Assembly (NCBI GenBank): GCA_017463615.1
Contig: JAFTOU010000028.1
Coordinates: 1-64,000, forward strand
Direction: 5' to 3'
Source: Alistipes sp.
GTDB taxonomy: Bacteria; Bacteroidota; Bacteroidia; Bacteroidales; Rikenellaceae
Length of the DNA stretch: 64,000 nucleotides
The notes beneath the pieces were generated by a model. That model was not told the origin of the DNA, did no database searches, and was given only the letters and a program-made list of their open reading frames with translations. The position numbers and the translations under genes were made by a program. Shown in pieces: positions 1 to 64,000 of the stretch. Each line of letters begins with the position of its first letter. The first letter of the stretch is position 1.

Positions 1-83
1 CAACAATGGCTGTACGCTTTAGTACTATCCATCGTTGCCACTTTTTGCCGAGCGTTGTAACTGCACCACTTTGACGATAAAAT
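1..83. repeat. R1 nested-palindrome element, copy a (cut by the window edge)
   Basis: This is the right-hand part of the R1 family. It has the inner stem CAACAATGG / CCATCGTTG around the conserved GTACGCTTTAGTAC loop, and it ends with the outer arm GACGATAAAAT. The left outer arm and the upstream gene lie outside the window. It is followed by the usual R1 tail with two GTGCAA words. Other copies are at 6755, 12550, 25400 (degenerate), 51336, 58278 and 61032. Confidence 0.8.
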
Positions 84-153
84 GGTGCAAGGAATAACCG
101 ACGGTGCAAGCCACACCCCTAAACATCGTCGCCTTTGGCGATACCTCTGAAAA

Positions 154-186
154 GCTAACAGCTAATAGCTAACCGCTAATAGCCAA
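154..186. repeat. R3 short tandem GCTAATAGC units
   Basis: Several imperfect copies of a 9-10 base near-palindromic unit (GCTAACAGC, GCTAATAGC, GCTAACCGC) lie in tandem. The same unit occurs at 12711, 15086, 17156, 17293, 25590, 32138, 51567, 58577 and 61311, nearly always in front of a promoter or at a gene's 3' end. It is preceded here by the small hairpin word TCGCCTTTGGCGA and by TACCTCTGAAAAGC, which recur at 17280, 32110 and 51540. Confidence 0.75.
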
Positions 187-223
187 AAAAAATGGAAATT
201 TATCCAAAACTTCCATTTTTTTT
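185..223. terminator. A/T-rich hairpin in front of the HAD gene promoter
   Basis: The arms AAAAAAAATGGAA and TTCCATTTTTTTT are perfectly complementary, with an A run at one end and a T run at the other, so the hairpin could terminate transcription in either direction. It lies directly upstream of the -7 element at 226. Equivalent hairpins stand before the promoters at 14901 (minus) and 17358. Confidence 0.6.
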
Positions 224-225
224 AC

Positions 226-233
226 TATCTTTG
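226..233 (+). promoter_or_regulatory. Bacteroidetes -7 promoter element for a leaderless gene
   Basis: TATCTTTG fits the Bacteroidetes consensus TAnnTTTG. Only four bases separate it from the ATG at 238. With the usual start point a few bases after this element, the mRNA would begin at or next to the start codon. No clear -33 TTTG is visible; that region falls inside the A/T hairpin. Confidence 0.65.
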
Positions 234-237
234 TAAT

Positions 238-1086
238 ATGGAGAAGTCTAATAATAAGTTTACGGTAGCTCTGATCTACGATTTTGATGGTACGCTGTCG
301 GCGGGAAATATGCAGGAGTATAACTTTATTCCGGCGGTAGGGAAGAGTAATAAGGAGTTTTGGAGCGAGGCAAATAGTCTTGCTGAGGAGCAGGATGCAG
401 ATCAGATTCTGACATATATGGCTCTGATGATTCGTCAGGCGAAGGCGAAGGGTATCTCGCTGCGTCGTGAGGCGTTTCAGGAGTGTGGCCGCGATGTGGA
501 GCTTTATCCAGGTGTTATGGAGTGGTTTGACCGCATAAATAGCTATGGCGAGCAGCGCGGAATAAAGATTGTCCACTATATCAACTCGTCGGGTCTGAAG
601 GAGATTATTGAGGGTACAGCTATTGCCGATAAGTTCCAGAAGATTTACGCCTGCTCGTTCCTATATAATATAGATGGTATCGCCTACTGGCCCGCTGTGG
701 CTGTGAACTATACGAATAAGACCCAGTTTATCTTCAAAATCAATAAGGGTGTAGAGTCTGTCTACGACACCAAGCTGGTGAATAAATATATGGAGGAGCG
801 CCAGCGCCCAGTGCCATTCTCGCGTATGATATATGTGGGCGACGGTACGACCGATATCCCTTGTATGCGCCTTGTTAAGAACTTCGGCGGACACTCCATC
901 GCCGTCTATAACCCAAAGGATAAGGCAAAGCGCAGTGAGATGAATACCCTTATCCGCGACAACCGCGTAAACCATGTCTGCCCAGCCGACTACACCGATG
1001 GCTCGGAGATAGATACCGTAGTAAAGGCTATTATTGATAAATGCCTTGCCGACTACAATGTAGAACTGCTTGAGATAGCTAAGTAA
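238..1086 (+). CDS. HAD-superfamily phosphatase
   Basis: A 282-residue cytosolic hydrolase of the haloacid dehalogenase superfamily. Motif I, DFDGTL, is at residues 15-20 with both catalytic aspartates. A Ser that can serve as motif II follows HYINSS near residue 120. Motif IV is GDGTTDIP near residues 201-208, a form typical of phosphoserine-phosphatase-like members. The substrate cannot be told from sequence. The gene stands alone, with its promoter immediately before the ATG and a hairpin spanning its stop codon. It has no signal peptide. The ATG at 238 is chosen because it lies just after the promoter and eight codons before the first conserved strand. Confidence 0.88.
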   Translation: MEKSNNKFTVALIYDFDGTLSAGNMQEYNFIPAVGKSNKEFWSEANSLAEEQDADQILTYMALMIRQAKAKGISLRREAFQECGRDVELYPGVMEWFDRINSYGEQRGIKIVHYINSSGLKEIIEGTAIADKFQKIYACSFLYNIDGIAYWPAVAVNYTNKTQFIFKINKGVESVYDTKLVNKYMEERQRPVPFSRMIYVGDGTTDIPCMRLVKNFGGHSIAVYNPKDKAKRSEMNTLIRDNRVNHVCPADYTDGSEIDTVVKAIIDKCLADYNVELLEIAK

Positions 1087-1102
1087 CTTAACTATCTCAA
1101 GC
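1068..1102. other. Long hairpin spanning the stop codon of the HAD gene
   Basis: GCTTGAGATAG (1068-1078) pairs perfectly with CTATCTCAAGC (1092-1102). Inside, after one mismatch, TAAGT pairs with ACTTA. The left arm encodes the last residues of the protein and the TAA stop sits in the stem. The plus-strand tail is a run of A, not T, so this is not a textbook terminator for the gene; it may protect the mRNA 3' end. Confidence 0.6.
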
Positions 1103-1117
1103 AAAAAAAAAGTATTT

Positions 1118-1239
1118 ACATTCCCTCCAAACCTCCCTTTGTCAAAGGGAGGCTTAGTCGCAAAAACAGTCTAACTAAGTAAGACTATTTTTGCTCTGGG
1201 TGCGCGAATGATAGGTGTACAAGGCTAACGCAGTATAGA
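1118..1239. repeat. R5 two-hairpin intergenic repeat, copy 1
   Basis: Hairpin 1 is CCTCCCTTT-GTC-AAAGGGAGG (1132-1152). Hairpin 2 runs from CAAAAACAGTCT to AGACTATTTTTG (about 1160-1193). A tail containing GGCTAACGCAGTA follows. The second copy, at 27424-27640, shares the order ACATTCCC, CTTAGTCGCAAAAAC-like core and GGCTAACGCAGTA, but its first hairpin loop holds an insertion. The 182-base gap between the HAD gene and the tandem cassettes holds this element and no gene. Confidence 0.7.
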
Positions 1240-1268
1240 AATAAATAATAATTTATATTTATTAGGTT

Positions 1269-1928
1269 ATGAGGAGGCTTAAACTACTATTAGTATTAAC
1301 GCTTCTGCTTTCTGGTACCGTTATAGCGCAGGAGCGACAGGTAGAGCATAGCGAGGATGGTCAGACGGTAACCGTCATCCGCACTCTACCAAAGCGTATT
1401 GACCAGCACAACTTTCGTGTTGGCGTGGGAACTATGTCATTCTCAACGCTTTTATACCATCTCTCTTATGCCGATACGGGCGGTCCTTTTACCTTCCGCG
1501 AGAGTGTTAAGGATGCTGAAACATACCTTACAAATAGCTTCTTCACGGGTGTCTACTCTCTGAACTATAGCTACCACTCGCGTCGCTGGTTGCAGTGTGG
1601 TGGTACGGTAAATTTCTGGGCTATAACGCAGTCTGAGCGCGATTGTGTGACAAATAATAAGGTTGAGAACTACTGCGATTGGGGTATGAGTATTATGCCT
1701 ACCTTCAGATTTATATACCTCTACCGCGAAAAGGTGCAACTCTACTCGTCTATCTCGGCAGGTATTGTCGTAGGTAATGTGAACCTAATGCCGTGCATTG
1801 ATGCTACGCTGATAGGTTGCTCGTTTGGTCGTAAGCTCTACGGTTTTGCGGAGTTGGGTCTGGGTACTGGCGGCTGGGGTCGCATAGGTATCGGTTATCG
1901 TTTTGATTCTAAAAAAGCTAAAAAGTAG
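1269..1928 (+). CDS. Small outer-membrane-barrel-like protein A1 (tandem cassette 1)
   Basis: A 219-residue exported protein with a Sec signal peptide (MRRLKLLLVLTLLLSGTVIA-QE). It is the first of three paralogues (2702, 4119), each followed by a lipoprotein gene. Shared landmarks are the N-terminal HNFRVGVG strand, SLNYSY, RRWLQCGGTVNF, IMPTFRFIY, YSSIS, IGCSFG, GFAELG and the C-terminal GWGRIGIGYRF. Alternating aromatic and polar residues, glycine-rich strands and a Phe near the C-terminus suggest a small outer-membrane beta-barrel of about eight strands. I recognise no named family, and function is unknown. Gene B1 begins six bases after the stop, so the two are co-transcribed. Confidence 0.8.
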   Translation: MRRLKLLLVLTLLLSGTVIAQERQVEHSEDGQTVTVIRTLPKRIDQHNFRVGVGTMSFSTLLYHLSYADTGGPFTFRESVKDAETYLTNSFFTGVYSLNYSYHSRRWLQCGGTVNFWAITQSERDCVTNNKVENYCDWGMSIMPTFRFIYLYREKVQLYSSISAGIVVGNVNLMPCIDATLIGCSFGRKLYGFAELGLGTGGWGRIGIGYRFDSKKAKK

Positions 1929-1933
1929 GAGGG

Positions 1934-2689
1934 TTGAGTATGAAAAAGTATATAATTTTAGCCTTGGTGGCACTTTTTAGTCTCAGTTCGTGCGTATTAG
2001 ACGATGGCACAACGCGCGACCCGAATAAGGCAAACGAGGTATTGGTGCGAAAGGTGATAAGTTCGCTATCTCCAACACTTCGCAATGTGAAGTATATCCT
2101 CTATGCCGATGCTGTTGTTGAGGGGCGAGAAAGCGATGCAAAGTTTATCAAGTCGCACTACTTTCCAAATGCGACCATTGAGACTGCTGACGATAAAATT
2201 ACAATCACCGAGTCTCTCTCTAATAATCAATCTATGCAGAGTGTTGTAACTACTGGCGGTGTAAAACTCACAGAGGGTGGTAGCTGGACTCTTGAGGAGG
2301 TTAGCGGAGATAAAACTATTTTGGTGGGCACATATACGGGTGTTCAGGGTGCGGAGTGCACATTTACAACAACCTATACCAACGGCAAGGAGGAGAGTGA
2401 GGATTATAGCGTAAAGATACTCTACAGCCTTGTTAGCAACGGTATTAAGATGAAGGTTTGGGGTGCAGGAGATATGGAGTTGAAGAGAAGTTATACCATG
2501 AGCTTCACTATTGACGACAATAACCCGCTGATACACTACTACAGTAATACAGGTGGTAGTAGAGATACCTTCTACTACATAAACTACTTCGGTGGAGCGA
2601 TGAACATAGCCTATACAGATCTTGTGGATAATACCTCGCGCGAGGTAAATATCCTCTTTGACGATGATGGCGACCATATTTATAACTAA
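1934..2689 (+). CDS. Lipoprotein B1 (tandem cassette 1)
   Basis: A 251-residue lipoprotein with signal MKKYIILALVALFSLSSC. The ATG at 1940 (codon 3 of the longest frame) gives the more usual n-region and may be the true start. Paralogues are at 3371 and 4778. The family shares an ILYADAVVEG-type segment near residue 60, EGGSWTLEE-type near 120, and a C-terminal (D)LVDNTSREVNI-type segment near 235. It looks rich in beta strand, but no named domain is recognised. Its constant pairing with the A-type protein suggests that the two act together at the outer membrane, which is inference. Confidence 0.8.
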   Translation: MSMKKYIILALVALFSLSSCVLDDGTTRDPNKANEVLVRKVISSLSPTLRNVKYILYADAVVEGRESDAKFIKSHYFPNATIETADDKITITESLSNNQSMQSVVTTGGVKLTEGGSWTLEEVSGDKTILVGTYTGVQGAECTFTTTYTNGKEESEDYSVKILYSLVSNGIKMKVWGAGDMELKRSYTMSFTIDDNNPLIHYYSNTGGSRDTFYYINYFGGAMNIAYTDLVDNTSREVNILFDDDGDHIYN

Positions 2690-2701
2690 AAAAATTGGGT
2701 T

Positions 2702-3361
2702 ATGAGGCGATTTATATTACTATTTTTAGTTCTGCTCTGCGGCACTGTTGCGGCGCAGAATCGTACGGTGACCCGCGAGGTTGATGAGAATGGAGTTGTT
2801 ACAATTACCAAATATATCCCTCGCTGCGATACAAGACACGATTTGCGATTGAGCATTGGTAGTGTGTCACTAATGTCTATGTTATACCTTGACGAGGGCT
2901 GGGGTCATGAGTATACCTCTATTTCGGCGTTGGACTTCCGTAACCAGATAAAGAGGGCAGATAGCTACTCCTCGGCAAAGTACTTTACGGGCGTTATTTC
3001 GCTCAGCTATGGCTACAATCTTCGTCGCTGGCTGCAGTTGGGTGGTACGGTAAATTTTGCCGCTATAACCGACTCTTATAAGGATAATATCACAAATGAG
3101 AGGGTTGAGAACCACAATAAATACTTCGGCAGTATAATGCCTACGGTGCGATTTATCTATTTCCGCCGCGAGAAGGTGCAGTTCTATTCATCCGTCTCCT
3201 TGGGTCTTACAATTACCAGCTATGAGCCGACTGTATGCTACGATGCTACACTGTTTGGCTGCTCGTTTGGTCGTAATCTGTTTGGTTTTGCCGAGATTGG
3301 CAACGGTATCGGCGGCTGGGGTCGCATAGGTATCGGTTATCGTTTTAATAGTAAAAAATAG
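2702..3361 (+). CDS. Small outer-membrane-barrel-like protein A2 (tandem cassette 2)
   Basis: 219 residues, signal peptide MRRFILLFLVLLCGTVAA-QN, and the same strand landmarks as A1 (HDLRLSIG, SLSYGY, RRWLQLGGTVNF, IMPTVRFIYF, YSSVS, FGCSFG, GFAEIG, GWGRIGIGYRF). The DNA of the last 12 codons is almost identical to A1 while the middle has diverged, which points to gene conversion or recent duplication. It starts 12 bases after B1; the 10 bases around both starts (GGTTATGAGG) are the same in A1 and A2. Confidence 0.8.
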   Translation: MRRFILLFLVLLCGTVAAQNRTVTREVDENGVVTITKYIPRCDTRHDLRLSIGSVSLMSMLYLDEGWGHEYTSISALDFRNQIKRADSYSSAKYFTGVISLSYGYNLRRWLQLGGTVNFAAITDSYKDNITNERVENHNKYFGSIMPTVRFIYFRREKVQFYSSVSLGLTITSYEPTVCYDATLFGCSFGRNLFGFAEIGNGIGGWGRIGIGYRFNSKK

Positions 3362-3370
3362 GTAGGAGGA

Positions 3371-4111
3371 GTGTTTATGAGAAGATTTTTTATAGTCACA
3401 TTTTTGGCACTGGCGACTCTTACTTCGTGCCGCTTGGAACCTAAGGGAACATCCAATGTTGATAGGTCTAAAGATTTGATATGCTTCAAGATATATAACT
3501 ACCTTGAAGCCATAGGTAAATACTCTAACTATATACTCTTTGCAGATGTGATGCTCAATGGTACTGAGGAGCAGCAGCAGGCAGTAACGCTTCTATATAC
3601 CTACTACTATCAGGTGGGTGAGGGTAGTGTTACCATCTATCCAAATGGAAGTGAAGATTATCAGCGATATGTTATAACCTCTGATGGCAAAAAACTCTCC
3701 GAGGGTGGACTTCTGGAGCTCAGGTACGAGATAGATGTAGATATGCAGTCCAAGGTGCTTGTCTCTGCTCGTGGCGTAGAGGGTAGCGAGCAGACATTCA
3801 GCTTTGACTATGGCAGAGAGGGCGATAAGGAGGATGTGGTTATCAAACCAACTTTCGGCTATAATATAGTGCCTTCTACCCCTGCAGAGATAGAGTTTTC
3901 GCTATATGGTAACGGTGTTATTGATGCAGGAAATCGTGGCGGTTATCGTATAGATTTTACTATAGATAGTAGCACGCCACTGACCTATGGTAATAGTATC
4001 CCGTATGAGTATAACTCTGGTCAGATGGATGTCACCTATAAAGATTTGATTGATAATAAGAGCAAACACTTTACTGTTAGTTACGCTCAGGGTGTAGAGG
4101 TTTATCAATAA
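3371..4111 (+). CDS. Lipoprotein B2 (tandem cassette 2)
   Basis: 246 residues, lipoprotein signal ending TLTSC near residue 20. The ATG at 3377 (MRRFFIVTF) is an equally good start. It keeps the family marks of B1 and B3: NYILFADVMLNG near residue 55, LSEGG near 115, and DLIDNKSKHFTV near the end. It is the most diverged of the three in the middle. It starts 9 bases after A2 and is followed 7 bases later by A3. Confidence 0.78.
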   Translation: MFMRRFFIVTFLALATLTSCRLEPKGTSNVDRSKDLICFKIYNYLEAIGKYSNYILFADVMLNGTEEQQQAVTLLYTYYYQVGEGSVTIYPNGSEDYQRYVITSDGKKLSEGGLLELRYEIDVDMQSKVLVSARGVEGSEQTFSFDYGREGDKEDVVIKPTFGYNIVPSTPAEIEFSLYGNGVIDAGNRGGYRIDFTIDSSTPLTYGNSIPYEYNSGQMDVTYKDLIDNKSKHFTVSYAQGVEVYQ

Positions 4112-4118
4112 TTTTACT

Positions 4119-4769
4119 ATGAAAAGGTTACAAATATTTATACTGCTGCTCTTTATCTCCGGCTCGCTTTGTGCTCAGGGCGTTGTTGTGCGTAGGGAGG
4201 TAGAGGGCGACTATCTGAAGATTACAAAGACCATCCCCGTATGGCAGAAAAGACACAATTTCCGCTTCAGTATCGGTAGCTACTCCTCTGTTTTAGACTA
4301 TTATCTGAGTACCGACTACTACGGCAATATGTCCAGCTTCAGCGACCAGGTAGACTCGGCAGGAAACTATACTACCGACCGCCGATTCTATGGACTCTAT
4401 TCGCTCAACTATACCTACCAGCCTTATCGTTGGTTTGAGGTGGGTGGTACACTCTCATTCGGTGCCACTACGCAGTCTCGCCGCCAGTTGGAGACAGATG
4501 CTAAGATTGAGGACTATAACTACTACGCCGTGGTGGTTATGCCTACCGTCCGCTTTACCTATATGAATAGGGGTATTGTGCAGCTCTACTCAGGCATCTC
4601 GCTCGGTGTTGCTTTTGGCTCAAAGGCTCCGGAGTTTACGGGCGATTGTACGCTTATAGGTTGCTCGGTGGGTAAAAAACTCTTCGGTTTTGCCGAGCTT
4701 GGCGCAGGTGTCGGCGGCTGGAGTAGGGTAGGTATCGGCTACCGCTTTGATATTAAGGGTAAAAAGTAG
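4119..4769 (+). CDS. Small outer-membrane-barrel-like protein A3 (tandem cassette 3)
   Basis: 216 residues, signal peptide MKRLQIFILLLFISGSLCA-QG. It keeps HNFRFSIG, SLNYTY, RWFEVGGTLSF, VMPTVRFTYM, LYSGIS, IGCSVG, GFAELG and the terminal GWSRVGIGYRF. It is less similar to A1 and A2 than those are to each other, so the order of duplication was probably A3 first, then A1/A2. Confidence 0.8.
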   Translation: MKRLQIFILLLFISGSLCAQGVVVRREVEGDYLKITKTIPVWQKRHNFRFSIGSYSSVLDYYLSTDYYGNMSSFSDQVDSAGNYTTDRRFYGLYSLNYTYQPYRWFEVGGTLSFGATTQSRRQLETDAKIEDYNYYAVVVMPTVRFTYMNRGIVQLYSGISLGVAFGSKAPEFTGDCTLIGCSVGKKLFGFAELGAGVGGWSRVGIGYRFDIKGKK

Positions 4770-4777
4770 GAGAGATT

Positions 4778-5491
4778 ATGAGAAAGTATATAATTTTAGC
4801 TTTAGTGGCGCTCTCTACCCTCAGCTCTTGCTCTGTGGAGAGTGGGTATAGACCTGCATTAAATAGTGTTGAGGCGCTGCTTTTTGATAATGTTACACGC
4901 AGCATAGATAACCCTATCGACGAGTCTAAATATATCTTCTATGCCGACGCACTGCTGCGCGGTAGTAACGCCGAGGTTGAGCAGCTGAAGAGTAAACGCC
5001 TCTTTGGTGTCACTGCAACCGTTGATGGTACAAGGGTCTTTATTGCTCGCAATGGCTCTAACGATGTCTATACCGTCGTTACAGATGGCACTGCTCTTGC
5101 CGAGGGCGGTGTGTGGCAACTTCTTACCAACGATGGCAAAGAGGGCGTGCAGAGATTGCTCTATACCTATACGGGCGTTGTGGGCTCTCCGCGTACGGTT
5201 AGCACCTTGGTAGAGGCTAATAAGAGTACGCACAACCTCACTATCCAGACCGTGCAGAGCGAGAATAATCTCTACTTCCAGGTCTTGGGCTCGGGAGATA
5301 TTCTGGGCTATGATTATGAGCTGCACTATACTATCAAGCAGGATGCTCCATTCTGTTACGATTATAATACCCGAGCACCTTACTGTGGCGAGGTAGAGAT
5401 AGATTATCGCGACCTTAATCGCAATACTTCGCACCATGTGCTCTTTGATGCTAAGAATGATATAGATAACCCATACCACTACTATTATTGA
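4778..5491 (+). CDS. Lipoprotein B3 (tandem cassette 3)
   Basis: 237 residues with lipoprotein signal MRKYIILALVALSTLSSC. The signal DNA is close to that of B1 although the mature parts differ. Family marks: YIFYADALLRG, AEGGVWQLL, DLNRNTSHHVLF. Its TGA stop overlaps the ATG of rdgB by one base (TGATG), so the housekeeping gene rdgB is translationally coupled to this surface cassette. Confidence 0.78.
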   Translation: MRKYIILALVALSTLSSCSVESGYRPALNSVEALLFDNVTRSIDNPIDESKYIFYADALLRGSNAEVEQLKSKRLFGVTATVDGTRVFIARNGSNDVYTVVTDGTALAEGGVWQLLTNDGKEGVQRLLYTYTGVVGSPRTVSTLVEANKSTHNLTIQTVQSENNLYFQVLGSGDILGYDYELHYTIKQDAPFCYDYNTRAPYCGEVEIDYRDLNRNTSHHVLFDAKNDIDNPYHYYY

Positions 5492-6072
5492 TGAAAAAAC
5501 TAATCTTTGCAACCAATAACGCCCACAAACTTAGCGAGGTGCAGGCACTGCTGGGCGACGCTTTTACCCTTGTTACACTCAAGCAGTGCGGCATTACTGA
5601 GGATATCCCCGAGACCTCCCCAACCCTTGAGGGAAATGCCCTGCAGAAGGCGCGCTATATATACGAAAAGTTGGGCTGCGACTGCTTTGCCGACGATACA
5701 GGTCTGGAGGTTACGGCTCTTGGTGGCGCTCCGGGTGTGCACTCGGCACGATATGCTACCGATGGCCACGACTTTGAGGCTAATAACCTGCTGCTGCTCA
5801 AGAATCTTGAGGGCGTAGCTGACCGCTCAGCACGATTTAGAACGGTTATTGCACTTATTCTGGATGGCAAGGAGTACCTCTTTGAGGGTATTGTAGAGGG
5901 CACTATCGCCACATCGCAGAGCGGCACGGAGGGCTTCGGCTACGACCCACTTTTTGTACCTTCGGGAGAAATTATTACCTTTGCGCAGATGAGCGCTGAC
6001 GCTAAGAACGCAATCTCGCATCGCGGACGCGCCGTGGCTAAACTTGTAAACTTTTTGAAGGTAGGTTCTTAA
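5491..6072 (+). CDS. rdgB: Non-canonical purine NTP pyrophosphatase (RdgB/HAM1)
   Basis: A 193-residue enzyme that hydrolyses ITP, dITP and XTP to monophosphates, keeping deaminated purines out of nucleic acids. The family signature LIFATNNAHKLSEV is at the N-terminus, followed by the DDTGLEV acidic motif near 70, GVHSARYA, and GFGYDPLFVP with SHRGRA near the C-terminus. Full length for the family. The ATG at 5491 is preferred over the in-frame TTG at 5488. It is the last gene of the cassette operon. Confidence 0.95.
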   Translation: MKKLIFATNNAHKLSEVQALLGDAFTLVTLKQCGITEDIPETSPTLEGNALQKARYIYEKLGCDCFADDTGLEVTALGGAPGVHSARYATDGHDFEANNLLLLKNLEGVADRSARFRTVIALILDGKEYLFEGIVEGTIATSQSGTEGFGYDPLFVPSGEIITFAQMSADAKNAISHRGRAVAKLVNFLKVGS

Positions 6073-6132
6073 ATAAGCCCAAAAGCGACCGAAACAGAAT
6101 TTACCCAAAAACAGAATAACATTTAACCTAAT

Positions 6133-6147
6133 TTATAGAACATACCT
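6133..6147 (+). promoter_or_regulatory. Leader motif shared with tdk
   Basis: The 15-mer TTATAGAACATACCT lies five bases before the folE start. The identical 15-mer is at 27661-27675, nine bases before tdk, and both are followed by an A/G-rich AAGA. No TAnnTTTG element is visible in either leader. Its role (promoter core or translation signal) is unknown. Confidence 0.4.
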
Positions 6148-6152
6148 TAAGA

Positions 6153-6755
6153 ATGGAAAATTATAAGAGAGAGGATATCTACAACGAGCAGACCCTTGAG
6201 CAGCTTGCCTATCACTATAAGGAGATACTTAAACTGCTGGGCGAGGATACTGAGCGCGAGGGGCTACTGAAGACCCCTATGCGCGTTGCTAAGGCATGGT
6301 CGTTCCTTACTAAGGGTTACGAGCAGGACCCTATTGAGATTATCCGCTCGGCGATGTTTAACGAGGAGTATCGCCAGATGGTGCTTGTCAAGGATATTGA
6401 GATTTTCTCCGTCTGCGAGCACCATATGCTGCCATTTATCGGTAAGGCACATGTGGCATATATCCCTAATGGCAAGATTACAGGCCTGAGCAAAATCGCC
6501 CGCGTTGTGGAGTGCTTCGCCCGCCGCTTGCAGGTTCAGGAGCGCCTTACCGTCCAAATCCGCGACTCTATCCAGGAGGCACTCAACCCCCTCGGCGTCG
6601 CCGTTGTTATAGAGGCATCCCACACCTGTATGCAGATGCGCGGCGTAGAGAAGCAGGACTCTGCCACCACCACCTCCGCCTTTACGGGTATCTTCTTGTC
6701 AGACCACAGAACTCGCGAGGAGTTTATGTCGCTGATTTCCCACCGCCTGAGGTAA
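6153..6755 (+). CDS. folE: GTP cyclohydrolase I
   Basis: 200 residues. It converts GTP to 7,8-dihydroneopterin triphosphate, the first step of tetrahydrofolate synthesis. The zinc and catalytic motif [18 protein letters not shown] is near residues 89-106. [21 protein letters not shown] follows, and then a C-terminal region with [14 protein letters not shown] that supplies the second zinc ligand. Complete length for a bacterial type IA enzyme. It is transcribed toward dfrA and thyA, which are convergent on the other side of an R1/R2 repeat. R1 begins at the stop codon. Confidence 0.96.
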
Positions 6756-6884
6756 TTTTGTCGTGATAGCACGCCACCTACGGCACATCCCTTAAAAATC
6801 AGTCGCGGCTGTACGCTTTTAGTACTATCCGCGACTGATTTTTTTGCACGATGCACCGTATCTGGCGCACTCTGACGACAAAAT
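6755..6884. repeat. R1 nested-palindrome element, copy b
   Basis: Outer arms ATTTTGTCGT and ACGACAAAAT. Second arms run GCACGCC...TACGG against CCGTA...GGCGCAC. The inner stem is AAATCAGTCGCGG / CCGCGACTGATTT around GTACGCTTTTAGTAC. The outer and inner arms differ from those of other copies yet remain complementary. It lies between the convergent folE and dfrA genes, starting at the last base of the folE stop. Confidence 0.85.
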
Positions 6885-6924
6885 AGTGCAAGGGATAGAT
6901 GATGGTGCAAGCCGTGGCGCAACC

Positions 6925-7042
6925 TTAAAGGTTATTAAAGAAAATTAAAGGCTATTAAGGGTAGCGCAAACATTTTATACTGCGTAGCGTCGCGGAACGC
7001 GACCATTAGTAACCCTTAATACTCTTTAATTGCCCTTAATAA
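6925..7042. repeat. R2 TTAAGG palindrome, copy 1
   Basis: The left arm TTAAAG..CTATTAAGGG pairs with the right arm CCCTTAAT..CTTTAAT.GCCCTTAA. The centre carries the conserved GCGCAA, TACTGCGTAGCGTCGCG and CGACCATTAGTAACCC. It follows R1 directly and ends a few bases before the dfrA stop. Other copies are at 15021 (right half), 25477, 58444 and 61201. Confidence 0.8.
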
Positions 7043-7047
7043 AACGA

Positions 7048-7530
7048 CTACTTCCTCTCCAATGTTATGAACGAGAATGGGTATTCGAATGTTTCGCCGT
7101 GGGGGAATGATTCGCAGCTGGTTTGGTGCCACTGGTTCATATCTATTTCGGGGAACGAGCTATCGCCTGCGTACTCCTTATCAATAACCGTCAGGTAGAT
7201 GCGGTCGGCGAGGGGGAGTGCTTGGGTGTATATTTGCGAGCCGCCGATGATAAATACCTCCTCTGCGGGGTCAAAGAGCTCTATAGCCTGCTGCAGTGAG
7301 TGGGCCATGGTGCAGCCCTCTATTGTAAGGTTTGTGTCGCGAGTGATTACGACATTTGTGCGCTTTGGCAGTGGGCGGCCTATGCTCTCATAAGTTTTAC
7401 GACCCATAATTACGGGGTGTCCGGAGGTTATGGTGCGGAAGTGTACCATATCCTCCTTAAGGTGCCAGAGCAGGGAGTTTTTATCGCCTATAACACCATT
7501 TTTTGCGATAGCTACAATAATACTTACCAT
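7048..7530 (-). CDS. dfrA: Dihydrofolate reductase
   Basis: 160 residues. It reduces dihydrofolate to tetrahydrofolate with NADPH. Family motifs are IVAIAKNGVIGDKNSLLWHLKEDM at the N-terminus with the substrate-binding acidic residue, VIMGRKTYESIGRPLP for NADPH, and EVFIIGGSQIY near 95. It is the last gene of the operon, and its ATG overlaps the thyA stop by one base. ThyA makes dihydrofolate and DfrA recycles it, so the coupling is functional. Confidence 0.96.
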   Translation of the reverse strand: MVSIIVAIAKNGVIGDKNSLLWHLKEDMVHFRTITSGHPVIMGRKTYESIGRPLPKRTNVVITRDTNLTIEGCTMAHSLQQAIELFDPAEEVFIIGGSQIYTQALPLADRIYLTVIDKEYAGDSSFPEIDMNQWHQTSCESFPHGETFEYPFSFITLERK

Positions 7531-8429
7531 TAGAATGACATTGGGGCTTTGATTGTTGGATATGGGTCGTAGTTCTCAAGCGTGAAGTCCTCGTACTTGA
7601 AGTCAAAGAGCGACTTTACCTCTGGGTTGAGGCGCATAGTAGGCAGCTGTCGCGGTGTTCGCGAGAGTTGCTCGGCAGCCTGCTCCAGGTGGTTGAGGTA
7701 GAGGTGTGTATCGCCCAGTGTGTGGATAAACTCGCCCGGCTCCAGACTGCACACCTGCGCAATCATCATCGTCAGCAGGGCGTAGGATGCGATGTTGAAA
7801 GGCACGCCGAGGAATGTATCTGCGCTACGCTGGTAGAGCATACAGGATAGGCGACCATTTGCCACATAGAACTGGAAGAGCACATGACATGGCGGCAGCG
7901 CCATACCCTCAATATCGGCAACATTCCACGCCGAGACAATCATACGGCGGCTGTCGGGGTTGTTCTTTATGGTCTGAACGACCTGCTCAATCTGGTCTAT
8001 CGCTCCGCCATCTGCTGTTCCCCAGCTGCGCCACTGGCAGCCGTATACACGATTTAGGTCGCCGAAGTTGTAACCATCTATAGGCGACTCCACACCGCTC
8101 TGTGCCGCGGCAAGGAAGGTCTCCATATCCACGGGCAGCACGCCATTGCGGATGCAGAGGTTGTTGTAGTGACGGAAGGCGTCGTTATCCCAGATATGCA
8201 CGCCGTTGTCTACAAGGTACTTGATGTTCGTATCGCCCTTGAGAAACCAAAGCAGCTCGTGAATAATACCCTTGAGAAATACCTTCTTGGTTGTCAGCAA
8301 CGGAAATCCCTCGCTAAGGTCAAAGCGCATCTGATGTCCAAAGACGCTCTTTGTGCCAGTACCTGTGCGGTCGCTCTTTACAACGCCATTATCCATTATT
8401 CGGCGTAGAAGGTCGTGATATTGTTTCAT
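7530..8429 (-). CDS. thyA: Thymidylate synthase
   Basis: 299 residues. It methylates dUMP to dTMP using methylene-tetrahydrofolate. Motifs: [49 protein letters not shown], the catalytic cysteine in [12 protein letters not shown], and [10 protein letters not shown]. It is about 35 residues longer than the 264-residue E. coli enzyme. The extra residues lie after IWDNDAF, in the small domain, the same place where Lactobacillus-type enzymes carry an insert. It is coupled to dfrA downstream and follows lpxH by two bases. Confidence 0.97.
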
Positions 8430-8431
8430 AA

Positions 8432-9145
8432 CTATTTGGTTTTCAGCGTTATATTTCCATTTTCATCAAGCTCTGCCCACGAGCAGCTCTCTGCCCAGTT
8501 GCCTAAGAAGGTGATGTTGCCCGTCTGGTGCGGGATGTGTATATGCCCAAAGACGAAGTGGTCTACGGGGCTCTCTTTGTAACCTTTGGCGTACTCAATC
8601 AGCGGGTCAAGGTATCGCAAATCTGTCTGCGTCTTGTGTGCCTTGCGCGAAGAGCCACTCCACCACTCGCCGAAGCTGAGGAAGAGGTCGGGGTGGATGA
8701 GCCACGAGACTAAAAATCGCAATATCTTTGAGCGGAAGATGCAGTTTATCAGCTTGAGCATCGGCTGACCCTTGATGTTGGTGTTGTCGCCATGCGAGAT
8801 GTAGAACCGCTTGCCCTGCAGGGTTACTGTCTGGGGGGTTGTGTGTAGCTCTATGCCGCACTCCTCGGTAAGGTAATCTCTGACCCACATATCGTGGTTG
8901 CCCGTAAGCATCACCACGCGAATACCTCGGTCGGTCATCTGCGCCAACTTACCCAGCACGCGGACAAAACCCTTCGGCACAACCTTGTGATACTCAAACC
9001 AGAAGTCAAAGATATCTCCCACAAGGTATACAGCCTCGGCCGTAGGCTCAATGCTCTCCAACCACTGCAGAAAGCGCCTCTCAACGCCCCTCTGCGTAGC
9101 TCTGCTGCCCCCTCCGAGGTGTATGTCCGATGCGAAGTAAATCAT
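8432..9145 (-). CDS. lpxH: UDP-2,3-diacylglucosamine diphosphatase
   Basis: 237 residues, a peripheral inner-membrane metallophosphoesterase that makes lipid X for lipid A. The metal-binding blocks are in order: SDIHLGG near residue 6, VGDIFDFW near 42, TGNHDMW near 80, ISHGDN near 115 and FGHIHIP near 198. Length and motif order fit the LpxH/LpxH2 family. It sits between the thioredoxin-like lipoprotein and thyA on the same strand. Confidence 0.9.
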
Positions 9146-9169
9146 AGGCTGATGCCCGATAAGAAGGTG

Positions 9170-10294
9170 TTACAGAATCTTCTTAAGCTCCTGCTCCAGC
9201 GCGTCGCTGTAGAGGTTCTTGCCCACGATACGACCTGCGCGGTCAATAAGGTAGTTTGACGGCAGCGAGCGGACATTGTATACGCCCATGATTGGCGATG
9301 CCTGACCGCGGAAGTCGCAGACAGATACCCATGGCAGCTTCTGCTCCTGCACGGCCTTAATCCACTCAGCCTTAGAGGTGTCAAACGATACCTGATATAC
9401 GCGGAAGCCCTGCGACTCATACTTCTCGTAGATGCTCTTCAGGTCGGCATTCAGGGCGTTGCTGTTACCCAGCTCTGCAGCCCAGAAATCTACGAGGATA
9501 ACATTTCCCTCAAGCTCCGAGAGCTTCGCAGGGTTGCCGTACATATCGTCTGCCACGATATCCGGATAGTCGCGCTCCTCAACGGTGTTGAGCAGTGATG
9601 TCTGTGCCTCCATACGAGCCACATCGTTGCGCAGTGTGATTACAAATGGCGATGTAGGGTATGTCTTGCTAACGGCATCGGCTACGGTGCGGAAGTAGAT
9701 AAGGTCGCTCTCAGAGTTTACCAGGTACTTCTCGTCTGGCAGACGCTGGTAGAGGGCATATACCGCAGCAATGGTGCTCTTGTTCTTGATGATGAAGGTA
9801 ATCTGGTTACGCTTAATCTCGCGCAACTTGGCGGTGTAGAGCTCCGCAATCTCCGTGCGGGTAGCATCGCCCGCCTCGGCATAGTCTGCAATCTTGGCGT
9901 TGAGCTCCTGCATACCGGCGATATACTCGCGGTTGAACTCGCGCAACAGCTCCGACTCCTTAGAGCCGCTGACGGTATAGTTCGCCAGCACCGAGCCCAT
10001 AGAGCCAACGGTAAGGTTTTCGCCTGCGCTGAGCAGCAATGGAATGCGCTCGTTGTTGTAGATGATGTTGTAGATAGATGGGTTCTGCGGCACATTCTTG
10101 ACAAGGAAACGGTACGAGCCGTCGTTTGCCAACTCCACAGAGTCAATTATCGTCTGACCCGAGGCAGTCATCTGCTCTAAGTAGACACTCTTTGCCGTAA
10201 GACCGAAGAACTTACCGGAGATACGGACATCCTTGTTGCTGCAACCACAGCAGAATATTGCTGCACAGATAAGGGTTAAAAAGATATTCTTCAT
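9170..10294 (-). CDS. Thioredoxin-fold lipoprotein (DUF4369/TlpA-like) lacking the CxxC motif
   Basis: 374 residues. A signal peptide ends in a lipobox (FCCGCSN). An N-terminal DUF4369-like domain (residues 25-120) is followed by a helical linker and a C-terminal AhpC/TlpA-type domain (about 240-374). In related proteins the active site reads FWASWCGPC; here the same place reads FWAAELGNS, so both redox cysteines are absent. The cis-proline loop SLPSNYLIDRAGR is kept. It is therefore unlikely to be a disulfide reductase and may be a binding or structural protein in the periplasm. First gene of the operon with lpxH, thyA and dfrA. Confidence 0.85.
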   Translation of the reverse strand: MKNIFLTLICAAIFCCGCSNKDVRISGKFFGLTAKSVYLEQMTASGQTIIDSVELANDGSYRFLVKNVPQNPSIYNIIYNNERIPLLLSAGENLTVGSMGSVLANYTVSGSKESELLREFNREYIAGMQELNAKIADYAEAGDATRTEIAELYTAKLREIKRNQITFIIKNKSTIAAVYALYQRLPDEKYLVNSESDLIYFRTVADAVSKTYPTSPFVITLRNDVARMEAQTSLLNTVEERDYPDIVADDMYGNPAKLSELEGNVILVDFWAAELGNSNALNADLKSIYEKYESQGFRVYQVSFDTSKAEWIKAVQEQKLPWVSVCDFRGQASPIMGVYNVRSLPSNYLIDRAGRIVGKNLYSDALEQELKKIL

Positions 10295-10425
10295 AAGATA
10301 GAATCTGTTTGAATTTTTTATATGTGTTTATTGCTGCTGAAAGTTCATTTCGGTCTCTTTGAGGCTCTTTTTGACACCTGCGCATTTGTACGATTTGGAA
10401 ATAGACCTCTATTCCCTGCATCGCC

Positions 10426-10433
10426 CAAATGTA
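10426..10433 (-). promoter_or_regulatory. Possible -7 element for the thioredoxin-fold/lpxH/thyA/dfrA operon
   Basis: On the minus strand this reads TACATTTG, with a TTTG about 21 bases further upstream (10455-10458). It would give a leader of roughly 125 bases. No other TAnnTTTG lies closer to the start codon at 10294. The 246-base gap to the next gene holds nothing else I can name. Confidence 0.4.
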
Positions 10434-10540
10434 CAGCTATTCAAAAATAGCTCTCAAATAGTCACGAAAAAAATTCAAACAGCTTCTATAATTTCATCAA
10501 AATTTTGGTAAAGGTAATAATTTTTTTCTAAAACGACGCC

Positions 10541-11236
10541 TTACCTGCCCGTATTGTGTGTATTTATGTGGCGATTATTTGATTTTTGGCGATTTTTCTG
10601 CTGCGACTGCATAGGGCGAGCCTTACCCTTCTGCTGTTGCTGGCGATTCTTGCCGCGCTGCGGATGTGCTGAAAGGTGCTGTTTGTAGTCACTTCGGATA
10701 TTATTTAGTGACTGCTCGTCAATGGCGATGCTGTAATCGGACAGTCGCTTTATATCTTTTATGATTATCTCGTTATTCGGGTGCTCAAGGTTGTACTCAA
10801 AGCTCTTGGCACGCATATATCGGGCAATATTATCTACCGTCACCGCCACGCCATGCTCGTTGTCGCACTCCTTGAGGCTCTTGAGGAACTTACCCACATA
10901 CTTGCCATAGTGCTTGTATGGGATGTAGCTCTGCGGGTAGCTCAACTTGCGCGGTACGGGTTGCAGCTCCTCGCGCGATGGAAGTGGGTATGGACTATCC
11001 ACATCTAACTGAAAATCAGACATTATGAATAGGTGGTCCCACAGCTTGTGTGTAAAGTCTGCCGTATCGCGCAGCAGTGGGAAAAGGTTACCCATTACGG
11101 CGATAACGGCCTTAGCCTGACGGGTTCGCTCAGTGCGATCCTCAATAAGCAACAGCGAATCTACCATCTCGTGTATGTGACGACCATACTCTGGCAGAAA
11201 GAGCCTGCGGCGTTTGTAGTTGTAATTATGTCTCAT
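10541..11236 (-). CDS. DUF4290 family protein
   Basis: 231 residues with the Bacteroidetes DUF4290 profile: LPEYGRHIHEMVD at the N-terminus, AVIAVMGNLFPLLRD near 45, HKLWDHLFIMSDFQLDVDSPYP near 63-84, then a predicted helical region. The last 45 residues are a low-complexity basic tail (QQQQKGKARPMQSQQKNRQ) that could bind nucleic acid. The function of the family is not known to me. It is a single gene divergent from the sigma-54 activator, with overlapping promoter regions. Confidence 0.88.
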   Translation of the reverse strand: MRHNYNYKRRRLFLPEYGRHIHEMVDSLLLIEDRTERTRQAKAVIAVMGNLFPLLRDTADFTHKLWDHLFIMSDFQLDVDSPYPLPSREELQPVPRKLSYPQSYIPYKHYGKYVGKFLKSLKECDNEHGVAVTVDNIARYMRAKSFEYNLEHPNNEIIIKDIKRLSDYSIAIDEQSLNNIRSDYKQHLSAHPQRGKNRQQQQKGKARPMQSQQKNRQKSNNRHINTHNTGR

Positions 11237-11361
11237 AACTATTTGAGCCTATCCGATACTACTTTTGGTTGTGGACTATAGCTCGTTTGATCTTAAAAAA
11301 TTAGTCGTAAACCCACCCCTGAAGGGTCTGGGCAAAGTTGTTGATTACCGAAGTAAAGCCT

Positions 11362-11369
11362 TAAATTTG
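11362..11369 (+). promoter_or_regulatory. -7 element for the sigma-54 activator gene
   Basis: TAAATTTG, with TTG at 11341-11343 eighteen bases upstream as the -33 element. The start codon follows at 11396. It is interleaved with the minus-strand promoter at 11373. Confidence 0.6.
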
Positions 11370-11372
11370 ATG

Positions 11373-11380
11373 CAAAAATA
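11373..11380 (-). promoter_or_regulatory. -7 element for the DUF4290 gene
   Basis: The minus strand reads TATTTTTG, with TTTG exactly 19 bases upstream (11400-11403), a full match to the TTTG-N19-TAnnTTTG consensus. The -33 element lies inside the first codons of the divergent activator gene. The predicted leader is about 130 bases. Confidence 0.65.
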
Positions 11381-11395
11381 ATAAACTTTTAGACA

Positions 11396-12544
11396 ATGAC
11401 AAAACTTTTAGTGGTTGAACATTCAAAAAGCGTGCGAAACAATCTGCGCGAGCGTTTAGAGTTTGAGGGCTATGCTATCCGCACTGCCGAGGATGTCGCT
11501 GCGGCGGCTCAGGCGGTGGATAACGAGCAGGTGGATATGATTATCGTGGACGATATATCCTCGCTGCCACCTACAGAGCTCCCCTTTATAGTCCTCTCGG
11601 CATCCTCTACGCTCAACTCGGCGGTGGACTCCTTCCGCCGTGGAGCAGTAGATTTTCTCACCAAACCTGTAGATATGAACCGCCTGCTGGGCTCTATACG
11701 CAACTGCGTGGGCGATACCGAGCCGTCGGAGGGCACAGGCACCCCGCGCACAGGCAGAAGGGGCAATAGACCCCGCCGCACAACGGTGCAGCACGCCATA
11801 GAGCCTATCGTTGGGCAGAGCGAGCAGATTGTCCATGTCAGACATCTGATAGATAGGGTAGCACCCTCGCAGGCGCGCGTGCTTATCACGGGAGAGAATG
11901 GTACGGGCAAGGAGCTTGTCGCCCGCTGGTTGCACGCCAAGAGCACCCGCGCCGATGCCCCATTTGTAGAGGTTAATTGCGCCGCGATACCGTCGGAGTT
12001 GATTGAGAGTGAGCTGTTTGGACACGAGCGCGGCGCCTTTACCTCGGCAGTAAAACAACGCAAAGGTAAGTTTGAGCAGGCGGACGGCGGAACACTCTTT
12101 ATGGACGAGGTGGGCGATATGTCCCTCTCCGCCCAGGCAAAGGTGCTGCGCGCACTGCAGGAGCGCAAAATCTCGCGCGTGGGTAGCGACCGCGATATAG
12201 ATGTGGATGTGCGCGTCATCGCCGCAACAAATAAAAACCTGCGCGAGGAGATTGCTAAGGGCACCTTCCGCGAGGACCTCTACCACCGCCTCAGCGTTAT
12301 CGTCATCAGCGTACCCCCTCTGCGAAGCCGCTTTGGAGATATACCTATGCTCGTAAACCACTTTATATCAAATATTTGCACCGAGTATAACATCCCCGCA
12401 AAACCTATTGAAGCCAAGGCCGTTGAGGCCCTTACCAAGATGCGCTGGAGCGGCAACATCCGCGAACTACGCAATGTCATCGAGCGACTCATCATCCTCA
12501 GTGGCTCCCGCATTACTCTTTCCGATATCGAGTTATATTGCTAA
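11396..12544 (+). CDS. NtrC-like sigma-54 activator with a reduced receiver and no HTH
   Basis: 382 residues. The N-terminal receiver-like domain (1-105) starts LLVVEHSKSVR, so the usual acidic pair is E-H. Only about ten residues separate IIVDD from the LPFIVLSAS strand; the loop and helix that follow the phospho-aspartate in normal receivers are missing. The AAA+ domain (about 135-365) is intact: Walker A GENGTGKE, the sigma-54 contact loop GAFTSA, Walker B GGTLFMDEVGD, and the arginine-finger region FREDLYHRL. The protein ends with RITLSDIELYC and has no C-terminal Fis-type helix-turn-helix, so it may act from solution. R1 starts six bases after the stop. Confidence 0.9.
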   Translation: MTKLLVVEHSKSVRNNLRERLEFEGYAIRTAEDVAAAAQAVDNEQVDMIIVDDISSLPPTELPFIVLSASSTLNSAVDSFRRGAVDFLTKPVDMNRLLGSIRNCVGDTEPSEGTGTPRTGRRGNRPRRTTVQHAIEPIVGQSEQIVHVRHLIDRVAPSQARVLITGENGTGKELVARWLHAKSTRADAPFVEVNCAAIPSELIESELFGHERGAFTSAVKQRKGKFEQADGGTLFMDEVGDMSLSAQAKVLRALQERKISRVGSDRDIDVDVRVIAATNKNLREEIAKGTFREDLYHRLSVIVISVPPLRSRFGDIPMLVNHFISNICTEYNIPAKPIEAKAVEALTKMRWSGNIRELRNVIERLIILSGSRITLSDIELYC

Positions 12545-12549
12545 TTTGT

Positions 12550-12680
12550 ATTTTAGCGTGATAAGGCGGATACCTACTTCCGCTAGCAAAAAATCCCAGC
12601 AATGGCTGTACGCATTTAGCACTATCCATCGTTGGGATTTTTCGCCGAGCGTGGTATCTACCGCCTTCTGACGCTAAAAT
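12550..12680. repeat. R1 nested-palindrome element, copy c
   Basis: Outer arms ATTTTAGCGT and ACGCTAAAAT, then AAGGCGG / CCGCCTT. The inner stem is AAAATCCCAGCAATGG / CCATCGTTGGGATTTT around GTACGCATTTAGCAC. The outer arms differ by two bases from copy e at 51336, and both sides have changed together. It lies between convergent genes. Confidence 0.85.
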
Positions 12681-12710
12681 AGGTGCGAGGAGGAAGGGTC
12701 GTCGTAGACG

Positions 12711-12743
12711 AGCCAATAGCCAACAGCCAATGGCCAATAGCCA
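12711..12743. repeat. R3 AGCCAATAGCC units
   Basis: Tandem AGCCAATAGCC, AACAGCC and AATGGCC units. They are preceded by GAGGAGGAAGGGTCGTCGTA, which recurs at 58655-58675 and in reverse at 14968-14990. Confidence 0.7.
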
Positions 12744-12773
12744 AAAAAAGCGACCCGAAAAGGTCGCTTTTTT
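12743..12773 (-). terminator. Intrinsic terminator of the Cys-rich lipoprotein gene
   Basis: AAAAAAAGCGACC, loop CGAAAA, GGTCGCTTTTTT. On the minus strand the stem is followed by a T run, 18 bases after the stop of the small lipoprotein gene. The hairpin is symmetric and could also stop plus-strand transcripts from the activator gene. Confidence 0.85.
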
Positions 12774-12790
12774 GTTGTTGGCAGTTGCGC

Positions 12791-13021
12791 TTACTCTGCA
12801 GGTGCTGGAGCTGGAGCCTCAACAGGAGCCTCTGCTGGAGCAACCTCAGCTGGAGCCTGCTGGCAATCAGGGCACTCGGTGCACTCAGCAGCCTTCTGCT
12901 CGCACTGCTCGCACTCAGCCTTGCCGCAGCAAGCATCAGACTTCTTATTATTATTGTTACCTGCGCAGCTAACCATTGCAACAGCTGCAACCAATACTAC
13001 CAGTGAAAGAATCTTCTTCAT
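12791..13021 (-). CDS. Small cysteine-rich lipoprotein
   Basis: 76 residues. The lipoprotein signal ends MVSCAGN near residue 19. The mature part has a short Asn/Lys stretch, then seven more cysteines in about 30 residues (CC, then single Cys spaced three to five apart), then a Pro/Ala/Glu tail (PAEVAPAEAPVEAPAPAPAE). The cysteine spacing could bind metal or form disulfides; the tail could span the periplasm or wall. I do not recognise the family. The Ala/Pro/Glu codons are highly repetitive. It is a single gene with its own promoter and terminator. Confidence 0.8.
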   Translation of the reverse strand: MKKILSLVVLVAAVAMVSCAGNNNNKKSDACCGKAECEQCEQKAAECTECPDCQQAPAEVAPAEAPVEAPAPAPAE

Positions 13022-13058
13022 AGTCCTAAAAATTTAAGTTAAACAAATGATTGTCTCA

Positions 13059-13066
13059 CAAAATTA
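13059..13066 (-). promoter_or_regulatory. -7 element for the Cys-rich lipoprotein gene
   Basis: The minus strand reads TAATTTTG, with TTTG 20 bases upstream (13087-13090). It predicts a leader of about 35 bases. Confidence 0.6.
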
Positions 13067-13125
13067 AATATATTTTATGTAACAAACAAATATTTTTCTA
13101 TAAAAATGACGCTATTGTCCCATTT

Positions 13126-13593
13126 TTATCCAAACCACCTGGTATATGGACACTTGGCGAGGTACGAATTGCGGTAGTGGTAGTCCGATGTAACCTCCTT
13201 CCATATCCACTCGGGCAGGGGTGCTTGCTCCTCTACAGAACCCAGCTCCACCTCGGCAACAACAAGCCCCTCATTTGCTCCTGTAAACTGGTCTACCTCC
13301 CAGGTATAGCCTTGGAAATCAACCAGATGGCGCACCTTTTCCACTATGCCGTTGCAGCGCGCAAGCAGCATCTCGGCGCAGCGGAGTGGTATCTGGCTCT
13401 CAAACTCAAAGCGGCTCAGACCCCCATCGCGGCTCTTGCCCTTGAATGTCAGGTAGCCCGTATCGCCATAGATTCTCACTCGGGCGGTAACCCTTCGGGC
13501 GCAGAGGTAGCCCTGCGCTATACGGGTAGAGGTGTGCGCCTGAGCGATGAAGCCGTCGTCGCAGACAAGGTATTTGCGCTCTATCTCCCTCAT
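13126..13593 (-). CDS. CYTH domain protein
   Basis: 155 residues when started at the ATG at 13593, which overlaps the kdsC stop (ATGA); a longer frame exists but encodes no conserved sequence. The ExExK signature appears as REIERKYLV at the N-terminus. Charged strands typical of the triphosphate tunnel follow (TARVRIYG, LTFKGKS, FEFESQIP, WEVDQFTG, VVAEVEL). Such proteins hydrolyse inorganic triphosphate or related triphosphates; the substrate here is not determined. Last gene of a three-gene operon. Confidence 0.88.
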   Translation of the reverse strand: MREIERKYLVCDDGFIAQAHTSTRIAQGYLCARRVTARVRIYGDTGYLTFKGKSRDGGLSRFEFESQIPLRCAEMLLARCNGIVEKVRHLVDFQGYTWEVDQFTGANEGLVVAEVELGSVEEQAPLPEWIWKEVTSDYHYRNSYLAKCPYTRWFG

Positions 13594-14150
13594 CGTGATG
13601 CGGTCTGGTTGGCATCTACAGCCACAACGCCCTGGCAGTCCAACGCCCACTTACCCTGCACACGCAGCACCTGCTCAATAATATCGCGCACAGCGCCCGC
13701 GCCACCGTTGTACTCGGAGATGTAGCGTGCCGTCTCCAACACCTCGGAGCAGGCGTCGGCTGGGGCTACGGGGATGCCGACCATGCGCATACACTCCAGG
13801 TCGGGAATATCGTCACCCATATATATCGCGTTGGCGAGGTTTACCCCCGTCTTTGCAGCGAAGTCCTCAAGGGCGGCAATCTTGTCCATGCAGCCAAGGT
13901 AGTAGTGCTCAATACCCAATCGGCGCATGCGCGACTCAAGGTTATTGCCAAAGCCACCCGATATAACGCATACATTGCATCCGTGCTTTACGGCATAGGC
14001 CAGCGCATAGCCATCCTTGGCGTAGTAGCAGCGGATAAAGTCGCCATTCTCTATCGGTATAATCTTACCGTCGGTCATCACGCCGTCTACATCAAAGATA
14101 AATGCCTCAACATCGGCAATTACCTCTTTGAAGTTTCTTTTATTCTCCAT
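13590..14150 (-). CDS. kdsC: KDO 8-phosphate phosphatase, KdsC-type HAD hydrolase
   Basis: 186 residues, a capless HAD enzyme expected to release phosphate from KDO-8-phosphate in lipopolysaccharide core synthesis. Motif I is FIFDVDGVMTDG near residue 18, motif II ISGG near 65, and motif III/IV MGDDIPDLECM near 115. A GGAGAVRDIIE C-terminal motif, typical of KdsC, is present. It overlaps the DUF2520 gene upstream by 31 bases and the CYTH gene downstream by four. The C-terminal 20 residues beyond the motif are slightly longer than usual. Confidence 0.9.
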   Translation of the reverse strand: MENKRNFKEVIADVEAFIFDVDGVMTDGKIIPIENGDFIRCYYAKDGYALAYAVKHGCNVCVISGGFGNNLESRMRRLGIEHYYLGCMDKIAALEDFAAKTGVNLANAIYMGDDIPDLECMRMVGIPVAPADACSEVLETARYISEYNGGAGAVRDIIEQVLRVQGKWALDCQGVVAVDANQTASR

Positions 14151-14896
14151 ATATTTTCACTTATTTTGTCATAAATATCCCTCAAAAGCTCATCCTGACC
14201 TATCAGCGTACGATGTCTGTTCATCGTCGCCTCGTCCCCACGCATCGCAGGACCCGTCTGCACCGTTGCTGGGTTACCACTCTCAATCGCCTTGGCTGCC
14301 GTCTCGGCTATCAGCGGTGCTACCACATCAAAGCTAAGTCCTGCATCCGATAACACCCCCGCTGCCGTTGCGTAGAGGTTGTTCACAAAGTTGCAGGCAA
14401 GCACACCTGTCAGGTGTATCCGCTCGCGCTGCGTTGCATCCGCATCGGCAACATTGTCGGTCAGCGTGCGGGCAAACTCTACCGCTCGCGCGTGCGTAGC
14501 CTCGTCCTGCGCCTCTATGAAGAGGTATATCTTGCGAAAATCTACCTCGCGCCCCGCCGTAAAGGTCTGGAAGGGGTATATCACCGCACGATTTACACCC
14601 TCGGGAAGCATCTCTATCGTTCCGCATCCAGCAGTATGCGCCACTATAGAGCCCTCGGCAAAGGGTAACCCCGCCGCCACAGACTCAATGGCTCGGTCGC
14701 TCACACATATAAGATATAGCTCCGCCGCCCTCAGCTCGCTCGCCTTGCCGCACCACTCAGCCCCCGCCAAGGATGCCACTTGCCTGCCTCGCTCCTCATT
14801 GCGCGCATACACCTGCACCACCTCGTTGCCACTCCGCGCTACCGCCTTGGCAAACGCCTCCGCAACATTTCCGCTGCCTATAATCGTTACTTTCAT
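14120..14896 (-). CDS. Rossmann-like/DUF2520 domain protein
   Basis: 258 residues from the ATG at 14896, which lies four bases after the promoter element. The N-terminal NAD(P)-binding fold begins MKVTIIGSGNVAEAFAKA. ICVSDRAI and AHTAGCGTIEML follow. The C-terminal half is the helical DUF2520 domain (HLTGVLACNFVNNLY, ESGNPATVQTGPAMRGDEATM). It resembles pyrroline-5-carboxylate reductase and 6-phosphogluconate dehydrogenase folds. The substrate is unknown. First gene of the operon with kdsC and the CYTH gene. Confidence 0.88.
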   Translation of the reverse strand: MKVTIIGSGNVAEAFAKAVARSGNEVVQVYARNEERGRQVASLAGAEWCGKASELRAAELYLICVSDRAIESVAAGLPFAEGSIVAHTAGCGTIEMLPEGVNRAVIYPFQTFTAGREVDFRKIYLFIEAQDEATHARAVEFARTLTDNVADADATQRERIHLTGVLACNFVNNLYATAAGVLSDAGLSFDVVAPLIAETAAKAIESGNPATVQTGPAMRGDEATMNRHRTLIGQDELLRDIYDKISENIWRIKETSKR

Positions 14897-14900
14897 ACCA

Positions 14901-14908
14901 CAAAGATA
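14901..14908 (-). promoter_or_regulatory. -7 element giving a leaderless DUF2520 mRNA
   Basis: The minus strand reads TATCTTTG, then TGGT, then ATG. The layout (A/T hairpin, TATCTTTG, four bases, ATG) is the same as at the HAD gene at 226. Confidence 0.7.
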
Positions 14909-14909
14909 C

Positions 14910-14948
14910 AAAAAAATAGAAGTTTGTGTCGCAAACTTCTATTTTTTT
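14910..14948. terminator. A/T hairpin between the DUF2520 promoter and upstream repeats
   Basis: AAAAAAATAGAAGTTTG and CAAACTTCTATTTTTTT form a perfect 17-bp stem with a five-base loop. The arms are nearly identical to the hairpin at 17320-17355, so this is a dispersed module as well as a likely bidirectional terminator. Confidence 0.65.
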
Positions 14949-15020
14949 GGGGCTGTTGGCCATTGGCTCGCCTATGACGACCCTTCCTCCTTGCGGGTTG
15001 AAGCGACGGTGCAATCGGGA

Positions 15021-15078
15021 TGCGCAACTTTTGTACTGCGTGGCGTCGCGGAAGCGACCATTAGTAACCCTTAATAAA
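15021..15078. repeat. R2 right half
   Basis: It contains GCGCAACTTTTGTACTGCG, GTGGCGTCGCG, GCGACCATTAGTAACCC and TTAATAAAA, matching the right side of full R2 copies. The left TTAAAGGC arm is missing. Confidence 0.7.
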
Positions 15079-15120
15079 ATTCCGCTAAAAGGCTAATAGC
15101 CAATGGCCAACAGCTAATAG

Positions 15121-15250
15121 CCAAAAAAAAGGAAGAAGCCATCGCCCCTTCCCTTCGGAAAAAGATTTCCTATAACAAAACATTACAACGGATACGCGCA
15201 AAAAAGAACGGTTATGAATAGAAGATATGGCGTATCCTAATATTTGTACA
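15121..15250 (-). ncRNA. Candidate small RNA
   Basis: Read leftward, a TACCTTTG promoter (15252-15259) is followed by GGATACGC (15231-15238), which pairs perfectly with GCGTATCC (15189-15196) across a 34-base loop. A small GGAAA/TTTCC hairpin (15158-15171) comes next. A final stem AAGGGAAG / CTTCCTT then runs into eight T residues, as in an intrinsic terminator. The sequence has no convincing open frame and lies in otherwise unexplained DNA. The predicted transcript is about 125 bases. I cannot assign it to a known RNA family. Confidence 0.45.
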
Positions 15251-15251
15251 G

Positions 15252-15259
15252 CAAAGGTA
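15252..15259 (-). promoter_or_regulatory. -7 element of the candidate small RNA
   Basis: The minus strand reads TACCTTTG, an exact TAnnTTTG match. No good -33 TTTG is seen at the usual spacing, which lowers confidence. Confidence 0.45.
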
Positions 15260-15405
15260 AGTCAAAGATTTTGAGTAAAAAAACTTTTTCAACAAACGCC
15301 CGTTTTTGCTCAGCAGAAACCTCTTCTGAGTGGCAAAAATGGCTGTTGTATAGCCCTCAGAGTATGATTTTATCCCTCCGATAGTCGTTTTTCTATTATT
15401 TTTAT

Positions 15406-15413
15406 TACCTTTG
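15406..15413 (+). promoter_or_regulatory. -7 element of the SulP gene
   Basis: TACCTTTG, followed by a leader of about 55 bases to the ATG at 15472. Confidence 0.6.
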
Positions 15414-15471
15414 CCCCGTCAAACATTAGTTAGGATAATAACTCAAACTTTTTACAAAAACAGTCTCTAAA

Positions 15472-17160
15472 ATGGATACTCGTTTTTCTATTGATTTTCG
15501 CCCTAAGTTATTCTCGACTCTCAAGGGCTATGATTTCAAGTTGTTCTCAAAGGATTTTATGGCTGGCATCATCGTCGGCATTGTGGCAATTCCGCTGGCT
15601 ATTGCATTCGGTATTGCTTCGGGCGTAGGTCCTACGGAGGGCTTGGTGACTGCTATTATTGCAGGTTTTCTTATCTCGGTATTTGGTGGCTCTAAGGTGC
15701 AGATTGGTGGCCCTACGGGTGCATTTATCGTAATCATCTACGGCATTATTCAGCAGTTCGGTCTGGGTGGACTTGCCATTGCAACCATCATGGCGGGCGT
15801 TATGCTGGTGCTGATGGGTCTGTTCAAGCTCGGCAGCGTGATTAAGTTTATGCCATATCCGATTATCGTCGGCTTTACGGGCGGTATCGCCATTACAATC
15901 TTCTCTACGCAGATGAACGACCTCTTCGGTCTGGGCATTGAGGATGTGCCGGCAAACTTTATTGATAAGTGGATATGCTACTTCAACAACATCGGAAATA
16001 TTGACTGGTGGTCGTTTGCTGTGGGTCTTATAAGCATACTTATCATCGTCTACACGCCGCGATTCTCTAAGAAGGTGCCCGGCTCGCTGCTGGCAATTAT
16101 CATTATGACCGTGGTCTGCTGGTTGCTCCGCACCTACGCAGGTGTAACCTCTATCGCCACTATCGGCGACCTCTACACCCTCCCTTCAGGCCTGCCAGAG
16201 TGGCGCCTGCCGTCTATTCCGGAGGGTGAGACCATATTCTCCACTATGCAGTCGCTGCTGCCTGTGGCATTCACTATCGCTATGCTCGGCGCTATTGAGT
16301 CGCTGCTCTCGGCTATGGTGGCAGATGGTATTATCGGCGATAGGCACAACTCAAATACCGAGCTTATCGGTCAGGGTATTGCCAACATCGTAGTGCCATT
16401 CTTCGGCGGTATCCCTGCTACGGGAGCTATTGCCCGCACTATGGCAAATATCAACAATGGCGGTCGTACCCCTGTGGCGGGTATCGTACATACGGTAGTT
16501 CTGCTCTGCGTGCTGCTGCTGCTCGGTGGCCTTGTGGGTGCTATCCCTATGCCTTGCCTTGCAGGTGTGCTTATTATGGTGTCGTACAATATGAGTGGCT
16601 GGCGAACTATCCGCTCTATGTGCCGCCAGTCGCGCTCGGATATCACTATCCTCTTTACCACCCTGCTGCTGACCGTAATCTTTGACCTTACAATCGCTAT
16701 TGAGATTGGTCTGGTGCTGGCTGTGGTACTCTTTATGCGCCGTATTATGGAGAATACAAGCATCTCGGTTATCAACAAGGAGCTGGAGGTTCATAACGAT
16801 GGCGAGGGAGAGGACGAGAAGCTGATAATTCCTTCATACGCAGAGGTTTACGAGATTGACGGTCCATTCTTCTTCGGCGTGGCAAATAAGTTTGAGGAGA
16901 TGGCTCGCACCCGCTCAAAGGCTAAGGTTCGTATCGTTCGTATGCGTAAGGTTTCGTTCATTGACGCTACGGGTCTGCATAACCTTGAGATATTCATTAA
17001 CGCCTCTATTGAGAATGGCCGTAAGGTTATCCTCTCGGGCGTAAACGAGACGGTCTATAAGTCGCTTGAGCGCGCCGGCGTCGTTACTCTGTTGGGTAAG
17101 GAGAATGTGCTGGATAATATCCACTCCGCCCTCGCCCGCGCAGAGGAGATTGGCTGTTAG
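15472..17160 (+). CDS. SulP-family anion transporter with STAS domain
   Basis: 562 residues. The SulP membrane domain (about residues 25-415) has some 10-12 hydrophobic segments and the signature GIASGVGPTEGLVTAIIAG near residue 45. A cytosolic STAS domain (about 450-555) contains VSFIDATGLHNLE. Members carry sulfate, bicarbonate or other anions with Na+ or H+; the substrate cannot be assigned, although short bacterial SulP/BicA-like proteins often carry bicarbonate. The last codon and stop (TGT TAG) lie within a GGCTGTTAGC unit of the R3 repeat family. It appears monocistronic. Confidence 0.9.
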   Translation: MDTRFSIDFRPKLFSTLKGYDFKLFSKDFMAGIIVGIVAIPLAIAFGIASGVGPTEGLVTAIIAGFLISVFGGSKVQIGGPTGAFIVIIYGIIQQFGLGGLAIATIMAGVMLVLMGLFKLGSVIKFMPYPIIVGFTGGIAITIFSTQMNDLFGLGIEDVPANFIDKWICYFNNIGNIDWWSFAVGLISILIIVYTPRFSKKVPGSLLAIIIMTVVCWLLRTYAGVTSIATIGDLYTLPSGLPEWRLPSIPEGETIFSTMQSLLPVAFTIAMLGAIESLLSAMVADGIIGDRHNSNTELIGQGIANIVVPFFGGIPATGAIARTMANINNGGRTPVAGIVHTVVLLCVLLLLGGLVGAIPMPCLAGVLIMVSYNMSGWRTIRSMCRQSRSDITILFTTLLLTVIFDLTIAIEIGLVLAVVLFMRRIMENTSISVINKELEVHNDGEGEDEKLIIPSYAEVYEIDGPFFFGVANKFEEMARTRSKAKVRIVRMRKVSFIDATGLHNLEIFINASIENGRKVILSGVNETVYKSLERAGVVTLLGKENVLDNIHSALARAEEIGC

Positions 17161-17192
17161 CTTTTAGCCGTTAGCCATTAGCCATTGGCTAT
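17156..17192. repeat. R3 units overlapping the 3' end of the SulP gene
   Basis: Tandem GGCTGTTAGC, TTTTAGCCG, TTAGCCATTAGCC and ATTGGCTA units. The first contains the stop codon of the SulP gene. Confidence 0.7.
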
Positions 17193-17198
17193 ATCAAG

Positions 17199-17285
17199 GT
17201 ATCGCTACGCGATAGTGTTTATAGGGTGCAGTTGGAGTTGTTGGTTCTGATTGCACCCTATAAATATCGTCGCTTTAGCGACACC
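17199..17285. repeat. R7 palindrome between the SulP and TonB receptor genes
   Basis: The inner arms TTTATAGGGTGCA (17218-17230) and TGCACCCTATAAA (17251-17263) are perfectly complementary with a 20-base loop. The outer arms GGTATCGCT... and ...AGCGACACC pair imperfectly. Only one copy is in the window. Confidence 0.65.
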
Positions 17286-17292
17286 TCTGAAA

Positions 17293-17316
17293 AGCTAATA
17301 GCCAACAGCCAACAGC
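17293..17316. repeat. R3 units before the TonB receptor promoter
   Basis: GCTAATAGCC, AACAGCC and AACAGCC in tandem, directly before the A/T hairpin and promoter, the same order as at the window start. Confidence 0.65.
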
Positions 17317-17319
17317 CTA

Positions 17320-17355
17320 AAAAAAATAGAAGTTTATGTAAACTTCTATTTTTTT
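17320..17355. terminator. A/T hairpin before the TonB receptor promoter
   Basis: AAAAAAATAGAAGTTTA and TAAACTTCTATTTTTTT form a 17-bp stem with almost no loop. The arm sequence is shared with 14910-14948. It probably ends transcription from the SulP gene and borders the promoter at 17358. Confidence 0.65.
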
Positions 17356-17357
17356 AT

Positions 17358-17365
17358 TATCTTTG
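17358..17365 (+). promoter_or_regulatory. -7 element of the TonB receptor operon
   Basis: TATCTTTG, with the ATG at 17374 eight bases further on, so the leader is predicted to be only a few bases. Confidence 0.65.
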
Positions 17366-17373
17366 TGCCCAGT

Positions 17374-19686
17374 ATGTTACGATGGCTACGGAGATATACG
17401 CTGCTGACGACCTTGCTGGTCGTTAGTTTTATTGTGCGCGCACGCGATGTAAGCGATGCGCCTGAGCGTGCGTGGCTATTGGGGGCAGATACCCTTATGA
17501 GCGTTGATCCTGTGGCAGTTACAGCGGTAAAGCACGAGGCAAATCTACAGCAGAGTGCCGTGACAGCAACGGTTTTGGACCTCAACGCTATTGAGCGTAA
17601 GGGCATTGGCGGGGTGAAGGATATTGTAACCTCGGCGCCCAACTTCTACATGCCCGACTATGGCTCGCGCATGACCTCGTCAATCTATGTCCGCGGTTTG
17701 GGTACTCGCATAGACCAGCCCGTGGTGGGTATGACGGTGGATAATGTGCCTATAGCGGACAAAAATCTCTACGACACGACCCTGCCCGATATTGAGCGTA
17801 TAGAGGTGCTGCGCGGTGCTCAGTCTACCCTCTATGGTCGCAATACGATGTGTGGCGTGGTCAATATCTACACCCTCTCGCCGTTGCGCTATCAGGGCAT
17901 CCGCGTGCGTGCCGACTATGGCTCGCGCAACAGCTACAGAGTGGGCGCTTCGGCATACTTCAAGCATAGCGCGGGGTGCGGCTCGTCGGTCTCAGCGCAG
18001 TTTAACCACACCGACGGCTACCATCGCAACGACTACACGGGCTCGCTATTGGAGCGCAGCAACAATGCCGATGTGCGTGCGAAGTTCCAGTGGCGCAAAA
18101 ATTTCCTGAGTATAGACAACACCCTCGCCTTCACATACCTGCGACAGAATGGTTACCCCTACACCTACATGGGCGCGGTGGATAGCCAGAAGGAGCAGCA
18201 CAGCGACCTTATAGGTACAATCTGCTACAACGACCCCGCCTCGTATGGTCGTATGGGCATTACCGAGGGTCTTACGGCGCGCCACGACTGGGAGCGTATT
18301 ACCCTCACCAGCATCACGGCATATCAGTACCTTGACGACCGTATGGTTATGGACCAGGACTTCCTGCCGCTGAGCTACTTTACTCTTGAGCAGGCGAAGC
18401 AGCAGCACGACATATCCGAGGATATCATCATCCGCTCCCGCACAGCGACAAAGTATCAGTGGCTGGCGGGTGCTTTTCTGTTCTACAAGCACCAAAATAT
18501 GCAGGCGCCAGTGACCTTCCTGAGCGAAGGCATTGAGAACCTTATTCTCAAGAATATCAACCAGTATAGCGGCTACCCGGGGCACTACGGCTGGGGTAAG
18601 GCGGACGGCACTATGGGCGACAGCCTGCTGTTGGGCAGCGACTTTACCACCTCAACCCTCGGCTGGGCACTCTACCACGAGTCGTCACTCAAGGCGGGGC
18701 GTTGGGCACTGACTCTGGGTGTGAGATTGGATAGCGAGCATATCTCTATGCGCTACCACAACTTCGCCGACAGCTACTACACAGCCTTTCCCGAAGACGC
18801 GACAAAGCAGCCTCAGCAGGTGCACCTTTTGGTGGACGATAAGGATGTGCTGCGCAAGAACTTTATGGAGGTGCTGCCTAAGTTTACGGCGACCTACTCT
18901 ATAGATAACAACAATACGCTATATCTCTCTGTTTCAAAGGGTTATAAGGCGGGAGGATTTAACACTCAGATGTTCTCGGAGGTGCTGCAACGCCGCATCA
19001 AGCACATTATGGGTATGTACCAGCAGTTAGATGTTGAGGATATTATCACCTACGACCCTGAGAAGAGCTGGAATGCAGAGGTGGGTAGCCATTTCTCTAC
19101 TGCCGATGCACGATTTAGGGGCGATGTTGCGTTATTCTGGATAGAGTGCTTTGACCAGCAGCTTACGGTCTTTCCCGAGGGTCAGACCACAGGTCGTATG
19201 ATGACCAATGCCGGCAGAACGCGCAGCTTCGGCGTGGAGGCGTCGCTGAGCTATAACCCCGTCAAGGGACTCACCCTCAGCGCAGCGTATGGATATACCA
19301 ACGCCCGCTTCCGCGAGTTTAAGGATGGAGTGAACGACTATGCGGGCAACGCCATACCTTACGCTCCGGAGAATACCCTCTCGGTGCAGGCTGTCTACGA
19401 CATTGATATTGCAAGCCGATGGTTGAAGCAGATAAGCCTGACGGTGGGTGGCTACGGCGCAGGTCGTATCTACTGGAACGAGAGCAACACCCTCAGCCAG
19501 CCATTCTATGCAACCCTTGATGGCTCTGTGCGCTTTGCGGGGGAGCAGTGGGCGGTAGATGTGTGGGTGAAAAATGCCACAAATACCCGCTACAACCTCT
19601 TCTACTTTGAGAGTATGGGCAACGCCTTCCTGCAGCGTGCGCGTGGTGCGATGACGGGGGTAAGAGTAACTTTAGAATTTAATTAA
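17374..19686 (+). CDS. TonB-dependent outer-membrane receptor
   Basis: 770 residues from the ATG at 17374; the in-frame GTG at 17365 overlaps the promoter. Signal peptide MLRWLRRYTLLTTLLVVSFIVRA. The plug domain (about 55-165) has APNFYMPDYGSRM, SSIYVRGLGTRIDQPVVGMTVD and IERIEVLRGAQSTLYGRNTMCGVVNI. A 22-strand barrel follows, with a C-terminal GVRVTLEFN. It lacks the CarboxypepD-like N-terminal domain of SusC proteins, so it is a classical siderophore/vitamin/metal-type receptor. The ligand is unknown. A calycin-like lipoprotein and nadC follow. Confidence 0.92.
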   Translation: MLRWLRRYTLLTTLLVVSFIVRARDVSDAPERAWLLGADTLMSVDPVAVTAVKHEANLQQSAVTATVLDLNAIERKGIGGVKDIVTSAPNFYMPDYGSRMTSSIYVRGLGTRIDQPVVGMTVDNVPIADKNLYDTTLPDIERIEVLRGAQSTLYGRNTMCGVVNIYTLSPLRYQGIRVRADYGSRNSYRVGASAYFKHSAGCGSSVSAQFNHTDGYHRNDYTGSLLERSNNADVRAKFQWRKNFLSIDNTLAFTYLRQNGYPYTYMGAVDSQKEQHSDLIGTICYNDPASYGRMGITEGLTARHDWERITLTSITAYQYLDDRMVMDQDFLPLSYFTLEQAKQQHDISEDIIIRSRTATKYQWLAGAFLFYKHQNMQAPVTFLSEGIENLILKNINQYSGYPGHYGWGKADGTMGDSLLLGSDFTTSTLGWALYHESSLKAGRWALTLGVRLDSEHISMRYHNFADSYYTAFPEDATKQPQQVHLLVDDKDVLRKNFMEVLPKFTATYSIDNNNTLYLSVSKGYKAGGFNTQMFSEVLQRRIKHIMGMYQQLDVEDIITYDPEKSWNAEVGSHFSTADARFRGDVALFWIECFDQQLTVFPEGQTTGRMMTNAGRTRSFGVEASLSYNPVKGLTLSAAYGYTNARFREFKDGVNDYAGNAIPYAPENTLSVQAVYDIDIASRWLKQISLTVGGYGAGRIYWNESNTLSQPFYATLDGSVRFAGEQWAVDVWVKNATNTRYNLFYFESMGNAFLQRARGAMTGVRVTLEFN

Positions 19687-19711
19687 CTAACTAAATGATT
19701 TATAGACAATT

Positions 19712-20587
19712 ATGAGAAAATTTATTTTTGCAGCAGTTGCGCTTCTTATGGCAACTGCGTGTATGGACACTGACGAGAAAAACAACTCTTGGTCTAAGAG
19801 CATCGCTGGTGATATGGTTACCACCAACACCGATAGTGGCGAGGCCTATACCGACAATGCGGTGGTAGTGGTAGAGATGACGGATATTACCAAGCCGTAT
19901 GTAAACTTCACTATTGAGGGTGTTAAGTTTGTGCCTATGATGCCGGATGTGAACTTCGTTGTTTCGGATATCGCCTTCAAGCTCTACGCCTCAAACGACA
20001 AGAACGACCCACTCTATGGCTCGTGGACATTCAACGAGAAGGCTGTAGTGCCAAGCGTAGGCGGCGTATCTCGCGAGGAGTACACTATGCACAACTTCGT
20101 TGGCTCTATCTCCGATTATGGCGTGGTGCTGGACTTTGATGTAAACTTCGGCGGTGTGGTATACCACGCAACCTTCGGCAAGAACGACGCTGTAGAGAGT
20201 TGGGAGGAGACCTACAACAGCACCGCTATGGTGGTTATCAACCCAGGCGAGAGCTCAACATCCTCTACCGACGAGACCACAATCTCTGTTCTGCAGGCAA
20301 ACCTCTCTAAGCAGGTGGCAACATTCACCTTCAAGGATTTCCGCTTTGTTGCTCAGATGCCAGAGATTACCTTTACCCTCAACGATGTTCCATTCTCATT
20401 CTCGGACGATGCTACCCGTCGTATCTTCAATGTGGCAACTATCGTTCCTAAGGTGGGTGGCAAGGATTACCCTCAGTACACCATGACCAACATCACCGGC
20501 TCGGCTACTAATAACTCGCTGATGCTGGACTTTGATATTGCGGCGATGAATGCCCATGTATCAATCACAGGCTTGATTAACCAGTAG
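19712..20587 (+). CDS. Lipoprotein with two calycin-like repeats
   Basis: 291 residues. The lipoprotein signal ends MATACMD near residue 17. Two homologous halves are visible. Half 1 (about 45-165) has FTIEGVKFVPMMPDVNF, VPSVGG and EYTMHNFVGS. Half 2 (about 185-290) has FTFKDFRFVAQMPEITF, VPKVGG and QYTMTNITGS. The pattern fits Bacteroidetes calycin-like domains, which are small beta-barrels that could bind a ligand. It lies 25 bases after the TonB receptor, so it may be a surface co-receptor for the same ligand (inference). Confidence 0.8.
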   Translation: MRKFIFAAVALLMATACMDTDEKNNSWSKSIAGDMVTTNTDSGEAYTDNAVVVVEMTDITKPYVNFTIEGVKFVPMMPDVNFVVSDIAFKLYASNDKNDPLYGSWTFNEKAVVPSVGGVSREEYTMHNFVGSISDYGVVLDFDVNFGGVVYHATFGKNDAVESWEETYNSTAMVVINPGESSTSSTDETTISVLQANLSKQVATFTFKDFRFVAQMPEITFTLNDVPFSFSDDATRRIFNVATIVPKVGGKDYPQYTMTNITGSATNNSLMLDFDIAAMNAHVSITGLINQ

Positions 20588-20599
20588 TACTATACGACT

Positions 20600-21454
20600 A
20601 TGAAACCAGAGTACAAACCCTATGTAGATGCTCTTATAGAGCTTGCCATCAGCGAGGATCTGGGCGATGGCGACCACACATCTCTCTGCTGCATCCCTGC
20701 CACCGAGCGCGGACGCATGAAGCTGCTCTGCAAGCAGGACGGCATTATCGCGGGCATTGAGATTGCACAGCTTATCCTCTCTCGCCTTGACCCTGAGGTG
20801 AAGGTTGAGACGCTGCTCAAGGATGGCGACCGCGTGAAGGTTGGCGATATTGCCTTCTATGTTGAGGGACGACTGCAGTCGCTCCTTCAGGCAGAGCGCA
20901 TCCTGCTCAATATTATGCAGCGCATGAGTGGCGTGGCTACGCAGACGGCTGTCTATGCCGACCGTATTGCCGACCTGCACACCAAGGTGCTTGATACCCG
21001 CAAGACCACTCCGGGTATGCGTGTGCTGGATAAGATGGCGGTAAAGATTGGTGGTGGCGAGAACCACCGCATCGGTCTGTTTGATATGATTCTGCTCAAG
21101 GACAACCACATTGACTTTGCAGGTGGTGTTCGTAAGGCTGTGCTGGGTGCTAAGGAGTACTTGGCTGCTAAGGGCAAGAATATCCCTATTGAGTGCGAGG
21201 TGCGTACGCTGGAGGATATTGACGAGGTCTTTGCTGCAGGTGGCGTGGACCGCATTATGTTTGACAACTTCTCGGTAGAGATGACCGCCGAGGCTGTGCG
21301 TAAGGTTGCAGGTCGTTGTCAGACAGAGTCCAGCGGTGGTATCACCCTTGATACCCTGCGCGACTATGCCCTCACTGGCGTAGATTTCATCTCTGTAGGT
21401 GCTCTGACACACCAGATTAAGTCTCTTGATATGTCGCTTAAGGCTTGTGAGTAG
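20600..21454 (+). CDS. nadC: Nicotinate-nucleotide pyrophosphorylase (carboxylating)
   Basis: 284 residues. It converts quinolinate and PRPP to nicotinate mononucleotide, CO2 and PPi in NAD synthesis. Motifs: EDLGDGDHTS near residue 15, ERILLNIMQRMSGVAT near 95, DTRKTTPGMR near 130, GGGENHRIGLFDMILLKDNH near 150, and the C-terminal SSGGITLDTLRDYALTGVDFISVGALTH. Full length. It sits 12 bases after the calycin-like lipoprotein and overlaps the next gene. Confidence 0.95.
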   Translation: MKPEYKPYVDALIELAISEDLGDGDHTSLCCIPATERGRMKLLCKQDGIIAGIEIAQLILSRLDPEVKVETLLKDGDRVKVGDIAFYVEGRLQSLLQAERILLNIMQRMSGVATQTAVYADRIADLHTKVLDTRKTTPGMRVLDKMAVKIGGGENHRIGLFDMILLKDNHIDFAGGVRKAVLGAKEYLAAKGKNIPIECEVRTLEDIDEVFAAGGVDRIMFDNFSVEMTAEAVRKVAGRCQTESSGGITLDTLRDYALTGVDFISVGALTHQIKSLDMSLKACE

Positions 21455-23396
21455 GTATTTTAGGACATATCCCATCCTCACTCTGTACCGCGTCGTGCTG
21501 CTCTATGTAGTGCTGATGCTGTGCAGAGTGGTCTTTACACTCTATAACGCCGATATCTTCGGCACTATCGCTTGGGACGAAGTTCCGCGACTACTCTATG
21601 GCGGTCTGAGGTTTGATACTATCTCTATCTGCTACGCCTTTGGCGTATGGATAGTGCTCAGCCTGCTGCCGCTACACCTGCGCGAGCGAAGGTGGTACCG
21701 TAATATCCTCTTCTGGTACTACGCTGTCGTGGGGGCTGTCTGCGTGGCGGTAAATATCGCCGATGCAATCTACTTCCGCTATACCCAGAAGCGATTTACC
21801 TCCGAGGAGTTTTTCTTTGCAGAGAACTCAAATTCGCTACCGTTAGTCTTTAAGTTTGCCGCCGAGAATCTACACCTTATCGCTGCGGGCGTGGTGCTTA
21901 TCGCCCTGCTTGTGTGGGGCTATAGGCGGAGGGTAGAGCCTACGGCGCTGCTCAGGCGGTGGAGCTACTATGTTGTCGGCACAGCTACACTCTGCGCTAC
22001 GGCGGTGCTCTGCATTGCAGGTATTCGTGGCGGATTGAGCCGCATGGCTCGCCCTACGGCAATACCTTACTCGCTCAAGTTCGCTAAGACGGGCGATAAG
22101 GCAAATATCGTACTCTCCAACCCATTCTGCATCATCCGCACTATCGGCAGCAGCCGATTAGAGGTTCCGCACTACTTTGATAGCGAGGCTCTGGCGCAGA
22201 TTTATACCCCTTACCACACCCCTAAGGAGGGGGCGGAGTTTAAGGCTCGCAATGTGGTTATCTTCGTGCTGGAGAGTATGTCTGCCGAGAACTCGGCATT
22301 TCTCTGCCCCGACCTCTATGAGGATGGCGAGCAGGGATATACCCCATTCCTTGACTCGCTGATGCAGAGCGGTTACGCCTTTAGGCGTATGTATGCCAAC
22401 GGCAAGCGCTCCATACAGGCACTGCCGAGCGTTTGGGGCTCTATACCGTCGCTTGTAGAGCCGTTTGTCCTTATGCCTCAGTCATTAGGCGAGAGCCTCC
22501 CTCTGCCGGCACTGCTGCGCGAGAAGGGTTACTCTACCGCCTTCTTCTGTGGCTCGGAGCGCGGAAGTATGGGCTTTGATGCCTACGCTATCTCTGCGGG
22601 CTTTGAGCAGTGCATCAGCAAGGAGGACTACGAGGCTGAGCGCGGCATGGGCGACTTTGATGGCTACTGGGGCATCTGGGACGATAAGTTTCTCGGCTAT
22701 ATGGGCGACTATATCGACCGCCTGCCGCAGCCATTCCTCGCCTCGGTCTTTACCATCTCCTCTCATCACCCATTTGTTGTGCCCGAGGAGTGGAAGCCGC
22801 AACTTCCTGAGGGTAAGACCCTTATCCAGCCTTGCGCCGCATATCTTGATGGTGTTCTGAAGCAGTTTTTTGAGCAGAATAGGGATAAGGAGTGGTTTGA
22901 TAGCACGATATTTGCGTTTGTGGCAGACCATGTCTCGTGCGAGCACTACGCCGCGCGTACAAACTGCTCGCCGGGCGATTTTCATGTCATCGGCCTGCTC
23001 TATACCCCTGACGGCTCAGTTACGGGGCAGAGTAACCAGCCCGCCTCGCAGATAGATATTATGCCTACGCTGCTGGGTCTGCTGGGGTACGATAAGCCAT
23101 ACTTCGCCTATGGTCGCAACCTGCTTGATAGCGACGCTCTTCCGCTCACTATTGTCTACGACAATGGTGCCTATAAGGCATTTACGGCGGAGCATATCCA
23201 CATCTTTACCGATGGGGCAGTTGGCGAGGTATACCATATTGACGATATTGAGCGCAAAGAGAACCTCGTCTCCACCATGCACAGCCCGCAGGTGGAGCAG
23301 CAGATAAGGGCCTATATCCAGCAATACTATGAACACGCAGAGCGTAAGAGTTATATCGTCCCCGATAACCTTCTGTCCGATATCCACAGCCGATAA
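21447..23396 (+). CDS. LtaS-like membrane sulfatase-fold phosphotransferase
   Basis: About 649 residues from the GTG at 21447, which overlaps the nadC stop; an upstream TTG at 21426 is also in frame. About five membrane segments fill residues 1-190. The periplasmic alkaline-phosphatase-fold domain starts NVVIFVLESMSAEN with the first metal acid. The nucleophile region is NGKRSIQALPSVWGS, with Ser where lipoteichoic acid synthases have Thr. Later metal ligands are in SSHHPF and FVADHVS. In a Gram-negative bacterium such enzymes modify lipid A, glycans or glycolipids with phospho-groups. The exact acceptor is unknown. Confidence 0.85.
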   Translation: MSRYFRTYPILTLYRVVLLYVVLMLCRVVFTLYNADIFGTIAWDEVPRLLYGGLRFDTISICYAFGVWIVLSLLPLHLRERRWYRNILFWYYAVVGAVCVAVNIADAIYFRYTQKRFTSEEFFFAENSNSLPLVFKFAAENLHLIAAGVVLIALLVWGYRRRVEPTALLRRWSYYVVGTATLCATAVLCIAGIRGGLSRMARPTAIPYSLKFAKTGDKANIVLSNPFCIIRTIGSSRLEVPHYFDSEALAQIYTPYHTPKEGAEFKARNVVIFVLESMSAENSAFLCPDLYEDGEQGYTPFLDSLMQSGYAFRRMYANGKRSIQALPSVWGSIPSLVEPFVLMPQSLGESLPLPALLREKGYSTAFFCGSERGSMGFDAYAISAGFEQCISKEDYEAERGMGDFDGYWGIWDDKFLGYMGDYIDRLPQPFLASVFTISSHHPFVVPEEWKPQLPEGKTLIQPCAAYLDGVLKQFFEQNRDKEWFDSTIFAFVADHVSCEHYAARTNCSPGDFHVIGLLYTPDGSVTGQSNQPASQIDIMPTLLGLLGYDKPYFAYGRNLLDSDALPLTIVYDNGAYKAFTAEHIHIFTDGAVGEVYHIDDIERKENLVSTMHSPQVEQQIRAYIQQYYEHAERKSYIVPDNLLSDIHSR

Positions 23397-24687
23397 GCGG
23401 GCTTTTGATAGTGTTGTGGTGGGCAGCCACTGCCGCAACTGCGATATGAGCTTCGCCAATATCTTCTGCTGGCAGGATAGCTACCATAGCCAGATAGCAC
23501 TCTGGCAGGGGTGGCTGCTTGTGCGCTTTACTATTGACGGCCATACGGCATATATGCAACCTATCGGCGAGGGGGATATTTGCGCTGTTGTTGAGGTGCT
23601 TGCTGCCGATGCACAGTCGTTGGGCGAGCCACTGCGCCTCTATGGACTTAACGACCAGTGGCAGAGTGAGTTGGAGCGTCTCTTTCCACAGCGCTTTGCC
23701 TTCTATGCCAGCCCCGATAATGCCGACTATATCTACCTCGCCTCCGACCTTGCAACCCTCGCGGGGCGAAGGTATCAACCCAAGCGCAACTTTATCAACC
23801 GTTTCGTTTCGCGCTATAACTACCGCTTTGAGCCTCTTACGGCAGATAATCTGGAGGATGCCCTCTACCTCAACGCCGTCTGGTGTCGCCAGAAGGGGGT
23901 GTCAAGTACCGATGCCGAGCAGCTCGCCCTCAGCCGCGCCTTTGATAGCTTCTTTGAGCTCAACCTTGAGGGGTGGATACTCTATGCCGATGGCTCTCCT
24001 TGCGCCTTTGCGGTCGGCTCGGCGGTCAATTACGACACCTTCTGTATACATATTGAGAAGAGCGACATAGATGTTGAGGGCGCGGGTGCTATGATAAACA
24101 ACCTTACGGCGGTGGAGCTCGCTGCGCGGTATAAGTATATCAACCGCGAGGACGACTTGGGCCTTGAGGGTCTGCGCCGCGCAAAGCAGAGCTACTATCC
24201 CGTAGAGCTGCTGACAAAGCACTCGGCTCTGCAACTTGCTGATTATCAGATGCAACTGCGCGAGCTGTGGATAGATACCTTTGGCGATGACCGTAGTACT
24301 ATAGACCACTTCTTTGTCCGCCATTTTGACCCCGCGCTGTGCTTTACCCATACGGTCGCAGGGCGCGTGGTGGCTATGCTCTATGTTGTTCCACTTATCT
24401 CGGCACAGAGCCGCGTGGCGTATATCTACGCCGTTGCCACAAGTGCCGACTTCCGCCGTCAGGGCATCGCCTCGGCGCTGATGAGCTCGGCACTTAGGAG
24501 TATTGAGCAGGCGGGCTTTGACTATGCCGCCCTGATTCCTGCCGATAGCTACGCTACGCGATTCTACGAGCGCTTCGGCTTTAGCCTTACCGATGCACCC
24601 TTTGACTTCTCGCCGTTTGATACCGACTACGACTTGGGTACGGGCACTGCGGAGCGGAATGTTGCAATGGTGCGAAAATTCTTGTAA
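23329..24687 (+). CDS. DUF2156-GNAT fusion acyltransferase
   Basis: 452 residues. The N-terminal part (about 10-290) matches the DUF2156 / phosphatidylglycerol lysyltransferase-like C-terminal fold: NIFCWQDSY, PIGEGD, PKRNFINRF, YINREDDLGLEGLRRAKQSYYP. The C-terminal part (about 305-452) is a GNAT N-acetyltransferase with VAYIYAVATSADFRRQGIASALM and ATRFYERFGF. Both halves are tandem versions of the same acyltransferase fold. The gene overlaps the membrane enzyme upstream by 68 bases, so the two are coupled and may modify the same envelope molecule (inference). Confidence 0.85.
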   Translation: MNTQSVRVISSPITFCPISTADKRAFDSVVVGSHCRNCDMSFANIFCWQDSYHSQIALWQGWLLVRFTIDGHTAYMQPIGEGDICAVVEVLAADAQSLGEPLRLYGLNDQWQSELERLFPQRFAFYASPDNADYIYLASDLATLAGRRYQPKRNFINRFVSRYNYRFEPLTADNLEDALYLNAVWCRQKGVSSTDAEQLALSRAFDSFFELNLEGWILYADGSPCAFAVGSAVNYDTFCIHIEKSDIDVEGAGAMINNLTAVELAARYKYINREDDLGLEGLRRAKQSYYPVELLTKHSALQLADYQMQLRELWIDTFGDDRSTIDHFFVRHFDPALCFTHTVAGRVVAMLYVVPLISAQSRVAYIYAVATSADFRRQGIASALMSSALRSIEQAGFDYAALIPADSYATRFYERFGFSLTDAPFDFSPFDTDYDLGTGTAERNVAMVRKFL

Positions 24688-24696
24688 CTTTGCGCT

Positions 24697-25407
24697 ATGC
24701 TCCGCAAATTGATACATTCACTTCGGTCGCTTATCGTCACGCCCACATGCCCTATCTGTGGTCGTCGCCTGCAACACTCCGAGGGCTTCATCTGCCTGGA
24801 GTGCAACCTCTCAGCCCCCTATACACTGCTGTGGCAGAGCCGCGAGAACGCTATGGAGCAGCGATTTTGGGGTGTTGTGCCCATTGAGCGTGCCGCCGCC
24901 TTTCTATGGTTTACGGAGGGTAGCCGCTACCGCGCGCTCATACACCAATTCAAGTATCATGGGCAGTGGTATCTGGCAGAGAATATGGGTCGCTGGTTCG
25001 CCTCGGAACTCAAGGTCGGCGACTTCCTTGAGGGCGTGGAGCTTATCGTCCCCGTGCCCCTGCATTGGCGCCGCCGTATCATGCGCGGATATAACCAGTC
25101 GGAACATATCGCCCACGGCATCAGCCGCGCTACAGGCATCCCTTGCTGCTTTAGCGCCGTTAAGCGCACCGTCCATAACCCTCCTCAGGCGGGGATGAAG
25201 TATATCAACCGCTGGGATAATATCAATAACATCTTCTCCGTCCCCCACCCTGAGCGCCTTATCGGTCGCCATATCCTGCTCGTAGACGATGTCTTCACCT
25301 CTGGCGCCACTCTCCTCGCCCTCGCTACCCAGATTCACCGCGCCTGCAACGGAAATGTTAAGATATCTGTTGCTACTCTCGCCGCATCCTCCCACCTTGT
25401 TTTGTAG
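24697..25407 (+). CDS. ComF family protein
   Basis: 236 residues. The N-terminal zinc-binding segment is CPICGRRL...FICLECN. A phosphoribosyltransferase-like domain follows with RGYNQSEHIA, VKRTVHNPPQAGM and the PRPP-loop ILLVDDVFTSGATL. Homologues assist DNA uptake, but in Bacteroidetes the role is not established. It starts nine bases after the DUF2156-GNAT gene. The last codons and the stop overlap the left arm of a degenerate R1 copy. Confidence 0.9.
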   Translation: MLRKLIHSLRSLIVTPTCPICGRRLQHSEGFICLECNLSAPYTLLWQSRENAMEQRFWGVVPIERAAAFLWFTEGSRYRALIHQFKYHGQWYLAENMGRWFASELKVGDFLEGVELIVPVPLHWRRRIMRGYNQSEHIAHGISRATGIPCCFSAVKRTVHNPPQAGMKYINRWDNINNIFSVPHPERLIGRHILLVDDVFTSGATLLALATQIHRACNGNVKISVATLAASSHLVL

Positions 25408-25470
25408 TGAAAAGCACGCATTTGCGGCACATCCCTTAAAATTAGCATCGGCTGTTTTAGTCCGGATGGC
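25400..25470. repeat. R1 element, degenerate copy d
   Basis: It keeps the left side (TTTTGTAGTG, GCACGC, TGCGGCACATCCCTTAAA) and part of the inner hairpin (CGGCTG, TTTTAGT), then jumps to the tail GGATGGCGATATATT that precedes R2 elsewhere. The right arms are deleted. It looks like copy b with an internal deletion. Confidence 0.65.
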
Positions 25471-25476
25471 GATATA

Positions 25477-25575
25477 TTAAAGGCTATTAAGAGTGGCGCA
25501 AACTCTTTCTGTACTGCGTAGCGTCGCGTCAGCGACCATTAGTAACCCTTAATATTCCTTAATGCCCCTTAATAA
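25477..25575. repeat. R2 TTAAGG palindrome, copy 3
   Basis: Left arm TTAAAGGCTATTAAGAG; centre TACTGCGTAGCGTCGCG and AGCGACCATTAGTAACCC; right arm CCTTAATGCCCCTTAATAA. R3 units follow at 25590-25619, and then the dnaB promoter. Confidence 0.8.
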
Positions 25576-25589
25576 AAAAATCCTCTAAA

Positions 25590-25619
25590 AAGCCAATAGC
25601 CAATGGCTAATAGCCAAAA
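25590..25619. repeat. R3 units before dnaB
   Basis: AAGCCAATAGCC, AATGGCTAATAGCC in tandem, immediately before the dnaB promoter. Confidence 0.7.
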
Positions 25620-25634
25620 GTCAAAAAATTTTAC

Positions 25635-25642
25635 TACCTTTG
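25635..25642 (+). promoter_or_regulatory. -7 element of dnaB
   Basis: TACCTTTG, followed by a leader of about 30 bases to the ATG at 25679. Confidence 0.65.
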
Positions 25643-25678
25643 CATATTTGGAATAGTATACTTGAAAATTTGATATTT

Positions 25679-27262
25679 ATGGCGAAGGAGTATAAACAAT
25701 CACAGAACAACAGAGAGGCGTACAATGCCCTTGTGCCTGAGGCTGAAGTGGCGGGATTAGTACCTCCGCAGGCGGTAGAGCTGGAGGAGGCTGTCCTCGG
25801 TGCGCTGATGCTGGAGAGCGACTCGGTAACGATAGTGCAGGAGTATATCTCCGAGGATTCGTTCTACACCGAGGAGCACCGTATCATCTACCACGCCATA
25901 AATGAGCTTGCAACGGTAGGCAAGCCCGTAGATATATACACCGTAACGGAGTATCTGAAGGCCAACCGCCAGCTGACAAAGGTGGGTGGTGTGGCATATT
26001 TGGCACAGCTGACTCAGAAGATTGGTGCTGCGGCGAATGTGGAGTTTCACGCCCGCATCATCGCTCAGAAGTATGTGCAGCGCGAGCTTATCAGCTCAGC
26101 CATAGAGATTCAGCGTCGCTCCTACGACAGTGCTGCCGATGTTACAGACCTTATCGGTTTTGCCGAGAGCTCTATACTCCGCGTTACCGAGGGTCATGTA
26201 AAGCGTAGCGTGCAGGACTCGGCCTCTATCCTTGACAAGGCGATAAAGCAGATTGAGGAGGCGGGCAAGAACGACTCTAAGTATAGCGGTGTCTGCACAG
26301 GCTTCACAGACCTTGATAATGTGACATTGGGTTGGCAGCCGAGCGACCTTATCATCGTTGCTGCGCGACCATCTATGGGTAAGACCGCCTTTGTGCTCTC
26401 CATGGCGCGAAATATGTCTATAGACTACCAGTGTCCTGTGGCGTTCTTCTCGCTTGAGATGTCCGCCGTGCAGCTTATGACCCGACTTATCGTTGCCGAG
26501 ACGGGCTTGGATAGCAAGCTCATCCGCAGCGGTCAGCTCACCTCCGCCGACTGGAATCACCTGATGGTTGCCAGCAAGCCTCTGGGTCAGGCAAAGCTAT
26601 TTATTGACGATACTCCGGCGCTCTCAATCTTTGAGTTCCGCTCTAAGGTGCGCCGACTCCATACACACCACGGCATCAAGATTATCATTGTGGACTACCT
26701 GCAGCTGATGACGGCGGGTAATGCCAGCAGTGCCAACGGTAACCGCGAGCAGGAGGTGGCATTTATCTCCCGTACGCTCAAGGCTATCGCCAAGGAGCTC
26801 AATGTGCCGATTATCGCCCTCTCGCAGCTCTCGCGTAACACCGAGTCGCGTGGCGGTACGAAGCGACCTCAGCTCTCTGACCTCCGTGAGTCGGGAGCTA
26901 TTGAGCAGGATGCCGATGTTGTGGCATTCATCCACCGCCCAGAGTACTACGGCTTCACCGAGACCGAGGACCACACCAGCACCGCAGGTATCGCCGAGAT
27001 TATCCTCGCCAAGCACCGAAATGGTGAGGTTACCGATGTCAAGATGCGATTTATCAAGGAGCAGGCTCGCTTCGCAAACCTTACGCTCCAGGCACCTCAG
27101 GCGGCAGTTCCTCAGGGCGAGCAGTACGACAATTACGACTCGCAGAGCCCCGCTCCGCAAGCCTCGCCACTGCAGAATATGACGGGTGCGGACGAGTTTT
27201 CACTCAACCCGCAGCCTGCCACCCCTCCAGTCGCTCCACCAAACGACGATGTGCCGTTCTAA
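25679..27262 (+). CDS. dnaB: Replicative DNA helicase DnaB
   Basis: 527 residues from ATG 25679 (MAKEYKQSQNN); a longer frame begins inside the promoter. The N-terminal DnaB domain begins PPQAVELEEAVLGALMLES near residue 30. The RecA-like motor has Walker A AARPSMGKTAF near 225, Walker B IIIVDYLQLM near 330 and LSQLSRNTESR with the arginine finger. SGAIEQDADVVAFIHRPEYY is typical. The C-terminal 70 residues are a Pro/Gln-rich tail ending PPNDDVPF, which resembles the acidic tip of SSB-type proteins. It unwinds DNA at the replication fork. Confidence 0.96.
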   Translation: MAKEYKQSQNNREAYNALVPEAEVAGLVPPQAVELEEAVLGALMLESDSVTIVQEYISEDSFYTEEHRIIYHAINELATVGKPVDIYTVTEYLKANRQLTKVGGVAYLAQLTQKIGAAANVEFHARIIAQKYVQRELISSAIEIQRRSYDSAADVTDLIGFAESSILRVTEGHVKRSVQDSASILDKAIKQIEEAGKNDSKYSGVCTGFTDLDNVTLGWQPSDLIIVAARPSMGKTAFVLSMARNMSIDYQCPVAFFSLEMSAVQLMTRLIVAETGLDSKLIRSGQLTSADWNHLMVASKPLGQAKLFIDDTPALSIFEFRSKVRRLHTHHGIKIIIVDYLQLMTAGNASSANGNREQEVAFISRTLKAIAKELNVPIIALSQLSRNTESRGGTKRPQLSDLRESGAIEQDADVVAFIHRPEYYGFTETEDHTSTAGIAEIILAKHRNGEVTDVKMRFIKEQARFANLTLQAPQAAVPQGEQYDNYDSQSPAPQASPLQNMTGADEFSLNPQPATPPVAPPNDDVPF

Positions 27263-27278
27263 GGGGCGTAGCGGTGCG

Positions 27279-27393
27279 TTGCAACTTTCAGCAGTGATGC
27301 TGTTGTTCCAGAAAATAGAGACAGACTTAGCAAGCGAGCTTGCAGTCCGCTCTATTTCCCGTAACACCTCCTTCGGAGGATTGAAAGTTGCAA
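27279..27393. repeat. R6 nested palindrome after dnaB
   Basis: The outer arms TTGCAACTTTCA (27279-27290) and TGAAAGTTGCAA (27382-27393) are a perfect 12-bp inverted repeat. Inside are AAATAGAG / CTCTATTT, GCAAGCGAGCTTGC, and CCTCCTTCGGAGG with a TTCG loop. One copy in the window. Confidence 0.7.
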
Positions 27394-27423
27394 GATAATA
27401 GTTAGACTAAAAATAAAAATATT

Positions 27424-27640
27424 GACATTCCCCCTAAATCCCCCTTTAATCCGCCTAAAGGCGGCTTTTCCTCCTCGCGGCTCGGCATAGTGAGCAAGCA
27501 CCCTCTGCTCTCGCTCCGCAGCGTCGGTTGTAAAAGGGGGACTTGGTCGCAAAAACGGTCTAACCAAGTTAGACCATTTCTGCTCCGAGGTGCAAAGAGA
27601 CAGGACGGCAAGGGCTAACGCAGTACAGCGGAGGGGGTTA
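27424..27640. repeat. R5 two-hairpin repeat, copy 2, carrying an R4 insertion
   Basis: The arms CCCCCTTT and AAAGGGGG are now separated by about 90 bases that include the hairpin CCGCCTAAAGGCGG and the R4 segment. The second hairpin GGTCTAAC-CAA-GTTAGACC corresponds to AGTCT...AGACT in copy 1, with paired changes. The tail GGCTAACGCAGTA is shared. The 422-base gap between dnaB and tdk holds R6 and this element and no gene. Confidence 0.7.
27469..27527 (-). repeat. R4 59-bp dispersed segment, copy 1
   Basis: It is identical, except for one base, to the reverse complement of 58605-58663. It lies in the loop of the first R5 hairpin. It contains GGCTCGGCATAGTGAGCAAG and GCTCTCGCTCCGCAGCGTCG. Confidence 0.85.
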
Positions 27641-27660
27641 AGAAAAAGGATATTACTAAC

Positions 27661-27675
27661 TTATAGAACATACCT
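27661..27675 (+). promoter_or_regulatory. Leader motif shared with folE
   Basis: TTATAGAACATACCT, identical to 6133-6147, nine bases before the tdk start. Confidence 0.4.
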
Positions 27676-27684
27676 AAAGATACT

Positions 27685-28257
27685 ATGTTTTTGGAAAATG
27701 CCAGCCAGAAGGGTTGGATTGAGGTAATTTGTGGCTCGATGTTTTCGGGCAAGACCGAGGAGTTGATTCGTCGTCTGCGCCGTGCAGAGTTTGCGCATCT
27801 GAAGGTTGAGATTTTCAAGCCCTGCATAGATGTGCGCTACTCGGAGGATGAGGTGGTTTCGCACAATGCAACAACGATTCGCTCTACGCCTGTAGAGTCG
27901 TCGCAGAATATTCTGCTGCTCGCCTCGGATGTGGATGTTGTGGGCATTGACGAGGCTCAATTTTTTGACCCAGGCATCGTGGATGTATGTCGCACGCTTG
28001 CCAACAGCGGTATTCGCGTGATTGTTGCAGGTCTGGATATGGACTATCTGGGCAACCCCTTTGGCCCTATGCCTGCGCTGATGGCTACGGCGGAGTATGT
28101 TACCAAGGTGCACGCCATCTGTGTTCGCTGTGGCAACCTCGCCCACCACTCGCACCGCCTCACTACCGACAACAAGTTGGTGATGCTGGGCGAGAAGGAT
28201 ACCTACGAGCCAATCTGCCGCCACTGTTTTGCCGAATTGTCCAAAAATGAACAATAA
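27685..28257 (+). CDS. tdk: Thymidine kinase
   Basis: 190 residues, class II thymidine kinase that phosphorylates thymidine in salvage. Walker [16 protein letters not shown] near residue 17, Walker [11 protein letters not shown] near 85, [14 protein letters not shown] near 112, and a zinc site formed by [13 protein letters not shown] and CRHC near the C-terminus. Full length. It is followed 41 bases later by the moxR operon. Confidence 0.96.
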
Positions 28258-28298
28258 AAAGTAGCTGTTTGCGTTAGAAAAGAAAAATTAGATAAGAT

Positions 28299-29297
28299 AT
28301 GAGCGAAGTTATAAACATCAAGGAGCTCAATGAGCGTATTGAGCGCGAATCACTTTTTGTAGATACCCTGCGTCAGGAGATGGGCAAGGTTATCGTTGGT
28401 CAGAGCCATCTGATTGACACCCTGCTCATTGGCCTGCTCTCCAATGGACACATCCTGCTGGAGGGTGTTCCTGGACTGGCTAAGACGCTGGCTATCACCA
28501 CATTGGCTAAGGCTGTAGATGCCGATTTCTCGCGTATACAGTTTACCCCCGACCTGCTCCCTGCAGATGTCGTAGGTACGCTTATCTACTCGCAGAAGAG
28601 CGAGGAGTTTACCGTGCGCAAAGGTCCGGTATTTGCCAACTTCGTGCTTGCCGACGAGATTAACCGTTCGCCAGCCAAGGTGCAGTCGGCACTGCTGGAG
28701 GCTATGCAGGAGCGTCAGGTGACCATCGGCGAGAATACTTTCCGCCTGCCAGAGCCATTCCTTGTCCTTGCGACCCAGAACCCGCTGGAGCAGGAGGGTA
28801 CCTATCCGCTGCCAGAGGCGCAGGTAGACCGATTTATGCTCAAGGTGAAGATTTCGTACCCTAAGAAGTCGGAGGAGCGTGACATTGTCCGTATGAACCT
28901 CTCGGGTGCGGGTATGCCACAGCCAAATAAGATTATCACTCCGCAGGATATTGTCCGTGCGCGTCGCGTGGTGGAGGATGTCTATATGGACGAGAAGATT
29001 GAGAAGTATATCGTAGATATAATCTTCGCCACCCGCGAGCCTAAGGAGTACAACCTTGAGAAGCTGCAGTCGCTTATCGCCTATGGCGGTTCGCCTCGTG
29101 CAAGTATCTCGCTGGCTAAGGCTGCGCGTGCATACGCCTTTATCCGTCGTCGCGGATATGTTATCCCTGAGGATGTGCGTGCCGTATGTCACGATGTGCT
29201 GCGCCACCGTATAGGTCTTACCTACGAGGCTGAGGCGGAGAATATCTCTACCGAGGAGATTATCACCGAGATTCTTAACAATGTCATCGTGCCATAA
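28299..29297 (+). CDS. MoxR-family AAA+ ATPase
   Basis: 332 residues. Walker A LEGVPGLAKT near residue 55, Walker B VLADEINRSPAKVQSALLEAMQERQVT near 110-136, and sensor 1 ATQNPLEQEGTYPLPEAQVDRFM. It is a chaperone-like ATPase, normally paired with vWA proteins. Its stop overlaps the DUF58 start by one base. First gene of the aerotolerance-type operon running to 34171. Confidence 0.93.
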   Translation: MSEVINIKELNERIERESLFVDTLRQEMGKVIVGQSHLIDTLLIGLLSNGHILLEGVPGLAKTLAITTLAKAVDADFSRIQFTPDLLPADVVGTLIYSQKSEEFTVRKGPVFANFVLADEINRSPAKVQSALLEAMQERQVTIGENTFRLPEPFLVLATQNPLEQEGTYPLPEAQVDRFMLKVKISYPKKSEERDIVRMNLSGAGMPQPNKIITPQDIVRARRVVEDVYMDEKIEKYIVDIIFATREPKEYNLEKLQSLIAYGGSPRASISLAKAARAYAFIRRRGYVIPEDVRAVCHDVLRHRIGLTYEAEAENISTEEIITEILNNVIVP

Positions 29298-30181
29298 TGG
29301 GTAGCAGCGAGAGCGATATTCTGAAGCGGGTACGAAAGATAGAGATCAAGACCCGAGGGCTGTCGAATGAGATTTTCGCAGGAAAGTATCATACGGCATT
29401 CAAGGGTCGTGGTATGTCCTTCGCCGAGGTTCGCGAGTATCGTATTGGCGACGATGTGAGGGATATTGATTGGAATGTTACGGCTCGCTCGCGTACGCCC
29501 CATATCAAGATTTATGAGGAGGAGCGCGAGCTGACGATGATGCTCGTGGTGGATGTCAGCGGCTCGGGGGCCTTCGGTTCTACGGAGCAGACCAAGCGCA
29601 GCGTGATTACCGAGATTGCGGCTGTGTTGGCATTCTCGGCGGCACAGACGGGCGATAAGGTGGGTTGCATATTCTTCTCCGACAAGGTGGAGAAGTTTAT
29701 CCCGCCAAAGAAGGGTCGTAGCCATATCCTGATGATTATCCGCTCGCTTATAGAGTTTACCCCTTCGTCCGACGGCACTGCACTCTCGGAGGCGGTGCGC
29801 TACCTTACCAATGTAAATAAGAAGCGCTGCACAGCCTTCATTCTCTCGGACTTTATCGTCCCTAAGGGCGATATGACCCCGCTGGAGGATGCACTCAAGA
29901 TTGCCACCTCGCGCCACGACCTTGTGGCTATCCGCGTCAGTGACCCGCGCGATAAGGCTCTGCCAGATGTGGGTATTATTGAGATGCGCGACGCCGAGAG
30001 TGGGCAGAAGGTGTGGGTAGATAGCTCGTCAGCAGCCGTGCGCGACTACTTTGCCCGCTACTGGCTTGAGCGCGAGCAGAGCATAGATACCCTGCTCAAG
30101 CACAACCGTATAGATACGGCAGATGTTACCACCGATGCAGACTATGTTGCCGAATTGATAAAACTCTTCAAACAGAGATGA
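29297..30181 (+). CDS. DUF58 protein (vWA-like)
   Basis: 294 residues. GMSFAEVREYRIGDDVRDIDWNVTARS near residues 40-66 is the DUF58 signature. A vWA-like fold follows with the MIDAS-type DVSGSGAFGS and later TAFILSDF. It has no signal peptide. It overlaps both neighbours by a few bases. Probable client or adaptor of the MoxR ATPase. Confidence 0.92.
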   Translation: MGSSESDILKRVRKIEIKTRGLSNEIFAGKYHTAFKGRGMSFAEVREYRIGDDVRDIDWNVTARSRTPHIKIYEEERELTMMLVVDVSGSGAFGSTEQTKRSVITEIAAVLAFSAAQTGDKVGCIFFSDKVEKFIPPKKGRSHILMIIRSLIEFTPSSDGTALSEAVRYLTNVNKKRCTAFILSDFIVPKGDMTPLEDALKIATSRHDLVAIRVSDPRDKALPDVGIIEMRDAESGQKVWVDSSSAAVRDYFARYWLEREQSIDTLLKHNRIDTADVTTDADYVAELIKLFKQR

Positions 30182-31236
30182 TTACGCGACTAAGATATAT
30201 ACTTACTGCACTGCTTCTGCTCGTAGCCCTTCAGCTGCGGGCACAGAGTGTTACACCCACCGTCACGGCGCATATTGAGCCCGATAGCATCACTATCGGC
30301 GACCGCTTTACGCTCACCATAGATGTAGAGAAGGACTTGGTGCAGAGCCTCTTCTTCCCAGCCTTCGCCATCGGCGAGCAGGGTATAGGTGGCGGCACTG
30401 AGGAGCAGGGCGGAGAGAACGCCGAGGCAGCTACGCAGACCCCTCAGCGACCACAGTTTGGCATTATTGAGTGCCTTGAGGACCACCCCGTAGATACCAT
30501 TAAGCAAGAGGGTCGTCGTCTGCACCTGCGCAAGCGATATACACTGACGGCCTTTGACGAGGGCATCTACAACCTCGGTCGCCCGGCGGTGCTCTATGCT
30601 GATAAGAATATCGTTGATACCCTCTATGGTGTGCGCGACTCGCTCCGCCTTGTGGTTACAACATTCAAGATTGACTCTACCGCCCGCCTGTGCGACATCA
30701 AGCCCGTAAAGACCCTCCCATTCAAGTTCGGTGAGATTTCGGGCTACCTGACCGTTGCCCTTGCCGTTCTGGCACTTATTGGCGTGGCGATATACCTGCT
30801 TGCTCGCTACCTTGCAAAGCGTGGCAAGAGTATCACAGACCTATTCAAGCCAGAGCCTCCACTGCCAGCGCATATTGTCGCTATTACCGCCCTGGAGAGC
30901 CTGAAGAATCAGAAGCTGTGGCAGAATAACAAACATAAGGAGTACTACTCGGCACTCTCGGACATCCTGCGCACATACCTTGACGGTCGCTTTGGTGTGG
31001 GGGCTATGGAGATGACTACCGACGAGATTTTGGCGGCTATCTCCTCTCTTGATCTGCCAAAGAAGAGCGCTATGGACCTTGTTAGCGTGCTCCGCGATGC
31101 CGACTTGGTAAAGTTCGCTAAGGCGGTCTTTGAGGCGTCGGAGAACGAGGAGGCATACGATAAGGTCTACTACTTTGTTGAGGAGACCAAGCCTGTAGAG
31201 ATTACTGACGAGGAGCAAAATGGGGAGGATAAGTAG
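30178..31236 (+). CDS. Bat operon membrane protein
   Basis: 352 residues. Signal peptide ending LQLRAQ; periplasmic beta-rich domain (about 25-185) starting TVTAHIEPDSITIGDRFTLTIDVEKD, which resembles the first domain of BatD; one membrane segment YLTVALAVLALIGVAIYLLA near 195; then a cytosolic helical domain (residues 215-340) with YYSALSDILRTYLDGRF, like DUF4381-type proteins. It takes the place usually filled by a hypothetical gene between the DUF58 and batA genes. The exact family is uncertain. Confidence 0.75.
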   Translation: MITRLRYILTALLLLVALQLRAQSVTPTVTAHIEPDSITIGDRFTLTIDVEKDLVQSLFFPAFAIGEQGIGGGTEEQGGENAEAATQTPQRPQFGIIECLEDHPVDTIKQEGRRLHLRKRYTLTAFDEGIYNLGRPAVLYADKNIVDTLYGVRDSLRLVVTTFKIDSTARLCDIKPVKTLPFKFGEISGYLTVALAVLALIGVAIYLLARYLAKRGKSITDLFKPEPPLPAHIVAITALESLKNQKLWQNNKHKEYYSALSDILRTYLDGRFGVGAMEMTTDEILAAISSLDLPKKSAMDLVSVLRDADLVKFAKAVFEASENEEAYDKVYYFVEETKPVEITDEEQNGEDK

Positions 31237-32028
31237 ATGAAACAGAGGATATTAACTATCATATTGACCCTTGTCGCGGTGCTGTTTGCGACCGATGCCT
31301 TTGCGCAGCGTATGCCCGAGCGAGGCCTTGTGCGTAAGGGTAACCGCCAGTACAATCGTGCCGACTATAAGGGTAGTGTAGACAGCTACTCGCGTGCGCT
31401 GCAGCACGACCCAAATAGCTTTGAGGCGAAGTTTAATACCGCCAATGTGCAGTACCGCATGGCGTTTCAGGATACCACGACGGTAAATAACCAGATGCTC
31501 AGCAAGGCGGAGAATACCCTGCGCAAACTGGCTCAGGACTCCACCCGCACAGATATTGAGCGTGGCGATGTGCAGTACAACCTCGGCAATACCCTCTTTG
31601 CGCAGCAGAAGCTGCAGGATGCGCTGGACTGCTACCGCAACGCTATGCGATTTAACCCCGACGATAAGGAGGCTAAGTTCAACTATGCCCTGACTAAGGA
31701 GCTGCTCAAGCAACAGCAAAATCAGCAAAATCAGCAACAGCAGAACCAAAATCAAGACAATCAGAACCAAGACCAAAATCAGCAACAACAGCCTGAAAAT
31801 CAGGACGATAAGCAGGATAATCAGGACCAGCAGAACAACCAGAACGAGCAGGATAACCAAGACCAAAATCAAGACCAGCAGGACGAGCAACAACAGCCGT
31901 CCGAGCCTCAAATCTCCGAGCAGGAGCAGCAGGCGATGTTAGAGGCCATCCAGGCTCAGGAGGATAAGACGCAGGAGAAGCTGAAGGAGAAGAAGGGCGT
32001 CCTCATCCGCGGCGGCAAGAACTGGTAG
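31237..32028 (+). CDS. batC: BatC-like TPR protein with a Gln/Asn-rich tract
   Basis: 263 residues. Signal peptide ending DAFAQ. TPR-like repeats occupy about 28-155 (RKGNRQYNRADYKGSVDSYSRAL, YNLGNTLFAQQKLQDALDCYRNAM). Residues about 157-235 consist almost only of Gln, Asn, Asp and Glu. The protein ends with a basic EKLKEKKGVLIRGGKNW tail. In Bacteroides batC follows batA and batB; here it comes first. It is translated directly after the membrane protein, which ends one base earlier. Confidence 0.8.
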   Translation: MKQRILTIILTLVAVLFATDAFAQRMPERGLVRKGNRQYNRADYKGSVDSYSRALQHDPNSFEAKFNTANVQYRMAFQDTTTVNNQMLSKAENTLRKLAQDSTRTDIERGDVQYNLGNTLFAQQKLQDALDCYRNAMRFNPDDKEAKFNYALTKELLKQQQNQQNQQQQNQNQDNQNQDQNQQQQPENQDDKQDNQDQQNNQNEQDNQDQNQDQQDEQQQPSEPQISEQEQQAMLEAIQAQEDKTQEKLKEKKGVLIRGGKNW

Positions 32029-32137
32029 GATGGGGTAGAAATACCATAAACCTACGGCTCTACCGAGTACCTAAAGAAGGACGCAAAAAGGAAAAATTTA
32101 ATAACCATCGCCTATGGCGATACCACAGAAAAAGCTA

Positions 32138-32166
32138 ATGGCTAATGGCCAACGGCTAAAGGCTAA
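32138..32166. repeat. R3 units inside the bat operon
   Basis: AAAGCTAATGGC, TAATGGCC, AACGGCTAAAGGC units, preceded by the TCGCCTATGGCGAT hairpin word. They fill the 140-base gap between batC and batA, so repeats have entered what is elsewhere a compact operon. Confidence 0.7.
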
Positions 32167-32168
32167 CT

Positions 32169-33158
32169 ATGGAATTTGCATCACCGAAAATATTGTGGTT
32201 TCTACTACTGCTCGTGCCACTTGTGGCGTACTATGTATACCGTAGTCGTCAGGGTGGCGCGGCACTTACCGTATCCACAACAGATACAGTTAGGCGTGCG
32301 CCGAAGAGCTGGCGATACTATCTTCGCCACATACCTTTTGTGCTTCGTTGCGCAGCCCTCTCGCTCATTGTGGTGGCTATAGCGCGCCCACAGAGTGCCG
32401 AGCACTACACAAACACCACTACCGACGGTATTGACATTGTGCTGGCGGTGGATGTCTCCACATCTATGCTTGCCAAGGACTTTATGCCCGACCGTCTGAG
32501 TGTAGCCAAGGAGGTTGCGGCGGAGTTTATCGGCGACCGCACGGGCGACAGAATAGGTATTGTGGTCTTTGCGGGCGAGTCCTTCACCCAGTCGCCACTC
32601 ACCACCGACCAGAGCTCGTTGCAGACGATGATTGGGCGCATTCGCAGCGGAATTATTGAGGATGGTACGGCTATAGGTAATGGTCTGGCGACATCTATCA
32701 ACCGTCTGCGCGAAAGCGATGCCAAGAGTAAGGTGGTAATCCTGCTGACCGACGGAGTGAACAACCGCGGCGAGATCTCTCCGCTTACGGCGGCGCAGAT
32801 TGCTCAGGATATGGGCATCAAGGTCTACACCATCGGCATCGGTCGCAAGGGCACAGCTCCATATCCGATTTTTGACGAGCGTGGCCGCGAGGTGGATGTT
32901 GTAAATATGAAGGTTGAGATTGACGAGCAGGTGTTGCGTCAGATTGCCTCGCAGACGGGTGGCGAGTATTTCCGCGCGACAGACAAGCAGACCCTTGAGG
33001 CTATCTACGAGCAGATTAACACCCTTGAGAAGAGCACCGTAGAGGTTGAGAACCGCACGCTGCTGCACGAGGAGTATCTGCCATTTGCGCTGCTGGCGCT
33101 GCTCTCTCTGCTGCTTGAGTTTGTAATAAATCGTATACTCCTTAAACGCATACCGTAA
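32169..33158 (+). CDS. batA: BatA-type vWA membrane protein
   Basis: 329 residues. Two N-terminal membrane segments (ILWFLLLLVPLVAYYVY and VLRCAALSLIVVAIA), a vWA domain (about 85-285) with an intact MIDAS motif DVSTSM near 97 and LLTDGVNNRG near 195, and a C-terminal membrane segment LLALLSLLLEFVINRILL. Bat proteins are linked to oxidative-stress tolerance in Bacteroides. The stop overlaps the batB start. Confidence 0.9.
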   Translation: MEFASPKILWFLLLLVPLVAYYVYRSRQGGAALTVSTTDTVRRAPKSWRYYLRHIPFVLRCAALSLIVVAIARPQSAEHYTNTTTDGIDIVLAVDVSTSMLAKDFMPDRLSVAKEVAAEFIGDRTGDRIGIVVFAGESFTQSPLTTDQSSLQTMIGRIRSGIIEDGTAIGNGLATSINRLRESDAKSKVVILLTDGVNNRGEISPLTAAQIAQDMGIKVYTIGIGRKGTAPYPIFDERGREVDVVNMKVEIDEQVLRQIASQTGGEYFRATDKQTLEAIYEQINTLEKSTVEVENRTLLHEEYLPFALLALLSLLLEFVINRILLKRIP

Positions 33159-34171
33159 TGTTTCAGTTTGCAAACCCACATATACTCTGGTTGCTGCTTG
33201 TCGTGCCCGCTATGGTGGTGATTCTGTTCGCCCTAAGCCAGTTGCGCAAGCGTAACATTGCCAAGTTCGGTAACCCGCAGCTGCTCAAGAGCCTTATGCC
33301 CGACCTCTCGTCGTGGCGCACAAAGACCAAGAGCCTGCTCTTCCTTACGGCCGTTACTGCCGTTATCTTCGCCGCGGCACGCCCACAGTTTGGCTCTAAG
33401 CTGCGCGAGCAGAAGAGTCAGGGCATAGAGATGATGCTCGTGGTGGATGTCTCCAACTCAATGCTTACTGAGGACTTCGCTCCCAACCGCCTTGACCGCA
33501 CCCGCTATGCTATAGATAAGCTCTTCGCCTCTATGAATCAGGACCGCGTGGGACTTGTTGTCTTTGCGGGCGAGTCTAAGGTGCAGCTGCCAATTACTAC
33601 CGACTACCGTATGGCGCGTAGCTTTACCAAGCGCCTCTCGCCCGAGCTTGTCGCTGTGCAGGGCACGGAGATAGGTCAGGCACTTGACCTCGCCTCGCTA
33701 TCATTCTCCAAAAACCGCGATGCTGGGCGTGTGATAATACTTATCACTGATGGCGAGACGCACGACAATGCCGCTCTGGATGCCGCTAAGCGTGCTGCCG
33801 AGCAGGGTATACGCATCTATGCCGTAGGTATCGGTACGCCTGAGGGCGCCCCTGTGCGTGTTGGTGGCGAGCTGCTTAAGGACGAGAACGACGAGATTGT
33901 CGTCAGCCGCCTCAACGAGGAGCTGCTCCAGCAGATTACCGCCGCTACGGGTGGTGGATATATCCGCGCAACAAATGCCGCCTTTGGTCTGGAGGAGATT
34001 GTGGAGGAGATTGAGAAGATTGAGCAGGGCGAGCTCACAACCCTCGCCTTTGAGGAGTACAACGAGCAGTTCCAATGGATACTCGCCGTGGCTGCGGTGC
34101 TGCTGGTGCTGGAGAGCCTGCTGCTGCCACGCCGAAATCCTCGCCTGCGAAGGTTTAATATCTTCCGATAG
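33158..34171 (+). CDS. batB: BatB-type vWA membrane protein
   Basis: 337 residues, with the same architecture as BatA: N-terminal segment HILWLLLVVPAMVVILF, a second near 60, MIDAS DVSNSM near residue 95, IILITDGETHDN near 195, and a C-terminal hydrophobic segment WILAVAAVLLVLESLLLPR. It is the last gene of the operon. No batD or batE follows; a strong terminator does. Confidence 0.9.
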   Translation: MFQFANPHILWLLLVVPAMVVILFALSQLRKRNIAKFGNPQLLKSLMPDLSSWRTKTKSLLFLTAVTAVIFAAARPQFGSKLREQKSQGIEMMLVVDVSNSMLTEDFAPNRLDRTRYAIDKLFASMNQDRVGLVVFAGESKVQLPITTDYRMARSFTKRLSPELVAVQGTEIGQALDLASLSFSKNRDAGRVIILITDGETHDNAALDAAKRAAEQGIRIYAVGIGTPEGAPVRVGGELLKDENDEIVVSRLNEELLQQITAATGGGYIRATNAAFGLEEIVEEIEKIEQGELTTLAFEEYNEQFQWILAVAAVLLVLESLLLPRRNPRLRRFNIFR

Positions 34172-34184
34172 GGCAGATTGCTAT

Positions 34185-34219
34185 AGATACCCCGACTACT
34201 ATAAGTAGTCGGGGTATCT
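34185..34219 (+). terminator. Terminator of the moxR/bat operon
   Basis: AGATACCCCGACTACT and AGTAGTCGGGGTATCT form a perfect 16-bp stem with a three-base loop, followed by TTGTTTT. The right arm plus the next bases also spell TATCTTTG (34215-34222), a possible -7 element for the following surface locus. Confidence 0.85.
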
Positions 34220-34222
34220 TTG
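34215..34222 (+). promoter_or_regulatory. Possible -7 element embedded in the terminator arm
   Basis: TATCTTTG lies at the descending side of the terminator stem, 110 bases before the next ATG. No TAnnTTTG is found nearer to that gene. It may be chance. Confidence 0.3.
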
Positions 34223-34332
34223 TTTTGTGCGCAGGGGACAAAATATGCAATTTTCCGTCTTATATATACTGCAAATAGGCTTTTTAGATAAAAATTTATA
34301 AATAAAACCATAAAAAACTAAAAATCAACTCT

Positions 34333-36852
34333 ATGAAAAGGTTTCTTCTTTCACTTTTCTGCCTTTCGGCTCTGGTGAGTGGTTGTACCGACACCGCTCC
34401 GGAGATTGAGAAGCAGATACCGGAAAAGCTGCAGACCCCAATGGGATTGGCTATCGACGAGGCGACGGTAACATCGACCTCCTTTGTAGCCTCTTGGGAA
34501 GCTCTTGCAAGCGACGATGTAAAGGCTTATGTGTTGGAGTACAAGCCTATTGATGGCTCTGAGTACACCGAGCAGAGTGCCTACACCAACAACTGCACCG
34601 TAACGGGTCTGCAGCACTCTACAACCTATGTTGTGCGTCTGCGTGCCCTCTCGGCTCATGGCGAGCAGTACCACTCGGACTACACCGCAGAGCTGGAGCA
34701 GGAGACGCTCATCATCTTTGTTGTCACCCCGCCAGAGAATCTCCGCATCGTGGATAGCAAGCTCACATCCTCCTCTGTGCTTGTGGAGTGGGATGCTGTG
34801 GAGAACGCTATCGGCTATGTTGTCACCTGCACAGCTGCCGATACAGGCGCGGTAGTTACAGAGCGTACCGAGCAGACAAGCCTCACTGTTCGCGGTCTTG
34901 AGCCAAATACTCAGTACGACATCAAGGTTAAGAGCTGCTCTCGCTCGGGCGAGCAGTACGACTCTGAGTACAGCAGCAGCCTTGTGGCAAAGACTAAGGT
35001 TCGCGGTGGCGGTATCTTTACCTCTTCGGATCTGATGGCGTTTGTTCAGGCGCTGGAGAGCGAGTATGCCGAGACGGGAACTGCTTACGGTATGGACTAT
35101 GTAGACGAGAATGGCGTTGTCAATATCAAGGACAACATTGATATGGCAGGTATTGAGTTTGCGCCAATCTCCAACTTCAGCGGTATCCTGGATGGTAATG
35201 GCTTTACAATCAGCAACCTCAAGATTGCCACCTATGGCGAGAATACAGGTCTGTTTGCAACCCTTACAAATGCTACTGTTCGCAATCTGAACCTTGACAG
35301 CAGCTGCACCATCACCGTTACAAACCTCTCTGGCGCATCCTATGCGGGTGCTGTTGTGGGTAGCATTTCGGGCGACTGTACCTTTGAGAATATCACCTCA
35401 AATGTAACTCTTTCGGGTGCTACATATATGGGCGGTATCGCAGGTTCGGCTACTAAGGCAAATGGCACAGTGCTCTTTAAGAACTGTAAGAACTACGGTA
35501 CATTGACCTACCCAGATATGACAGCCGTTGCCAATATATCATTTGGTGGTATCTGTGGCGGAAGTGAGAAGGGTGTAACCTACGACGGCTGTACAAACTA
35601 TGGCGCTATAACTGTGAACTCTACAGGTGGAAATAAGTATAATGTTGCTGGCGGTATCGTGGGCATCGGCTCCGACCAGGATATGTTCGGTTGTGCTAAT
35701 GAGGGTGCGATACAGATGAACTGCCGCGGCGCGAACAACATCTACGCTGCAGGTATGGTTGGTCGTGCACACCGCATACACGCCGAGAACTGTACAAATA
35801 GCGCAAATATCTCTATCTCAGAGAGCTCTGACGGTCAGGCGGTTTACTTGAGTGGTCTGTTTGGAACTATTGAGGGTACTGCTCTCCGCGAGACTAAGGT
35901 CTACAAGTGCTCTAACAGCGGAAATATTGCTGTCAAGTGTACCAACGCTAAGGATGTTCAGGTGGGCGGTATTATGGGCTGGATTAAGGTATCTGGTTGC
36001 GAGATTAGCGAGTGTACCAATAGCGGAAACCTCTCTATGACCTCTGCCTATACAGGCTCTTATGTTGCAGGTATCGTATCTATCCAGACCAGCACCTTGG
36101 CTGAGTCGGAGATTAAGACCATATCAAAGATTCTCAACTGCTCTAATACGGGAAATATCAGCTACACTGGCTCTGAGAGCAATAGCGCATGGAATGCCCC
36201 TGCAGGTATCTGCGGTAAGTGTACTGCCGACTTCCTTATAGAGGGTTGCGAGAACCGCGGTAACATCACCTCGGACAATACTACCCGTTCAAATCCGGCA
36301 GGTATCGGCTCGGAGATTAACTGCGATGTTGTGAACTGTACCAACTACGGTACTATCTACACCACCTCTTGGCATCAGGACTACTATAGCGCAACAGCGG
36401 GTATTATCGCTCGCTACCAGACTAAGGGCAAGACCATTCGTGGCTGTAAGAACTACGGCACAGTCGCCTATGCTGGCAAGGGCTTCAGAAAGGCAAATGC
36501 CAATAAGGGTATTGTCGGTCAGGCGGGTATCTGCGCTCTGCTCTACGCTGGTGATGTGGAGAACTGCGAGAACTACGGTACTATCCTGGGCAACACCTAC
36601 GACGCATCGCACGGCTTGGCATCTTACCTCAACGCTAAAGGTGCTATCGTCGGCTGGGGCGGTGCAAATTCGGCGGTAACTATCTCTGGTTGTAAGGTCG
36701 GCGGCGCTATTGGCGAGTGCGACGAGACTACAGAGGATCTGGGCGCAAGCAAGGCTACATCTATTACAGCCGATAACTATACCAATTATATATATGGTGG
36801 CGACGCTAAGAATGGCGTTACCGCTACTGGTTGCACATTTGGTCAGCAATAA
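34333..36852 (+). CDS. Large lipoprotein with two Fn3 domains and Cys-containing beta-helix repeats
   Basis: 839 residues. The lipoprotein signal ends ALVSGCTD near residue 18. Two fibronectin type III domains follow (about 38-125 and 132-222; strands like FVASWEAL and VLVEWDAV). From about 260 on there are many 20-40-residue repeats of the GLUG / right-handed beta-helix kind, with GGICGGSEKGV, NCKNYGTL, GCTNYGAI and NCENYGTI. A Cys recurs just before N(Y/S)G in most turns. The last 85 residues are closely similar to the gene at 37073. Probably a surface adhesin or carbohydrate-binding protein. The target is unknown. Confidence 0.82.
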   Translation: MKRFLLSLFCLSALVSGCTDTAPEIEKQIPEKLQTPMGLAIDEATVTSTSFVASWEALASDDVKAYVLEYKPIDGSEYTEQSAYTNNCTVTGLQHSTTYVVRLRALSAHGEQYHSDYTAELEQETLIIFVVTPPENLRIVDSKLTSSSVLVEWDAVENAIGYVVTCTAADTGAVVTERTEQTSLTVRGLEPNTQYDIKVKSCSRSGEQYDSEYSSSLVAKTKVRGGGIFTSSDLMAFVQALESEYAETGTAYGMDYVDENGVVNIKDNIDMAGIEFAPISNFSGILDGNGFTISNLKIATYGENTGLFATLTNATVRNLNLDSSCTITVTNLSGASYAGAVVGSISGDCTFENITSNVTLSGATYMGGIAGSATKANGTVLFKNCKNYGTLTYPDMTAVANISFGGICGGSEKGVTYDGCTNYGAITVNSTGGNKYNVAGGIVGIGSDQDMFGCANEGAIQMNCRGANNIYAAGMVGRAHRIHAENCTNSANISISESSDGQAVYLSGLFGTIEGTALRETKVYKCSNSGNIAVKCTNAKDVQVGGIMGWIKVSGCEISECTNSGNLSMTSAYTGSYVAGIVSIQTSTLAESEIKTISKILNCSNTGNISYTGSESNSAWNAPAGICGKCTADFLIEGCENRGNITSDNTTRSNPAGIGSEINCDVVNCTNYGTIYTTSWHQDYYSATAGIIARYQTKGKTIRGCKNYGTVAYAGKGFRKANANKGIVGQAGICALLYAGDVENCENYGTILGNTYDASHGLASYLNAKGAIVGWGGANSAVTISGCKVGGAIGECDETTEDLGASKATSITADNYTNYIYGGDAKNGVTATGCTFGQQ

Positions 36853-36925
36853 ACACTTTTGATTTTCATAAATTTCAGTACTCAGGGGGCTGCCCATGTA
36901 GCCCCCACACAAAAACAGAACAACA

Positions 36926-37054
36926 ATGACACAGAAGAAGATCTACACAACCCCTATCATTGAGGATATGGTATGTTTGGTTGAGCGCGGTTTTACAGTT
37001 TCAGAGCCAGGCGCGAGCTTTAAGGATTATACCGAGGAGGAGCTCGGCTGGTAG
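36926..37054 (+). CDS. 42-residue peptide gene
   Basis: A short frame, ATG at 36926 to TAG at 37054, encoding MTQKKIYTTPIIEDM at its start and ending with KDYTEEELGW. It has no signal peptide. The shape (basic start, TTPxIE, central hydrophobic stretch, then a Ser/Gly/acidic C-terminus ending in an aromatic) resembles many short unannotated Bacteroidales peptides found beside surface-protein genes. It sits 73 bases after one repeat lipoprotein and 18 before the other, on the same strand, with codon use like its neighbours. The function is unknown. Confidence 0.6.
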   Translation: MTQKKIYTTPIIEDMVCLVERGFTVSEPGASFKDYTEEELGW

Positions 37055-37072
37055 TAGTGTAACAATAAAAAA

Positions 37073-39586
37073 ATGGAGAAAACTATGAAAAATATTAGCA
37101 GATTTTTTGTTGCGGCACTTGCTCTTATTGGCGTAACATCTTGTAATACAGCACCTGTTGAGGAGGTAAGCCTCTCAACTACAACTATTACGGCGTCTTT
37201 TGCCGATAGCCGTACAACACTCTCTGAGGGTGTTAAGACCCTCTGGGCAGAGTACGACGCTATTGAGGTTAATGGCGTAACCTTCACCCTTAAGTCTGGC
37301 GCTGGCGAGGCTACCGCAGTTTTTGAGTCTACAACCCCACTGGCAGCGGCTGAGAGCTATACAGCTACATACCCTGCAGGCGTAAGTGCTATCGCTAAGA
37401 GTCAGATTGCCCTCGCTGGTACCTTTGACCCAGAGGCTGCACTGGCTGAGGCTACTGGTAGCGATGCAAATAACCTCGTTTTTGAGCACCGCCACGCGCT
37501 GCTTAAGTTTGAGCTTGCTGCCCCTGCCTCTAAGGTGGAGATTGCGGGCTACGAGATTGCTGCCCCTAATGGTCAGATGGAGGCTCAGACTGCCTACTAC
37601 CTCGCTGTTGAGGCTGGTACATACGCAGGTCTTACCGCAACTGTTGATGGCGTAGCGGTTAAGAGCACCGAGAGTAGCGTTGAGGTTGCAAATGGTAAGA
37701 TTCTCAACCTCGGCACTCTGCCAAATGGCACTGCTGCAGAGCAGAAGGGTATCCGCACCGCTGCTGACCTTGTCGCTTTCGCTGCAAACCCTGCAGGCGA
37801 TGAGTATAAGGACGAGAATGGCGTTGTGAATATCCTCGCAAATATCGATATGAAGGATGTTGCTTGGACCCCAATCACCGACTTTGCTGGTACTCTTGAT
37901 GGTAACAACCATACTATTGATAATCTGGTGGTTGCAACTACTGAGTCAAGCGCTGCGCTGTTCAAGAATTTGACCGATGCGACTATTCAGAATCTTACAA
38001 TCGGTAGCGGTTGTAGCTTCTCTGCCTCTGGCGTAGATAGCAATAACAACACCTATGTAGGCTCTGTTGTTGCTCGTGTTCTCACTGGCGCAACTATTAA
38101 GAATGTGACAAACTACGCAGCTGTTAGCGGTGGTAGCCAGATGGGTGGTATCTGCGGTGCTGCAGACCTTAAGAAGGGCGATGTGCTGTTTGAGAACTGT
38201 ACAAACTATGGCTCTGTGACCTTCCCTGCACAGGCAACTACTGCAAATACTGATATTGGCGGTATCTGCGGTCATAATGAGACTGGCGTAACATATCGCA
38301 ACTGCGTGAACGAGGGTGCTGTAAGCAACTACTCTACAAGCGGTGCGCACTATAACCGAGTTGGTGGTCTTGTAGGTCTTGCTTCTGACCATGTTATGGA
38401 GGATTGTACCAATAAGGGCGAGGTTAAGATGGATAGCCGTGGTGCAAGCCGTATCTGGGTCGGTGGTCTTGTTGGTAACTGCTACCGAGGCACCGTTCTG
38501 AATGTATCAAATGTTGGTAATGTGGTTGTTCCAGACGCTACACAGAGTACTTCAGCTGCATATATCGCAGGATGTTTCGGCTCTTTGGAGGGTAATACAT
38601 ATCCAACAGACGGCTCTTACTATAGCTATAAGGGCTGTAGCAACTCGGCATCAATCGCTATAAATATCACCCCTACATCAGACACCGTTCTTGGTGGTAT
38701 TATCGGTCTGCTCTATCTGCCAGATGTAAAGATTGAGGAGTGTACAAATAGCGGAGCAATGACTCTGAGCTATGGTAAGGCTAACTCTTGCCTTGGTGGT
38801 ATTCTCGGTGTTGCAGCTAAGAAGTCAGAGACTAAGATTGACAAGGGAGCAGTGATTCTCAACTGCGAGAATACTGGTGCTATAACCTTTAACGAGACTA
38901 CAAATACCGACTGGGTACATGTCGGAGGTATTGTTGGTGGTCACACACATACTCTTGCATTCTCTATTGAGGGGTGTACCAACCGTGGTGCTGTAACCGT
39001 ATCTTCTAAGAGCCGTTCAAACCCTGGTGGTATCATCTCTCAGGCTCAGTGCGATGTTAAGGACTGCACAAACTACGGTACAATCTACTCTACATCTACT
39101 CATGTAGACTACTATAGCGGTACTGGTGGTATTGTAGCTCGTCTGAACACTTCAGGTAAGACCGTAAGTGGCTGTACAAACTACGGTACTATTATATATA
39201 ACGGTAAGGGCTTCGGAAGTGCAAGTACCAAGAATGGTATCGTAGGTCAGGGCGGTATCGCAGGCCTTGCAATCTATGGTACAATTACAAACTGCGCAAA
39301 CTATGGTGTAGTTCTGGGTAACGACTATGACGCATCTCTGGGCGCAGCAGAGTATATAAACGCTAAGGGCTCTATTGCAGGATGGGCTGCAGAGAAGGGC
39401 GCTGTAACCATCTCTGGCTGTACTGTTGGTGGTGCAGTTGGCTCTTGCGTTGATACTGACGAGGATATGGGTGCTGCTAAGGCTACGGCTGTTACCGCCG
39501 ACAACTATGCAGACTATATCTACGGTGGTGACGCTGGTAAGGGCGTAACTGTTACCGACTGCGTATTTGGTACTGCTGCTAATTAA
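37073..39586 (+). CDS. Large lipoprotein with fimbrillin-like N-terminus and Cys-containing beta-helix repeats
   Basis: 837 residues; the ATG at 37085 (MKNISRFFVAALALIGVTSC) is an equally likely start. The lipobox Cys is near residue 24. Residues about 30-210 resemble a fimbrillin-type domain (TTITASFADSRTTLSEG, LWAEYDAIEVNG, LVFEHRHALLKFEL). From about 225 come GLUG-like repeats with NCTNYGSV, GCSNSASI, NCENTGAI and GCTNYGTI. The C-terminal half aligns with the protein at 34333 although their N-terminal modules differ. Probably a surface protein. Confidence 0.82.
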   Translation: MEKTMKNISRFFVAALALIGVTSCNTAPVEEVSLSTTTITASFADSRTTLSEGVKTLWAEYDAIEVNGVTFTLKSGAGEATAVFESTTPLAAAESYTATYPAGVSAIAKSQIALAGTFDPEAALAEATGSDANNLVFEHRHALLKFELAAPASKVEIAGYEIAAPNGQMEAQTAYYLAVEAGTYAGLTATVDGVAVKSTESSVEVANGKILNLGTLPNGTAAEQKGIRTAADLVAFAANPAGDEYKDENGVVNILANIDMKDVAWTPITDFAGTLDGNNHTIDNLVVATTESSAALFKNLTDATIQNLTIGSGCSFSASGVDSNNNTYVGSVVARVLTGATIKNVTNYAAVSGGSQMGGICGAADLKKGDVLFENCTNYGSVTFPAQATTANTDIGGICGHNETGVTYRNCVNEGAVSNYSTSGAHYNRVGGLVGLASDHVMEDCTNKGEVKMDSRGASRIWVGGLVGNCYRGTVLNVSNVGNVVVPDATQSTSAAYIAGCFGSLEGNTYPTDGSYYSYKGCSNSASIAINITPTSDTVLGGIIGLLYLPDVKIEECTNSGAMTLSYGKANSCLGGILGVAAKKSETKIDKGAVILNCENTGAITFNETTNTDWVHVGGIVGGHTHTLAFSIEGCTNRGAVTVSSKSRSNPGGIISQAQCDVKDCTNYGTIYSTSTHVDYYSGTGGIVARLNTSGKTVSGCTNYGTIIYNGKGFGSASTKNGIVGQGGIAGLAIYGTITNCANYGVVLGNDYDASLGAAEYINAKGSIAGWAAEKGAVTISGCTVGGAVGSCVDTDEDMGAAKATAVTADNYADYIYGGDAGKGVTVTDCVFGTAAN

Positions 39587-39601
39587 TAGTAACTTAGCGC
39601 T

Positions 39602-41266
39602 ATGAAACTCAATAGATTTTTTATCTCTCTCTTCGCTCTGGCGGCCCTCATCTTTGTGGGCTGCACAGAGAGCGGGGATGACACAGGCTCTGGTAGCGGC
39701 TCAAATACACCTAAGCCAGGGGCTATAGAGGTTGCCGAGGGCAAGGACCTTGTGGGTTATGTGCTCTGGGACGACGGCTCGCCAGCGAAGGGTATTGTGG
39801 TGAGCGACGGCTTCAGCTGCACCACAACAGACGAGGCGGGTATCTACCAGCTGACACGCAACATAAACGCCCGCAATGTATTTATCTCCTTCCCTGCAAC
39901 GGCGGAGATTACCGTAAAGAAGAATCAGATTCCCGACTTCTTCCACTCTTTCAATGCGGCGGCAAATGGCGTTATCCGTCACGACTTCTCTATCGTAAGG
40001 CGTAAGACTGCCACTCCGCGACGCTTCCAGCTCATCGTCTTTGCCGACTCGCAGATTCGTCTGCAGCGCTTTGGCGAGCACTTCTCAAAGGACTTCTGTC
40101 CCGATGCTAACAAGACGGTTGCAGAGTCAAACCTGCCAACGGTAGGTATCACCTGCGGTGACGATGGCGACGACAACCTCTGGCACCAGAAGCGCGACGG
40201 CGAGGATATGACCTTCCAGACCGTTGCCGACTGCTATGGCGCGCTGAGCTTCCCGATGTTCCACTGCGCGGGTAACCACGACCACGATAAGTCGCACTCT
40301 GTACCTGCTGCTACGGGCACGGACGACGAGAACTACATGCCATACTACTACGCTTCTATCAAGCCGTTTGAGAAGGCGTTTAATCCGGTGGACTACTCGT
40401 TTAACTATGGCAATGTTCACTTTGTGATTATGGACAATATCCGCTACTACGGCCCTTCGTCCTACACCATCGGCTTTACCGACGAGCAGATTGAGTGGCT
40501 GCGTCAGGATTTGAGCTATGTGCCTACCACTATGGCTGTATTTATCAGCCTGCACGCCTCTTACTACCGTCGCAATATGGAGAATAAGGAGGAGCTTGCC
40601 AAGCTGATTGCTCCTTATGCCAACAAGTGGTTCTTCATCGGCCATTCTCATGTAAATCGCTATAGCGAATTTACCGACGAGCATGCGGGCAAGGTGACCG
40701 AGTGGATGCTTGCAACACCTATGGGCGTATTCTATCGCTCCAATGTAAACCATACGGGCGAGCCAGTTGGCTACGGCGTGCTTACCATTAGCGGCACCGA
40801 GGTTATCGACCGCTACTACAAGTGCGCATACTATGACCGTAGTGTGCAGGGTCGCCTCTACGACACCTCTAAGTTCTCTACTTGGAGCACCGAGAGTGAT
40901 ACCGACGGTGTGGCGTGGAAGGATAAGGTTGTGGGCGTAGTGTTTGAGAAGAGCCAGACCTCTGCCGGTCACCGCGACCTGTGGACCGTAGAGCTGTGGG
41001 AGGACGACCAGTTTTCGTCTGTGATGACCCGCTACACGGGTAAGGACTATGGTATCTACGATATGTTGCTCAAGACCGACTTCAAGTCTAAGTACCTGAA
41101 CATTGACGAGCATCCGTCAGTTGTCCTCTATAAGGCTATTCCGAAGAGCAAAACCTCTAAGAAGAGTATGCGCCTTGTAGACTGGATGGGTCGCGAGTAC
41201 TGGGTCAAGGATGTGACCACCTCTATGGACCACATGCTTACCGGTATGGAGAATGGAGGTAAGTAG
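39602..41266 (+). CDS. Calcineurin-like phosphoesterase lipoprotein
   Basis: 554 residues. Lipobox LIFVGCTES near residue 20. An N-terminal immunoglobulin-like domain (about 40-120, GYVLWDDGSPAKGIVVSDGF) is followed by a metallophosphoesterase core: LIVFADSQIR, TCGDDGDDN, CAGNHDHDKSH, FISLHASYY and FIGHSHVNRY supply the metal ligands. A C-terminal beta domain (about 450-554) follows. This three-part layout is common in Bacteroidetes (MetallophosN, Metallophos, MetallophosC). It starts 15 bases after the repeat lipoprotein. The substrate is unknown. Confidence 0.87.
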   Translation: MKLNRFFISLFALAALIFVGCTESGDDTGSGSGSNTPKPGAIEVAEGKDLVGYVLWDDGSPAKGIVVSDGFSCTTTDEAGIYQLTRNINARNVFISFPATAEITVKKNQIPDFFHSFNAAANGVIRHDFSIVRRKTATPRRFQLIVFADSQIRLQRFGEHFSKDFCPDANKTVAESNLPTVGITCGDDGDDNLWHQKRDGEDMTFQTVADCYGALSFPMFHCAGNHDHDKSHSVPAATGTDDENYMPYYYASIKPFEKAFNPVDYSFNYGNVHFVIMDNIRYYGPSSYTIGFTDEQIEWLRQDLSYVPTTMAVFISLHASYYRRNMENKEELAKLIAPYANKWFFIGHSHVNRYSEFTDEHAGKVTEWMLATPMGVFYRSNVNHTGEPVGYGVLTISGTEVIDRYYKCAYYDRSVQGRLYDTSKFSTWSTESDTDGVAWKDKVVGVVFEKSQTSAGHRDLWTVELWEDDQFSSVMTRYTGKDYGIYDMLLKTDFKSKYLNIDEHPSVVLYKAIPKSKTSKKSMRLVDWMGREYWVKDVTTSMDHMLTGMENGGK

Positions 41267-41283
41267 CAGATAGTAAGCGAGTT

Positions 41284-41844
41284 ATGGCAAAGAAAATCAC
41301 CCACTTACAGTTGGAGGGCAAGAGTGCCAACGAGTGTTTTGAGTTGCTCTATAATACCTATATAGACCAGCTCTACGCCTTCGGTGTGGGTATGGGTGCC
41401 AATCACACCTTTGTCAAGGATGCCATACACGATGTCTTTCTGGCTATGCTAACCAAGAAGCGCGACCTTAGTCAGATTCGCGATATAGAGTCCTACCTCT
41501 TCCGTGCCCTCAATAACCGCATTGTAGATGGTTGGCGCGGACATACGCAGAGTGTGGGTATGGAAGCTCTGGTGCAGGTTAGTGTAGAGCCTTCGCAGGC
41601 GGAGCGTATGGACGAGGCGTATATCGCCACGCAGATGGCTTCGCACCTCAACCTTGTAATGCAGCAGCTGACATATAGCCAGCGCAGTGCAGTCTACCTG
41701 AGAATTGTCAGCGATATGAAGTATAGCCAAATTGCCGCTATCCTCAACTGCACCGAGCACGCTGCTCGCAAGTTTGTCTCCAAGGGTCTGGCAAACCTTC
41801 GTAAACATCAGAGTGAGTTAGGTAAATGGATTAAGAGTAATTAA
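41284..41844 (+). CDS. ECF RNA polymerase sigma factor
   Basis: 186 residues. The sigma region 2 helix is FVKDAIHDVFLAMLTKK near residue 45. Region 4 has LTYSQRSAVYLRIVSDMKYSQIAAILNCTEHAARKFVSKGLANLRKH near 135-180. It is the Bacteroidetes type that controls SusC/SusD loci together with FecR. It starts 17 bases after the phosphoesterase and is followed two bases later by fecR, in the middle of a collinear surface locus rather than at its head. Confidence 0.92.
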   Translation: MAKKITHLQLEGKSANECFELLYNTYIDQLYAFGVGMGANHTFVKDAIHDVFLAMLTKKRDLSQIRDIESYLFRALNNRIVDGWRGHTQSVGMEALVQVSVEPSQAERMDEAYIATQMASHLNLVMQQLTYSQRSAVYLRIVSDMKYSQIAAILNCTEHAARKFVSKGLANLRKHQSELGKWIKSN

Positions 41845-41846
41845 CA

Positions 41847-43001
41847 ATGATAAAGTATCTTACAAATATAGATTTTGTTCTTTGGAGCCTTAAGGGTCAG
41901 CCTGCAGGCTCCAAGTGGAGCAGCTATGCTGAGAAGCACCCTGGGGATGCGCAGTTTCAGAGGGCTTTATCTGTGGTGAAGCGTCTGAGTTTCTGCCGCC
42001 CATCCCTCTCCGAGCAGGAGAAGCAGCAGCTCTTCAACGCTATCCTTGCAGATGGGGGTCTTGCAAAGGCTCGCCCTCGCAGCTTGTGGCCTACTGTGCG
42101 CCGCGTGGCGGTGACGCTTGCCGCTTGCCTTGTGGTGGGCGTGGCAGGTGTGGCGCTCTTTAATGGCCTTAATAATCAGGAGGATGTTCAGGCCGTTCAG
42201 AGTGCACTTCCGCAGCTGAGCAGCATCGCTATGCCCGAGAGTATCACCATCCTTAGCGATGGTCAGCAGCAGAGCCTCATGACCATACTGGCAAGGGTAG
42301 AGTGCAACGAGCAGGGCGATATAGTTGTTGCGGGGCAGAGGGTTGCAAGCGCTTGCAGCTCGCCATTTGATATCCTCGTGCCTGCGTCGCACCGCGCTGT
42401 GGTGACGCTTGCCGACAATACCAAGATTTGGCTCAACGAGAACACTCGCCTGCGCGTCAATTCGCAGTGTGGCAGCGGTGCTCGTAGCGTGGAGATTGAC
42501 GGCGAGGGATATTTTGATGTTACCCACAACCCCGACAGCCCATTCAGAGTTCTGGGTCAGGACTTGGTGGCTGTGGTCAAGGGTACATCGTTTGATATCC
42601 GCAGCACCTCGGCTCCCGATGCAACGCAGTATGTTGTGCTTGTAGAGGGTCAGGTGGATGTAGATATGCCCGCCATTGGCGAGAGTGTCTCCCTTGCGCC
42701 GTCGCAGATTCTCAACTACAACAACGACTGTTATATGACAACCAAGACCGATGTGAGCAGCTACACCAGCTGGCGCGAGGGCTCTATTGCCATATCTTCC
42801 GACAGCATTGTGGATGTGATAACCAAGATTGCCGACTACTACGCCATAGAGGTGGAGTACGACGCAGGCGTCTCGCAGCTGAGCTGTTCGGGTCGTTTGG
42901 TGCTCTTTGACGATGTGAAGCAGACCCTTGATGTGCTGACAAATATTATCCCTATCAGCTACAAGTGGCGCGGCAAGAAGCTCTATATAGAGTCAAATTA
43001 G
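41847..43001 (+). CDS. FecR-type anti-sigma factor
   Basis: 384 residues. The cytosolic N-terminus (about 1-85) should bind the sigma factor. One membrane segment, VAVTLAACLVVGVAGVALFNG, is near 90. The periplasmic FecR domain (about 165-280) has PASHRAVVTLADNTKIWLNE, EIDGEGYFDVTHNPDSPFRV and VVKGTSFDI. A C-terminal DUF4974-type domain ends KLYIESN. It is expected to receive a signal from the STN domain of the SusC-like receptor encoded next. Confidence 0.92.
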   Translation: MIKYLTNIDFVLWSLKGQPAGSKWSSYAEKHPGDAQFQRALSVVKRLSFCRPSLSEQEKQQLFNAILADGGLAKARPRSLWPTVRRVAVTLAACLVVGVAGVALFNGLNNQEDVQAVQSALPQLSSIAMPESITILSDGQQQSLMTILARVECNEQGDIVVAGQRVASACSSPFDILVPASHRAVVTLADNTKIWLNENTRLRVNSQCGSGARSVEIDGEGYFDVTHNPDSPFRVLGQDLVAVVKGTSFDIRSTSAPDATQYVVLVEGQVDVDMPAIGESVSLAPSQILNYNNDCYMTTKTDVSSYTSWREGSIAISSDSIVDVITKIADYYAIEVEYDAGVSQLSCSGRLVLFDDVKQTLDVLTNIIPISYKWRGKKLYIESN

Positions 43002-43039
43002 AAAATGTCAACAAAAATAATAATCTAAAAAAACTATCT

Positions 43040-46000
43040 ATGAAACAATTTTTCCGAACCAACAACCTTGTGGCAAGGTGTGCTCGCCTCTGTGCGCTCG
43101 TTGCTGCTATGGTTCTACTGCTTGGTGTAGGCGTAGAGGCTCAGGCCGCCGAGGCGGAGCAGCAGAGGGGCAGTCTTGTGACACTTCGCCTCAACTCTGT
43201 TTCGCTCGTGCAGCTCTTTGATGCTATTGAGGCCCAGAATGGATACTCGTTTATCTGGGACGAGAAGCTACACTCCAAGCTCCAGCACCGCGTAACGGTA
43301 GATGTTACCGATGTGCCTATTGAGCAGCTGCTCAGCTCTAAGCTGGCAGGTACAGGCCTGACCTTCAAGATTATAGAGAAGCAGGTGATGATTAAGCAAC
43401 AGCAGCAGAGCTCTCAGCCATCATCCCAGCAGACCGAGTTCTCGGGTGTGGTAATCTCGGCAACGGACAATAAGCCTATCCTGGGCGTTAGCGTCTATGT
43501 TGAGGGCACTACTATCGGTACGCTTACCGACGATCAGGGTCGTTACTCTATCACCGTGCCAGCATCGGCGGCTAACATCAGCTTCTCATACCTCGGCTTT
43601 GAGGAGAAGACGCTGCCTACCTCGCAGCCGCTGCTCTTCTCGCTGGTGACCCTTATTGAGCAGAACACCACTATGGACGAGGTTGTAGTTGTCGGCTTCG
43701 GTCGTCAGAAGAAGGAGTCGCTCGTGGGCTCAATCTCTACCATCTCGCCTTCAAAGCTCAAGATGACAACCTCAAACCTCTCCTCTTCATTTATCGGTAA
43801 GGTTGCGGGTATCGTCTCTGTGCAGTCCTCTGGTGAGCCTGGTGCCGACGGTTCAAGTTTCTGGATTCGCGGTATCAGCACCTTCGGCTCAAATAAGGAG
43901 CCACTCATCATCCTTGACGGTGTGGAGATTGACAAGACCATCCTCAACTCTATCGCTCCAGAGACCATTGAGCAGTTCTCAATCCTCAAGGATGCGACCT
44001 CTACAGCTCTCTATGGCTCTCGCGGTGCGAATGGCGTTATGCTCATCACGACCAAGAGCGGTGCAAACTCCGAGAAGATGGCTATCAATGTCCGCGTGGA
44101 GAATGGTTGGTCTATGCCTACCCGTATCACCCCTGTGGCAGATGGTGTGACATATATGGAGAACTACAACGAGGCTCGTCGTATGCGCGAGATGGCAGAG
44201 CATTTTACTATTGATAAGATTGAGAATACCAAGTTGGGCACCAACTCAATTATCTACCCGAACAACAACTGGTACAAGATGCTGTTCAAGGACTTCTCGA
44301 TGAATCAGAATGTAAATGCCAATATCCGCGGTGGTAGCAAGAAGATTGACTACTTCCTCAATGTCTCTGTGCATAACGAGGATGGTATGCTCCGCAATAC
44401 CAAGATGTCAAACTACAAGACCAACGAGAATATGCAGAAGTACACCTTCCAGAGCAATATCTCGGCAAATGTCACCAACACTACCAAGGTGGCTCTGAAG
44501 ATGACCACCCAGCTGATGACCCGCAAGGGTAGCTCGGCAGTGGCTTCAGACCTGTTTGGCTATACCATGACCGTAAACCCAGTAGACTTCCCTGCATACT
44601 TCCCTGCGCAGGAGGGCGACGAGCATGTCCGCTACGGTAACGCTCCAGGTTGGGACGGTGGTGCGGCGCAGACCAACCCACTGGCTATCCTCAACCGCGG
44701 CTACTGTAATAAGTTCTGGGGCAATGTGCTGGCTACATTCACCATTGACCAGGACCTGAAGTTCATCACCGAGGGTCTGAAGATTGGCGGTCTGGCATCG
44801 TTCAAGAACTACACCTACTCTAACACTTGGAACCAGCTCAACCCATACTACTACAACCTTACCGACTACTGGATGGGTGCAGATGGTAACTATGTCTACG
44901 ATATGATGGAGATTGGTACTGTAGGAAGCAGCTACCTCACCCCAGGCGTATCTAATAGCGGTAACCGTATCTTCAACTTCCAGGTTACAGCCGACTATGC
45001 CCGCACCTTCGGTCGTCACGATGTGGCAGCAACACTGGTATACCACCAGCGCGAGACTATCGCCAATGTCCCTACGGCAAACCAGAACGAGATTCTTCCT
45101 TACCGCGAGCAGGGTCTGGCAGGTCGTGTGACATACGCCTTTGACTCTCGCTACCTCTTTGAGGCTAACTTCGGTTATAACGGCTCGGAGAACTTCTATG
45201 CTAAGAACCGTTGGGGCTTCTTCCCTTCAGTGGCTGTGGGTTGGGTTATCTCCAACGAGCCATTCTTCTACAAGGCTAAGGATGTTGTCTCGCTGCTCAA
45301 GCTGCGTGCTTCGTATGGTCTTGTGGGTAACGACTCGCTGCCTATGCGATTTGCATACCTTACCCTTGTGAATATGAACTCTACCGACAACGAGTTTAGA
45401 GGCTACTTCGGCGGTGACGAGTTTAAGATTTACAACGGTATTCAGGTTACCCGCTGGGGTAATACAGATGCAACATGGGAGGTGAGCCGCAAGCTCAACA
45501 TCGGTCTGGAGATTGGTCTGTTCAACGACCTGACTATCATGGCAGACTTCTTCCACGAGCAGCGTAACGATATCTTTATGCTCCGCCGCTCTATCCCTGC
45601 ATCGTCGGGCTTCCAGGAGTCTACTCCGTATGCAAATATTGGTGCTGTGCTCAACCGCGGTGTGGATATGTCGCTGGAGTACAACAAGGCTATCAATAAG
45701 GACCTTGTAATCTCTGTTCAGGGTACATTTACATACGCCCATAACGAGGTTACAGCTAAGGACGAGCCTAAGTACAAGAATAGCTATCAGGAGCTTGTGG
45801 GCAAGCCTATCAACTCTATCTACGGCTATGTTGCCGACGGTCTTTTCCGCGATCAGGCAGATATTGACAACTCGGCAAAGCAGGAGTTTGGTGCTATTAT
45901 CCGCCCAGGAGATATCAAATATAAGGATTTGAATGGCGACGGCGTTATTGACGGTAACGACCAGACCTGTCTGGGTTATCCCACCATCCCTGAGATTACC

Positions 46001-46444
46001 TACGGTTTGGGAGCATCTATCCGCTGGAAGGGCATTGACTTCTCGTTCTTCTTCCAGGGCTGTACAAATGTATCTATCCAGATGTACAACCACCACCCAT
46101 TTGTAACCAACCAGTACTCTGGCTACAATATGCAGGAGTGGATTGCTAAGGACCACTGGACCGAGGAGAATCAGAATGTCAATGCTGCCTACCCTCGTCT
46201 GTCTCCAAACTGGAATACAAACAACACCCAGACCTCGTCGTTCTGGATTAAGGATGGCTCATATATCCGTCTGAAGAACCTTGAGTTGGGTTATACTATC
46301 AAGTCGTTCCGCATCTACGCTTCGGCAACAAACCTCTTCACCCTCTCTCCATTCAAGTATTGGGACCCAGAACTGGGTAGTGGTAACGGTCTGAAGTACC
46401 CACTTCAGCGCCAGATGAAGATTGGCTTGCAGTACAATTTCTAA
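43040..46444 (+). CDS. SusC/RagA-type TonB-dependent transducer
   Basis: 1134 residues from ATG 43040; a longer frame runs back into fecR. Signal peptide, then an STN domain (about 40-108, LRLNSVSLVQLFDAIEAQNG), a carboxypeptidase-regulatory-like domain (about 130-205), a TonB-box-like TMDEVVVVGFGRQKKESLVG, a plug with GADGSSFWIRGISTFG and STALYGSRGANGVMLITTK, and a long barrel ending MKIGLQYNF. It imports oligosaccharides with SusD, and the STN domain links ligand binding to FecR. The ligand is not known; the neighbouring GH3 enzyme points to a glucoside. Confidence 0.95.
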   Translation: MKQFFRTNNLVARCARLCALVAAMVLLLGVGVEAQAAEAEQQRGSLVTLRLNSVSLVQLFDAIEAQNGYSFIWDEKLHSKLQHRVTVDVTDVPIEQLLSSKLAGTGLTFKIIEKQVMIKQQQQSSQPSSQQTEFSGVVISATDNKPILGVSVYVEGTTIGTLTDDQGRYSITVPASAANISFSYLGFEEKTLPTSQPLLFSLVTLIEQNTTMDEVVVVGFGRQKKESLVGSISTISPSKLKMTTSNLSSSFIGKVAGIVSVQSSGEPGADGSSFWIRGISTFGSNKEPLIILDGVEIDKTILNSIAPETIEQFSILKDATSTALYGSRGANGVMLITTKSGANSEKMAINVRVENGWSMPTRITPVADGVTYMENYNEARRMREMAEHFTIDKIENTKLGTNSIIYPNNNWYKMLFKDFSMNQNVNANIRGGSKKIDYFLNVSVHNEDGMLRNTKMSNYKTNENMQKYTFQSNISANVTNTTKVALKMTTQLMTRKGSSAVASDLFGYTMTVNPVDFPAYFPAQEGDEHVRYGNAPGWDGGAAQTNPLAILNRGYCNKFWGNVLATFTIDQDLKFITEGLKIGGLASFKNYTYSNTWNQLNPYYYNLTDYWMGADGNYVYDMMEIGTVGSSYLTPGVSNSGNRIFNFQVTADYARTFGRHDVAATLVYHQRETIANVPTANQNEILPYREQGLAGRVTYAFDSRYLFEANFGYNGSENFYAKNRWGFFPSVAVGWVISNEPFFYKAKDVVSLLKLRASYGLVGNDSLPMRFAYLTLVNMNSTDNEFRGYFGGDEFKIYNGIQVTRWGNTDATWEVSRKLNIGLEIGLFNDLTIMADFFHEQRNDIFMLRRSIPASSGFQESTPYANIGAVLNRGVDMSLEYNKAINKDLVISVQGTFTYAHNEVTAKDEPKYKNSYQELVGKPINSIYGYVADGLFRDQADIDNSAKQEFGAIIRPGDIKYKDLNGDGVIDGNDQTCLGYPTIPEITYGLGASIRWKGIDFSFFFQGCTNVSIQMYNHHPFVTNQYSGYNMQEWIAKDHWTEENQNVNAAYPRLSPNWNTNNTQTSSFWIKDGSYIRLKNLELGYTIKSFRIYASATNLFTLSPFKYWDPELGSGNGLKYPLQRQMKIGLQYNF

Positions 46445-46464
46445 CATAAAATCTACTTCAGAAT

Positions 46465-48369
46465 ATGAAAAAGTTAAATATAATATTGTTTGCGCTCCTC
46501 TCGCTTGCCCTCAGCTCGTGCAACTACCTTGATGTTGTGCCAGATGATACGGCAACTATTGACGACGCCTTCAAGAACGAGGAGAATGCACAGAAGTTTA
46601 TCTACTCCATCTACGGACATATCGGAAATATGAACCGTTACTGGCTGCCAGGTCAGATTATGGGTGGTGATGACCTTATCACCAACTCTAAGGGTACCAC
46701 CCGCTGGTTTGCCTACAAGAGTATGATTTATGGCGAGGAGACCCCAAATACCACCTACCACAACCTTATGCGTGCTACCGGTGCCCCTACAGGTGGTGTT
46801 AGCTACGACTACTACACCGCTATCCGCTACTGCTATATGCTGCTCAACAATGTAGCCTCTGTGCCCGATATCTCGGAGCAGAATCTGCGCGAGTGGCAGG
46901 GCGAGGCGTGGTTTATGATTGGTATGTTCCACTGGTGGATGCTTGAGTACTACGGCCCTATCGTAATTATTGATAAGGAGGTTTCGCTCAACGCACCAGA
47001 GGAGGAGCTCTACGCTCCACGCTCATCGTTTGACGAGTGCGTAGACTTTATTGTCAGCTGCCTGGATAAGGCTATTGAGTACCTGCCGGCTCGCCAGCAG
47101 AATATCAAGTGGTACGGTCGTGCTACCTCTGCTGCCGCTTACGCCTTCAAGGCTCGCGTGCTGCTCTTTGCCGCTTCGCCACTGTTCAATGGTAACGCCG
47201 AGTTCTACGGCAACCTGAAGAACCCTGATGGCACTCCGCTGGTAAATACTACCTACGATGCCGAGAAGTGGAAGCGCGCTATGGATGCTGCCGAGGAGGC
47301 TATTGTCTTCTGCGAGCAGAATGGCTACAAGCTCTACACCAACGCTGCAAATGGCACTTTGGATACCTTTGAGCGCGGTGTGGCAGACTTCCACGACCAG
47401 CTGGTAGAGATGCGCTACAACGATGTTGAGTTCCTCTGGGCATTTGCTCATACCAACTCGCAGGAGGAGATTCAGATGCGTAGTGGTATTCGCACCCTTC
47501 AGCCATACTCTACAAATGGTTGGTTTACCAACTTCCAGGTGCTCTTCCCAGCCGTTGAGATGTACTACACCAAGAATGGTCTGCCACTGGAGGATGACCC
47601 ACTGACCAAGGGTCGCAACCTCTATGTCTACAACGCCCTTGAGGGTACTGCCGAGCTGAACCTCAACCGCGAGCCACGCTTCTATGCCTGCGTGAGCTAC
47701 GATGGCGGCGAGTTCCCTATGGACGGTACTGTATACAAGGTGCAGGCTAAGGCTGGCGAGATTCACGGCTATACTATGAATGGCAGCTCGCCTGATATGT
47801 CTAAGGAGTACAACAACGAGACGGGCTACTTCCTGCGCAAGTTTATCCACAAGAATAGCGCCTACGACGCCTCTACAAAGACCTTCGCGTTCCACAACTA
47901 CGCTTGGCCTATGATTCGTATGGCGGAGCTCTACCTGAGCTATGCCGAGGCTGACTTTGAGTACAACGGCTCGCTGAGCGTCAAGAGCCTTGAGTACCTC
48001 AACAAGGTGCGCGAGCGTTGCGGTCTGCCAACCTTCCAGTACTCGTGGTCGCTGGCTGGTGGCATCCCTTCGGGCGAGAAGTTGCGTCAGGTGCTCCACG
48101 CCGAGCGTAACAACGAGCTGATGTTTGAGGGTCACCGCTACCGCGATATGCGCCGCTGGTTGGAGGCTGAGAAGCATATGCTCAAGGAGTGGAAGTGCTG
48201 GAATGTGTGGGGCGCAACTGCTGAGGAGTACTACACCATCAAGCAGTGGGAGGACTTCGACCAGCACGAGGGTGTGCGTACACTTCAGGTGCCTCGCCAC
48301 TACCTGCTCCCTTATCCACTTGCGGAGCTGCAAATCAATCCAAATTTGGTTCAGAACCCTGGTTACTAA
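46465..48369 (+). CDS. SusD/RagB-type surface glycan-binding lipoprotein
   Basis: 634 residues. Lipobox LALSSCNYLDVVPDD near residue 20. The N-terminal SusD-like region (AFKNEENAQKFIYSIYGHIGN) carries TPR helices, and the C-terminal RagB/SusD domain ends with LRQVLHAERNNELMFEGHRYRDMRRWLEAEK and YPLAELQINPNLVQNPGY, both typical. It forms the lid of the SusC transporter. It starts 20 bases after the susC-like gene. Confidence 0.95.
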   Translation: MKKLNIILFALLSLALSSCNYLDVVPDDTATIDDAFKNEENAQKFIYSIYGHIGNMNRYWLPGQIMGGDDLITNSKGTTRWFAYKSMIYGEETPNTTYHNLMRATGAPTGGVSYDYYTAIRYCYMLLNNVASVPDISEQNLREWQGEAWFMIGMFHWWMLEYYGPIVIIDKEVSLNAPEEELYAPRSSFDECVDFIVSCLDKAIEYLPARQQNIKWYGRATSAAAYAFKARVLLFAASPLFNGNAEFYGNLKNPDGTPLVNTTYDAEKWKRAMDAAEEAIVFCEQNGYKLYTNAANGTLDTFERGVADFHDQLVEMRYNDVEFLWAFAHTNSQEEIQMRSGIRTLQPYSTNGWFTNFQVLFPAVEMYYTKNGLPLEDDPLTKGRNLYVYNALEGTAELNLNREPRFYACVSYDGGEFPMDGTVYKVQAKAGEIHGYTMNGSSPDMSKEYNNETGYFLRKFIHKNSAYDASTKTFAFHNYAWPMIRMAELYLSYAEADFEYNGSLSVKSLEYLNKVRERCGLPTFQYSWSLAGGIPSGEKLRQVLHAERNNELMFEGHRYRDMRRWLEAEKHMLKEWKCWNVWGATAEEYYTIKQWEDFDQHEGVRTLQVPRHYLLPYPLAELQINPNLVQNPGY

Positions 48370-48386
48370 TCTTAAATTATTGAGAT

Positions 48387-48857
48387 ATGAGAAAGATAGT
48401 AATGTTATTTGTGGCAGCCCTGACTCTTGTTGTGGCTTCTTGCTCCAAGAACGATAGTATCGTCTACGAGAATATCCCTGCAACGCTCTATGTTGCCAAT
48501 GCGGGTGTTGTTCAGGTGGATGATTTGGGGGCAAACTATACTCTGCGCGTTGTCAAGGGTGGTAATGCCGACTATACCGTAAAGTTCACTCTCGGCGTAG
48601 ATACTCGTCCGATTGTTAGCTATAATATTGAGAACAATCTCAACTTAGTACCGCTGCCAGAGGGTTGTTATACCCTCTCGGCAGAGGCTGCAACGCTGGC
48701 AGTTGAGCAGGATATGATTAGCTTTGACATCAGCTTCAACGCCGAGCAGATAGCCTCTTTAGAGGCGGGTAGCTATGCCCTCTGTCTGGCTATTGAGTCA
48801 GATAATGCCAATATCAACAACGACAAGCGATATTTAATGCTCTGTATTGAGAAATAA
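48387..48857 (+). CDS. DUF1735-like lipoprotein
   Basis: 156 residues. Lipobox LVVASCSKN near residue 19. The rest is one beta-sandwich like the N-terminal DUF1735 domain of surface glycan-binding proteins: ATLYVANAGVVQVDDLGANYTLRVVKGG, LPEGCYTLSAE, SLEAGSYALCLAIES. It lacks the C-terminal catalytic or binding domains these proteins often carry, so it may be a minimal auxiliary binding protein. Confidence 0.75.
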   Translation: MRKIVMLFVAALTLVVASCSKNDSIVYENIPATLYVANAGVVQVDDLGANYTLRVVKGGNADYTVKFTLGVDTRPIVSYNIENNLNLVPLPEGCYTLSAEAATLAVEQDMISFDISFNAEQIASLEAGSYALCLAIESDNANINNDKRYLMLCIEK

Positions 48858-48875
48858 CCAAACCGTAAAACTATA

Positions 48876-51335
48876 ATGAAAAGACTTTTAATACTTCTGG
48901 GTGGTATCTTCACCTTTGTCACCCTCTCGGCACAGCCTATTACCGACGAGGCTAAGAGCCGCGCCGCTGAACTTGTCTCTAAGATGACTTTAGAGGAGAA
49001 ACTGGACTATATCGGTGGATATAATAGCTTCTACATCCGCGCAATTCCTCGTCTGGGTATTCCAGAGATTCGTATGGCAGACGGCCCTCAGGGCGTGCGT
49101 AACAATACCCAGAGTACTATGTTCGCTTCGGGTATTGCTGCTGCAGCTACTTGGAACCGCGAGGCTGTATATAATATGGGTGTAGGTCTTGGTCAGGATA
49201 GCCGCGCTCGCGGTGTGCATATCCTTCTGGGTCCTGGTGTGAATATCTACCGCTCGCCTCTTTGTGGTCGTAACTTTGAGTACTTCGGCGAGGACCCATA
49301 CCTTGCAGCTCAGACCGCTGTTCAGTATATCAAGGGCGTTCAGAGTCAGGGTACTATGGCTTGTATCAAGCACTATGCAGCCAACAATCAGGAGTGGGAT
49401 CGCCACAATGTCTCTTCGGATGTAGACGAGCGTACCCTGCACGAGATATACCTCCCTGCCTTCCGCGCTGCTGTTGAGCAGGCTGGCGTAGGCTCGCTGA
49501 TGTGCTCCTATAACTTGGTTAATAGCGTACACGCTTCGGAGGATAAGTATCTGAGCATTGAGGTGCTGCGTAATATGTGGGGCTTTGAGGGTATTCTGAT
49601 GTCCGACTGGAACGCAACCTACTCGGCTATCAACGCTGCAAATGGCGGCCTTGACCTTGAGATGCCAAGCGGTAAGCTGATGAACTACAAGCACCTGCAT
49701 CAGGCTGTAGCCGATGGTGTTGTGGATGTTCGCAATATTGACAAGAAGGTGCAGCATATCCTGCAGACCCTCATCTCCTTCGGCTTCTTTGACCGTCCAC
49801 AGAAGGACGAGAGTATCTCTGAGCGCAACCCATTCTCCGACAACGCATCGTTGGAGCTTGCTCGCAATGGCGTCGTAATGCTTAAGAACGATGGTATCCT
49901 TCCGTTCAAGAAGGGCAAGGTTGTCGTTGGCGGTATGCACGCAAATACAGTCCCTACAGGTGGCGGTAGTGGCTTTGTACACCCATTTGAGACCTGCTCC
50001 GTTTCGGAGGGACTGTCGCAGGTTAAGGGCTATAAGGTCTTTACTACAAACAACCTTGTAAGCTACTCTTTGGAGGGTAAGTTCTACACCTCTGCAGACC
50101 TTGCTCAGGCGGGTCTTAAGGCTGAGTACTTCAACAATGTGAAGCTGGAGGGCACCCCTGTACATACATCCGTGGAGACTACTATCAACAAAAACTGGAA
50201 GAAGGGCTCTCCAAAGGCGGGCGTTGTCAATGCCGATAAGTTCTCTATCCGTTGGAGTGGTGTTCTTTGCGTGCCTGAGAGGGAGCAGATGACCATCACC
50301 GTGCGTGGCGACGATGGCTACCGTATGTTTATTGATGGCAAGCAGGTGCTGGCTCACTGGAGCAACCACGGCGTTTCGCAGCGCACCTATACCTTCACTG
50401 CCGAGGCTAACCAGAAGTACGATGTCCGCATTGAGTACTTTGATAACTCAAGCGACGCTCGCGTGCATGTGAACTTCTATAACAACTCCTATGTGGAGCA
50501 GAATGCAGCCGCTATCCGCTCTGCAAATGCAGTTGTTATGTGCGTGGGCTTTGACTCAAATACCGAGAAGGAGAACTCCGACCGCACCTTTGAGCTCCCT
50601 TATGATCAGGGCGAGCTTATCCGTAAGGTTGCAGCCATAAATCCAAATGTTATCGCCGTAGTAAATGCAGGTGGTGGCTTTGAGATGGCAAGCTGGATGG
50701 ATAGCGCTAAGGCTATCCTGCTGGCGTGGTACCCAGGTCAGGAGGGCGGTCAGGCTATCGCCGAGATTATCTCTGGTAAGATCTCGCCAAGTGGTCGCCT
50801 GCCAATCTCTATTGAGCGCAAGCTGGAGGATAACCCTACTTGGGGCAGCTACTACCATAACCTTGATGTCAAGGTGCGCAACAACCCTTACCTGCGCGTG
50901 AACTATAAGGAGGGTCTCTTCCTCGGCTACCGTGGCTATGACCGCAAGGAGGTGAAGCCTCTGTTCCCATTCGGCTTCGGTCTGACCTATACTACATTTA
51001 AGTATAGTAACCTGAATGTTACCCCTACCCAGAACGGCTACCTTGTAGAGTTTGATGTTACCAACACCGGTAAGGTCGCTGCTGCCGAGGTTGCACAGGT
51101 CTATGTGGGCTATAACGACGAGAGCGTACCACACCCAGTAAAGCAGCTCAAGGGCTACGATAAGGTCACCATCGCCGCTGGCAAGACCCACCACTTCGCC
51201 GTAGAGCTCCCAGCCTCCGAGCTGACCTACTACGACATCATCTCCCACAGCATGGTTGATGCCTCTAAGGATGTTGTCATCTATGTAGGCTCTTCAGCCG
51301 AGGAGATTCATCTCCAGCAAACTGCTACAAGATAG
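48876..51335 (+). CDS. GH3 beta-glycosidase with an inserted PA14 domain
   Basis: 819 residues. Signal peptide MKRLLILLGGIFTFVTLSAQ. The GH3 N-terminal domain has RLGIPEIRMADGPQGVRN, GRNFEYFGEDPYLA and the nucleophile aspartate in GFEGILMSDWNATYS near residue 248. The C-terminal GH3 domain is interrupted by a PA14 domain (about 410-550, RGDDGYRMFIDG). WYPGQEGGQAIAEIISG and a C-terminal Fn3-like domain follow. This architecture is typical of beta-glucosidases that act on oligosaccharides. Last gene of the surface locus; an R1 copy starts at its stop codon. Confidence 0.94.
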   Translation: MKRLLILLGGIFTFVTLSAQPITDEAKSRAAELVSKMTLEEKLDYIGGYNSFYIRAIPRLGIPEIRMADGPQGVRNNTQSTMFASGIAAAATWNREAVYNMGVGLGQDSRARGVHILLGPGVNIYRSPLCGRNFEYFGEDPYLAAQTAVQYIKGVQSQGTMACIKHYAANNQEWDRHNVSSDVDERTLHEIYLPAFRAAVEQAGVGSLMCSYNLVNSVHASEDKYLSIEVLRNMWGFEGILMSDWNATYSAINAANGGLDLEMPSGKLMNYKHLHQAVADGVVDVRNIDKKVQHILQTLISFGFFDRPQKDESISERNPFSDNASLELARNGVVMLKNDGILPFKKGKVVVGGMHANTVPTGGGSGFVHPFETCSVSEGLSQVKGYKVFTTNNLVSYSLEGKFYTSADLAQAGLKAEYFNNVKLEGTPVHTSVETTINKNWKKGSPKAGVVNADKFSIRWSGVLCVPEREQMTITVRGDDGYRMFIDGKQVLAHWSNHGVSQRTYTFTAEANQKYDVRIEYFDNSSDARVHVNFYNNSYVEQNAAAIRSANAVVMCVGFDSNTEKENSDRTFELPYDQGELIRKVAAINPNVIAVVNAGGGFEMASWMDSAKAILLAWYPGQEGGQAIAEIISGKISPSGRLPISIERKLEDNPTWGSYYHNLDVKVRNNPYLRVNYKEGLFLGYRGYDRKEVKPLFPFGFGLTYTTFKYSNLNVTPTQNGYLVEFDVTNTGKVAAAEVAQVYVGYNDESVPHPVKQLKGYDKVTIAAGKTHHFAVELPASELTYYDIISHSMVDASKDVVIYVGSSAEEIHLQQTATR

Positions 51336-51465
51336 ATTTTATCGTGATAAGGCGGATACCTACTTCCGCTAGCAAAAAATCCCAGCAATGGCTGTACGCT
51401 TTAGTACTATCCATCGCTGGGATTTTTCGCCGAGCGTTGTATCTACCGCCTTCTGACGATAAAAT
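51336..51465. repeat. R1 nested-palindrome element, copy e
   Basis: Outer arms ATTTTATCGT and ACGATAAAAT, then AAGGCGG / CCGCCTT. The inner stem is AAAAATCCCAGC-ATGG / CCAT-GCTGGGATTTTT around GTACGCTTTAGTAC. It begins on the base after the GH3 stop. It is very close to copy c at 12550 except at paired positions in the outer arm. Confidence 0.88.
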
Positions 51466-51566
51466 CGGTGCAAATAGTAATCGGCGGTACAAGCGGGATG
51501 GCGCAACAATGGCAAAATGTCATTAAATCGCGCTAAACACTATCGCGAAGCGATACTTCTAAAAAA

Positions 51567-51596
51567 GCCAACAGCCAATGGCCAACAGCTAACCGC
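51567..51596. repeat. R3 units before the mannitol dehydrogenase promoter
   Basis: AAGCCAACAGCC, AATGGCC, AACAGC units after a TATCGCGAAGCGATA hairpin. R2 is absent from this spacer. The 317-base gap holds R1, its tail, these units and the promoter. Confidence 0.65.
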
Positions 51597-51624
51597 CCCT
51601 TTTGGCATTCTCGCGGACAATGGT

Positions 51625-51632
51625 TATTTTTG
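51625..51632 (+). promoter_or_regulatory. -7 element of the mannitol dehydrogenase gene
   Basis: TATTTTTG, with TTTG at 51601-51604, 20 bases upstream, as the -33 element. The leader is about 15 bases. Confidence 0.7.
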
Positions 51633-51652
51633 CATACAATAAAATCTCACAA

Positions 51653-52792
51653 ATGAAAGCTCTACATTTTGGTGCGGGGAAGATTGGGCGAGGGTTTATC
51701 GGGGCGCTGGTCGTGAAGGCGGGGTATGAACTGCTCTTTGCTGATGTTGATTTGGGGCTTGTAGAGGCTCTGAATGCTCGCGGTGGGTATCGTGTTCATA
51801 TTGCCGAGAGTGAGCCCGAATATGAGGATATTTTGGGCGTTGAGGCGGCTGTTATCTCCTCGCCGCGAGTGGTGGAGCGGGTTGCTGCTGCAAATCTTAT
51901 CACTACGGCGGTGAGTATGGGTGCTCTGCGCGCTGTTGCGCCGACGGTTGCTCAGGGGCTGAGGGCTCGCATGGCGGCGGGGAATAGTGCTCCGCTGAAT
52001 ATTATCTGCTGCGAGAATGGTATTCGCGCAACTTCGCAGTTCAAGGCGATGGTCTACTCTCTGTTGGACGAGGATGTCCAGCAGTGGTGCGAGCGTTATG
52101 TAGGCTTTGCCGATAGTGCGGTGGATAGGATTGTGCCCAATATCTCGCTTGCCGCGGGGTTGGATGTGGCCGTTGAGCGATATTTTGAGTGGTGCATAGA
52201 CTCGCGTGCCATTGTCGGCACTCTGCCACCAATCGCCGGGGTGAAGTATACCGACAACCTTGACGCCTGCATAGAGCGCAAGCTCTTTACCCTCAATACG
52301 GCACACTGCGCTACAGCATACCTCGGCGCGTTGAGGGGATACAAATATATCCACGAGGCTATAGGCGACAAGTGGGTGCGCTCCGTCGTCCTCCGCATTA
52401 TGGAGCAGAGCAGCGAGGCGCTGATAGCCAAGTTTGGCCTCGTCCGCACCGAGCAGCAGCGTTATATCTCAACCATCCTGCAGCGCTTTGGCAATAGCGC
52501 TTTAGGCGATACCGTTGCCCGCGTGGCTCGTGACCCTATGCGCAAGCTCTCGCCTGCGCTCTACTTCGCTTATCCTGCCGCTATGGCTATCGGTTATGGT
52601 CTTGATACCGACGCTCTGCAGATGGCTGTCGCTGCGGCTATGCGCTACCGCTCGGCAGAGGATAGCCAGAGCGTGGAGCTGCAGCAGCTTATTGCTCGGC
52701 AGGGTGTTCTCTCTACTGCAGAGCAACTTACGGGCATTACCCACCCACCATTTTTGGAGGGTGTGGAGAGTTTTTATGGAAAATTGCAATGA
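51653..52792 (+). CDS. mtlD: Mannitol-1-phosphate 5-dehydrogenase-like protein
   Basis: 379 residues from ATG 51653 (MKALHFGAGKIGRGFIG, the NAD-binding loop); an upstream in-frame ATG precedes the promoter. The polyol-specific long-chain dehydrogenase pattern continues with VDRIVPN, VKYTDNLDACIERKLFTLNTAH and a C-terminal helical domain. The expected reaction is mannitol-1-phosphate to fructose-6-phosphate with NAD. No mannitol transport genes lie near. The left arm of a terminator hairpin encodes the last residues. Confidence 0.85.
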   Translation: MKALHFGAGKIGRGFIGALVVKAGYELLFADVDLGLVEALNARGGYRVHIAESEPEYEDILGVEAAVISSPRVVERVAAANLITTAVSMGALRAVAPTVAQGLRARMAAGNSAPLNIICCENGIRATSQFKAMVYSLLDEDVQQWCERYVGFADSAVDRIVPNISLAAGLDVAVERYFEWCIDSRAIVGTLPPIAGVKYTDNLDACIERKLFTLNTAHCATAYLGALRGYKYIHEAIGDKWVRSVVLRIMEQSSEALIAKFGLVRTEQQRYISTILQRFGNSALGDTVARVARDPMRKLSPALYFAYPAAMAIGYGLDTDALQMAVAAAMRYRSAEDSQSVELQQLIARQGVLSTAEQLTGITHPPFLEGVESFYGKLQ

Positions 52793-52806
52793 AAAAATTG
52801 CAATTT
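52781..52806 (+). terminator. Terminator overlapping the mtlD stop codon
   Basis: AAATTGCAAT (52781-52790) and ATTGCAATTT (52797-52806) form a 10-bp stem with a GAAAAA loop, then a T run. The TGA stop lies at the stem-loop junction. Confidence 0.75.
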
Positions 52807-52831
52807 TTTTCGTTTTGTATAGTTTTTTTCA

Positions 52832-52839
52832 TATCTTTG
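52832..52839 (+). promoter_or_regulatory. -7 element of the lipA operon
   Basis: TATCTTTG just after the mtlD terminator. The ATG of lipA is about 28 bases further on. The upstream TTTTG is closer than the usual 19 bases. Confidence 0.6.
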
Positions 52840-52867
52840 TGCCAATTGGGAAAATAATGAACTTAAG

Positions 52868-53749
52868 ATGCCGAAGTTGTATGACAGCGGTTGCGCCTCG
52901 CGTAAACCCTCGTGGCTGAAGATACGACTCCACAAGAGCGATGCTTTTGCGGAGGTTGATCGTATAGTTACCAGGCACGGATTGCATACAATTTGCAGCA
53001 GCGGACGATGTCCGAACAAAGCAGAGTGTTGGAGCCGACGCACTGCGACATTTATGATTTTAGGGGATATTTGTACCCGTAACTGTCGCTTTTGCGCCAC
53101 CTCTACAGGGCGTCCGCTACCGCCAGATGGCGACGAACCACAGAAGGTCGCACAGAGTGTATCGCTGATGAACCTTCGGCATGTTGTTGTAACATCTGTT
53201 ACACGCGACGATTTGCCTGACCACGGTGCAGCTCATTGGGCTGCAACGGTTGAGGCTATCAGGCAGAGTAGTCCACAAGCAACTATTGAGCTCCTTATTT
53301 CCGATATGGATGCCGCTGTATCAAACCTTGATATGGTAATTGCATCTAAGCCTGATATTATCGGGCATAACATCGAGACCGTCAGCCGTCTTACCCCGGC
53401 GTTGCGCTCAAAGGCTACATACAGCAAGTCTTTGGCAACCTTGAGCTACTTGGCTTCAAAGGGCGCGGTGGTTAAGAGCGGTATTATGGTCGGACTTGGA
53501 GAGACTGAAGAGGAGGTTTTGGCAACTATGCGCGACCTGCACAGCGCGGGAGTCAAGATTCTTACCATCGGTCAGTATCTTCAACCTACTGCGGAGCACT
53601 ATCCAGTTGCTGAGTACATCACTCCGCAGAAGTTTGAGGAATACAAGGCTGCTGCTCTTCAGATTGGCTTTGATTTCTGCGCCTCGGCGCCACTTGTGCG
53701 CTCGTCCTATCTTGCTGACGAGGCTGCAAGGGCAACAATCAACCGCTAA
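52868..53749 (+). CDS. lipA: Lipoyl synthase
   Basis: 293 residues, radical SAM enzyme that inserts two sulfurs into octanoyl chains on lipoyl domains. The auxiliary cluster motif is CSSGRCPNKAEC near residues 40-51 and the radical SAM motif CTRNCRFC near 66-73. The last cluster ligand lies in VRSSYLADE near the C-terminus. GLGETEEEV and TIGQYLQPT are family-typical. The next gene, lipB, provides the octanoyl groups. Confidence 0.96.
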   Translation: MPKLYDSGCASRKPSWLKIRLHKSDAFAEVDRIVTRHGLHTICSSGRCPNKAECWSRRTATFMILGDICTRNCRFCATSTGRPLPPDGDEPQKVAQSVSLMNLRHVVVTSVTRDDLPDHGAAHWAATVEAIRQSSPQATIELLISDMDAAVSNLDMVIASKPDIIGHNIETVSRLTPALRSKATYSKSLATLSYLASKGAVVKSGIMVGLGETEEEVLATMRDLHSAGVKILTIGQYLQPTAEHYPVAEYITPQKFEEYKAAALQIGFDFCASAPLVRSSYLADEAARATINR

Positions 53750-53831
53750 CCCACTCCACTCGATGTTATGACGAGCCGAAAGGTATCGTCTGCATGTGTA
53801 TTTTTAGATAGGCAAATGCCTTATTGAATAT

Positions 53832-54518
53832 ATGAAAGTCGGGTACAAGGATCTGGGCACTATGCCCTACAAGGAGTGCTGGGATTTACAGCAATCCTAC
53901 TTTGACTCTCGCCTTGAGATTAGAAGGTCGGGGGTTGAAGCAGCGGATTGTGGCACTATTCTTACAGTTGAACACCCCCCTGTATATACTCTGGGCAAGA
54001 GCGGCAAGCAGAGCAATATGCTCATTCCGGAGGCCTATCTGAAGAGCTTGGGCGCAGAGTTTTTCCATATTGACCGCGGGGGCGATATCACATTTCACGG
54101 TCCTGGACAGATTGTCTGCTATCCGATTCTTGACCTTGGCGCGCTGGGCATAGGCCTTCGTCGCTATATAGAGATTCTGGAGCAGGCTGTAATAGATACT
54201 GTAGCCCTCTATGGCATCACTGGCGAGCGTCTTGAGGGTGCTACGGGCGTATGGGTTTGCGACCGTCAGGCAGATGACACACCGCGAAACTGGCGAAAAA
54301 TTTGCGCTATCGGTGTGCGCGCCTCGCACTTTGTAACGATGCACGGACTGGCGCTCAATGTGGCGACAGATTTGAAATGGTTTACTATGATAAACCCTTG
54401 CGGCTTTACCGATAAGGGTGTAACCTCTGTAAGCAAGGAGGTTGGTCGTAGTGTTGATGTAGAGCTGGTCAAGCAGCAGCTTGTGGCGGCTCTGACAAAA
54501 CTTTTAACAGATGAATAA
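53832..54518 (+). CDS. lipB: Octanoyltransferase
   Basis: 228 residues. It moves octanoyl groups from acyl carrier protein to lipoyl domains. Motifs: TVEHPPVYTLGKSG near residue 45, RGGDITFHGPGQIVCYPILDL near 80, KICAIGVRASHFVTMHGLALNV near 155, and INPCGFTDKGVTS with the catalytic Cys. Full length. 82 bases after lipA; together they form the endogenous lipoylation pathway. Confidence 0.95.
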   Translation: MKVGYKDLGTMPYKECWDLQQSYFDSRLEIRRSGVEAADCGTILTVEHPPVYTLGKSGKQSNMLIPEAYLKSLGAEFFHIDRGGDITFHGPGQIVCYPILDLGALGIGLRRYIEILEQAVIDTVALYGITGERLEGATGVWVCDRQADDTPRNWRKICAIGVRASHFVTMHGLALNVATDLKWFTMINPCGFTDKGVTSVSKEVGRSVDVELVKQQLVAALTKLLTDE

Positions 54519-54547
54519 TACAAAAAAATATATAAAACAGTACAATT

Positions 54548-56317
54548 ATGCCTATAGACAAACGTTGGGAGGTCAAGGCACAGGGTGACCCGACAGCGGT
54601 GGCGACTATCGCCTCGCATGTTGGAATCTCGCCTGTACTTGCAAACCTATTGGTACAACGAGGCATAGACACAGTAGAGAAGGCAAAGAAATTTTTTGAC
54701 CCGCAGCTTGCCGACCTGCACGACCCGTTCCTGATGAAGGATATGGATAGGGCAGTGAAGCGCGTAGAGCAGGCAGTAGAGCGTAACGAGCGCATTATGG
54801 TCTATGGCGACTATGATGTAGACGGTACGACGGCTGTGGCTCTGGTCTATAAGTTCCTGCGCCAGATCGGACACACAAACTTGATGTTCTACATTCCGGA
54901 CCGCTACACCGAGGGCTACGGTATCTCGCGCAAGGGTATAGACATCGCCGCAAAGAAGGGGGTAAAACTCGTTATTGCTCTGGATTGCGGTATCAAGGCT
55001 GTGGAGAAGGTGGACTATGCTACTGAGAAGGGGGTAGATTTCATCATCTGCGACCATCATCTTCCGGCTGAGGAGATTCCTCGTGCCGTAGCTGTTCTTG
55101 ATCCTAAGCGAACTGACTGCACCTATCCATTTGACGAACTGTCGGGTTGCGGTGTGGGCTTCAAGCTCGTTCAGGCGTATGCTCAGACGCACAATATCCC
55201 ATTTGAGAGTATTGAGTGGCTGTTGGATCTTCTTGTGGTAAGTATCGCGTCGGACATCGTTCCGCTGGTAGACGAGAACCGTATCTTGGCTCACTACGGT
55301 CTGCGCTGCCTAAATACCACACCGAGCAAGGGCTTGCTCTCCATTATCAACATCTGCAAGCTCGACCGCTCAAATATTACTATCGACGACATCGTCTTTA
55401 AGATTGGTCCGCGCATCAACGCCGCAGGTCGTATGCGTATGGACGAGTATGACGAGAATGACACCCCTTCGGGCGGTTATGCGGCGGTGAAGTTGCTCGT
55501 AGAGGGTAACGAGAAGGCTGCAGCCGACTTCGGCGGTGTTATAGATACCTTCAATCAGGACCGCAAGAGCATTGACCGCTCTGTGACTCAGGAGGCGCAC
55601 GACTATATTGAGTCGCACCCAGAGCTCAAGGCGAAGAAGAGCACGGTAATCTACAATCCAAAGTGGATGAAGGGCATCGTGGGTATCGTCGCGTCGCGCC
55701 TTATTGAGACCTACTACCGTCCTACGGTGGTGCTCACGCAGAGCAACGGCTTTGTGACGGGCTCGGCACGCTCTATCCCGGGCTTTGACCTCTATCAGGC
55801 TGTGGAGTCTTGCTCCGATATTCTGGAGAACTTCGGTGGCCATATGTACGCCGCAGGTCTTACTATGCGTCCAGAGAATGTGGAGGAGTTCACCCGCCGC
55901 TTCAACGACTATGTGGAGGCAAATATAGACCCTGAGATTTTGGTGCCTCAGGTGGAGATTGACTCTATGTTGCTCTTCTCGGACATCACTCCGTCGTTCC
56001 ACCGCGAGCTCAACCGCTTCCAGCCATTTGGCCCAGGCAATAATGCGCCAGTATTTGCCACCCTCGGCGTTACAAACGAGAAGGGCGATGCCAAGCTCGT
56101 GGGTGCCGATGCGGAGCATCTGCGTATGGATTTGACCCAGTCGCAGAAGCCAAATACGACGATACAGACCATCGCCTTCTCGCAGCCTACATACTACGAG
56201 TGGGTACGCTCGCGTAGACCTATAGATGTCTGCTATCAGATTGTGGAGAACCACTATCGTGGCTCTGTAACCACACAGTTGCGCATCAAGGATATCAAGC
56301 GCAACACATCCAAGTAA
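54548..56317 (+). CDS. recJ: Single-stranded-DNA exonuclease RecJ
   Basis: 589 residues, a 5'-3' ssDNA exonuclease for recombination and mismatch repair. DHH phosphoesterase motifs: YGDYDVDGTTAVAL near residue 80, LDCGI near 145, and ICDHHLP near 160; then GCGVGFKL, RINAAGRM and the DHHA1 motif GGHMYAAGLTM near 435. A C-terminal OB-like domain contains FQPFGPGNNAPVFATLGV. 29 bases after lipB, so probably co-transcribed. Confidence 0.95.
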   Translation: MPIDKRWEVKAQGDPTAVATIASHVGISPVLANLLVQRGIDTVEKAKKFFDPQLADLHDPFLMKDMDRAVKRVEQAVERNERIMVYGDYDVDGTTAVALVYKFLRQIGHTNLMFYIPDRYTEGYGISRKGIDIAAKKGVKLVIALDCGIKAVEKVDYATEKGVDFIICDHHLPAEEIPRAVAVLDPKRTDCTYPFDELSGCGVGFKLVQAYAQTHNIPFESIEWLLDLLVVSIASDIVPLVDENRILAHYGLRCLNTTPSKGLLSIINICKLDRSNITIDDIVFKIGPRINAAGRMRMDEYDENDTPSGGYAAVKLLVEGNEKAAADFGGVIDTFNQDRKSIDRSVTQEAHDYIESHPELKAKKSTVIYNPKWMKGIVGIVASRLIETYYRPTVVLTQSNGFVTGSARSIPGFDLYQAVESCSDILENFGGHMYAAGLTMRPENVEEFTRRFNDYVEANIDPEILVPQVEIDSMLLFSDITPSFHRELNRFQPFGPGNNAPVFATLGVTNEKGDAKLVGADAEHLRMDLTQSQKPNTTIQTIAFSQPTYYEWVRSRRPIDVCYQIVENHYRGSVTTQLRIKDIKRNTSK

Positions 56318-56332
56318 ATCCTAAAACCAAAT

Positions 56333-58276
56333 ATGAAAAGACTATTAACCTGGTCTCTGCTCCTCGCCACAGCGCTCTTTGCAGCGTGTGGCGGAGGAGA
56401 CGAGCCTACAGATGAGCCTAACATCCCAGATAATGGGGCGTTGGGTGTCCAGATTTCGGGTATTGTAGCGAACTACAACACCGCATCAATAAAGATTAAG
56501 ACCACCGGTGCAGCGGCAAACTACGCCTATGTTGCAGAGCCGTCGCCATATAGCGGCGAGAGCTATAGCGCCGAGCAGCTCTTTGCTGTCGGCACTACGG
56601 GCAAGTGTAGCGGCAACGCAACTACATTTACCGTCAATGAGCTTGTGGATAGCACCCCTTACACCCTCTTTGTGGCTGTCAAGAGTGCCGAGGGTGAGCT
56701 CTCGGAGGTCGCCTCTGCCGACTTAACGACCAAGACACTGCCTGAGTATGCCGTTACGGCTAAGCGTATGACGGGCTTCAACGCCTCTGTGCGCCTGCCG
56801 AAGGCTCTGGCAGAGGGAAATGTCGTCAAGTGGGCTATTACCGATTTGGCATACTACAACTACCACGGCGGTGAGGGTAGCGAGGAGCGTTGGCTCAATC
56901 GCAACGAGTCTATCTATGGCAACTACTTCACCTCGCGCTACGACTTTGTAATCTCTGAGGATACTCGCACCTTTACTAAGGATGGCGTCACATACTCCCA
57001 CTACGAGCCTATCATCCCTGGTCAGCCTGTTGTGCTGCTTATGGGCGAGTATGGCGCGGGAACACACCCAGAGTGGGGCGAGGGTCACTACTCTCCGCTC
57101 TTTGGTAGCGCTAACCCTTCGGGTTACTTCCGCAAGGAGACTATCGTTACCACCAAGCCATCCCTCCACACCTCTGCTCCTTCCATTACCGTGGATATCC
57201 GCCCGTCGGGCAAGGGTAACATCGTCATTGCACCTGCTACGGGGGCTGTCAGGAGCCACTACCTCCTGCTCACTAACGAGCAGTATACCCAGGCGCTCAC
57301 CCTGCTGGATGGACACACCTCCTACCTGCAGTGGTTCGTCTGCTCCGCCTTCGCTGCTGAGCACTTCGGTGCAAAGAGCATCACCAGCACCGTCGCCCTT
57401 GACACTGCAACGCTCAACCTCAATGCCGACGAGACCTACCACATCCTCATCTGTTCTTGGGCAGACGAGCAGGGTAGCAAGCAGTCGTTTGCAGAGAGCA
57501 CTTTCTGCCTACCACCGTCAGCACCACTGCCTACCGATAATACCATCATCGCCCACCGCGGCGGCTCTAAGGAGGCAGGTACGGGCTCTACTCCGGATAA
57601 CTCTATCGCCTCGCTCAAGTACGCTATGAGCCTGGGCTGCTACGCTTCGGAGGCAGATATCTACTGGACCAAGGATAATAAGATTGTTGTCGCTCATGCC
57701 GATAGTAACTGCAAAATCAATGGTCTCTACCCGTGGGAGAGCACCCTGGCACAGCTCCAGGCTGCAGGAAAGCTCGCAAATGGTGAGACCCTCCCATCTC
57801 TTGAGGATTATATCCGCGCCGTGATGGTCAAGGGCAGCAAGACCAAGCTCTGCCTTGATGTCAAGGCTATCACTAAGCCTACAACACACGACACCGAGGC
57901 CGTTAAGTCGTGCGAGCGCGCTTGCGAGATTATCAAGGAGATGGAGGCAGAGAACTTCTGCGAGTTCATCTGCTCTGGAAGAGCTAATATTACGAAGAAT
58001 TGCGCTAAATACGCTAACGCTATCGGTGTGCCTATCGGCGCTATGGGCGACTTCACCCCAAGCCAGTATAAGAGCTATGGCTACACTTGGCATAACCGCG
58101 ATAAGGGCTATGGCATCACCGCTGACGAGATAAATAGTTTTCTCAGCGCAGGCCTTGAGGTCTCCGTCTTTACCCTTGACACCGATGCCGAGTGGGCATC
58201 CATAGAGCCCTTCTACACCAAGCTGCGCGGCATCACCACAAATTATCCGAGCAAGATGCTGTCCAAACTCCGCTAA
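56333..58276 (+). CDS. Lipoprotein with C-terminal glycerophosphodiester phosphodiesterase domain
   Basis: 647 residues. Lipobox LFAACGGGDEP near residue 19. An Fn3-like domain (about 40-135) and a middle beta-rich region (about 140-395) of no recognised family precede a GDPD TIM barrel (about 398-647). The barrel starts TIIAHRGGSKEAG with the catalytic His and has STPDNSIASLKYAMSLGCYASEADIYWTKDNKIVVAHADS, which supplies metal ligands and the second His. It would release alcohol and glycerol-3-phosphate from phosphodiesters at the cell surface. 15 bases after recJ. Confidence 0.85.
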   Translation: MKRLLTWSLLLATALFAACGGGDEPTDEPNIPDNGALGVQISGIVANYNTASIKIKTTGAAANYAYVAEPSPYSGESYSAEQLFAVGTTGKCSGNATTFTVNELVDSTPYTLFVAVKSAEGELSEVASADLTTKTLPEYAVTAKRMTGFNASVRLPKALAEGNVVKWAITDLAYYNYHGGEGSEERWLNRNESIYGNYFTSRYDFVISEDTRTFTKDGVTYSHYEPIIPGQPVVLLMGEYGAGTHPEWGEGHYSPLFGSANPSGYFRKETIVTTKPSLHTSAPSITVDIRPSGKGNIVIAPATGAVRSHYLLLTNEQYTQALTLLDGHTSYLQWFVCSAFAAEHFGAKSITSTVALDTATLNLNADETYHILICSWADEQGSKQSFAESTFCLPPSAPLPTDNTIIAHRGGSKEAGTGSTPDNSIASLKYAMSLGCYASEADIYWTKDNKIVVAHADSNCKINGLYPWESTLAQLQAAGKLANGETLPSLEDYIRAVMVKGSKTKLCLDVKAITKPTTHDTEAVKSCERACEIIKEMEAENFCEFICSGRANITKNCAKYANAIGVPIGAMGDFTPSQYKSYGYTWHNRDKGYGITADEINSFLSAGLEVSVFTLDTDAEWASIEPFYTKLRGITTNYPSKMLSKLR

Positions 58277-58277
58277 T

Positions 58278-58402
58278 ATTTGGCGTGATAAGGCGGCATT
58301 AGCTGCACATCCCTCATATCCCCGAATGGGTAGTACGCCTTAGTACAACCCATCCGGGGATATTTCGCGATGCACACCTACTACCGCCTTTTGACGCCAA
58401 AT
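58278..58402. repeat. R1 nested-palindrome element, copy f
   Basis: Outer arms ATTTGGCGT and ACGCCAAAT, then AAGGCGG / CCGCCTT. The inner stem is ATCCCCGAATGGGT / ACCCATCCGGGGAT around GTACGCCTTAGTAC. Both stems differ from copies b, c and e and still pair. It begins one base after the stop of the GDPD gene. Confidence 0.88.
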
Positions 58403-58443
58403 GCGTGCACATAATAATTGACGGTGCTGTCCGTGGCGATATA

Positions 58444-58562
58444 TTAAAGGCTATTAAGGATGATTAAGGGTTATTAAGGGTTGCGCAACCATATCTGCAT
58501 TGCGTAGCGTCGCGCCAGCGACCATTAGTAACCCTTAACACTCTTTAATACCCCTTAATTAA
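58444..58562. repeat. R2 TTAAGG palindrome, copy 4
   Basis: Left arm TTAAAGGCTATTAAGGATG and GATTAAGGGTTATTAAGGG; centre TGCGTAGCGTCGCG and AGCGACCATTAGTAACCC; right arm CTTTAATACCCCTTAATTAA. Directly downstream of R1. R3 units follow at 58577-58605. Confidence 0.82.
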
Positions 58563-58576
58563 AAAATACCTCTGAA

Positions 58577-58604
58577 AAGCCAACAGCCAATGGCTAATAG
58601 CCAA
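58577..58604. repeat. R3 units, copy at 58.6 kb
   Basis: AAAGCCAACAGCC, AATGGCTAATAGCC units preceded by TACCTCTG. Followed immediately by R4. Confidence 0.7.
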
Positions 58605-58663
58605 CCGACGCTGCGGAGCGAGAGCAGAGGGAGCTTGCTCACTATGCCGAGCCGCGAGGAGGA
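58605..58663 (+). repeat. R4 59-bp dispersed segment, copy 2
   Basis: One mismatch to the reverse complement of 27469-27527. It is followed by GGAAGGGTCGTCGTAGACGA, which also occurs at 12690-12710. The 502-base gap before the phosphate transporter holds R1, R2, R3, R4 and the promoter, and no gene. Confidence 0.85.
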
Positions 58664-58748
58664 AGGGTCGTCGTAGACGAGCCAACAGCTTCAATGTTAA
58701 CAAATCGTTAATTTTCTGCGCGGCTTAAATTTTTCAAACAAAAGGTGC

Positions 58749-58756
58749 TATCTTTG
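58749..58756 (+). promoter_or_regulatory. -7 element of the phosphate transporter gene
   Basis: TATCTTTG, with a leader of about 17 bases to the ATG at 58779. Confidence 0.65.
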
Positions 58757-58778
58757 TAGAAATTCTAACTTAAATTTT

Positions 58779-61031
58779 ATGATAGAAATCTACATCGCGG
58801 TGGTGGCAGTTCTTGCCATACTTGCAGTTTCGGGACTCTATGTCGGCGTGACTAATGACGCTGTGAACTTTCTAAATTCGGCTATCGGCAGTAAGGCTGC
58901 CAAGATGCGCACGATTCTCATTGTGGCGTCGGTGGGTATCATTATCGGTGCGATGACCTCAAGTGGTATGATGGAGGTTGCGCGTAGTGGTATGTTCAAC
59001 CCGTCGCTATTCACATTTAAGGAGGTGATGCTCCTCTATGTGGGTGTGATGATTGCCAATGTGGTGCTGCTGGACCTCTACAACTCGTTGGGTCTGCCTA
59101 CATCTACCACCGTGTCGCTTATCTTCTGTCTCTTAGGCTCGGCGGTTGCCGTGTCGCTCTACAAGATTGCCACGGACGAGGCTATTACATTCTCCATGCT
59201 CAGCCAGTTTATCAACACCTCGCGCGCCATGGGTATTGTCTCGGCAATCCTGCTCTCGGTGGTGCTGGCGTTTGTCTGCGGTACGATACTGATGTATATC
59301 TCGCGTGTGATATTCTCCTTCCGCTATGTCAAGATGCTCAGCCGTCTGGGCGCTATGTGGTGCGGTGCTTCGCTCACCTCTATCGTCTACTTCGCCCTCT
59401 TTAAGGGTCTGAAGAATGTGCTTAGCGACAGTCCATTCATCGGCTGGGTGAACGACCATCTGCTCCTCGCGCTGCTCATCTGCTGGGCTGTATGCTCGCT
59501 GGTGCTCTTCTTCCTGCAGCTGTTCAAGGTCAATATCCTTCGCATCAACATCCTCGCGGGTACATTTGCCCTCGCCCTTGCCTTTGCGGGTAACGACCTT
59601 GTAAACTTTATCGGTGTGCCTATCGCGGGCTTTGACGCCTTTGCTGAGGCTCGCACGGCGGACGGTATCAACGAGGGCCTTATGATGACCGCCCTCACCC
59701 GTCCTGAGCAGGCAAACTTCCTCTATATCCTCGCTGCGGGACTTATTATGGTTGTCACCCTCTGGACCTCAAGCAAGTCTATGCATGTGTCGGAGACCGA
59801 GCTCTCGCTCTCTGCTCAGGGTGACGATGCCCCTTCGCAGCACTCCTCGTCGCTCTTCTCTCGTACGCTTGTTCGCGGTACTATCAATATGGTGCACTTC
59901 TTTGACCGCGTAACTCCTGAGCGCGTTAAGAAGTTCGTTGAGCGTCGCTTTGAGTGGGCAGATATTGAGCATAGCGGTGCTCCGTACGATATGATTCGTG
60001 CAACGGTGAACCTCACTACCGCCTCGCTGCTTATCGCTCTGGCTACATCGCTCAAGCTGCCACTCTCAACTACCTATGTCTGCTTTATGGTGGCTATGGG
60101 TTCGTCGCTCGCCGACCGCGCATGGGGTCGTGAGAGTGCTGTGTATCGTATCACTGGCGTTATGACCGTTATCATGGGCTGGTTCGTCACCGCTATCGGT
60201 GGCTTCCTTATCGCCCTGGCTGTCAGCGCACTGCTTATGTGGGGTGGCTGGATCGCCTTCGGCCTGCTTACGGCGCTGTGCATCTATATGCTTATCCATA
60301 GCAACCTCAAGAGCGCTAAGAAAGAGGAGGATCAGTCCGATAAGCTGCAGACCGTAAAGCTCTCCTCTACCGACTCGGTTTCGGAGTCTGTTATGTCGCT
60401 GGTAGATAGCACCATTAGCAACTCTACCCGCATCTATAACCGCACCCTTATCGCCCTGATGAAGGAGAACCGCCGTGCACTCAAGGAGCTCTCTACGGAG
60501 GCGTCGCAGATGTACGACCGCATCCATAACCTCAAGTACTCTATCGCCTCTACGCTCCGCCGTACATACGATAGCGATATGAACCTCTCGCTCTACTATG
60601 TGCAGGTTGTGGACTACCTGAACGAGATGACCAAGTCCCTTGTCCATATCACCCGCCCATCTTACGAGCATATTGACAATAACCACGAGGGCCTCACCCG
60701 CATCCAGACCGACGACCTTATCTCCGTCAATGCCGATGTGGACGCTATCTACCAGCGCATCCTCTATATGCTCACCAGCGGCGACTATAGCGATATTGAC
60801 CAGGTGCTTGATATGCGCGATACCCTCTTCACCCGCATCGCCGACCTCACTAAGACCGAGCTTGTCCGCATCCACGAGGGTGCCTCAAACTCAAAGTCCG
60901 GCATGCTCTACCTCGCCATCCTCGCCGAGACCAAGACCATGGTTCTCCAGTCCCGTAACCTGCTCAAGTCGCAGCGTTATTATATGGAGAATGAGGGGAA
61001 GGATATGAGGCGTCCTATCGCCCGCATGTAA
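58779..61031 (+). CDS. Pit-family phosphate transporter with PhoU-like C-terminus
   Basis: 750 residues. The membrane domain (about 1-510) has two inverted halves with the Pit signatures GVTNDAVNFLNSAIGS near residue 27 and AFAGNDLVNFIGVPIAG near 270, plus roughly ten to twelve membrane segments. Residues about 530-750 form a helical PhoU/DUF47-like domain (SVSESVMSLVDSTISNSTRIYN and on) facing the cytosol. It is expected to carry phosphate with a cation, and the fused domain may regulate it. Monocistronic; R1 begins one base after its stop. Confidence 0.92.
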   Translation: MIEIYIAVVAVLAILAVSGLYVGVTNDAVNFLNSAIGSKAAKMRTILIVASVGIIIGAMTSSGMMEVARSGMFNPSLFTFKEVMLLYVGVMIANVVLLDLYNSLGLPTSTTVSLIFCLLGSAVAVSLYKIATDEAITFSMLSQFINTSRAMGIVSAILLSVVLAFVCGTILMYISRVIFSFRYVKMLSRLGAMWCGASLTSIVYFALFKGLKNVLSDSPFIGWVNDHLLLALLICWAVCSLVLFFLQLFKVNILRINILAGTFALALAFAGNDLVNFIGVPIAGFDAFAEARTADGINEGLMMTALTRPEQANFLYILAAGLIMVVTLWTSSKSMHVSETELSLSAQGDDAPSQHSSSLFSRTLVRGTINMVHFFDRVTPERVKKFVERRFEWADIEHSGAPYDMIRATVNLTTASLLIALATSLKLPLSTTYVCFMVAMGSSLADRAWGRESAVYRITGVMTVIMGWFVTAIGGFLIALAVSALLMWGGWIAFGLLTALCIYMLIHSNLKSAKKEEDQSDKLQTVKLSSTDSVSESVMSLVDSTISNSTRIYNRTLIALMKENRRALKELSTEASQMYDRIHNLKYSIASTLRRTYDSDMNLSLYYVQVVDYLNEMTKSLVHITRPSYEHIDNNHEGLTRIQTDDLISVNADVDAIYQRILYMLTSGDYSDIDQVLDMRDTLFTRIADLTKTELVRIHEGASNSKSGMLYLAILAETKTMVLQSRNLLKSQRYYMENEGKDMRRPIARM

Positions 61032-61158
61032 ATTTTATCGTGATAGTGTGCCACCTACGGCACATCCCTCAAATCCCCGAATGGGTAGTACGCTTTAGTA
61101 CAACCCATCCGGGGATTTTTCACGATATACCGTATTTGGCGCACTCTGACGATAAAAT
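61032..61158. repeat. R1 nested-palindrome element, copy g
   Basis: Outer arms ATTTTATCGT and ACGATAAAAT. Second arms AGTGTGCC...TACGG against CCGTA...GGCGCACT. The inner stem is AATCCCCGAATGGGT / ACCCATCCGGGGATT around GTACGCTTTAGTAC. It combines the outer arm of copy e, the second arm of copy b and the inner stem of copy f. It lies between convergent genes. Confidence 0.88.
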
Positions 61159-61200
61159 TGTGCAGAAAATGGACGATGGCGCAAACTGGATGGCGATATA

Positions 61201-61309
61201 TTAAAGGCTATTAAGGGTTATTAAGGGATGCGCAACCATTTTCTGTACTGCGTAGCGTCGCGCCAGCGACCATTAGTAACCCTTAATACTCTTTAATAGC
61301 CCTTAATAA
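61201..61309. repeat. R2 TTAAGG palindrome, copy 5
   Basis: Left arm TTAAAGGCTATTAAGGG, TTATTAAGGG; centre TACTGCGTAGCGTCGCG and AGCGACCATTAGTAACCC; right arm CCTTAATACTCTTTAATAG, CCCTTAATAA. This is the most regular copy. Confidence 0.85.
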
Positions 61310-61311
61310 AG

Positions 61312-61932
61312 CTAAAGACCAACAGCTAAACTCTTCAGCACCAGAGGTTCCATGATGGAGTAGCAGTGGCTGTTGGGGTGGACGCCGTCGTTGGAGAGGT
61401 GAGGGGGCAGGGAGCCGTCGGGGGCGGCGAGAGGGGTGTAGAGGTCCACGAAGCCGCGGTTTTTGCAGCGCGCGAAGCGTTGTATGCGGCGGTTCATGTC
61501 GCGGATAGACTCTACGGGCGCTATCTCTGGTCGCCAGTGGTAGCGTGCGGCGGGAAGTATGGTGCAGAGCACGACCCTAATTCCTGCCTTCTCGGCTTTG
61601 CGTGTCATCTGCTTTATATTCTTCATTATCAAGCGGTTAGGGATGTAGCCTTTGTTCTGCGCTATGTCGTTTGTGCCGCAGCAGATGACAACGGTTTGGG
61701 GGTTGTTGTCAATCACATCCTTATCAAAGCGGGCGAGCATTTGCGCTGTCACTTGACCGCTCTTTCCGCGGTTGAGGATGTTGTTTTTGCTGAAAAATTC
61801 GGGGTGTCCGCCATGCTTGGGGCTATCCCAGCTATCAAATATGGAGTCGCCCATAAATACGGCACGATACTGCGCCGAAACGGTTGTGTAGCAGAGTGTT
61901 AGCGCTGCTATGATGACCAAAAATCTTCTCAT
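61312..61932 (-). CDS. Secreted GDSL/SGNH esterase
   Basis: 206 residues from ATG 61932, which overlaps the stop of the upstream gene (ATGA). Signal peptide MRRFLVIIAALTLCYTTVSA-QY. SGNH blocks: AVFMGDSIFDSW with the Ser, NRGKSGQVTAQM with the Gly, CCGTNDIAQ with the Asn, and DGVHPNSHCY with the Asp-His pair. Probably a deacetylase or esterase acting on glycans. Its last five residues (LAVGL) and stop codon are encoded by an R3 repeat unit. Confidence 0.9.
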   Translation of the reverse strand: MRRFLVIIAALTLCYTTVSAQYRAVFMGDSIFDSWDSPKHGGHPEFFSKNNILNRGKSGQVTAQMLARFDKDVIDNNPQTVVICCGTNDIAQNKGYIPNRLIMKNIKQMTRKAEKAGIRVVLCTILPAARYHWRPEIAPVESIRDMNRRIQRFARCKNRGFVDLYTPLAAPDGSLPPHLSNDGVHPNSHCYSIMEPLVLKSLAVGL

Positions 61933-63710
61933 TTTAGGGTGCTGAAAGTTATGTTTGAGCTGTTGTAGAGCTTTACCTCTGTTGGCACAAAGTCTGCCGA
62001 GGTGCAGTGCCATAGATTGACAAACTGCTGTGGCGAGCTCTCGGCGAGTGGGAACCAGCTGCTCTGTACGCAGACCTTCAGGCGGTGTCCCGCTTTGAAG
62101 GTGTGGGCTATGTCGGGCAGTACGAAGCGAATCTTTGTCCTCTGGCCAGGGGTTACGGCCTCGGGTGCGCTGAAGGAGTTGCGATAGCGCGCACGCATTA
62201 TCTCTGCGCGGATAAGCATCTGATAGTTAGGCATTTGTGCATCCTCTGGGAACACATCCACGACCCTTACGGCAAAGTCGGCATCGGTGGTTGTTATCGC
62301 TACATCAAGCTCTACCGCGACCTCGCCCAGCAGGGTCTGCTGCTGAGTAAATGGCTCGGTGGTGAAGCACAGCACATCCTCGCGCGAGTCTGTAAAGCTC
62401 TGGTCTGCAACCATATACTCGCGGCGGCGATAGTCGGTGACCGAGTCATACGGAACGGGATTATCGGGGTCGGAGATGTAGCTCTGCCACTGAGTTGTTG
62501 TCGGCTCTGCGACCGTCAATTTGCCACCGTCAAGGTAGTACTTTATATCCTCCGCCTCGGCGGGTCTCCACTCCTCTGCCGTAAGCCAACTATCTGAGCC
62601 AGTGACAAATACGGCAACCTTCGGCAGACTCTCTAACGACCCCTTACCGCGCAGGTGGTACTCAAGAAATGGTAGCTCAAAGTGCTTGGTGTAGTAGCTA
62701 CTTCGTGCCTTGCTGCCGAAGTTCATATCGCCCAGCTTGTGCGCCTTGCGACCATTCCACGCCCCATGTGCCCACGGACCCATAACCAGTCGGCAGTCGG
62801 TCTGTGGCGACTGGCTGCGAATAGCCTTGTAGGTGTTCCACGCGCCATAGCAGTCCTCGGCGTCAAAAGTGCCTCCAACGACCATCACAGCGGGTTTTAT
62901 GTTGTGCATATAGCTTCTGACATTGCGCTGTTGCCACCACTCGTCATAGTCGGGATGTTCGCTCATCGCATCCCAGAAAGAGGAGGGGTGCATAACGCTG
63001 CGCAGCGAGTCGCGCGTAGCCCTGATGAAAAAGTGGTAGCGATCGGGGCTCATCTTGTGATTTCGCGTAGGTAGCCACTCGGTTGTCGGCTGATGGTTTG
63101 TGTGGCTGAGCATCGGCATCAGGTTGAAGGCATCGGAGAGCATCATCACCCCGTTGTGGTGCACATCGTCGCCCATAAACCAGTCAGTGACAGGCGCTTG
63201 CGGCATTATCGCCTTGACGGCAGGGTGGCCACTCAGACCGCCATACATCGCATAGAAGCCTGGGTAGGAGCAGCCCGTAAATGCCACGCAGCCGTTGTTT
63301 CCCTCAACATTATTCACCAGCCACTCTACGGTGTCGTAGGCGTCGGTAGCCTCGTTTACAGCGTGGCTCATCGGGCGGACATTCTCAAACTCGCCGCCAC
63401 TCATAAATCTACCGCGAACATCCTGATAGACAATAATATAGCCTCGCAGCACGAGGTTGCGCAGGCGGTAGGATGTCACCAGCGCGCGTGGAATACTCTC
63501 CCCATACGGAGCAGAGGAGTAGGGTGTACGCTCTATTAGTATCGGGTGATTTTTGCCCCACCGTGGCTTGTATATCGTGGTGTGCAGGGCAACCGAGTCG
63601 CGCATAGGGATGGAGCACTCCACCTTCTCGTACTTAACCCACGCCGTTTGCGACGCTATGGCTGCTGCCGCGACGATGGCTATCAATATTGAGTAAAAGA
63701 CCTTCTTCAC
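61929..63710 (-). CDS. CocE/NonD-family serine hydrolase
   Basis: 593 residues from the GTG at 63710 (GTG AAG AAG GTC); an in-frame TTG at 63734 lies inside a terminator hairpin and is less likely. Signal peptide VKKVFYSILIAIVAAAAIA. The alpha/beta-hydrolase core has YQDVRGRFMSGGEF, the nucleophile elbow GCSYPGFYAMYGG near residue 145, an acid near GGTFDAEDCYGAWN, and WAHGAW for the catalytic His. The C-terminal jelly-roll (about 420-590) matches X-Pro dipeptidyl-peptidase-like enzymes. It may act on peptides or esters in the periplasm. Confidence 0.88.
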   Translation of the reverse strand: MKKVFYSILIAIVAAAAIASQTAWVKYEKVECSIPMRDSVALHTTIYKPRWGKNHPILIERTPYSSAPYGESIPRALVTSYRLRNLVLRGYIIVYQDVRGRFMSGGEFENVRPMSHAVNEATDAYDTVEWLVNNVEGNNGCVAFTGCSYPGFYAMYGGLSGHPAVKAIMPQAPVTDWFMGDDVHHNGVMMLSDAFNLMPMLSHTNHQPTTEWLPTRNHKMSPDRYHFFIRATRDSLRSVMHPSSFWDAMSEHPDYDEWWQQRNVRSYMHNIKPAVMVVGGTFDAEDCYGAWNTYKAIRSQSPQTDCRLVMGPWAHGAWNGRKAHKLGDMNFGSKARSSYYTKHFELPFLEYHLRGKGSLESLPKVAVFVTGSDSWLTAEEWRPAEAEDIKYYLDGGKLTVAEPTTTQWQSYISDPDNPVPYDSVTDYRRREYMVADQSFTDSREDVLCFTTEPFTQQQTLLGEVAVELDVAITTTDADFAVRVVDVFPEDAQMPNYQMLIRAEIMRARYRNSFSAPEAVTPGQRTKIRFVLPDIAHTFKAGHRLKVCVQSSWFPLAESSPQQFVNLWHCTSADFVPTEVKLYNSSNITFSTLK

Positions 63711-63722
63711 AACTTGCAAAAT

Positions 63723-63751
63723 GAGGCTACCCAACAGTGTCGGATAGCCTC
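63723..63751 (-). terminator. Terminator of the tryptophanase-family gene
   Basis: On the minus strand GAGGCTATCC and GGGTAGCCTC pair over 10 bp (one G-T) around a nine-base loop, followed by ATTTTG. It stands between the 3' end of the lyase gene and the start of the CocE/NonD gene. Confidence 0.75.
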
Positions 63752-63773
63752 GCTATAGGGTTAGAACCTGTTA

Positions 63774-64000
63774 CTATAACTTCTCCAACTTAACGGTGAA
63801 GTGACGCATCAGCTCGGTCTCCCAAACGATCTTCACACCGCGAGTAATCTCGTTGCGGCGGTCAAATACATTCTTCAGAGCCACAGCGATAACATCCATG
63901 TGGTTGTTGGTGTATACACGACGAGCAACGCAGAGGCGGAGCAGGTCAAGACCACCAAAGCGGTTCTCGCGGGTTACAGGGTCACGGTCAGCCAGGATGT
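63774..64000 (-). CDS. Tryptophanase/tyrosine phenol-lyase family, C-terminal part
   Basis: Only the last 75 codons are in the window; the rest lies beyond the right edge. The readable part includes GGLDLLRLCVARRVYTNNHMD and ends LMRHFTVKLEKL. It aligns with the C-terminus of E. coli TnaA (ELLRLTIPRATYTQTHMD, VLRHFTAKLKEV). The family uses pyridoxal phosphate to split tryptophan to indole, pyruvate and ammonia, or tyrosine to phenol. The two activities cannot be told apart from this fragment. Confidence 0.85.
   Translation of the reverse strand, partial: ILADRDPVTRENRFGGLDLLRLCVARRVYTNNHMDVIAVALKNVFDRRNEITRGVKIVWETELMRHFTVKLEKL

Follow-up and report, generated by a model that had tools for sequence, protein, structure and literature searches.

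We found that short, hairpin-forming DNA repeats are spread across many gut Alistipes genomes. They are probably non-autonomous mobile palindromes, of Alistipes and near kin, which insert into single-stranded lagging-strand template where co-directional genes end and there take on a terminator role. Sequence comparison indicates four properties of the family: gene ends that are occupied in one genome are empty in relatives, the copies start near stop codons, they are oriented with both the gene and the replication fork, and newer copies are layered upon older ones.

The window analysed here is the whole 64,000-nucleotide stretch (C65:1-64000), which comes from an Alistipes metagenome-assembled genome and carries seven copies, all on the plus strand. 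Five are full elements of about 125-131 nt, lying 0, 6, 1, 2 and 1 nt from a stop codon. The first (6755-6884) shares one base with a GTP cyclohydrolase I gene (6153-6755), the last base of the gene's TAA being base 1 of the element; the second (12550-12680) lies downstream of a sigma-54-activator-type regulator gene (11432-12544), 6 nt after the stop; the third (51336-51465) abuts a glycoside hydrolase family 3 gene (48876-51335), which ends in TAG; the fourth (58278-58402) begins about 2 nt past the stop of a GDPD-domain gene (56333-58276); and the fifth (61032-61158) likewise abuts a PHO4-family phosphate transporter gene (58779-61031), which ends in TAA. The original prediction, that seven copies share one fold, holds for these five. 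The copy at base 1 (1-83) starts with the contig, as the window does, and is cut to its 3' part (covariance model R1 match 1-86, model positions 48-133, truncated 5'). The copy at 25400-25455 is decayed: its left half is recognisable, its loop and right half are not, and the stop of the upstream gene (gene end 25407) lies inside the element. The predicted placement of the copies at or near stops is thus what we observed.

The genome as a whole has at least 109 matches scored with model R1. With a second covariance model, R2, copies were found in 39 of 61 sampled Alistipes genomes and no match in the other 22, so that copy number ranges from 0 to more than 100 among congeners. The family was originally said to have no known name, and we can give it none: Rfam returned no match in the window at the gathering score, a permissive search of one copy (51300-51520) returned microRNA hairpins only, all sub-threshold, and literature searches found no description of such an element family. 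A search of viral_contigs with one exact 20-base pattern of the element and a BLAST search of plasmids and phages with one copy as query gave no match.

Each of the five full copies folds into one nested hairpin (RNA z-scores -6.9 to -10.1), and for each of them none of 200 shuffles folded as well. The exact loop GTACGCTTTAGTAC is present three times in the window; the genome has 51 occurrences, and a reversed-pattern control gave 0. The remaining intact window copies have one-base variants of the loop. The outer arms do change together: in an alignment of 61 sequences, columns 8 and 133 are paired in every one (G-C 34, A-U 16, C-G 8, U-A 2, U-G 1, unpaired 0). Overall 90.9% of the alignment cells are paired, with 296 double changes, and none of 500 shuffles was as good (column shuffles and slides of the same alignment). 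The pairing covaries strongly, and the earlier reading of a selected or recognised structured element is supported. Covariation alone is nevertheless weaker evidence for an RNA function than was first assumed, because one arm of an inverted repeat can be corrected from the other by templated mutation, and because in some copies the arms run into the gene's own codons. The fold has two conserved asymmetric parts: GTGATA/TCTGAC, which are mismatches close to the foot, and GTAC..GTAC at the apex. Reading the foot as a kink-turn or as attC was judged by eye and set aside. The boundary of the palindrome has no tag, and flanking position 2 pairs at 27%.

Placement at stop codons extends well beyond the window. 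In the placement table for the same genome (102 copies, 95 of them behind a same-strand gene), 87 of the 95 start within 24 nt of that gene's stop, 39 of them exactly at it; in other genomes (72 copies tabulated) the corresponding figures are 62 of 70 within 24 nt and 32 exact. Of the 34 copies on contig C40, 26 are no more than 30 nt from the end of a minus-strand gene, as compared with 2.9% of random positions and 8.7% of random intergenic positions. The copies are therefore not placed at random relative to stops, in line with the original prediction. The 39 exact-stop sites have an excess of C at several positions upstream, for the most part third positions of codons. The pattern did not recur position by position when the remaining sites of the genome or those in other genomes were examined, and we therefore attribute it to codon bias rather than to a recognition sequence. 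Targeting in frame, at the ribosomal A site, was also dropped, because elements that run into the last codons of a gene do so in several phases and nested elements follow an out-of-frame TGA of an older copy. On the right flank, a GGTGC-like sequence lies within 25 nt in 53 of 89 copies of this genome (control 10%) and in 21 of 79 copies elsewhere.

The copies also nearly always face in the direction of the replication fork, a point that the original prediction did not make. On contig C40, which has 187 minus-strand and 127 plus-strand genes, all 34 are on the minus strand (naive P 2e-8; the count leaves out one 53-nt covariance-model remnant that scores better on the plus strand). In the near-complete chromosome of genome G168, the orientation of 20 distinct copies flips with the GC skew, two of the 20 being in a region of near-zero skew, and in genome G051, 102 of 112 copies have the majority orientation of their contig and 10 are opposed. 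The sign of GC3 disagrees with copy orientation on the short contigs C7, C14, C28, C34, C36 and C57, and is zero on C65, the contig of the window, each value coming from few genes.

The family looks mobile when orthologous gene ends are compared, of which 16 of 93 were occupied across four relatives. The genomes compared belong to different species, and the precise ancestral site is therefore an inferred one. The end of the PHO4-family transporter gene is empty in the orthologues of three genomes (G039, G040 and G005), and in two others (G016 and G036) it is filled, exactly at the stop, by other subtypes; sequence-distinct subtypes are thus found at the same stop in different species. Copies also occur in head-to-tail tandems and in layers, with a newer copy sitting between the gene and the remnants of older ones. 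We found no target-site duplication, the flanks of 88 copies of the genome showing no direct-repeat excess beyond a few copies (k = 3-8). A scan of stretches of the same genome revealed no widely separated pair of left and right ends with an open reading frame between them, and no autonomous long version carrying one was seen there.

We suggest that the element travels in folded, single-stranded form and inserts into the lagging-strand template; in the case of a co-directional gene this is the coding strand. The fold would be recognised through the foot mismatches and the apex, and strongly expressed co-directional genes would preferentially expose the target at their ends. Once inserted, the element would bring stop codons, in its outer arm, and an inner hairpin resembling an intrinsic terminator, and insertion at a stop would be tolerated for this reason. 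In a bolder version, which we hold only tentatively, this would be a mobile element of a new kind that senses two cell processes at once, inserting as a folded single strand at the translation stops of active genes and only on the lagging-strand template; its mover would lie outside both the Y1/HUH enzymes and the reverse transcriptases, or the process would be RNA-templated and ride on abundant mRNA ends.

The original prediction offered an mRNA 3'-end or terminator device or a mobile palindrome. Mobility is favoured first, since the corresponding gene ends of relatives are empty and since a pure terminator does not predict orientation with the fork; a terminator role is plausible in addition, a run of at least four T following the inner stem in 67 of 86 measured copies. 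A rather improbable alternative would dispense with transposition: a host-maintained mRNA 3'-end device, terminator and stabiliser at once, which selection keeps where genes are strongly expressed and which gene conversion or template switching carries from one gene end to another. The T runs and the existence of mosaic copies fit it, as do the relatives without the element, which at several loci compared have an ordinary hairpin after the stop, one of them keeping what looks like the inner hairpin alone as a terminator. The upstream genes, in a second point absent from the original prediction, are also more codon-biased than their same-strand neighbours (C/(C+T) 0.604 vs 0.490; 0.639 vs 0.477 in a further comparison of element-bearing and same-strand genes). 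Codon bias is a valid proxy of expression only within one strand, because opposite-strand genes score as high (0.616) as element-bearing ones. Such a device does not predict an orientation by replication strand, which left the 127 plus-strand genes of C40 with none of the 34 copies, nor does it sit well with the range of copy number between congeners, and tandem and layered copies would be redundant for a terminator.

Neither a transposase nor a recombinase was connected with the copies. It is unlikely that insertion is RNA-mediated, with element RNA attached to the 3' portion of abundant mRNAs, copied into cDNA and used as a false Okazaki primer on the lagging-strand template of co-directional genes. 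This would jointly explain sense orientation, gene-end position, the link to codon bias and fork polarity, and also the loss of an adjacent older element. However, RVT_1 was found in only 12 of 31 genomes, its presence does not track copy number, and it was not found in five high-copy metagenome-assembled genomes (G010, G016, G032, G033 and G039; 78-89% complete), so that reverse transcriptase was rejected as the mover; nested copies after an out-of-frame TGA imply, moreover, that the signal there is something other than the termination of translation. It is very unlikely that the copies are a REP/REPIN family with a Y1 transposase (RAYT/TnpA-REP) as mover: the copies are palindromic, numerous and near 3' gene ends, but PF01797 (Y1/RAYT, IS200 type) was found in none of the 31 genus genomes searched (control positive in 5 of 14), and the units measure 125-131 nt against 20-40 bp. 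Integron attC sites are long imperfect hairpins, conserved in structure, beside a gene's stop and fork-dependent, and by analogy a tyrosine recombinase acting on folded single-stranded sites might be imagined, with equally little probability. The Alistipes hairpins resemble attC in all these respects, and their covarying arms and head-to-tail tandems would fit as well; yet they are scattered singly or in short tandems in the chromosome and do not bound cassettes, their conserved motifs differ, the foot does not match, by eye, the attC core sites, and in orthologues the element arrives without a gene. Least probable of all is a role as polar chromosome-organising markers, analogous to KOPS, for although orientation follows the replichore, placement is tied to stop codons and 22 of 61 sampled congeners gave no match.

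Among known systems, REPs too are found near gene ends, so the location is not new in itself: PMC3733652 describes them as palindromes of 20-40 bp with an unpaired GTAG or CGTC end tag, less than 20 bp from the 3' end of flanking ORFs, with termini that often give the stop codon. According to that paper and PMC3116915, REPs and REPINs share with our family a high copy number, a non-coding, mostly intergenic character, the occasional supply of a stop codon and predicted hairpins in single-stranded DNA or mRNA. The Alistipes element differs in being one multi-part hairpin of 125-131 nt with a fixed apex and no end tag, which nearly always lies in sense to its upstream gene, follows the leading strand in orientation and forms head-to-tail tandems. 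PMC6006769 describes a Bacteroidetes RAYT subclass, 2.6, whose flanking structures are atypical and have further copies elsewhere in the genome, and IS200/IS605 elements with folded ends and insertion into the lagging-strand template, a mechanism that would predict the polarity observed; unlike these, the family has neither a PF01797 protein in the 31 genomes nor an ORF-carrying element in the stretches examined. Like bacterial MITEs it is short, non-coding, repeated and bounded by terminal inverted arms, but it lacks target-site duplications and an identified parent transposon, and the entire element is one covarying hairpin. The GC-rich inner stem followed by T resembles an intrinsic terminator, which has neither the outer and middle stems nor the mobility and replication polarity.

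If our favoured reading of mobile palindromes is true, a single insertion pattern would tie together gene ends, expression and replication direction in common gut bacteria, and the copies would naturally report the direction of the fork and the exposure of the lagging strand at gene ends, as well as offering a search image for a single-strand DNA enzyme. A mobile palindrome could then provide a large number of the terminator-like gene ends of a genome, and its presence would explain why assemblies of these Alistipes genomes break at the elements.

The copies predicted in the window, which is the first 64,000 bases of contig C65, are present (five complete, one cut off by the contig start and one decayed), and each of the five complete ones adopts the shared nested-hairpin fold that the original prediction had ascribed to them, with z-scores of -6.9 to -10.1. 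In their own genome (G000), a 2.38-Mb metagenome-assembled genome, the loop 14-mer occurs 51 times, against 0 for a reversed control, and a search with R1, a covariance model built from the five window copies, gave at least 109 matches. We tabulated 102 distinct copies with their flanks (97 R1 matches and five more); contig C40 carries further copies beyond these. On C28, C35, C52, C53 and C65 there are copies no more than about 120 nt from a contig end, and the element thus probably breaks the assembly; the true copy number may be higher than counted.

Random placement relative to stop codons, singled out beforehand as contrary to the original prediction, is not the case. With genes called by a purpose-written hexamer script rather than a published gene finder, 95 of the 102 own copies lie behind a same-strand gene, 6 behind an opposite-strand one and 1 has no gene. 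Among the 95, 87 start within 24 nt of the stop, 39 of all 95 exactly at it, and the remaining 8 lie 121-500 nt away; in 19 the reading frame enters the element, which supplies the stop codon, usually as the TGA in GTGA. Independent loci in other genomes show the same arrangement (of 72 copies, 70 follow a same-strand gene, 62 of them no more than 24 nt from its stop and 32 exactly at it). On C40, 26 of the 34 copies have a minus-strand gene end no more than 30 nt away, as against 2.9% of random and 8.7% of random intergenic positions.

That the two arms change together is borne out by 61 diverse copies aligned with MAFFT, among which there are 296 cells with changes on both sides (103 after shuffling), standard pairs in 90.9% of cells (70.3 shuffled) and a covariation score of 0.475 (0.141 shuffled); these values come from a 25-pair structure derived from the same alignment, which favours that structure. 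None of 500 shuffles reached the observed values for pairing, double change or covariation, and slid structures were only 35-53% paired. The invariant parts are the GTAC....GTAC apex and an asymmetric GTGATA/TCTGAC foot. One base beyond the T run still pairs in 76 of 88 copies, compared with 27% one base further out, and in exact-stop copies this outermost paired base belongs to the stop codon, as its third position: with TAA or TGA all 24 copies have T at the right end, and with TAG 5 of 7 have C. At C28:14591 (L061) the arms are a 19-nt repeat that, judged from relatives, takes in the last codons of the gene itself. Arm-to-arm copying therefore probably contributes to the covariation. Arms reaching into gene-specific flank, seen at L061, C40:383245 (L082) and C51:237347 (L095), are a sign of such copying or of insertion into a pre-existing hairpin.

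Evidence of mobility comes from 32 upstream genes whose orthologues were sought in four relatives (18 with a negative distance to the element, and 14 out of the 54 whose distance is 0-3 nt). These gave 93 readable orthologous ends, from 30 of the 32 genes. An element match lies within 40 nt at 16 ends, in sense orientation at 15, of which 13 are within 1 nt of the stop; one additional end was scored as a loose look-alike. In G000 the element sits behind the window's phosphate-transporter gene; relatives G016 and G036 have other subtypes there, exactly at the stop codon, and the ends of this gene in G039, G040 and G005 are without it. The orthologue of C47:16825 is followed in G040 by a full subtype-one copy and then a remnant of subtype two, and in G039 by a full subtype-two copy, then the 3' half of subtype one, then a subtype-two remnant. 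New copies thus land at the stop, and older ones are eroded from the 5' side. Left ends can also be nested behind GTGA, to a depth of three in one relative, and in genome G051 there are 32 neighbouring pairs less than 250 nt apart (mostly 123-132 nt), head-to-tail in all but one.

A degenerate apex 20-mer in named genomes fell, among the matches listed (a sample), in Alistipes or Rikenellaceae at 80 of 80 loci. A wider covariance model, R2 (73 sequences), matched in at least 39 of 61 genus genomes and at least 23 of 120 family genomes, from 3 of 22 genera, the counts being lower bounds because of scoring caps and stricter filters. In an order-wide sample of 198 genomes, with the same limits, R2 matched only in the own genome and, weakly (E 1e-5 to 4e-4), in two genomes that belong to a single other genus. 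Both of the latter keep the plan GTGATAATG...CATTCTGAC, and in one the copies are in tandem, the first right behind the stop of a gene that, by eye, resembles thrA. This tandem array of a distant relative (L431 and L433 in G310, from a different family of the order) has repeat units that seem to include the last codons of that gene. Related gene-end palindromes with a CACATAC....GTATGCT apex, low-scoring or missed with the covariance models, occur at L156 (G041), L157 (G004) and orthologues in G039 and G040.

Several copies are followed by another dispersed repeat, GCGTAGCGTCGCG..CAGCGACCATTAGTAACCCTTAATA..., which is also present at 15029 (window 6973-7043, 15029-15098, 25507-25576, 58493-58562 and 61241-61310). 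Minisatellite tails of the GCTAATAGCCAATGGC type stand directly ahead of ordinary terminators and 3' of many copies genome-wide (window 157-222, 12708-12773, 15095-15160, 17290-17355, 25606 and 58593). Of 89 own copies, 53 have a GGTGC-like motif 1-25 nt past the right arm, compared with 10% of control 25-mers; in other genomes 21 of 79 copies have it. The window also holds a Q/N-rich low-complexity coding repeat (31699-31908, within ORF 31279-32028) and coding regions duplicated at 65-83% likeness (1541-4760 and 36285-39259), three of them spaced about 1.4 kb apart and two 2.7 kb apart.

Orientation follows replication. All 34 C40 copies among the matches listed, a set leaving out one 53-nt remnant with a better plus-strand score, are on the minus strand, which has 187 genes to 127 on the plus (P = 2e-8, copies treated as independent), and 99 of the 102 own copies take their contig's majority orientation. 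The GC3 replication component agrees with copy orientation on the well-sampled C3, C40, C45, C51 and C64 and conflicts with it on C7, C14, C28, C34, C36 and C57, contigs with few sampled genes; on C65 its value is zero. The cleanest polarity test is G168, with a 3.79-Mb contig and 20 distinct copies, on minus from 3.26 Mb across the numbering origin to 1.08 Mb and on plus at 1.82-2.25 Mb. Sampled GC skew is negative at 0.04-1.18 and 3.45 Mb and positive at 1.37-2.90 Mb, with values close to zero at 3.09, 3.25 and 3.61 Mb; 18 copies lie in clearly signed stretches, all agreeing, and 2 in near-zero ones. Exceptions exist: in G051, 102 of 112 copies follow the majority.

Among C40 leading-strand genes, median C/(C+T) at two-way third positions is 0.604 with the element (26 genes) and 0.490 in the others (158; P 6e-6), a comparison valid within one strand only, as plus-strand genes reach 0.616. 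The element-bearing genes, which by eye we take to include GAPDH, EF-Ts and ribosomal protein L9, all have a gap of 60 nt or more behind them, to which the element itself contributes. At 32 loci in other genomes the values are 0.639 for upstream genes (36) and 0.477 for their same-strand neighbours (111), the upstream gene being higher at 24 of 28 loci.

The gene-end position is by itself not new, since REPs are described in PMC3733652 as sitting no more than 20 bp from the 3' ends of genes and supplying stop codons. The element differs from REPs in size, fold, sense orientation, fork polarity and tandem layering, and the REP transposase is absent: no Y1 transposase was found in 31 genus genomes, across which reverse transcriptase had no consistent occurrence. 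Phages and plasmids (one copy as query) and viral contigs (one pattern) gave no match, and we found no published description of the family in openly licensed literature. Hairpin instability does not explain the fork orientation, since either strand of a near-palindrome can fold. The orientation suggests that a single strand is used at the insertion step. According to PMC6006769, IS200/IS605 elements insert as single strands into the lagging-strand template, and by analogy this element may insert in the same way. The signal at the stop would be either coding strand that is exposed where active genes end or a route linked to mRNA.
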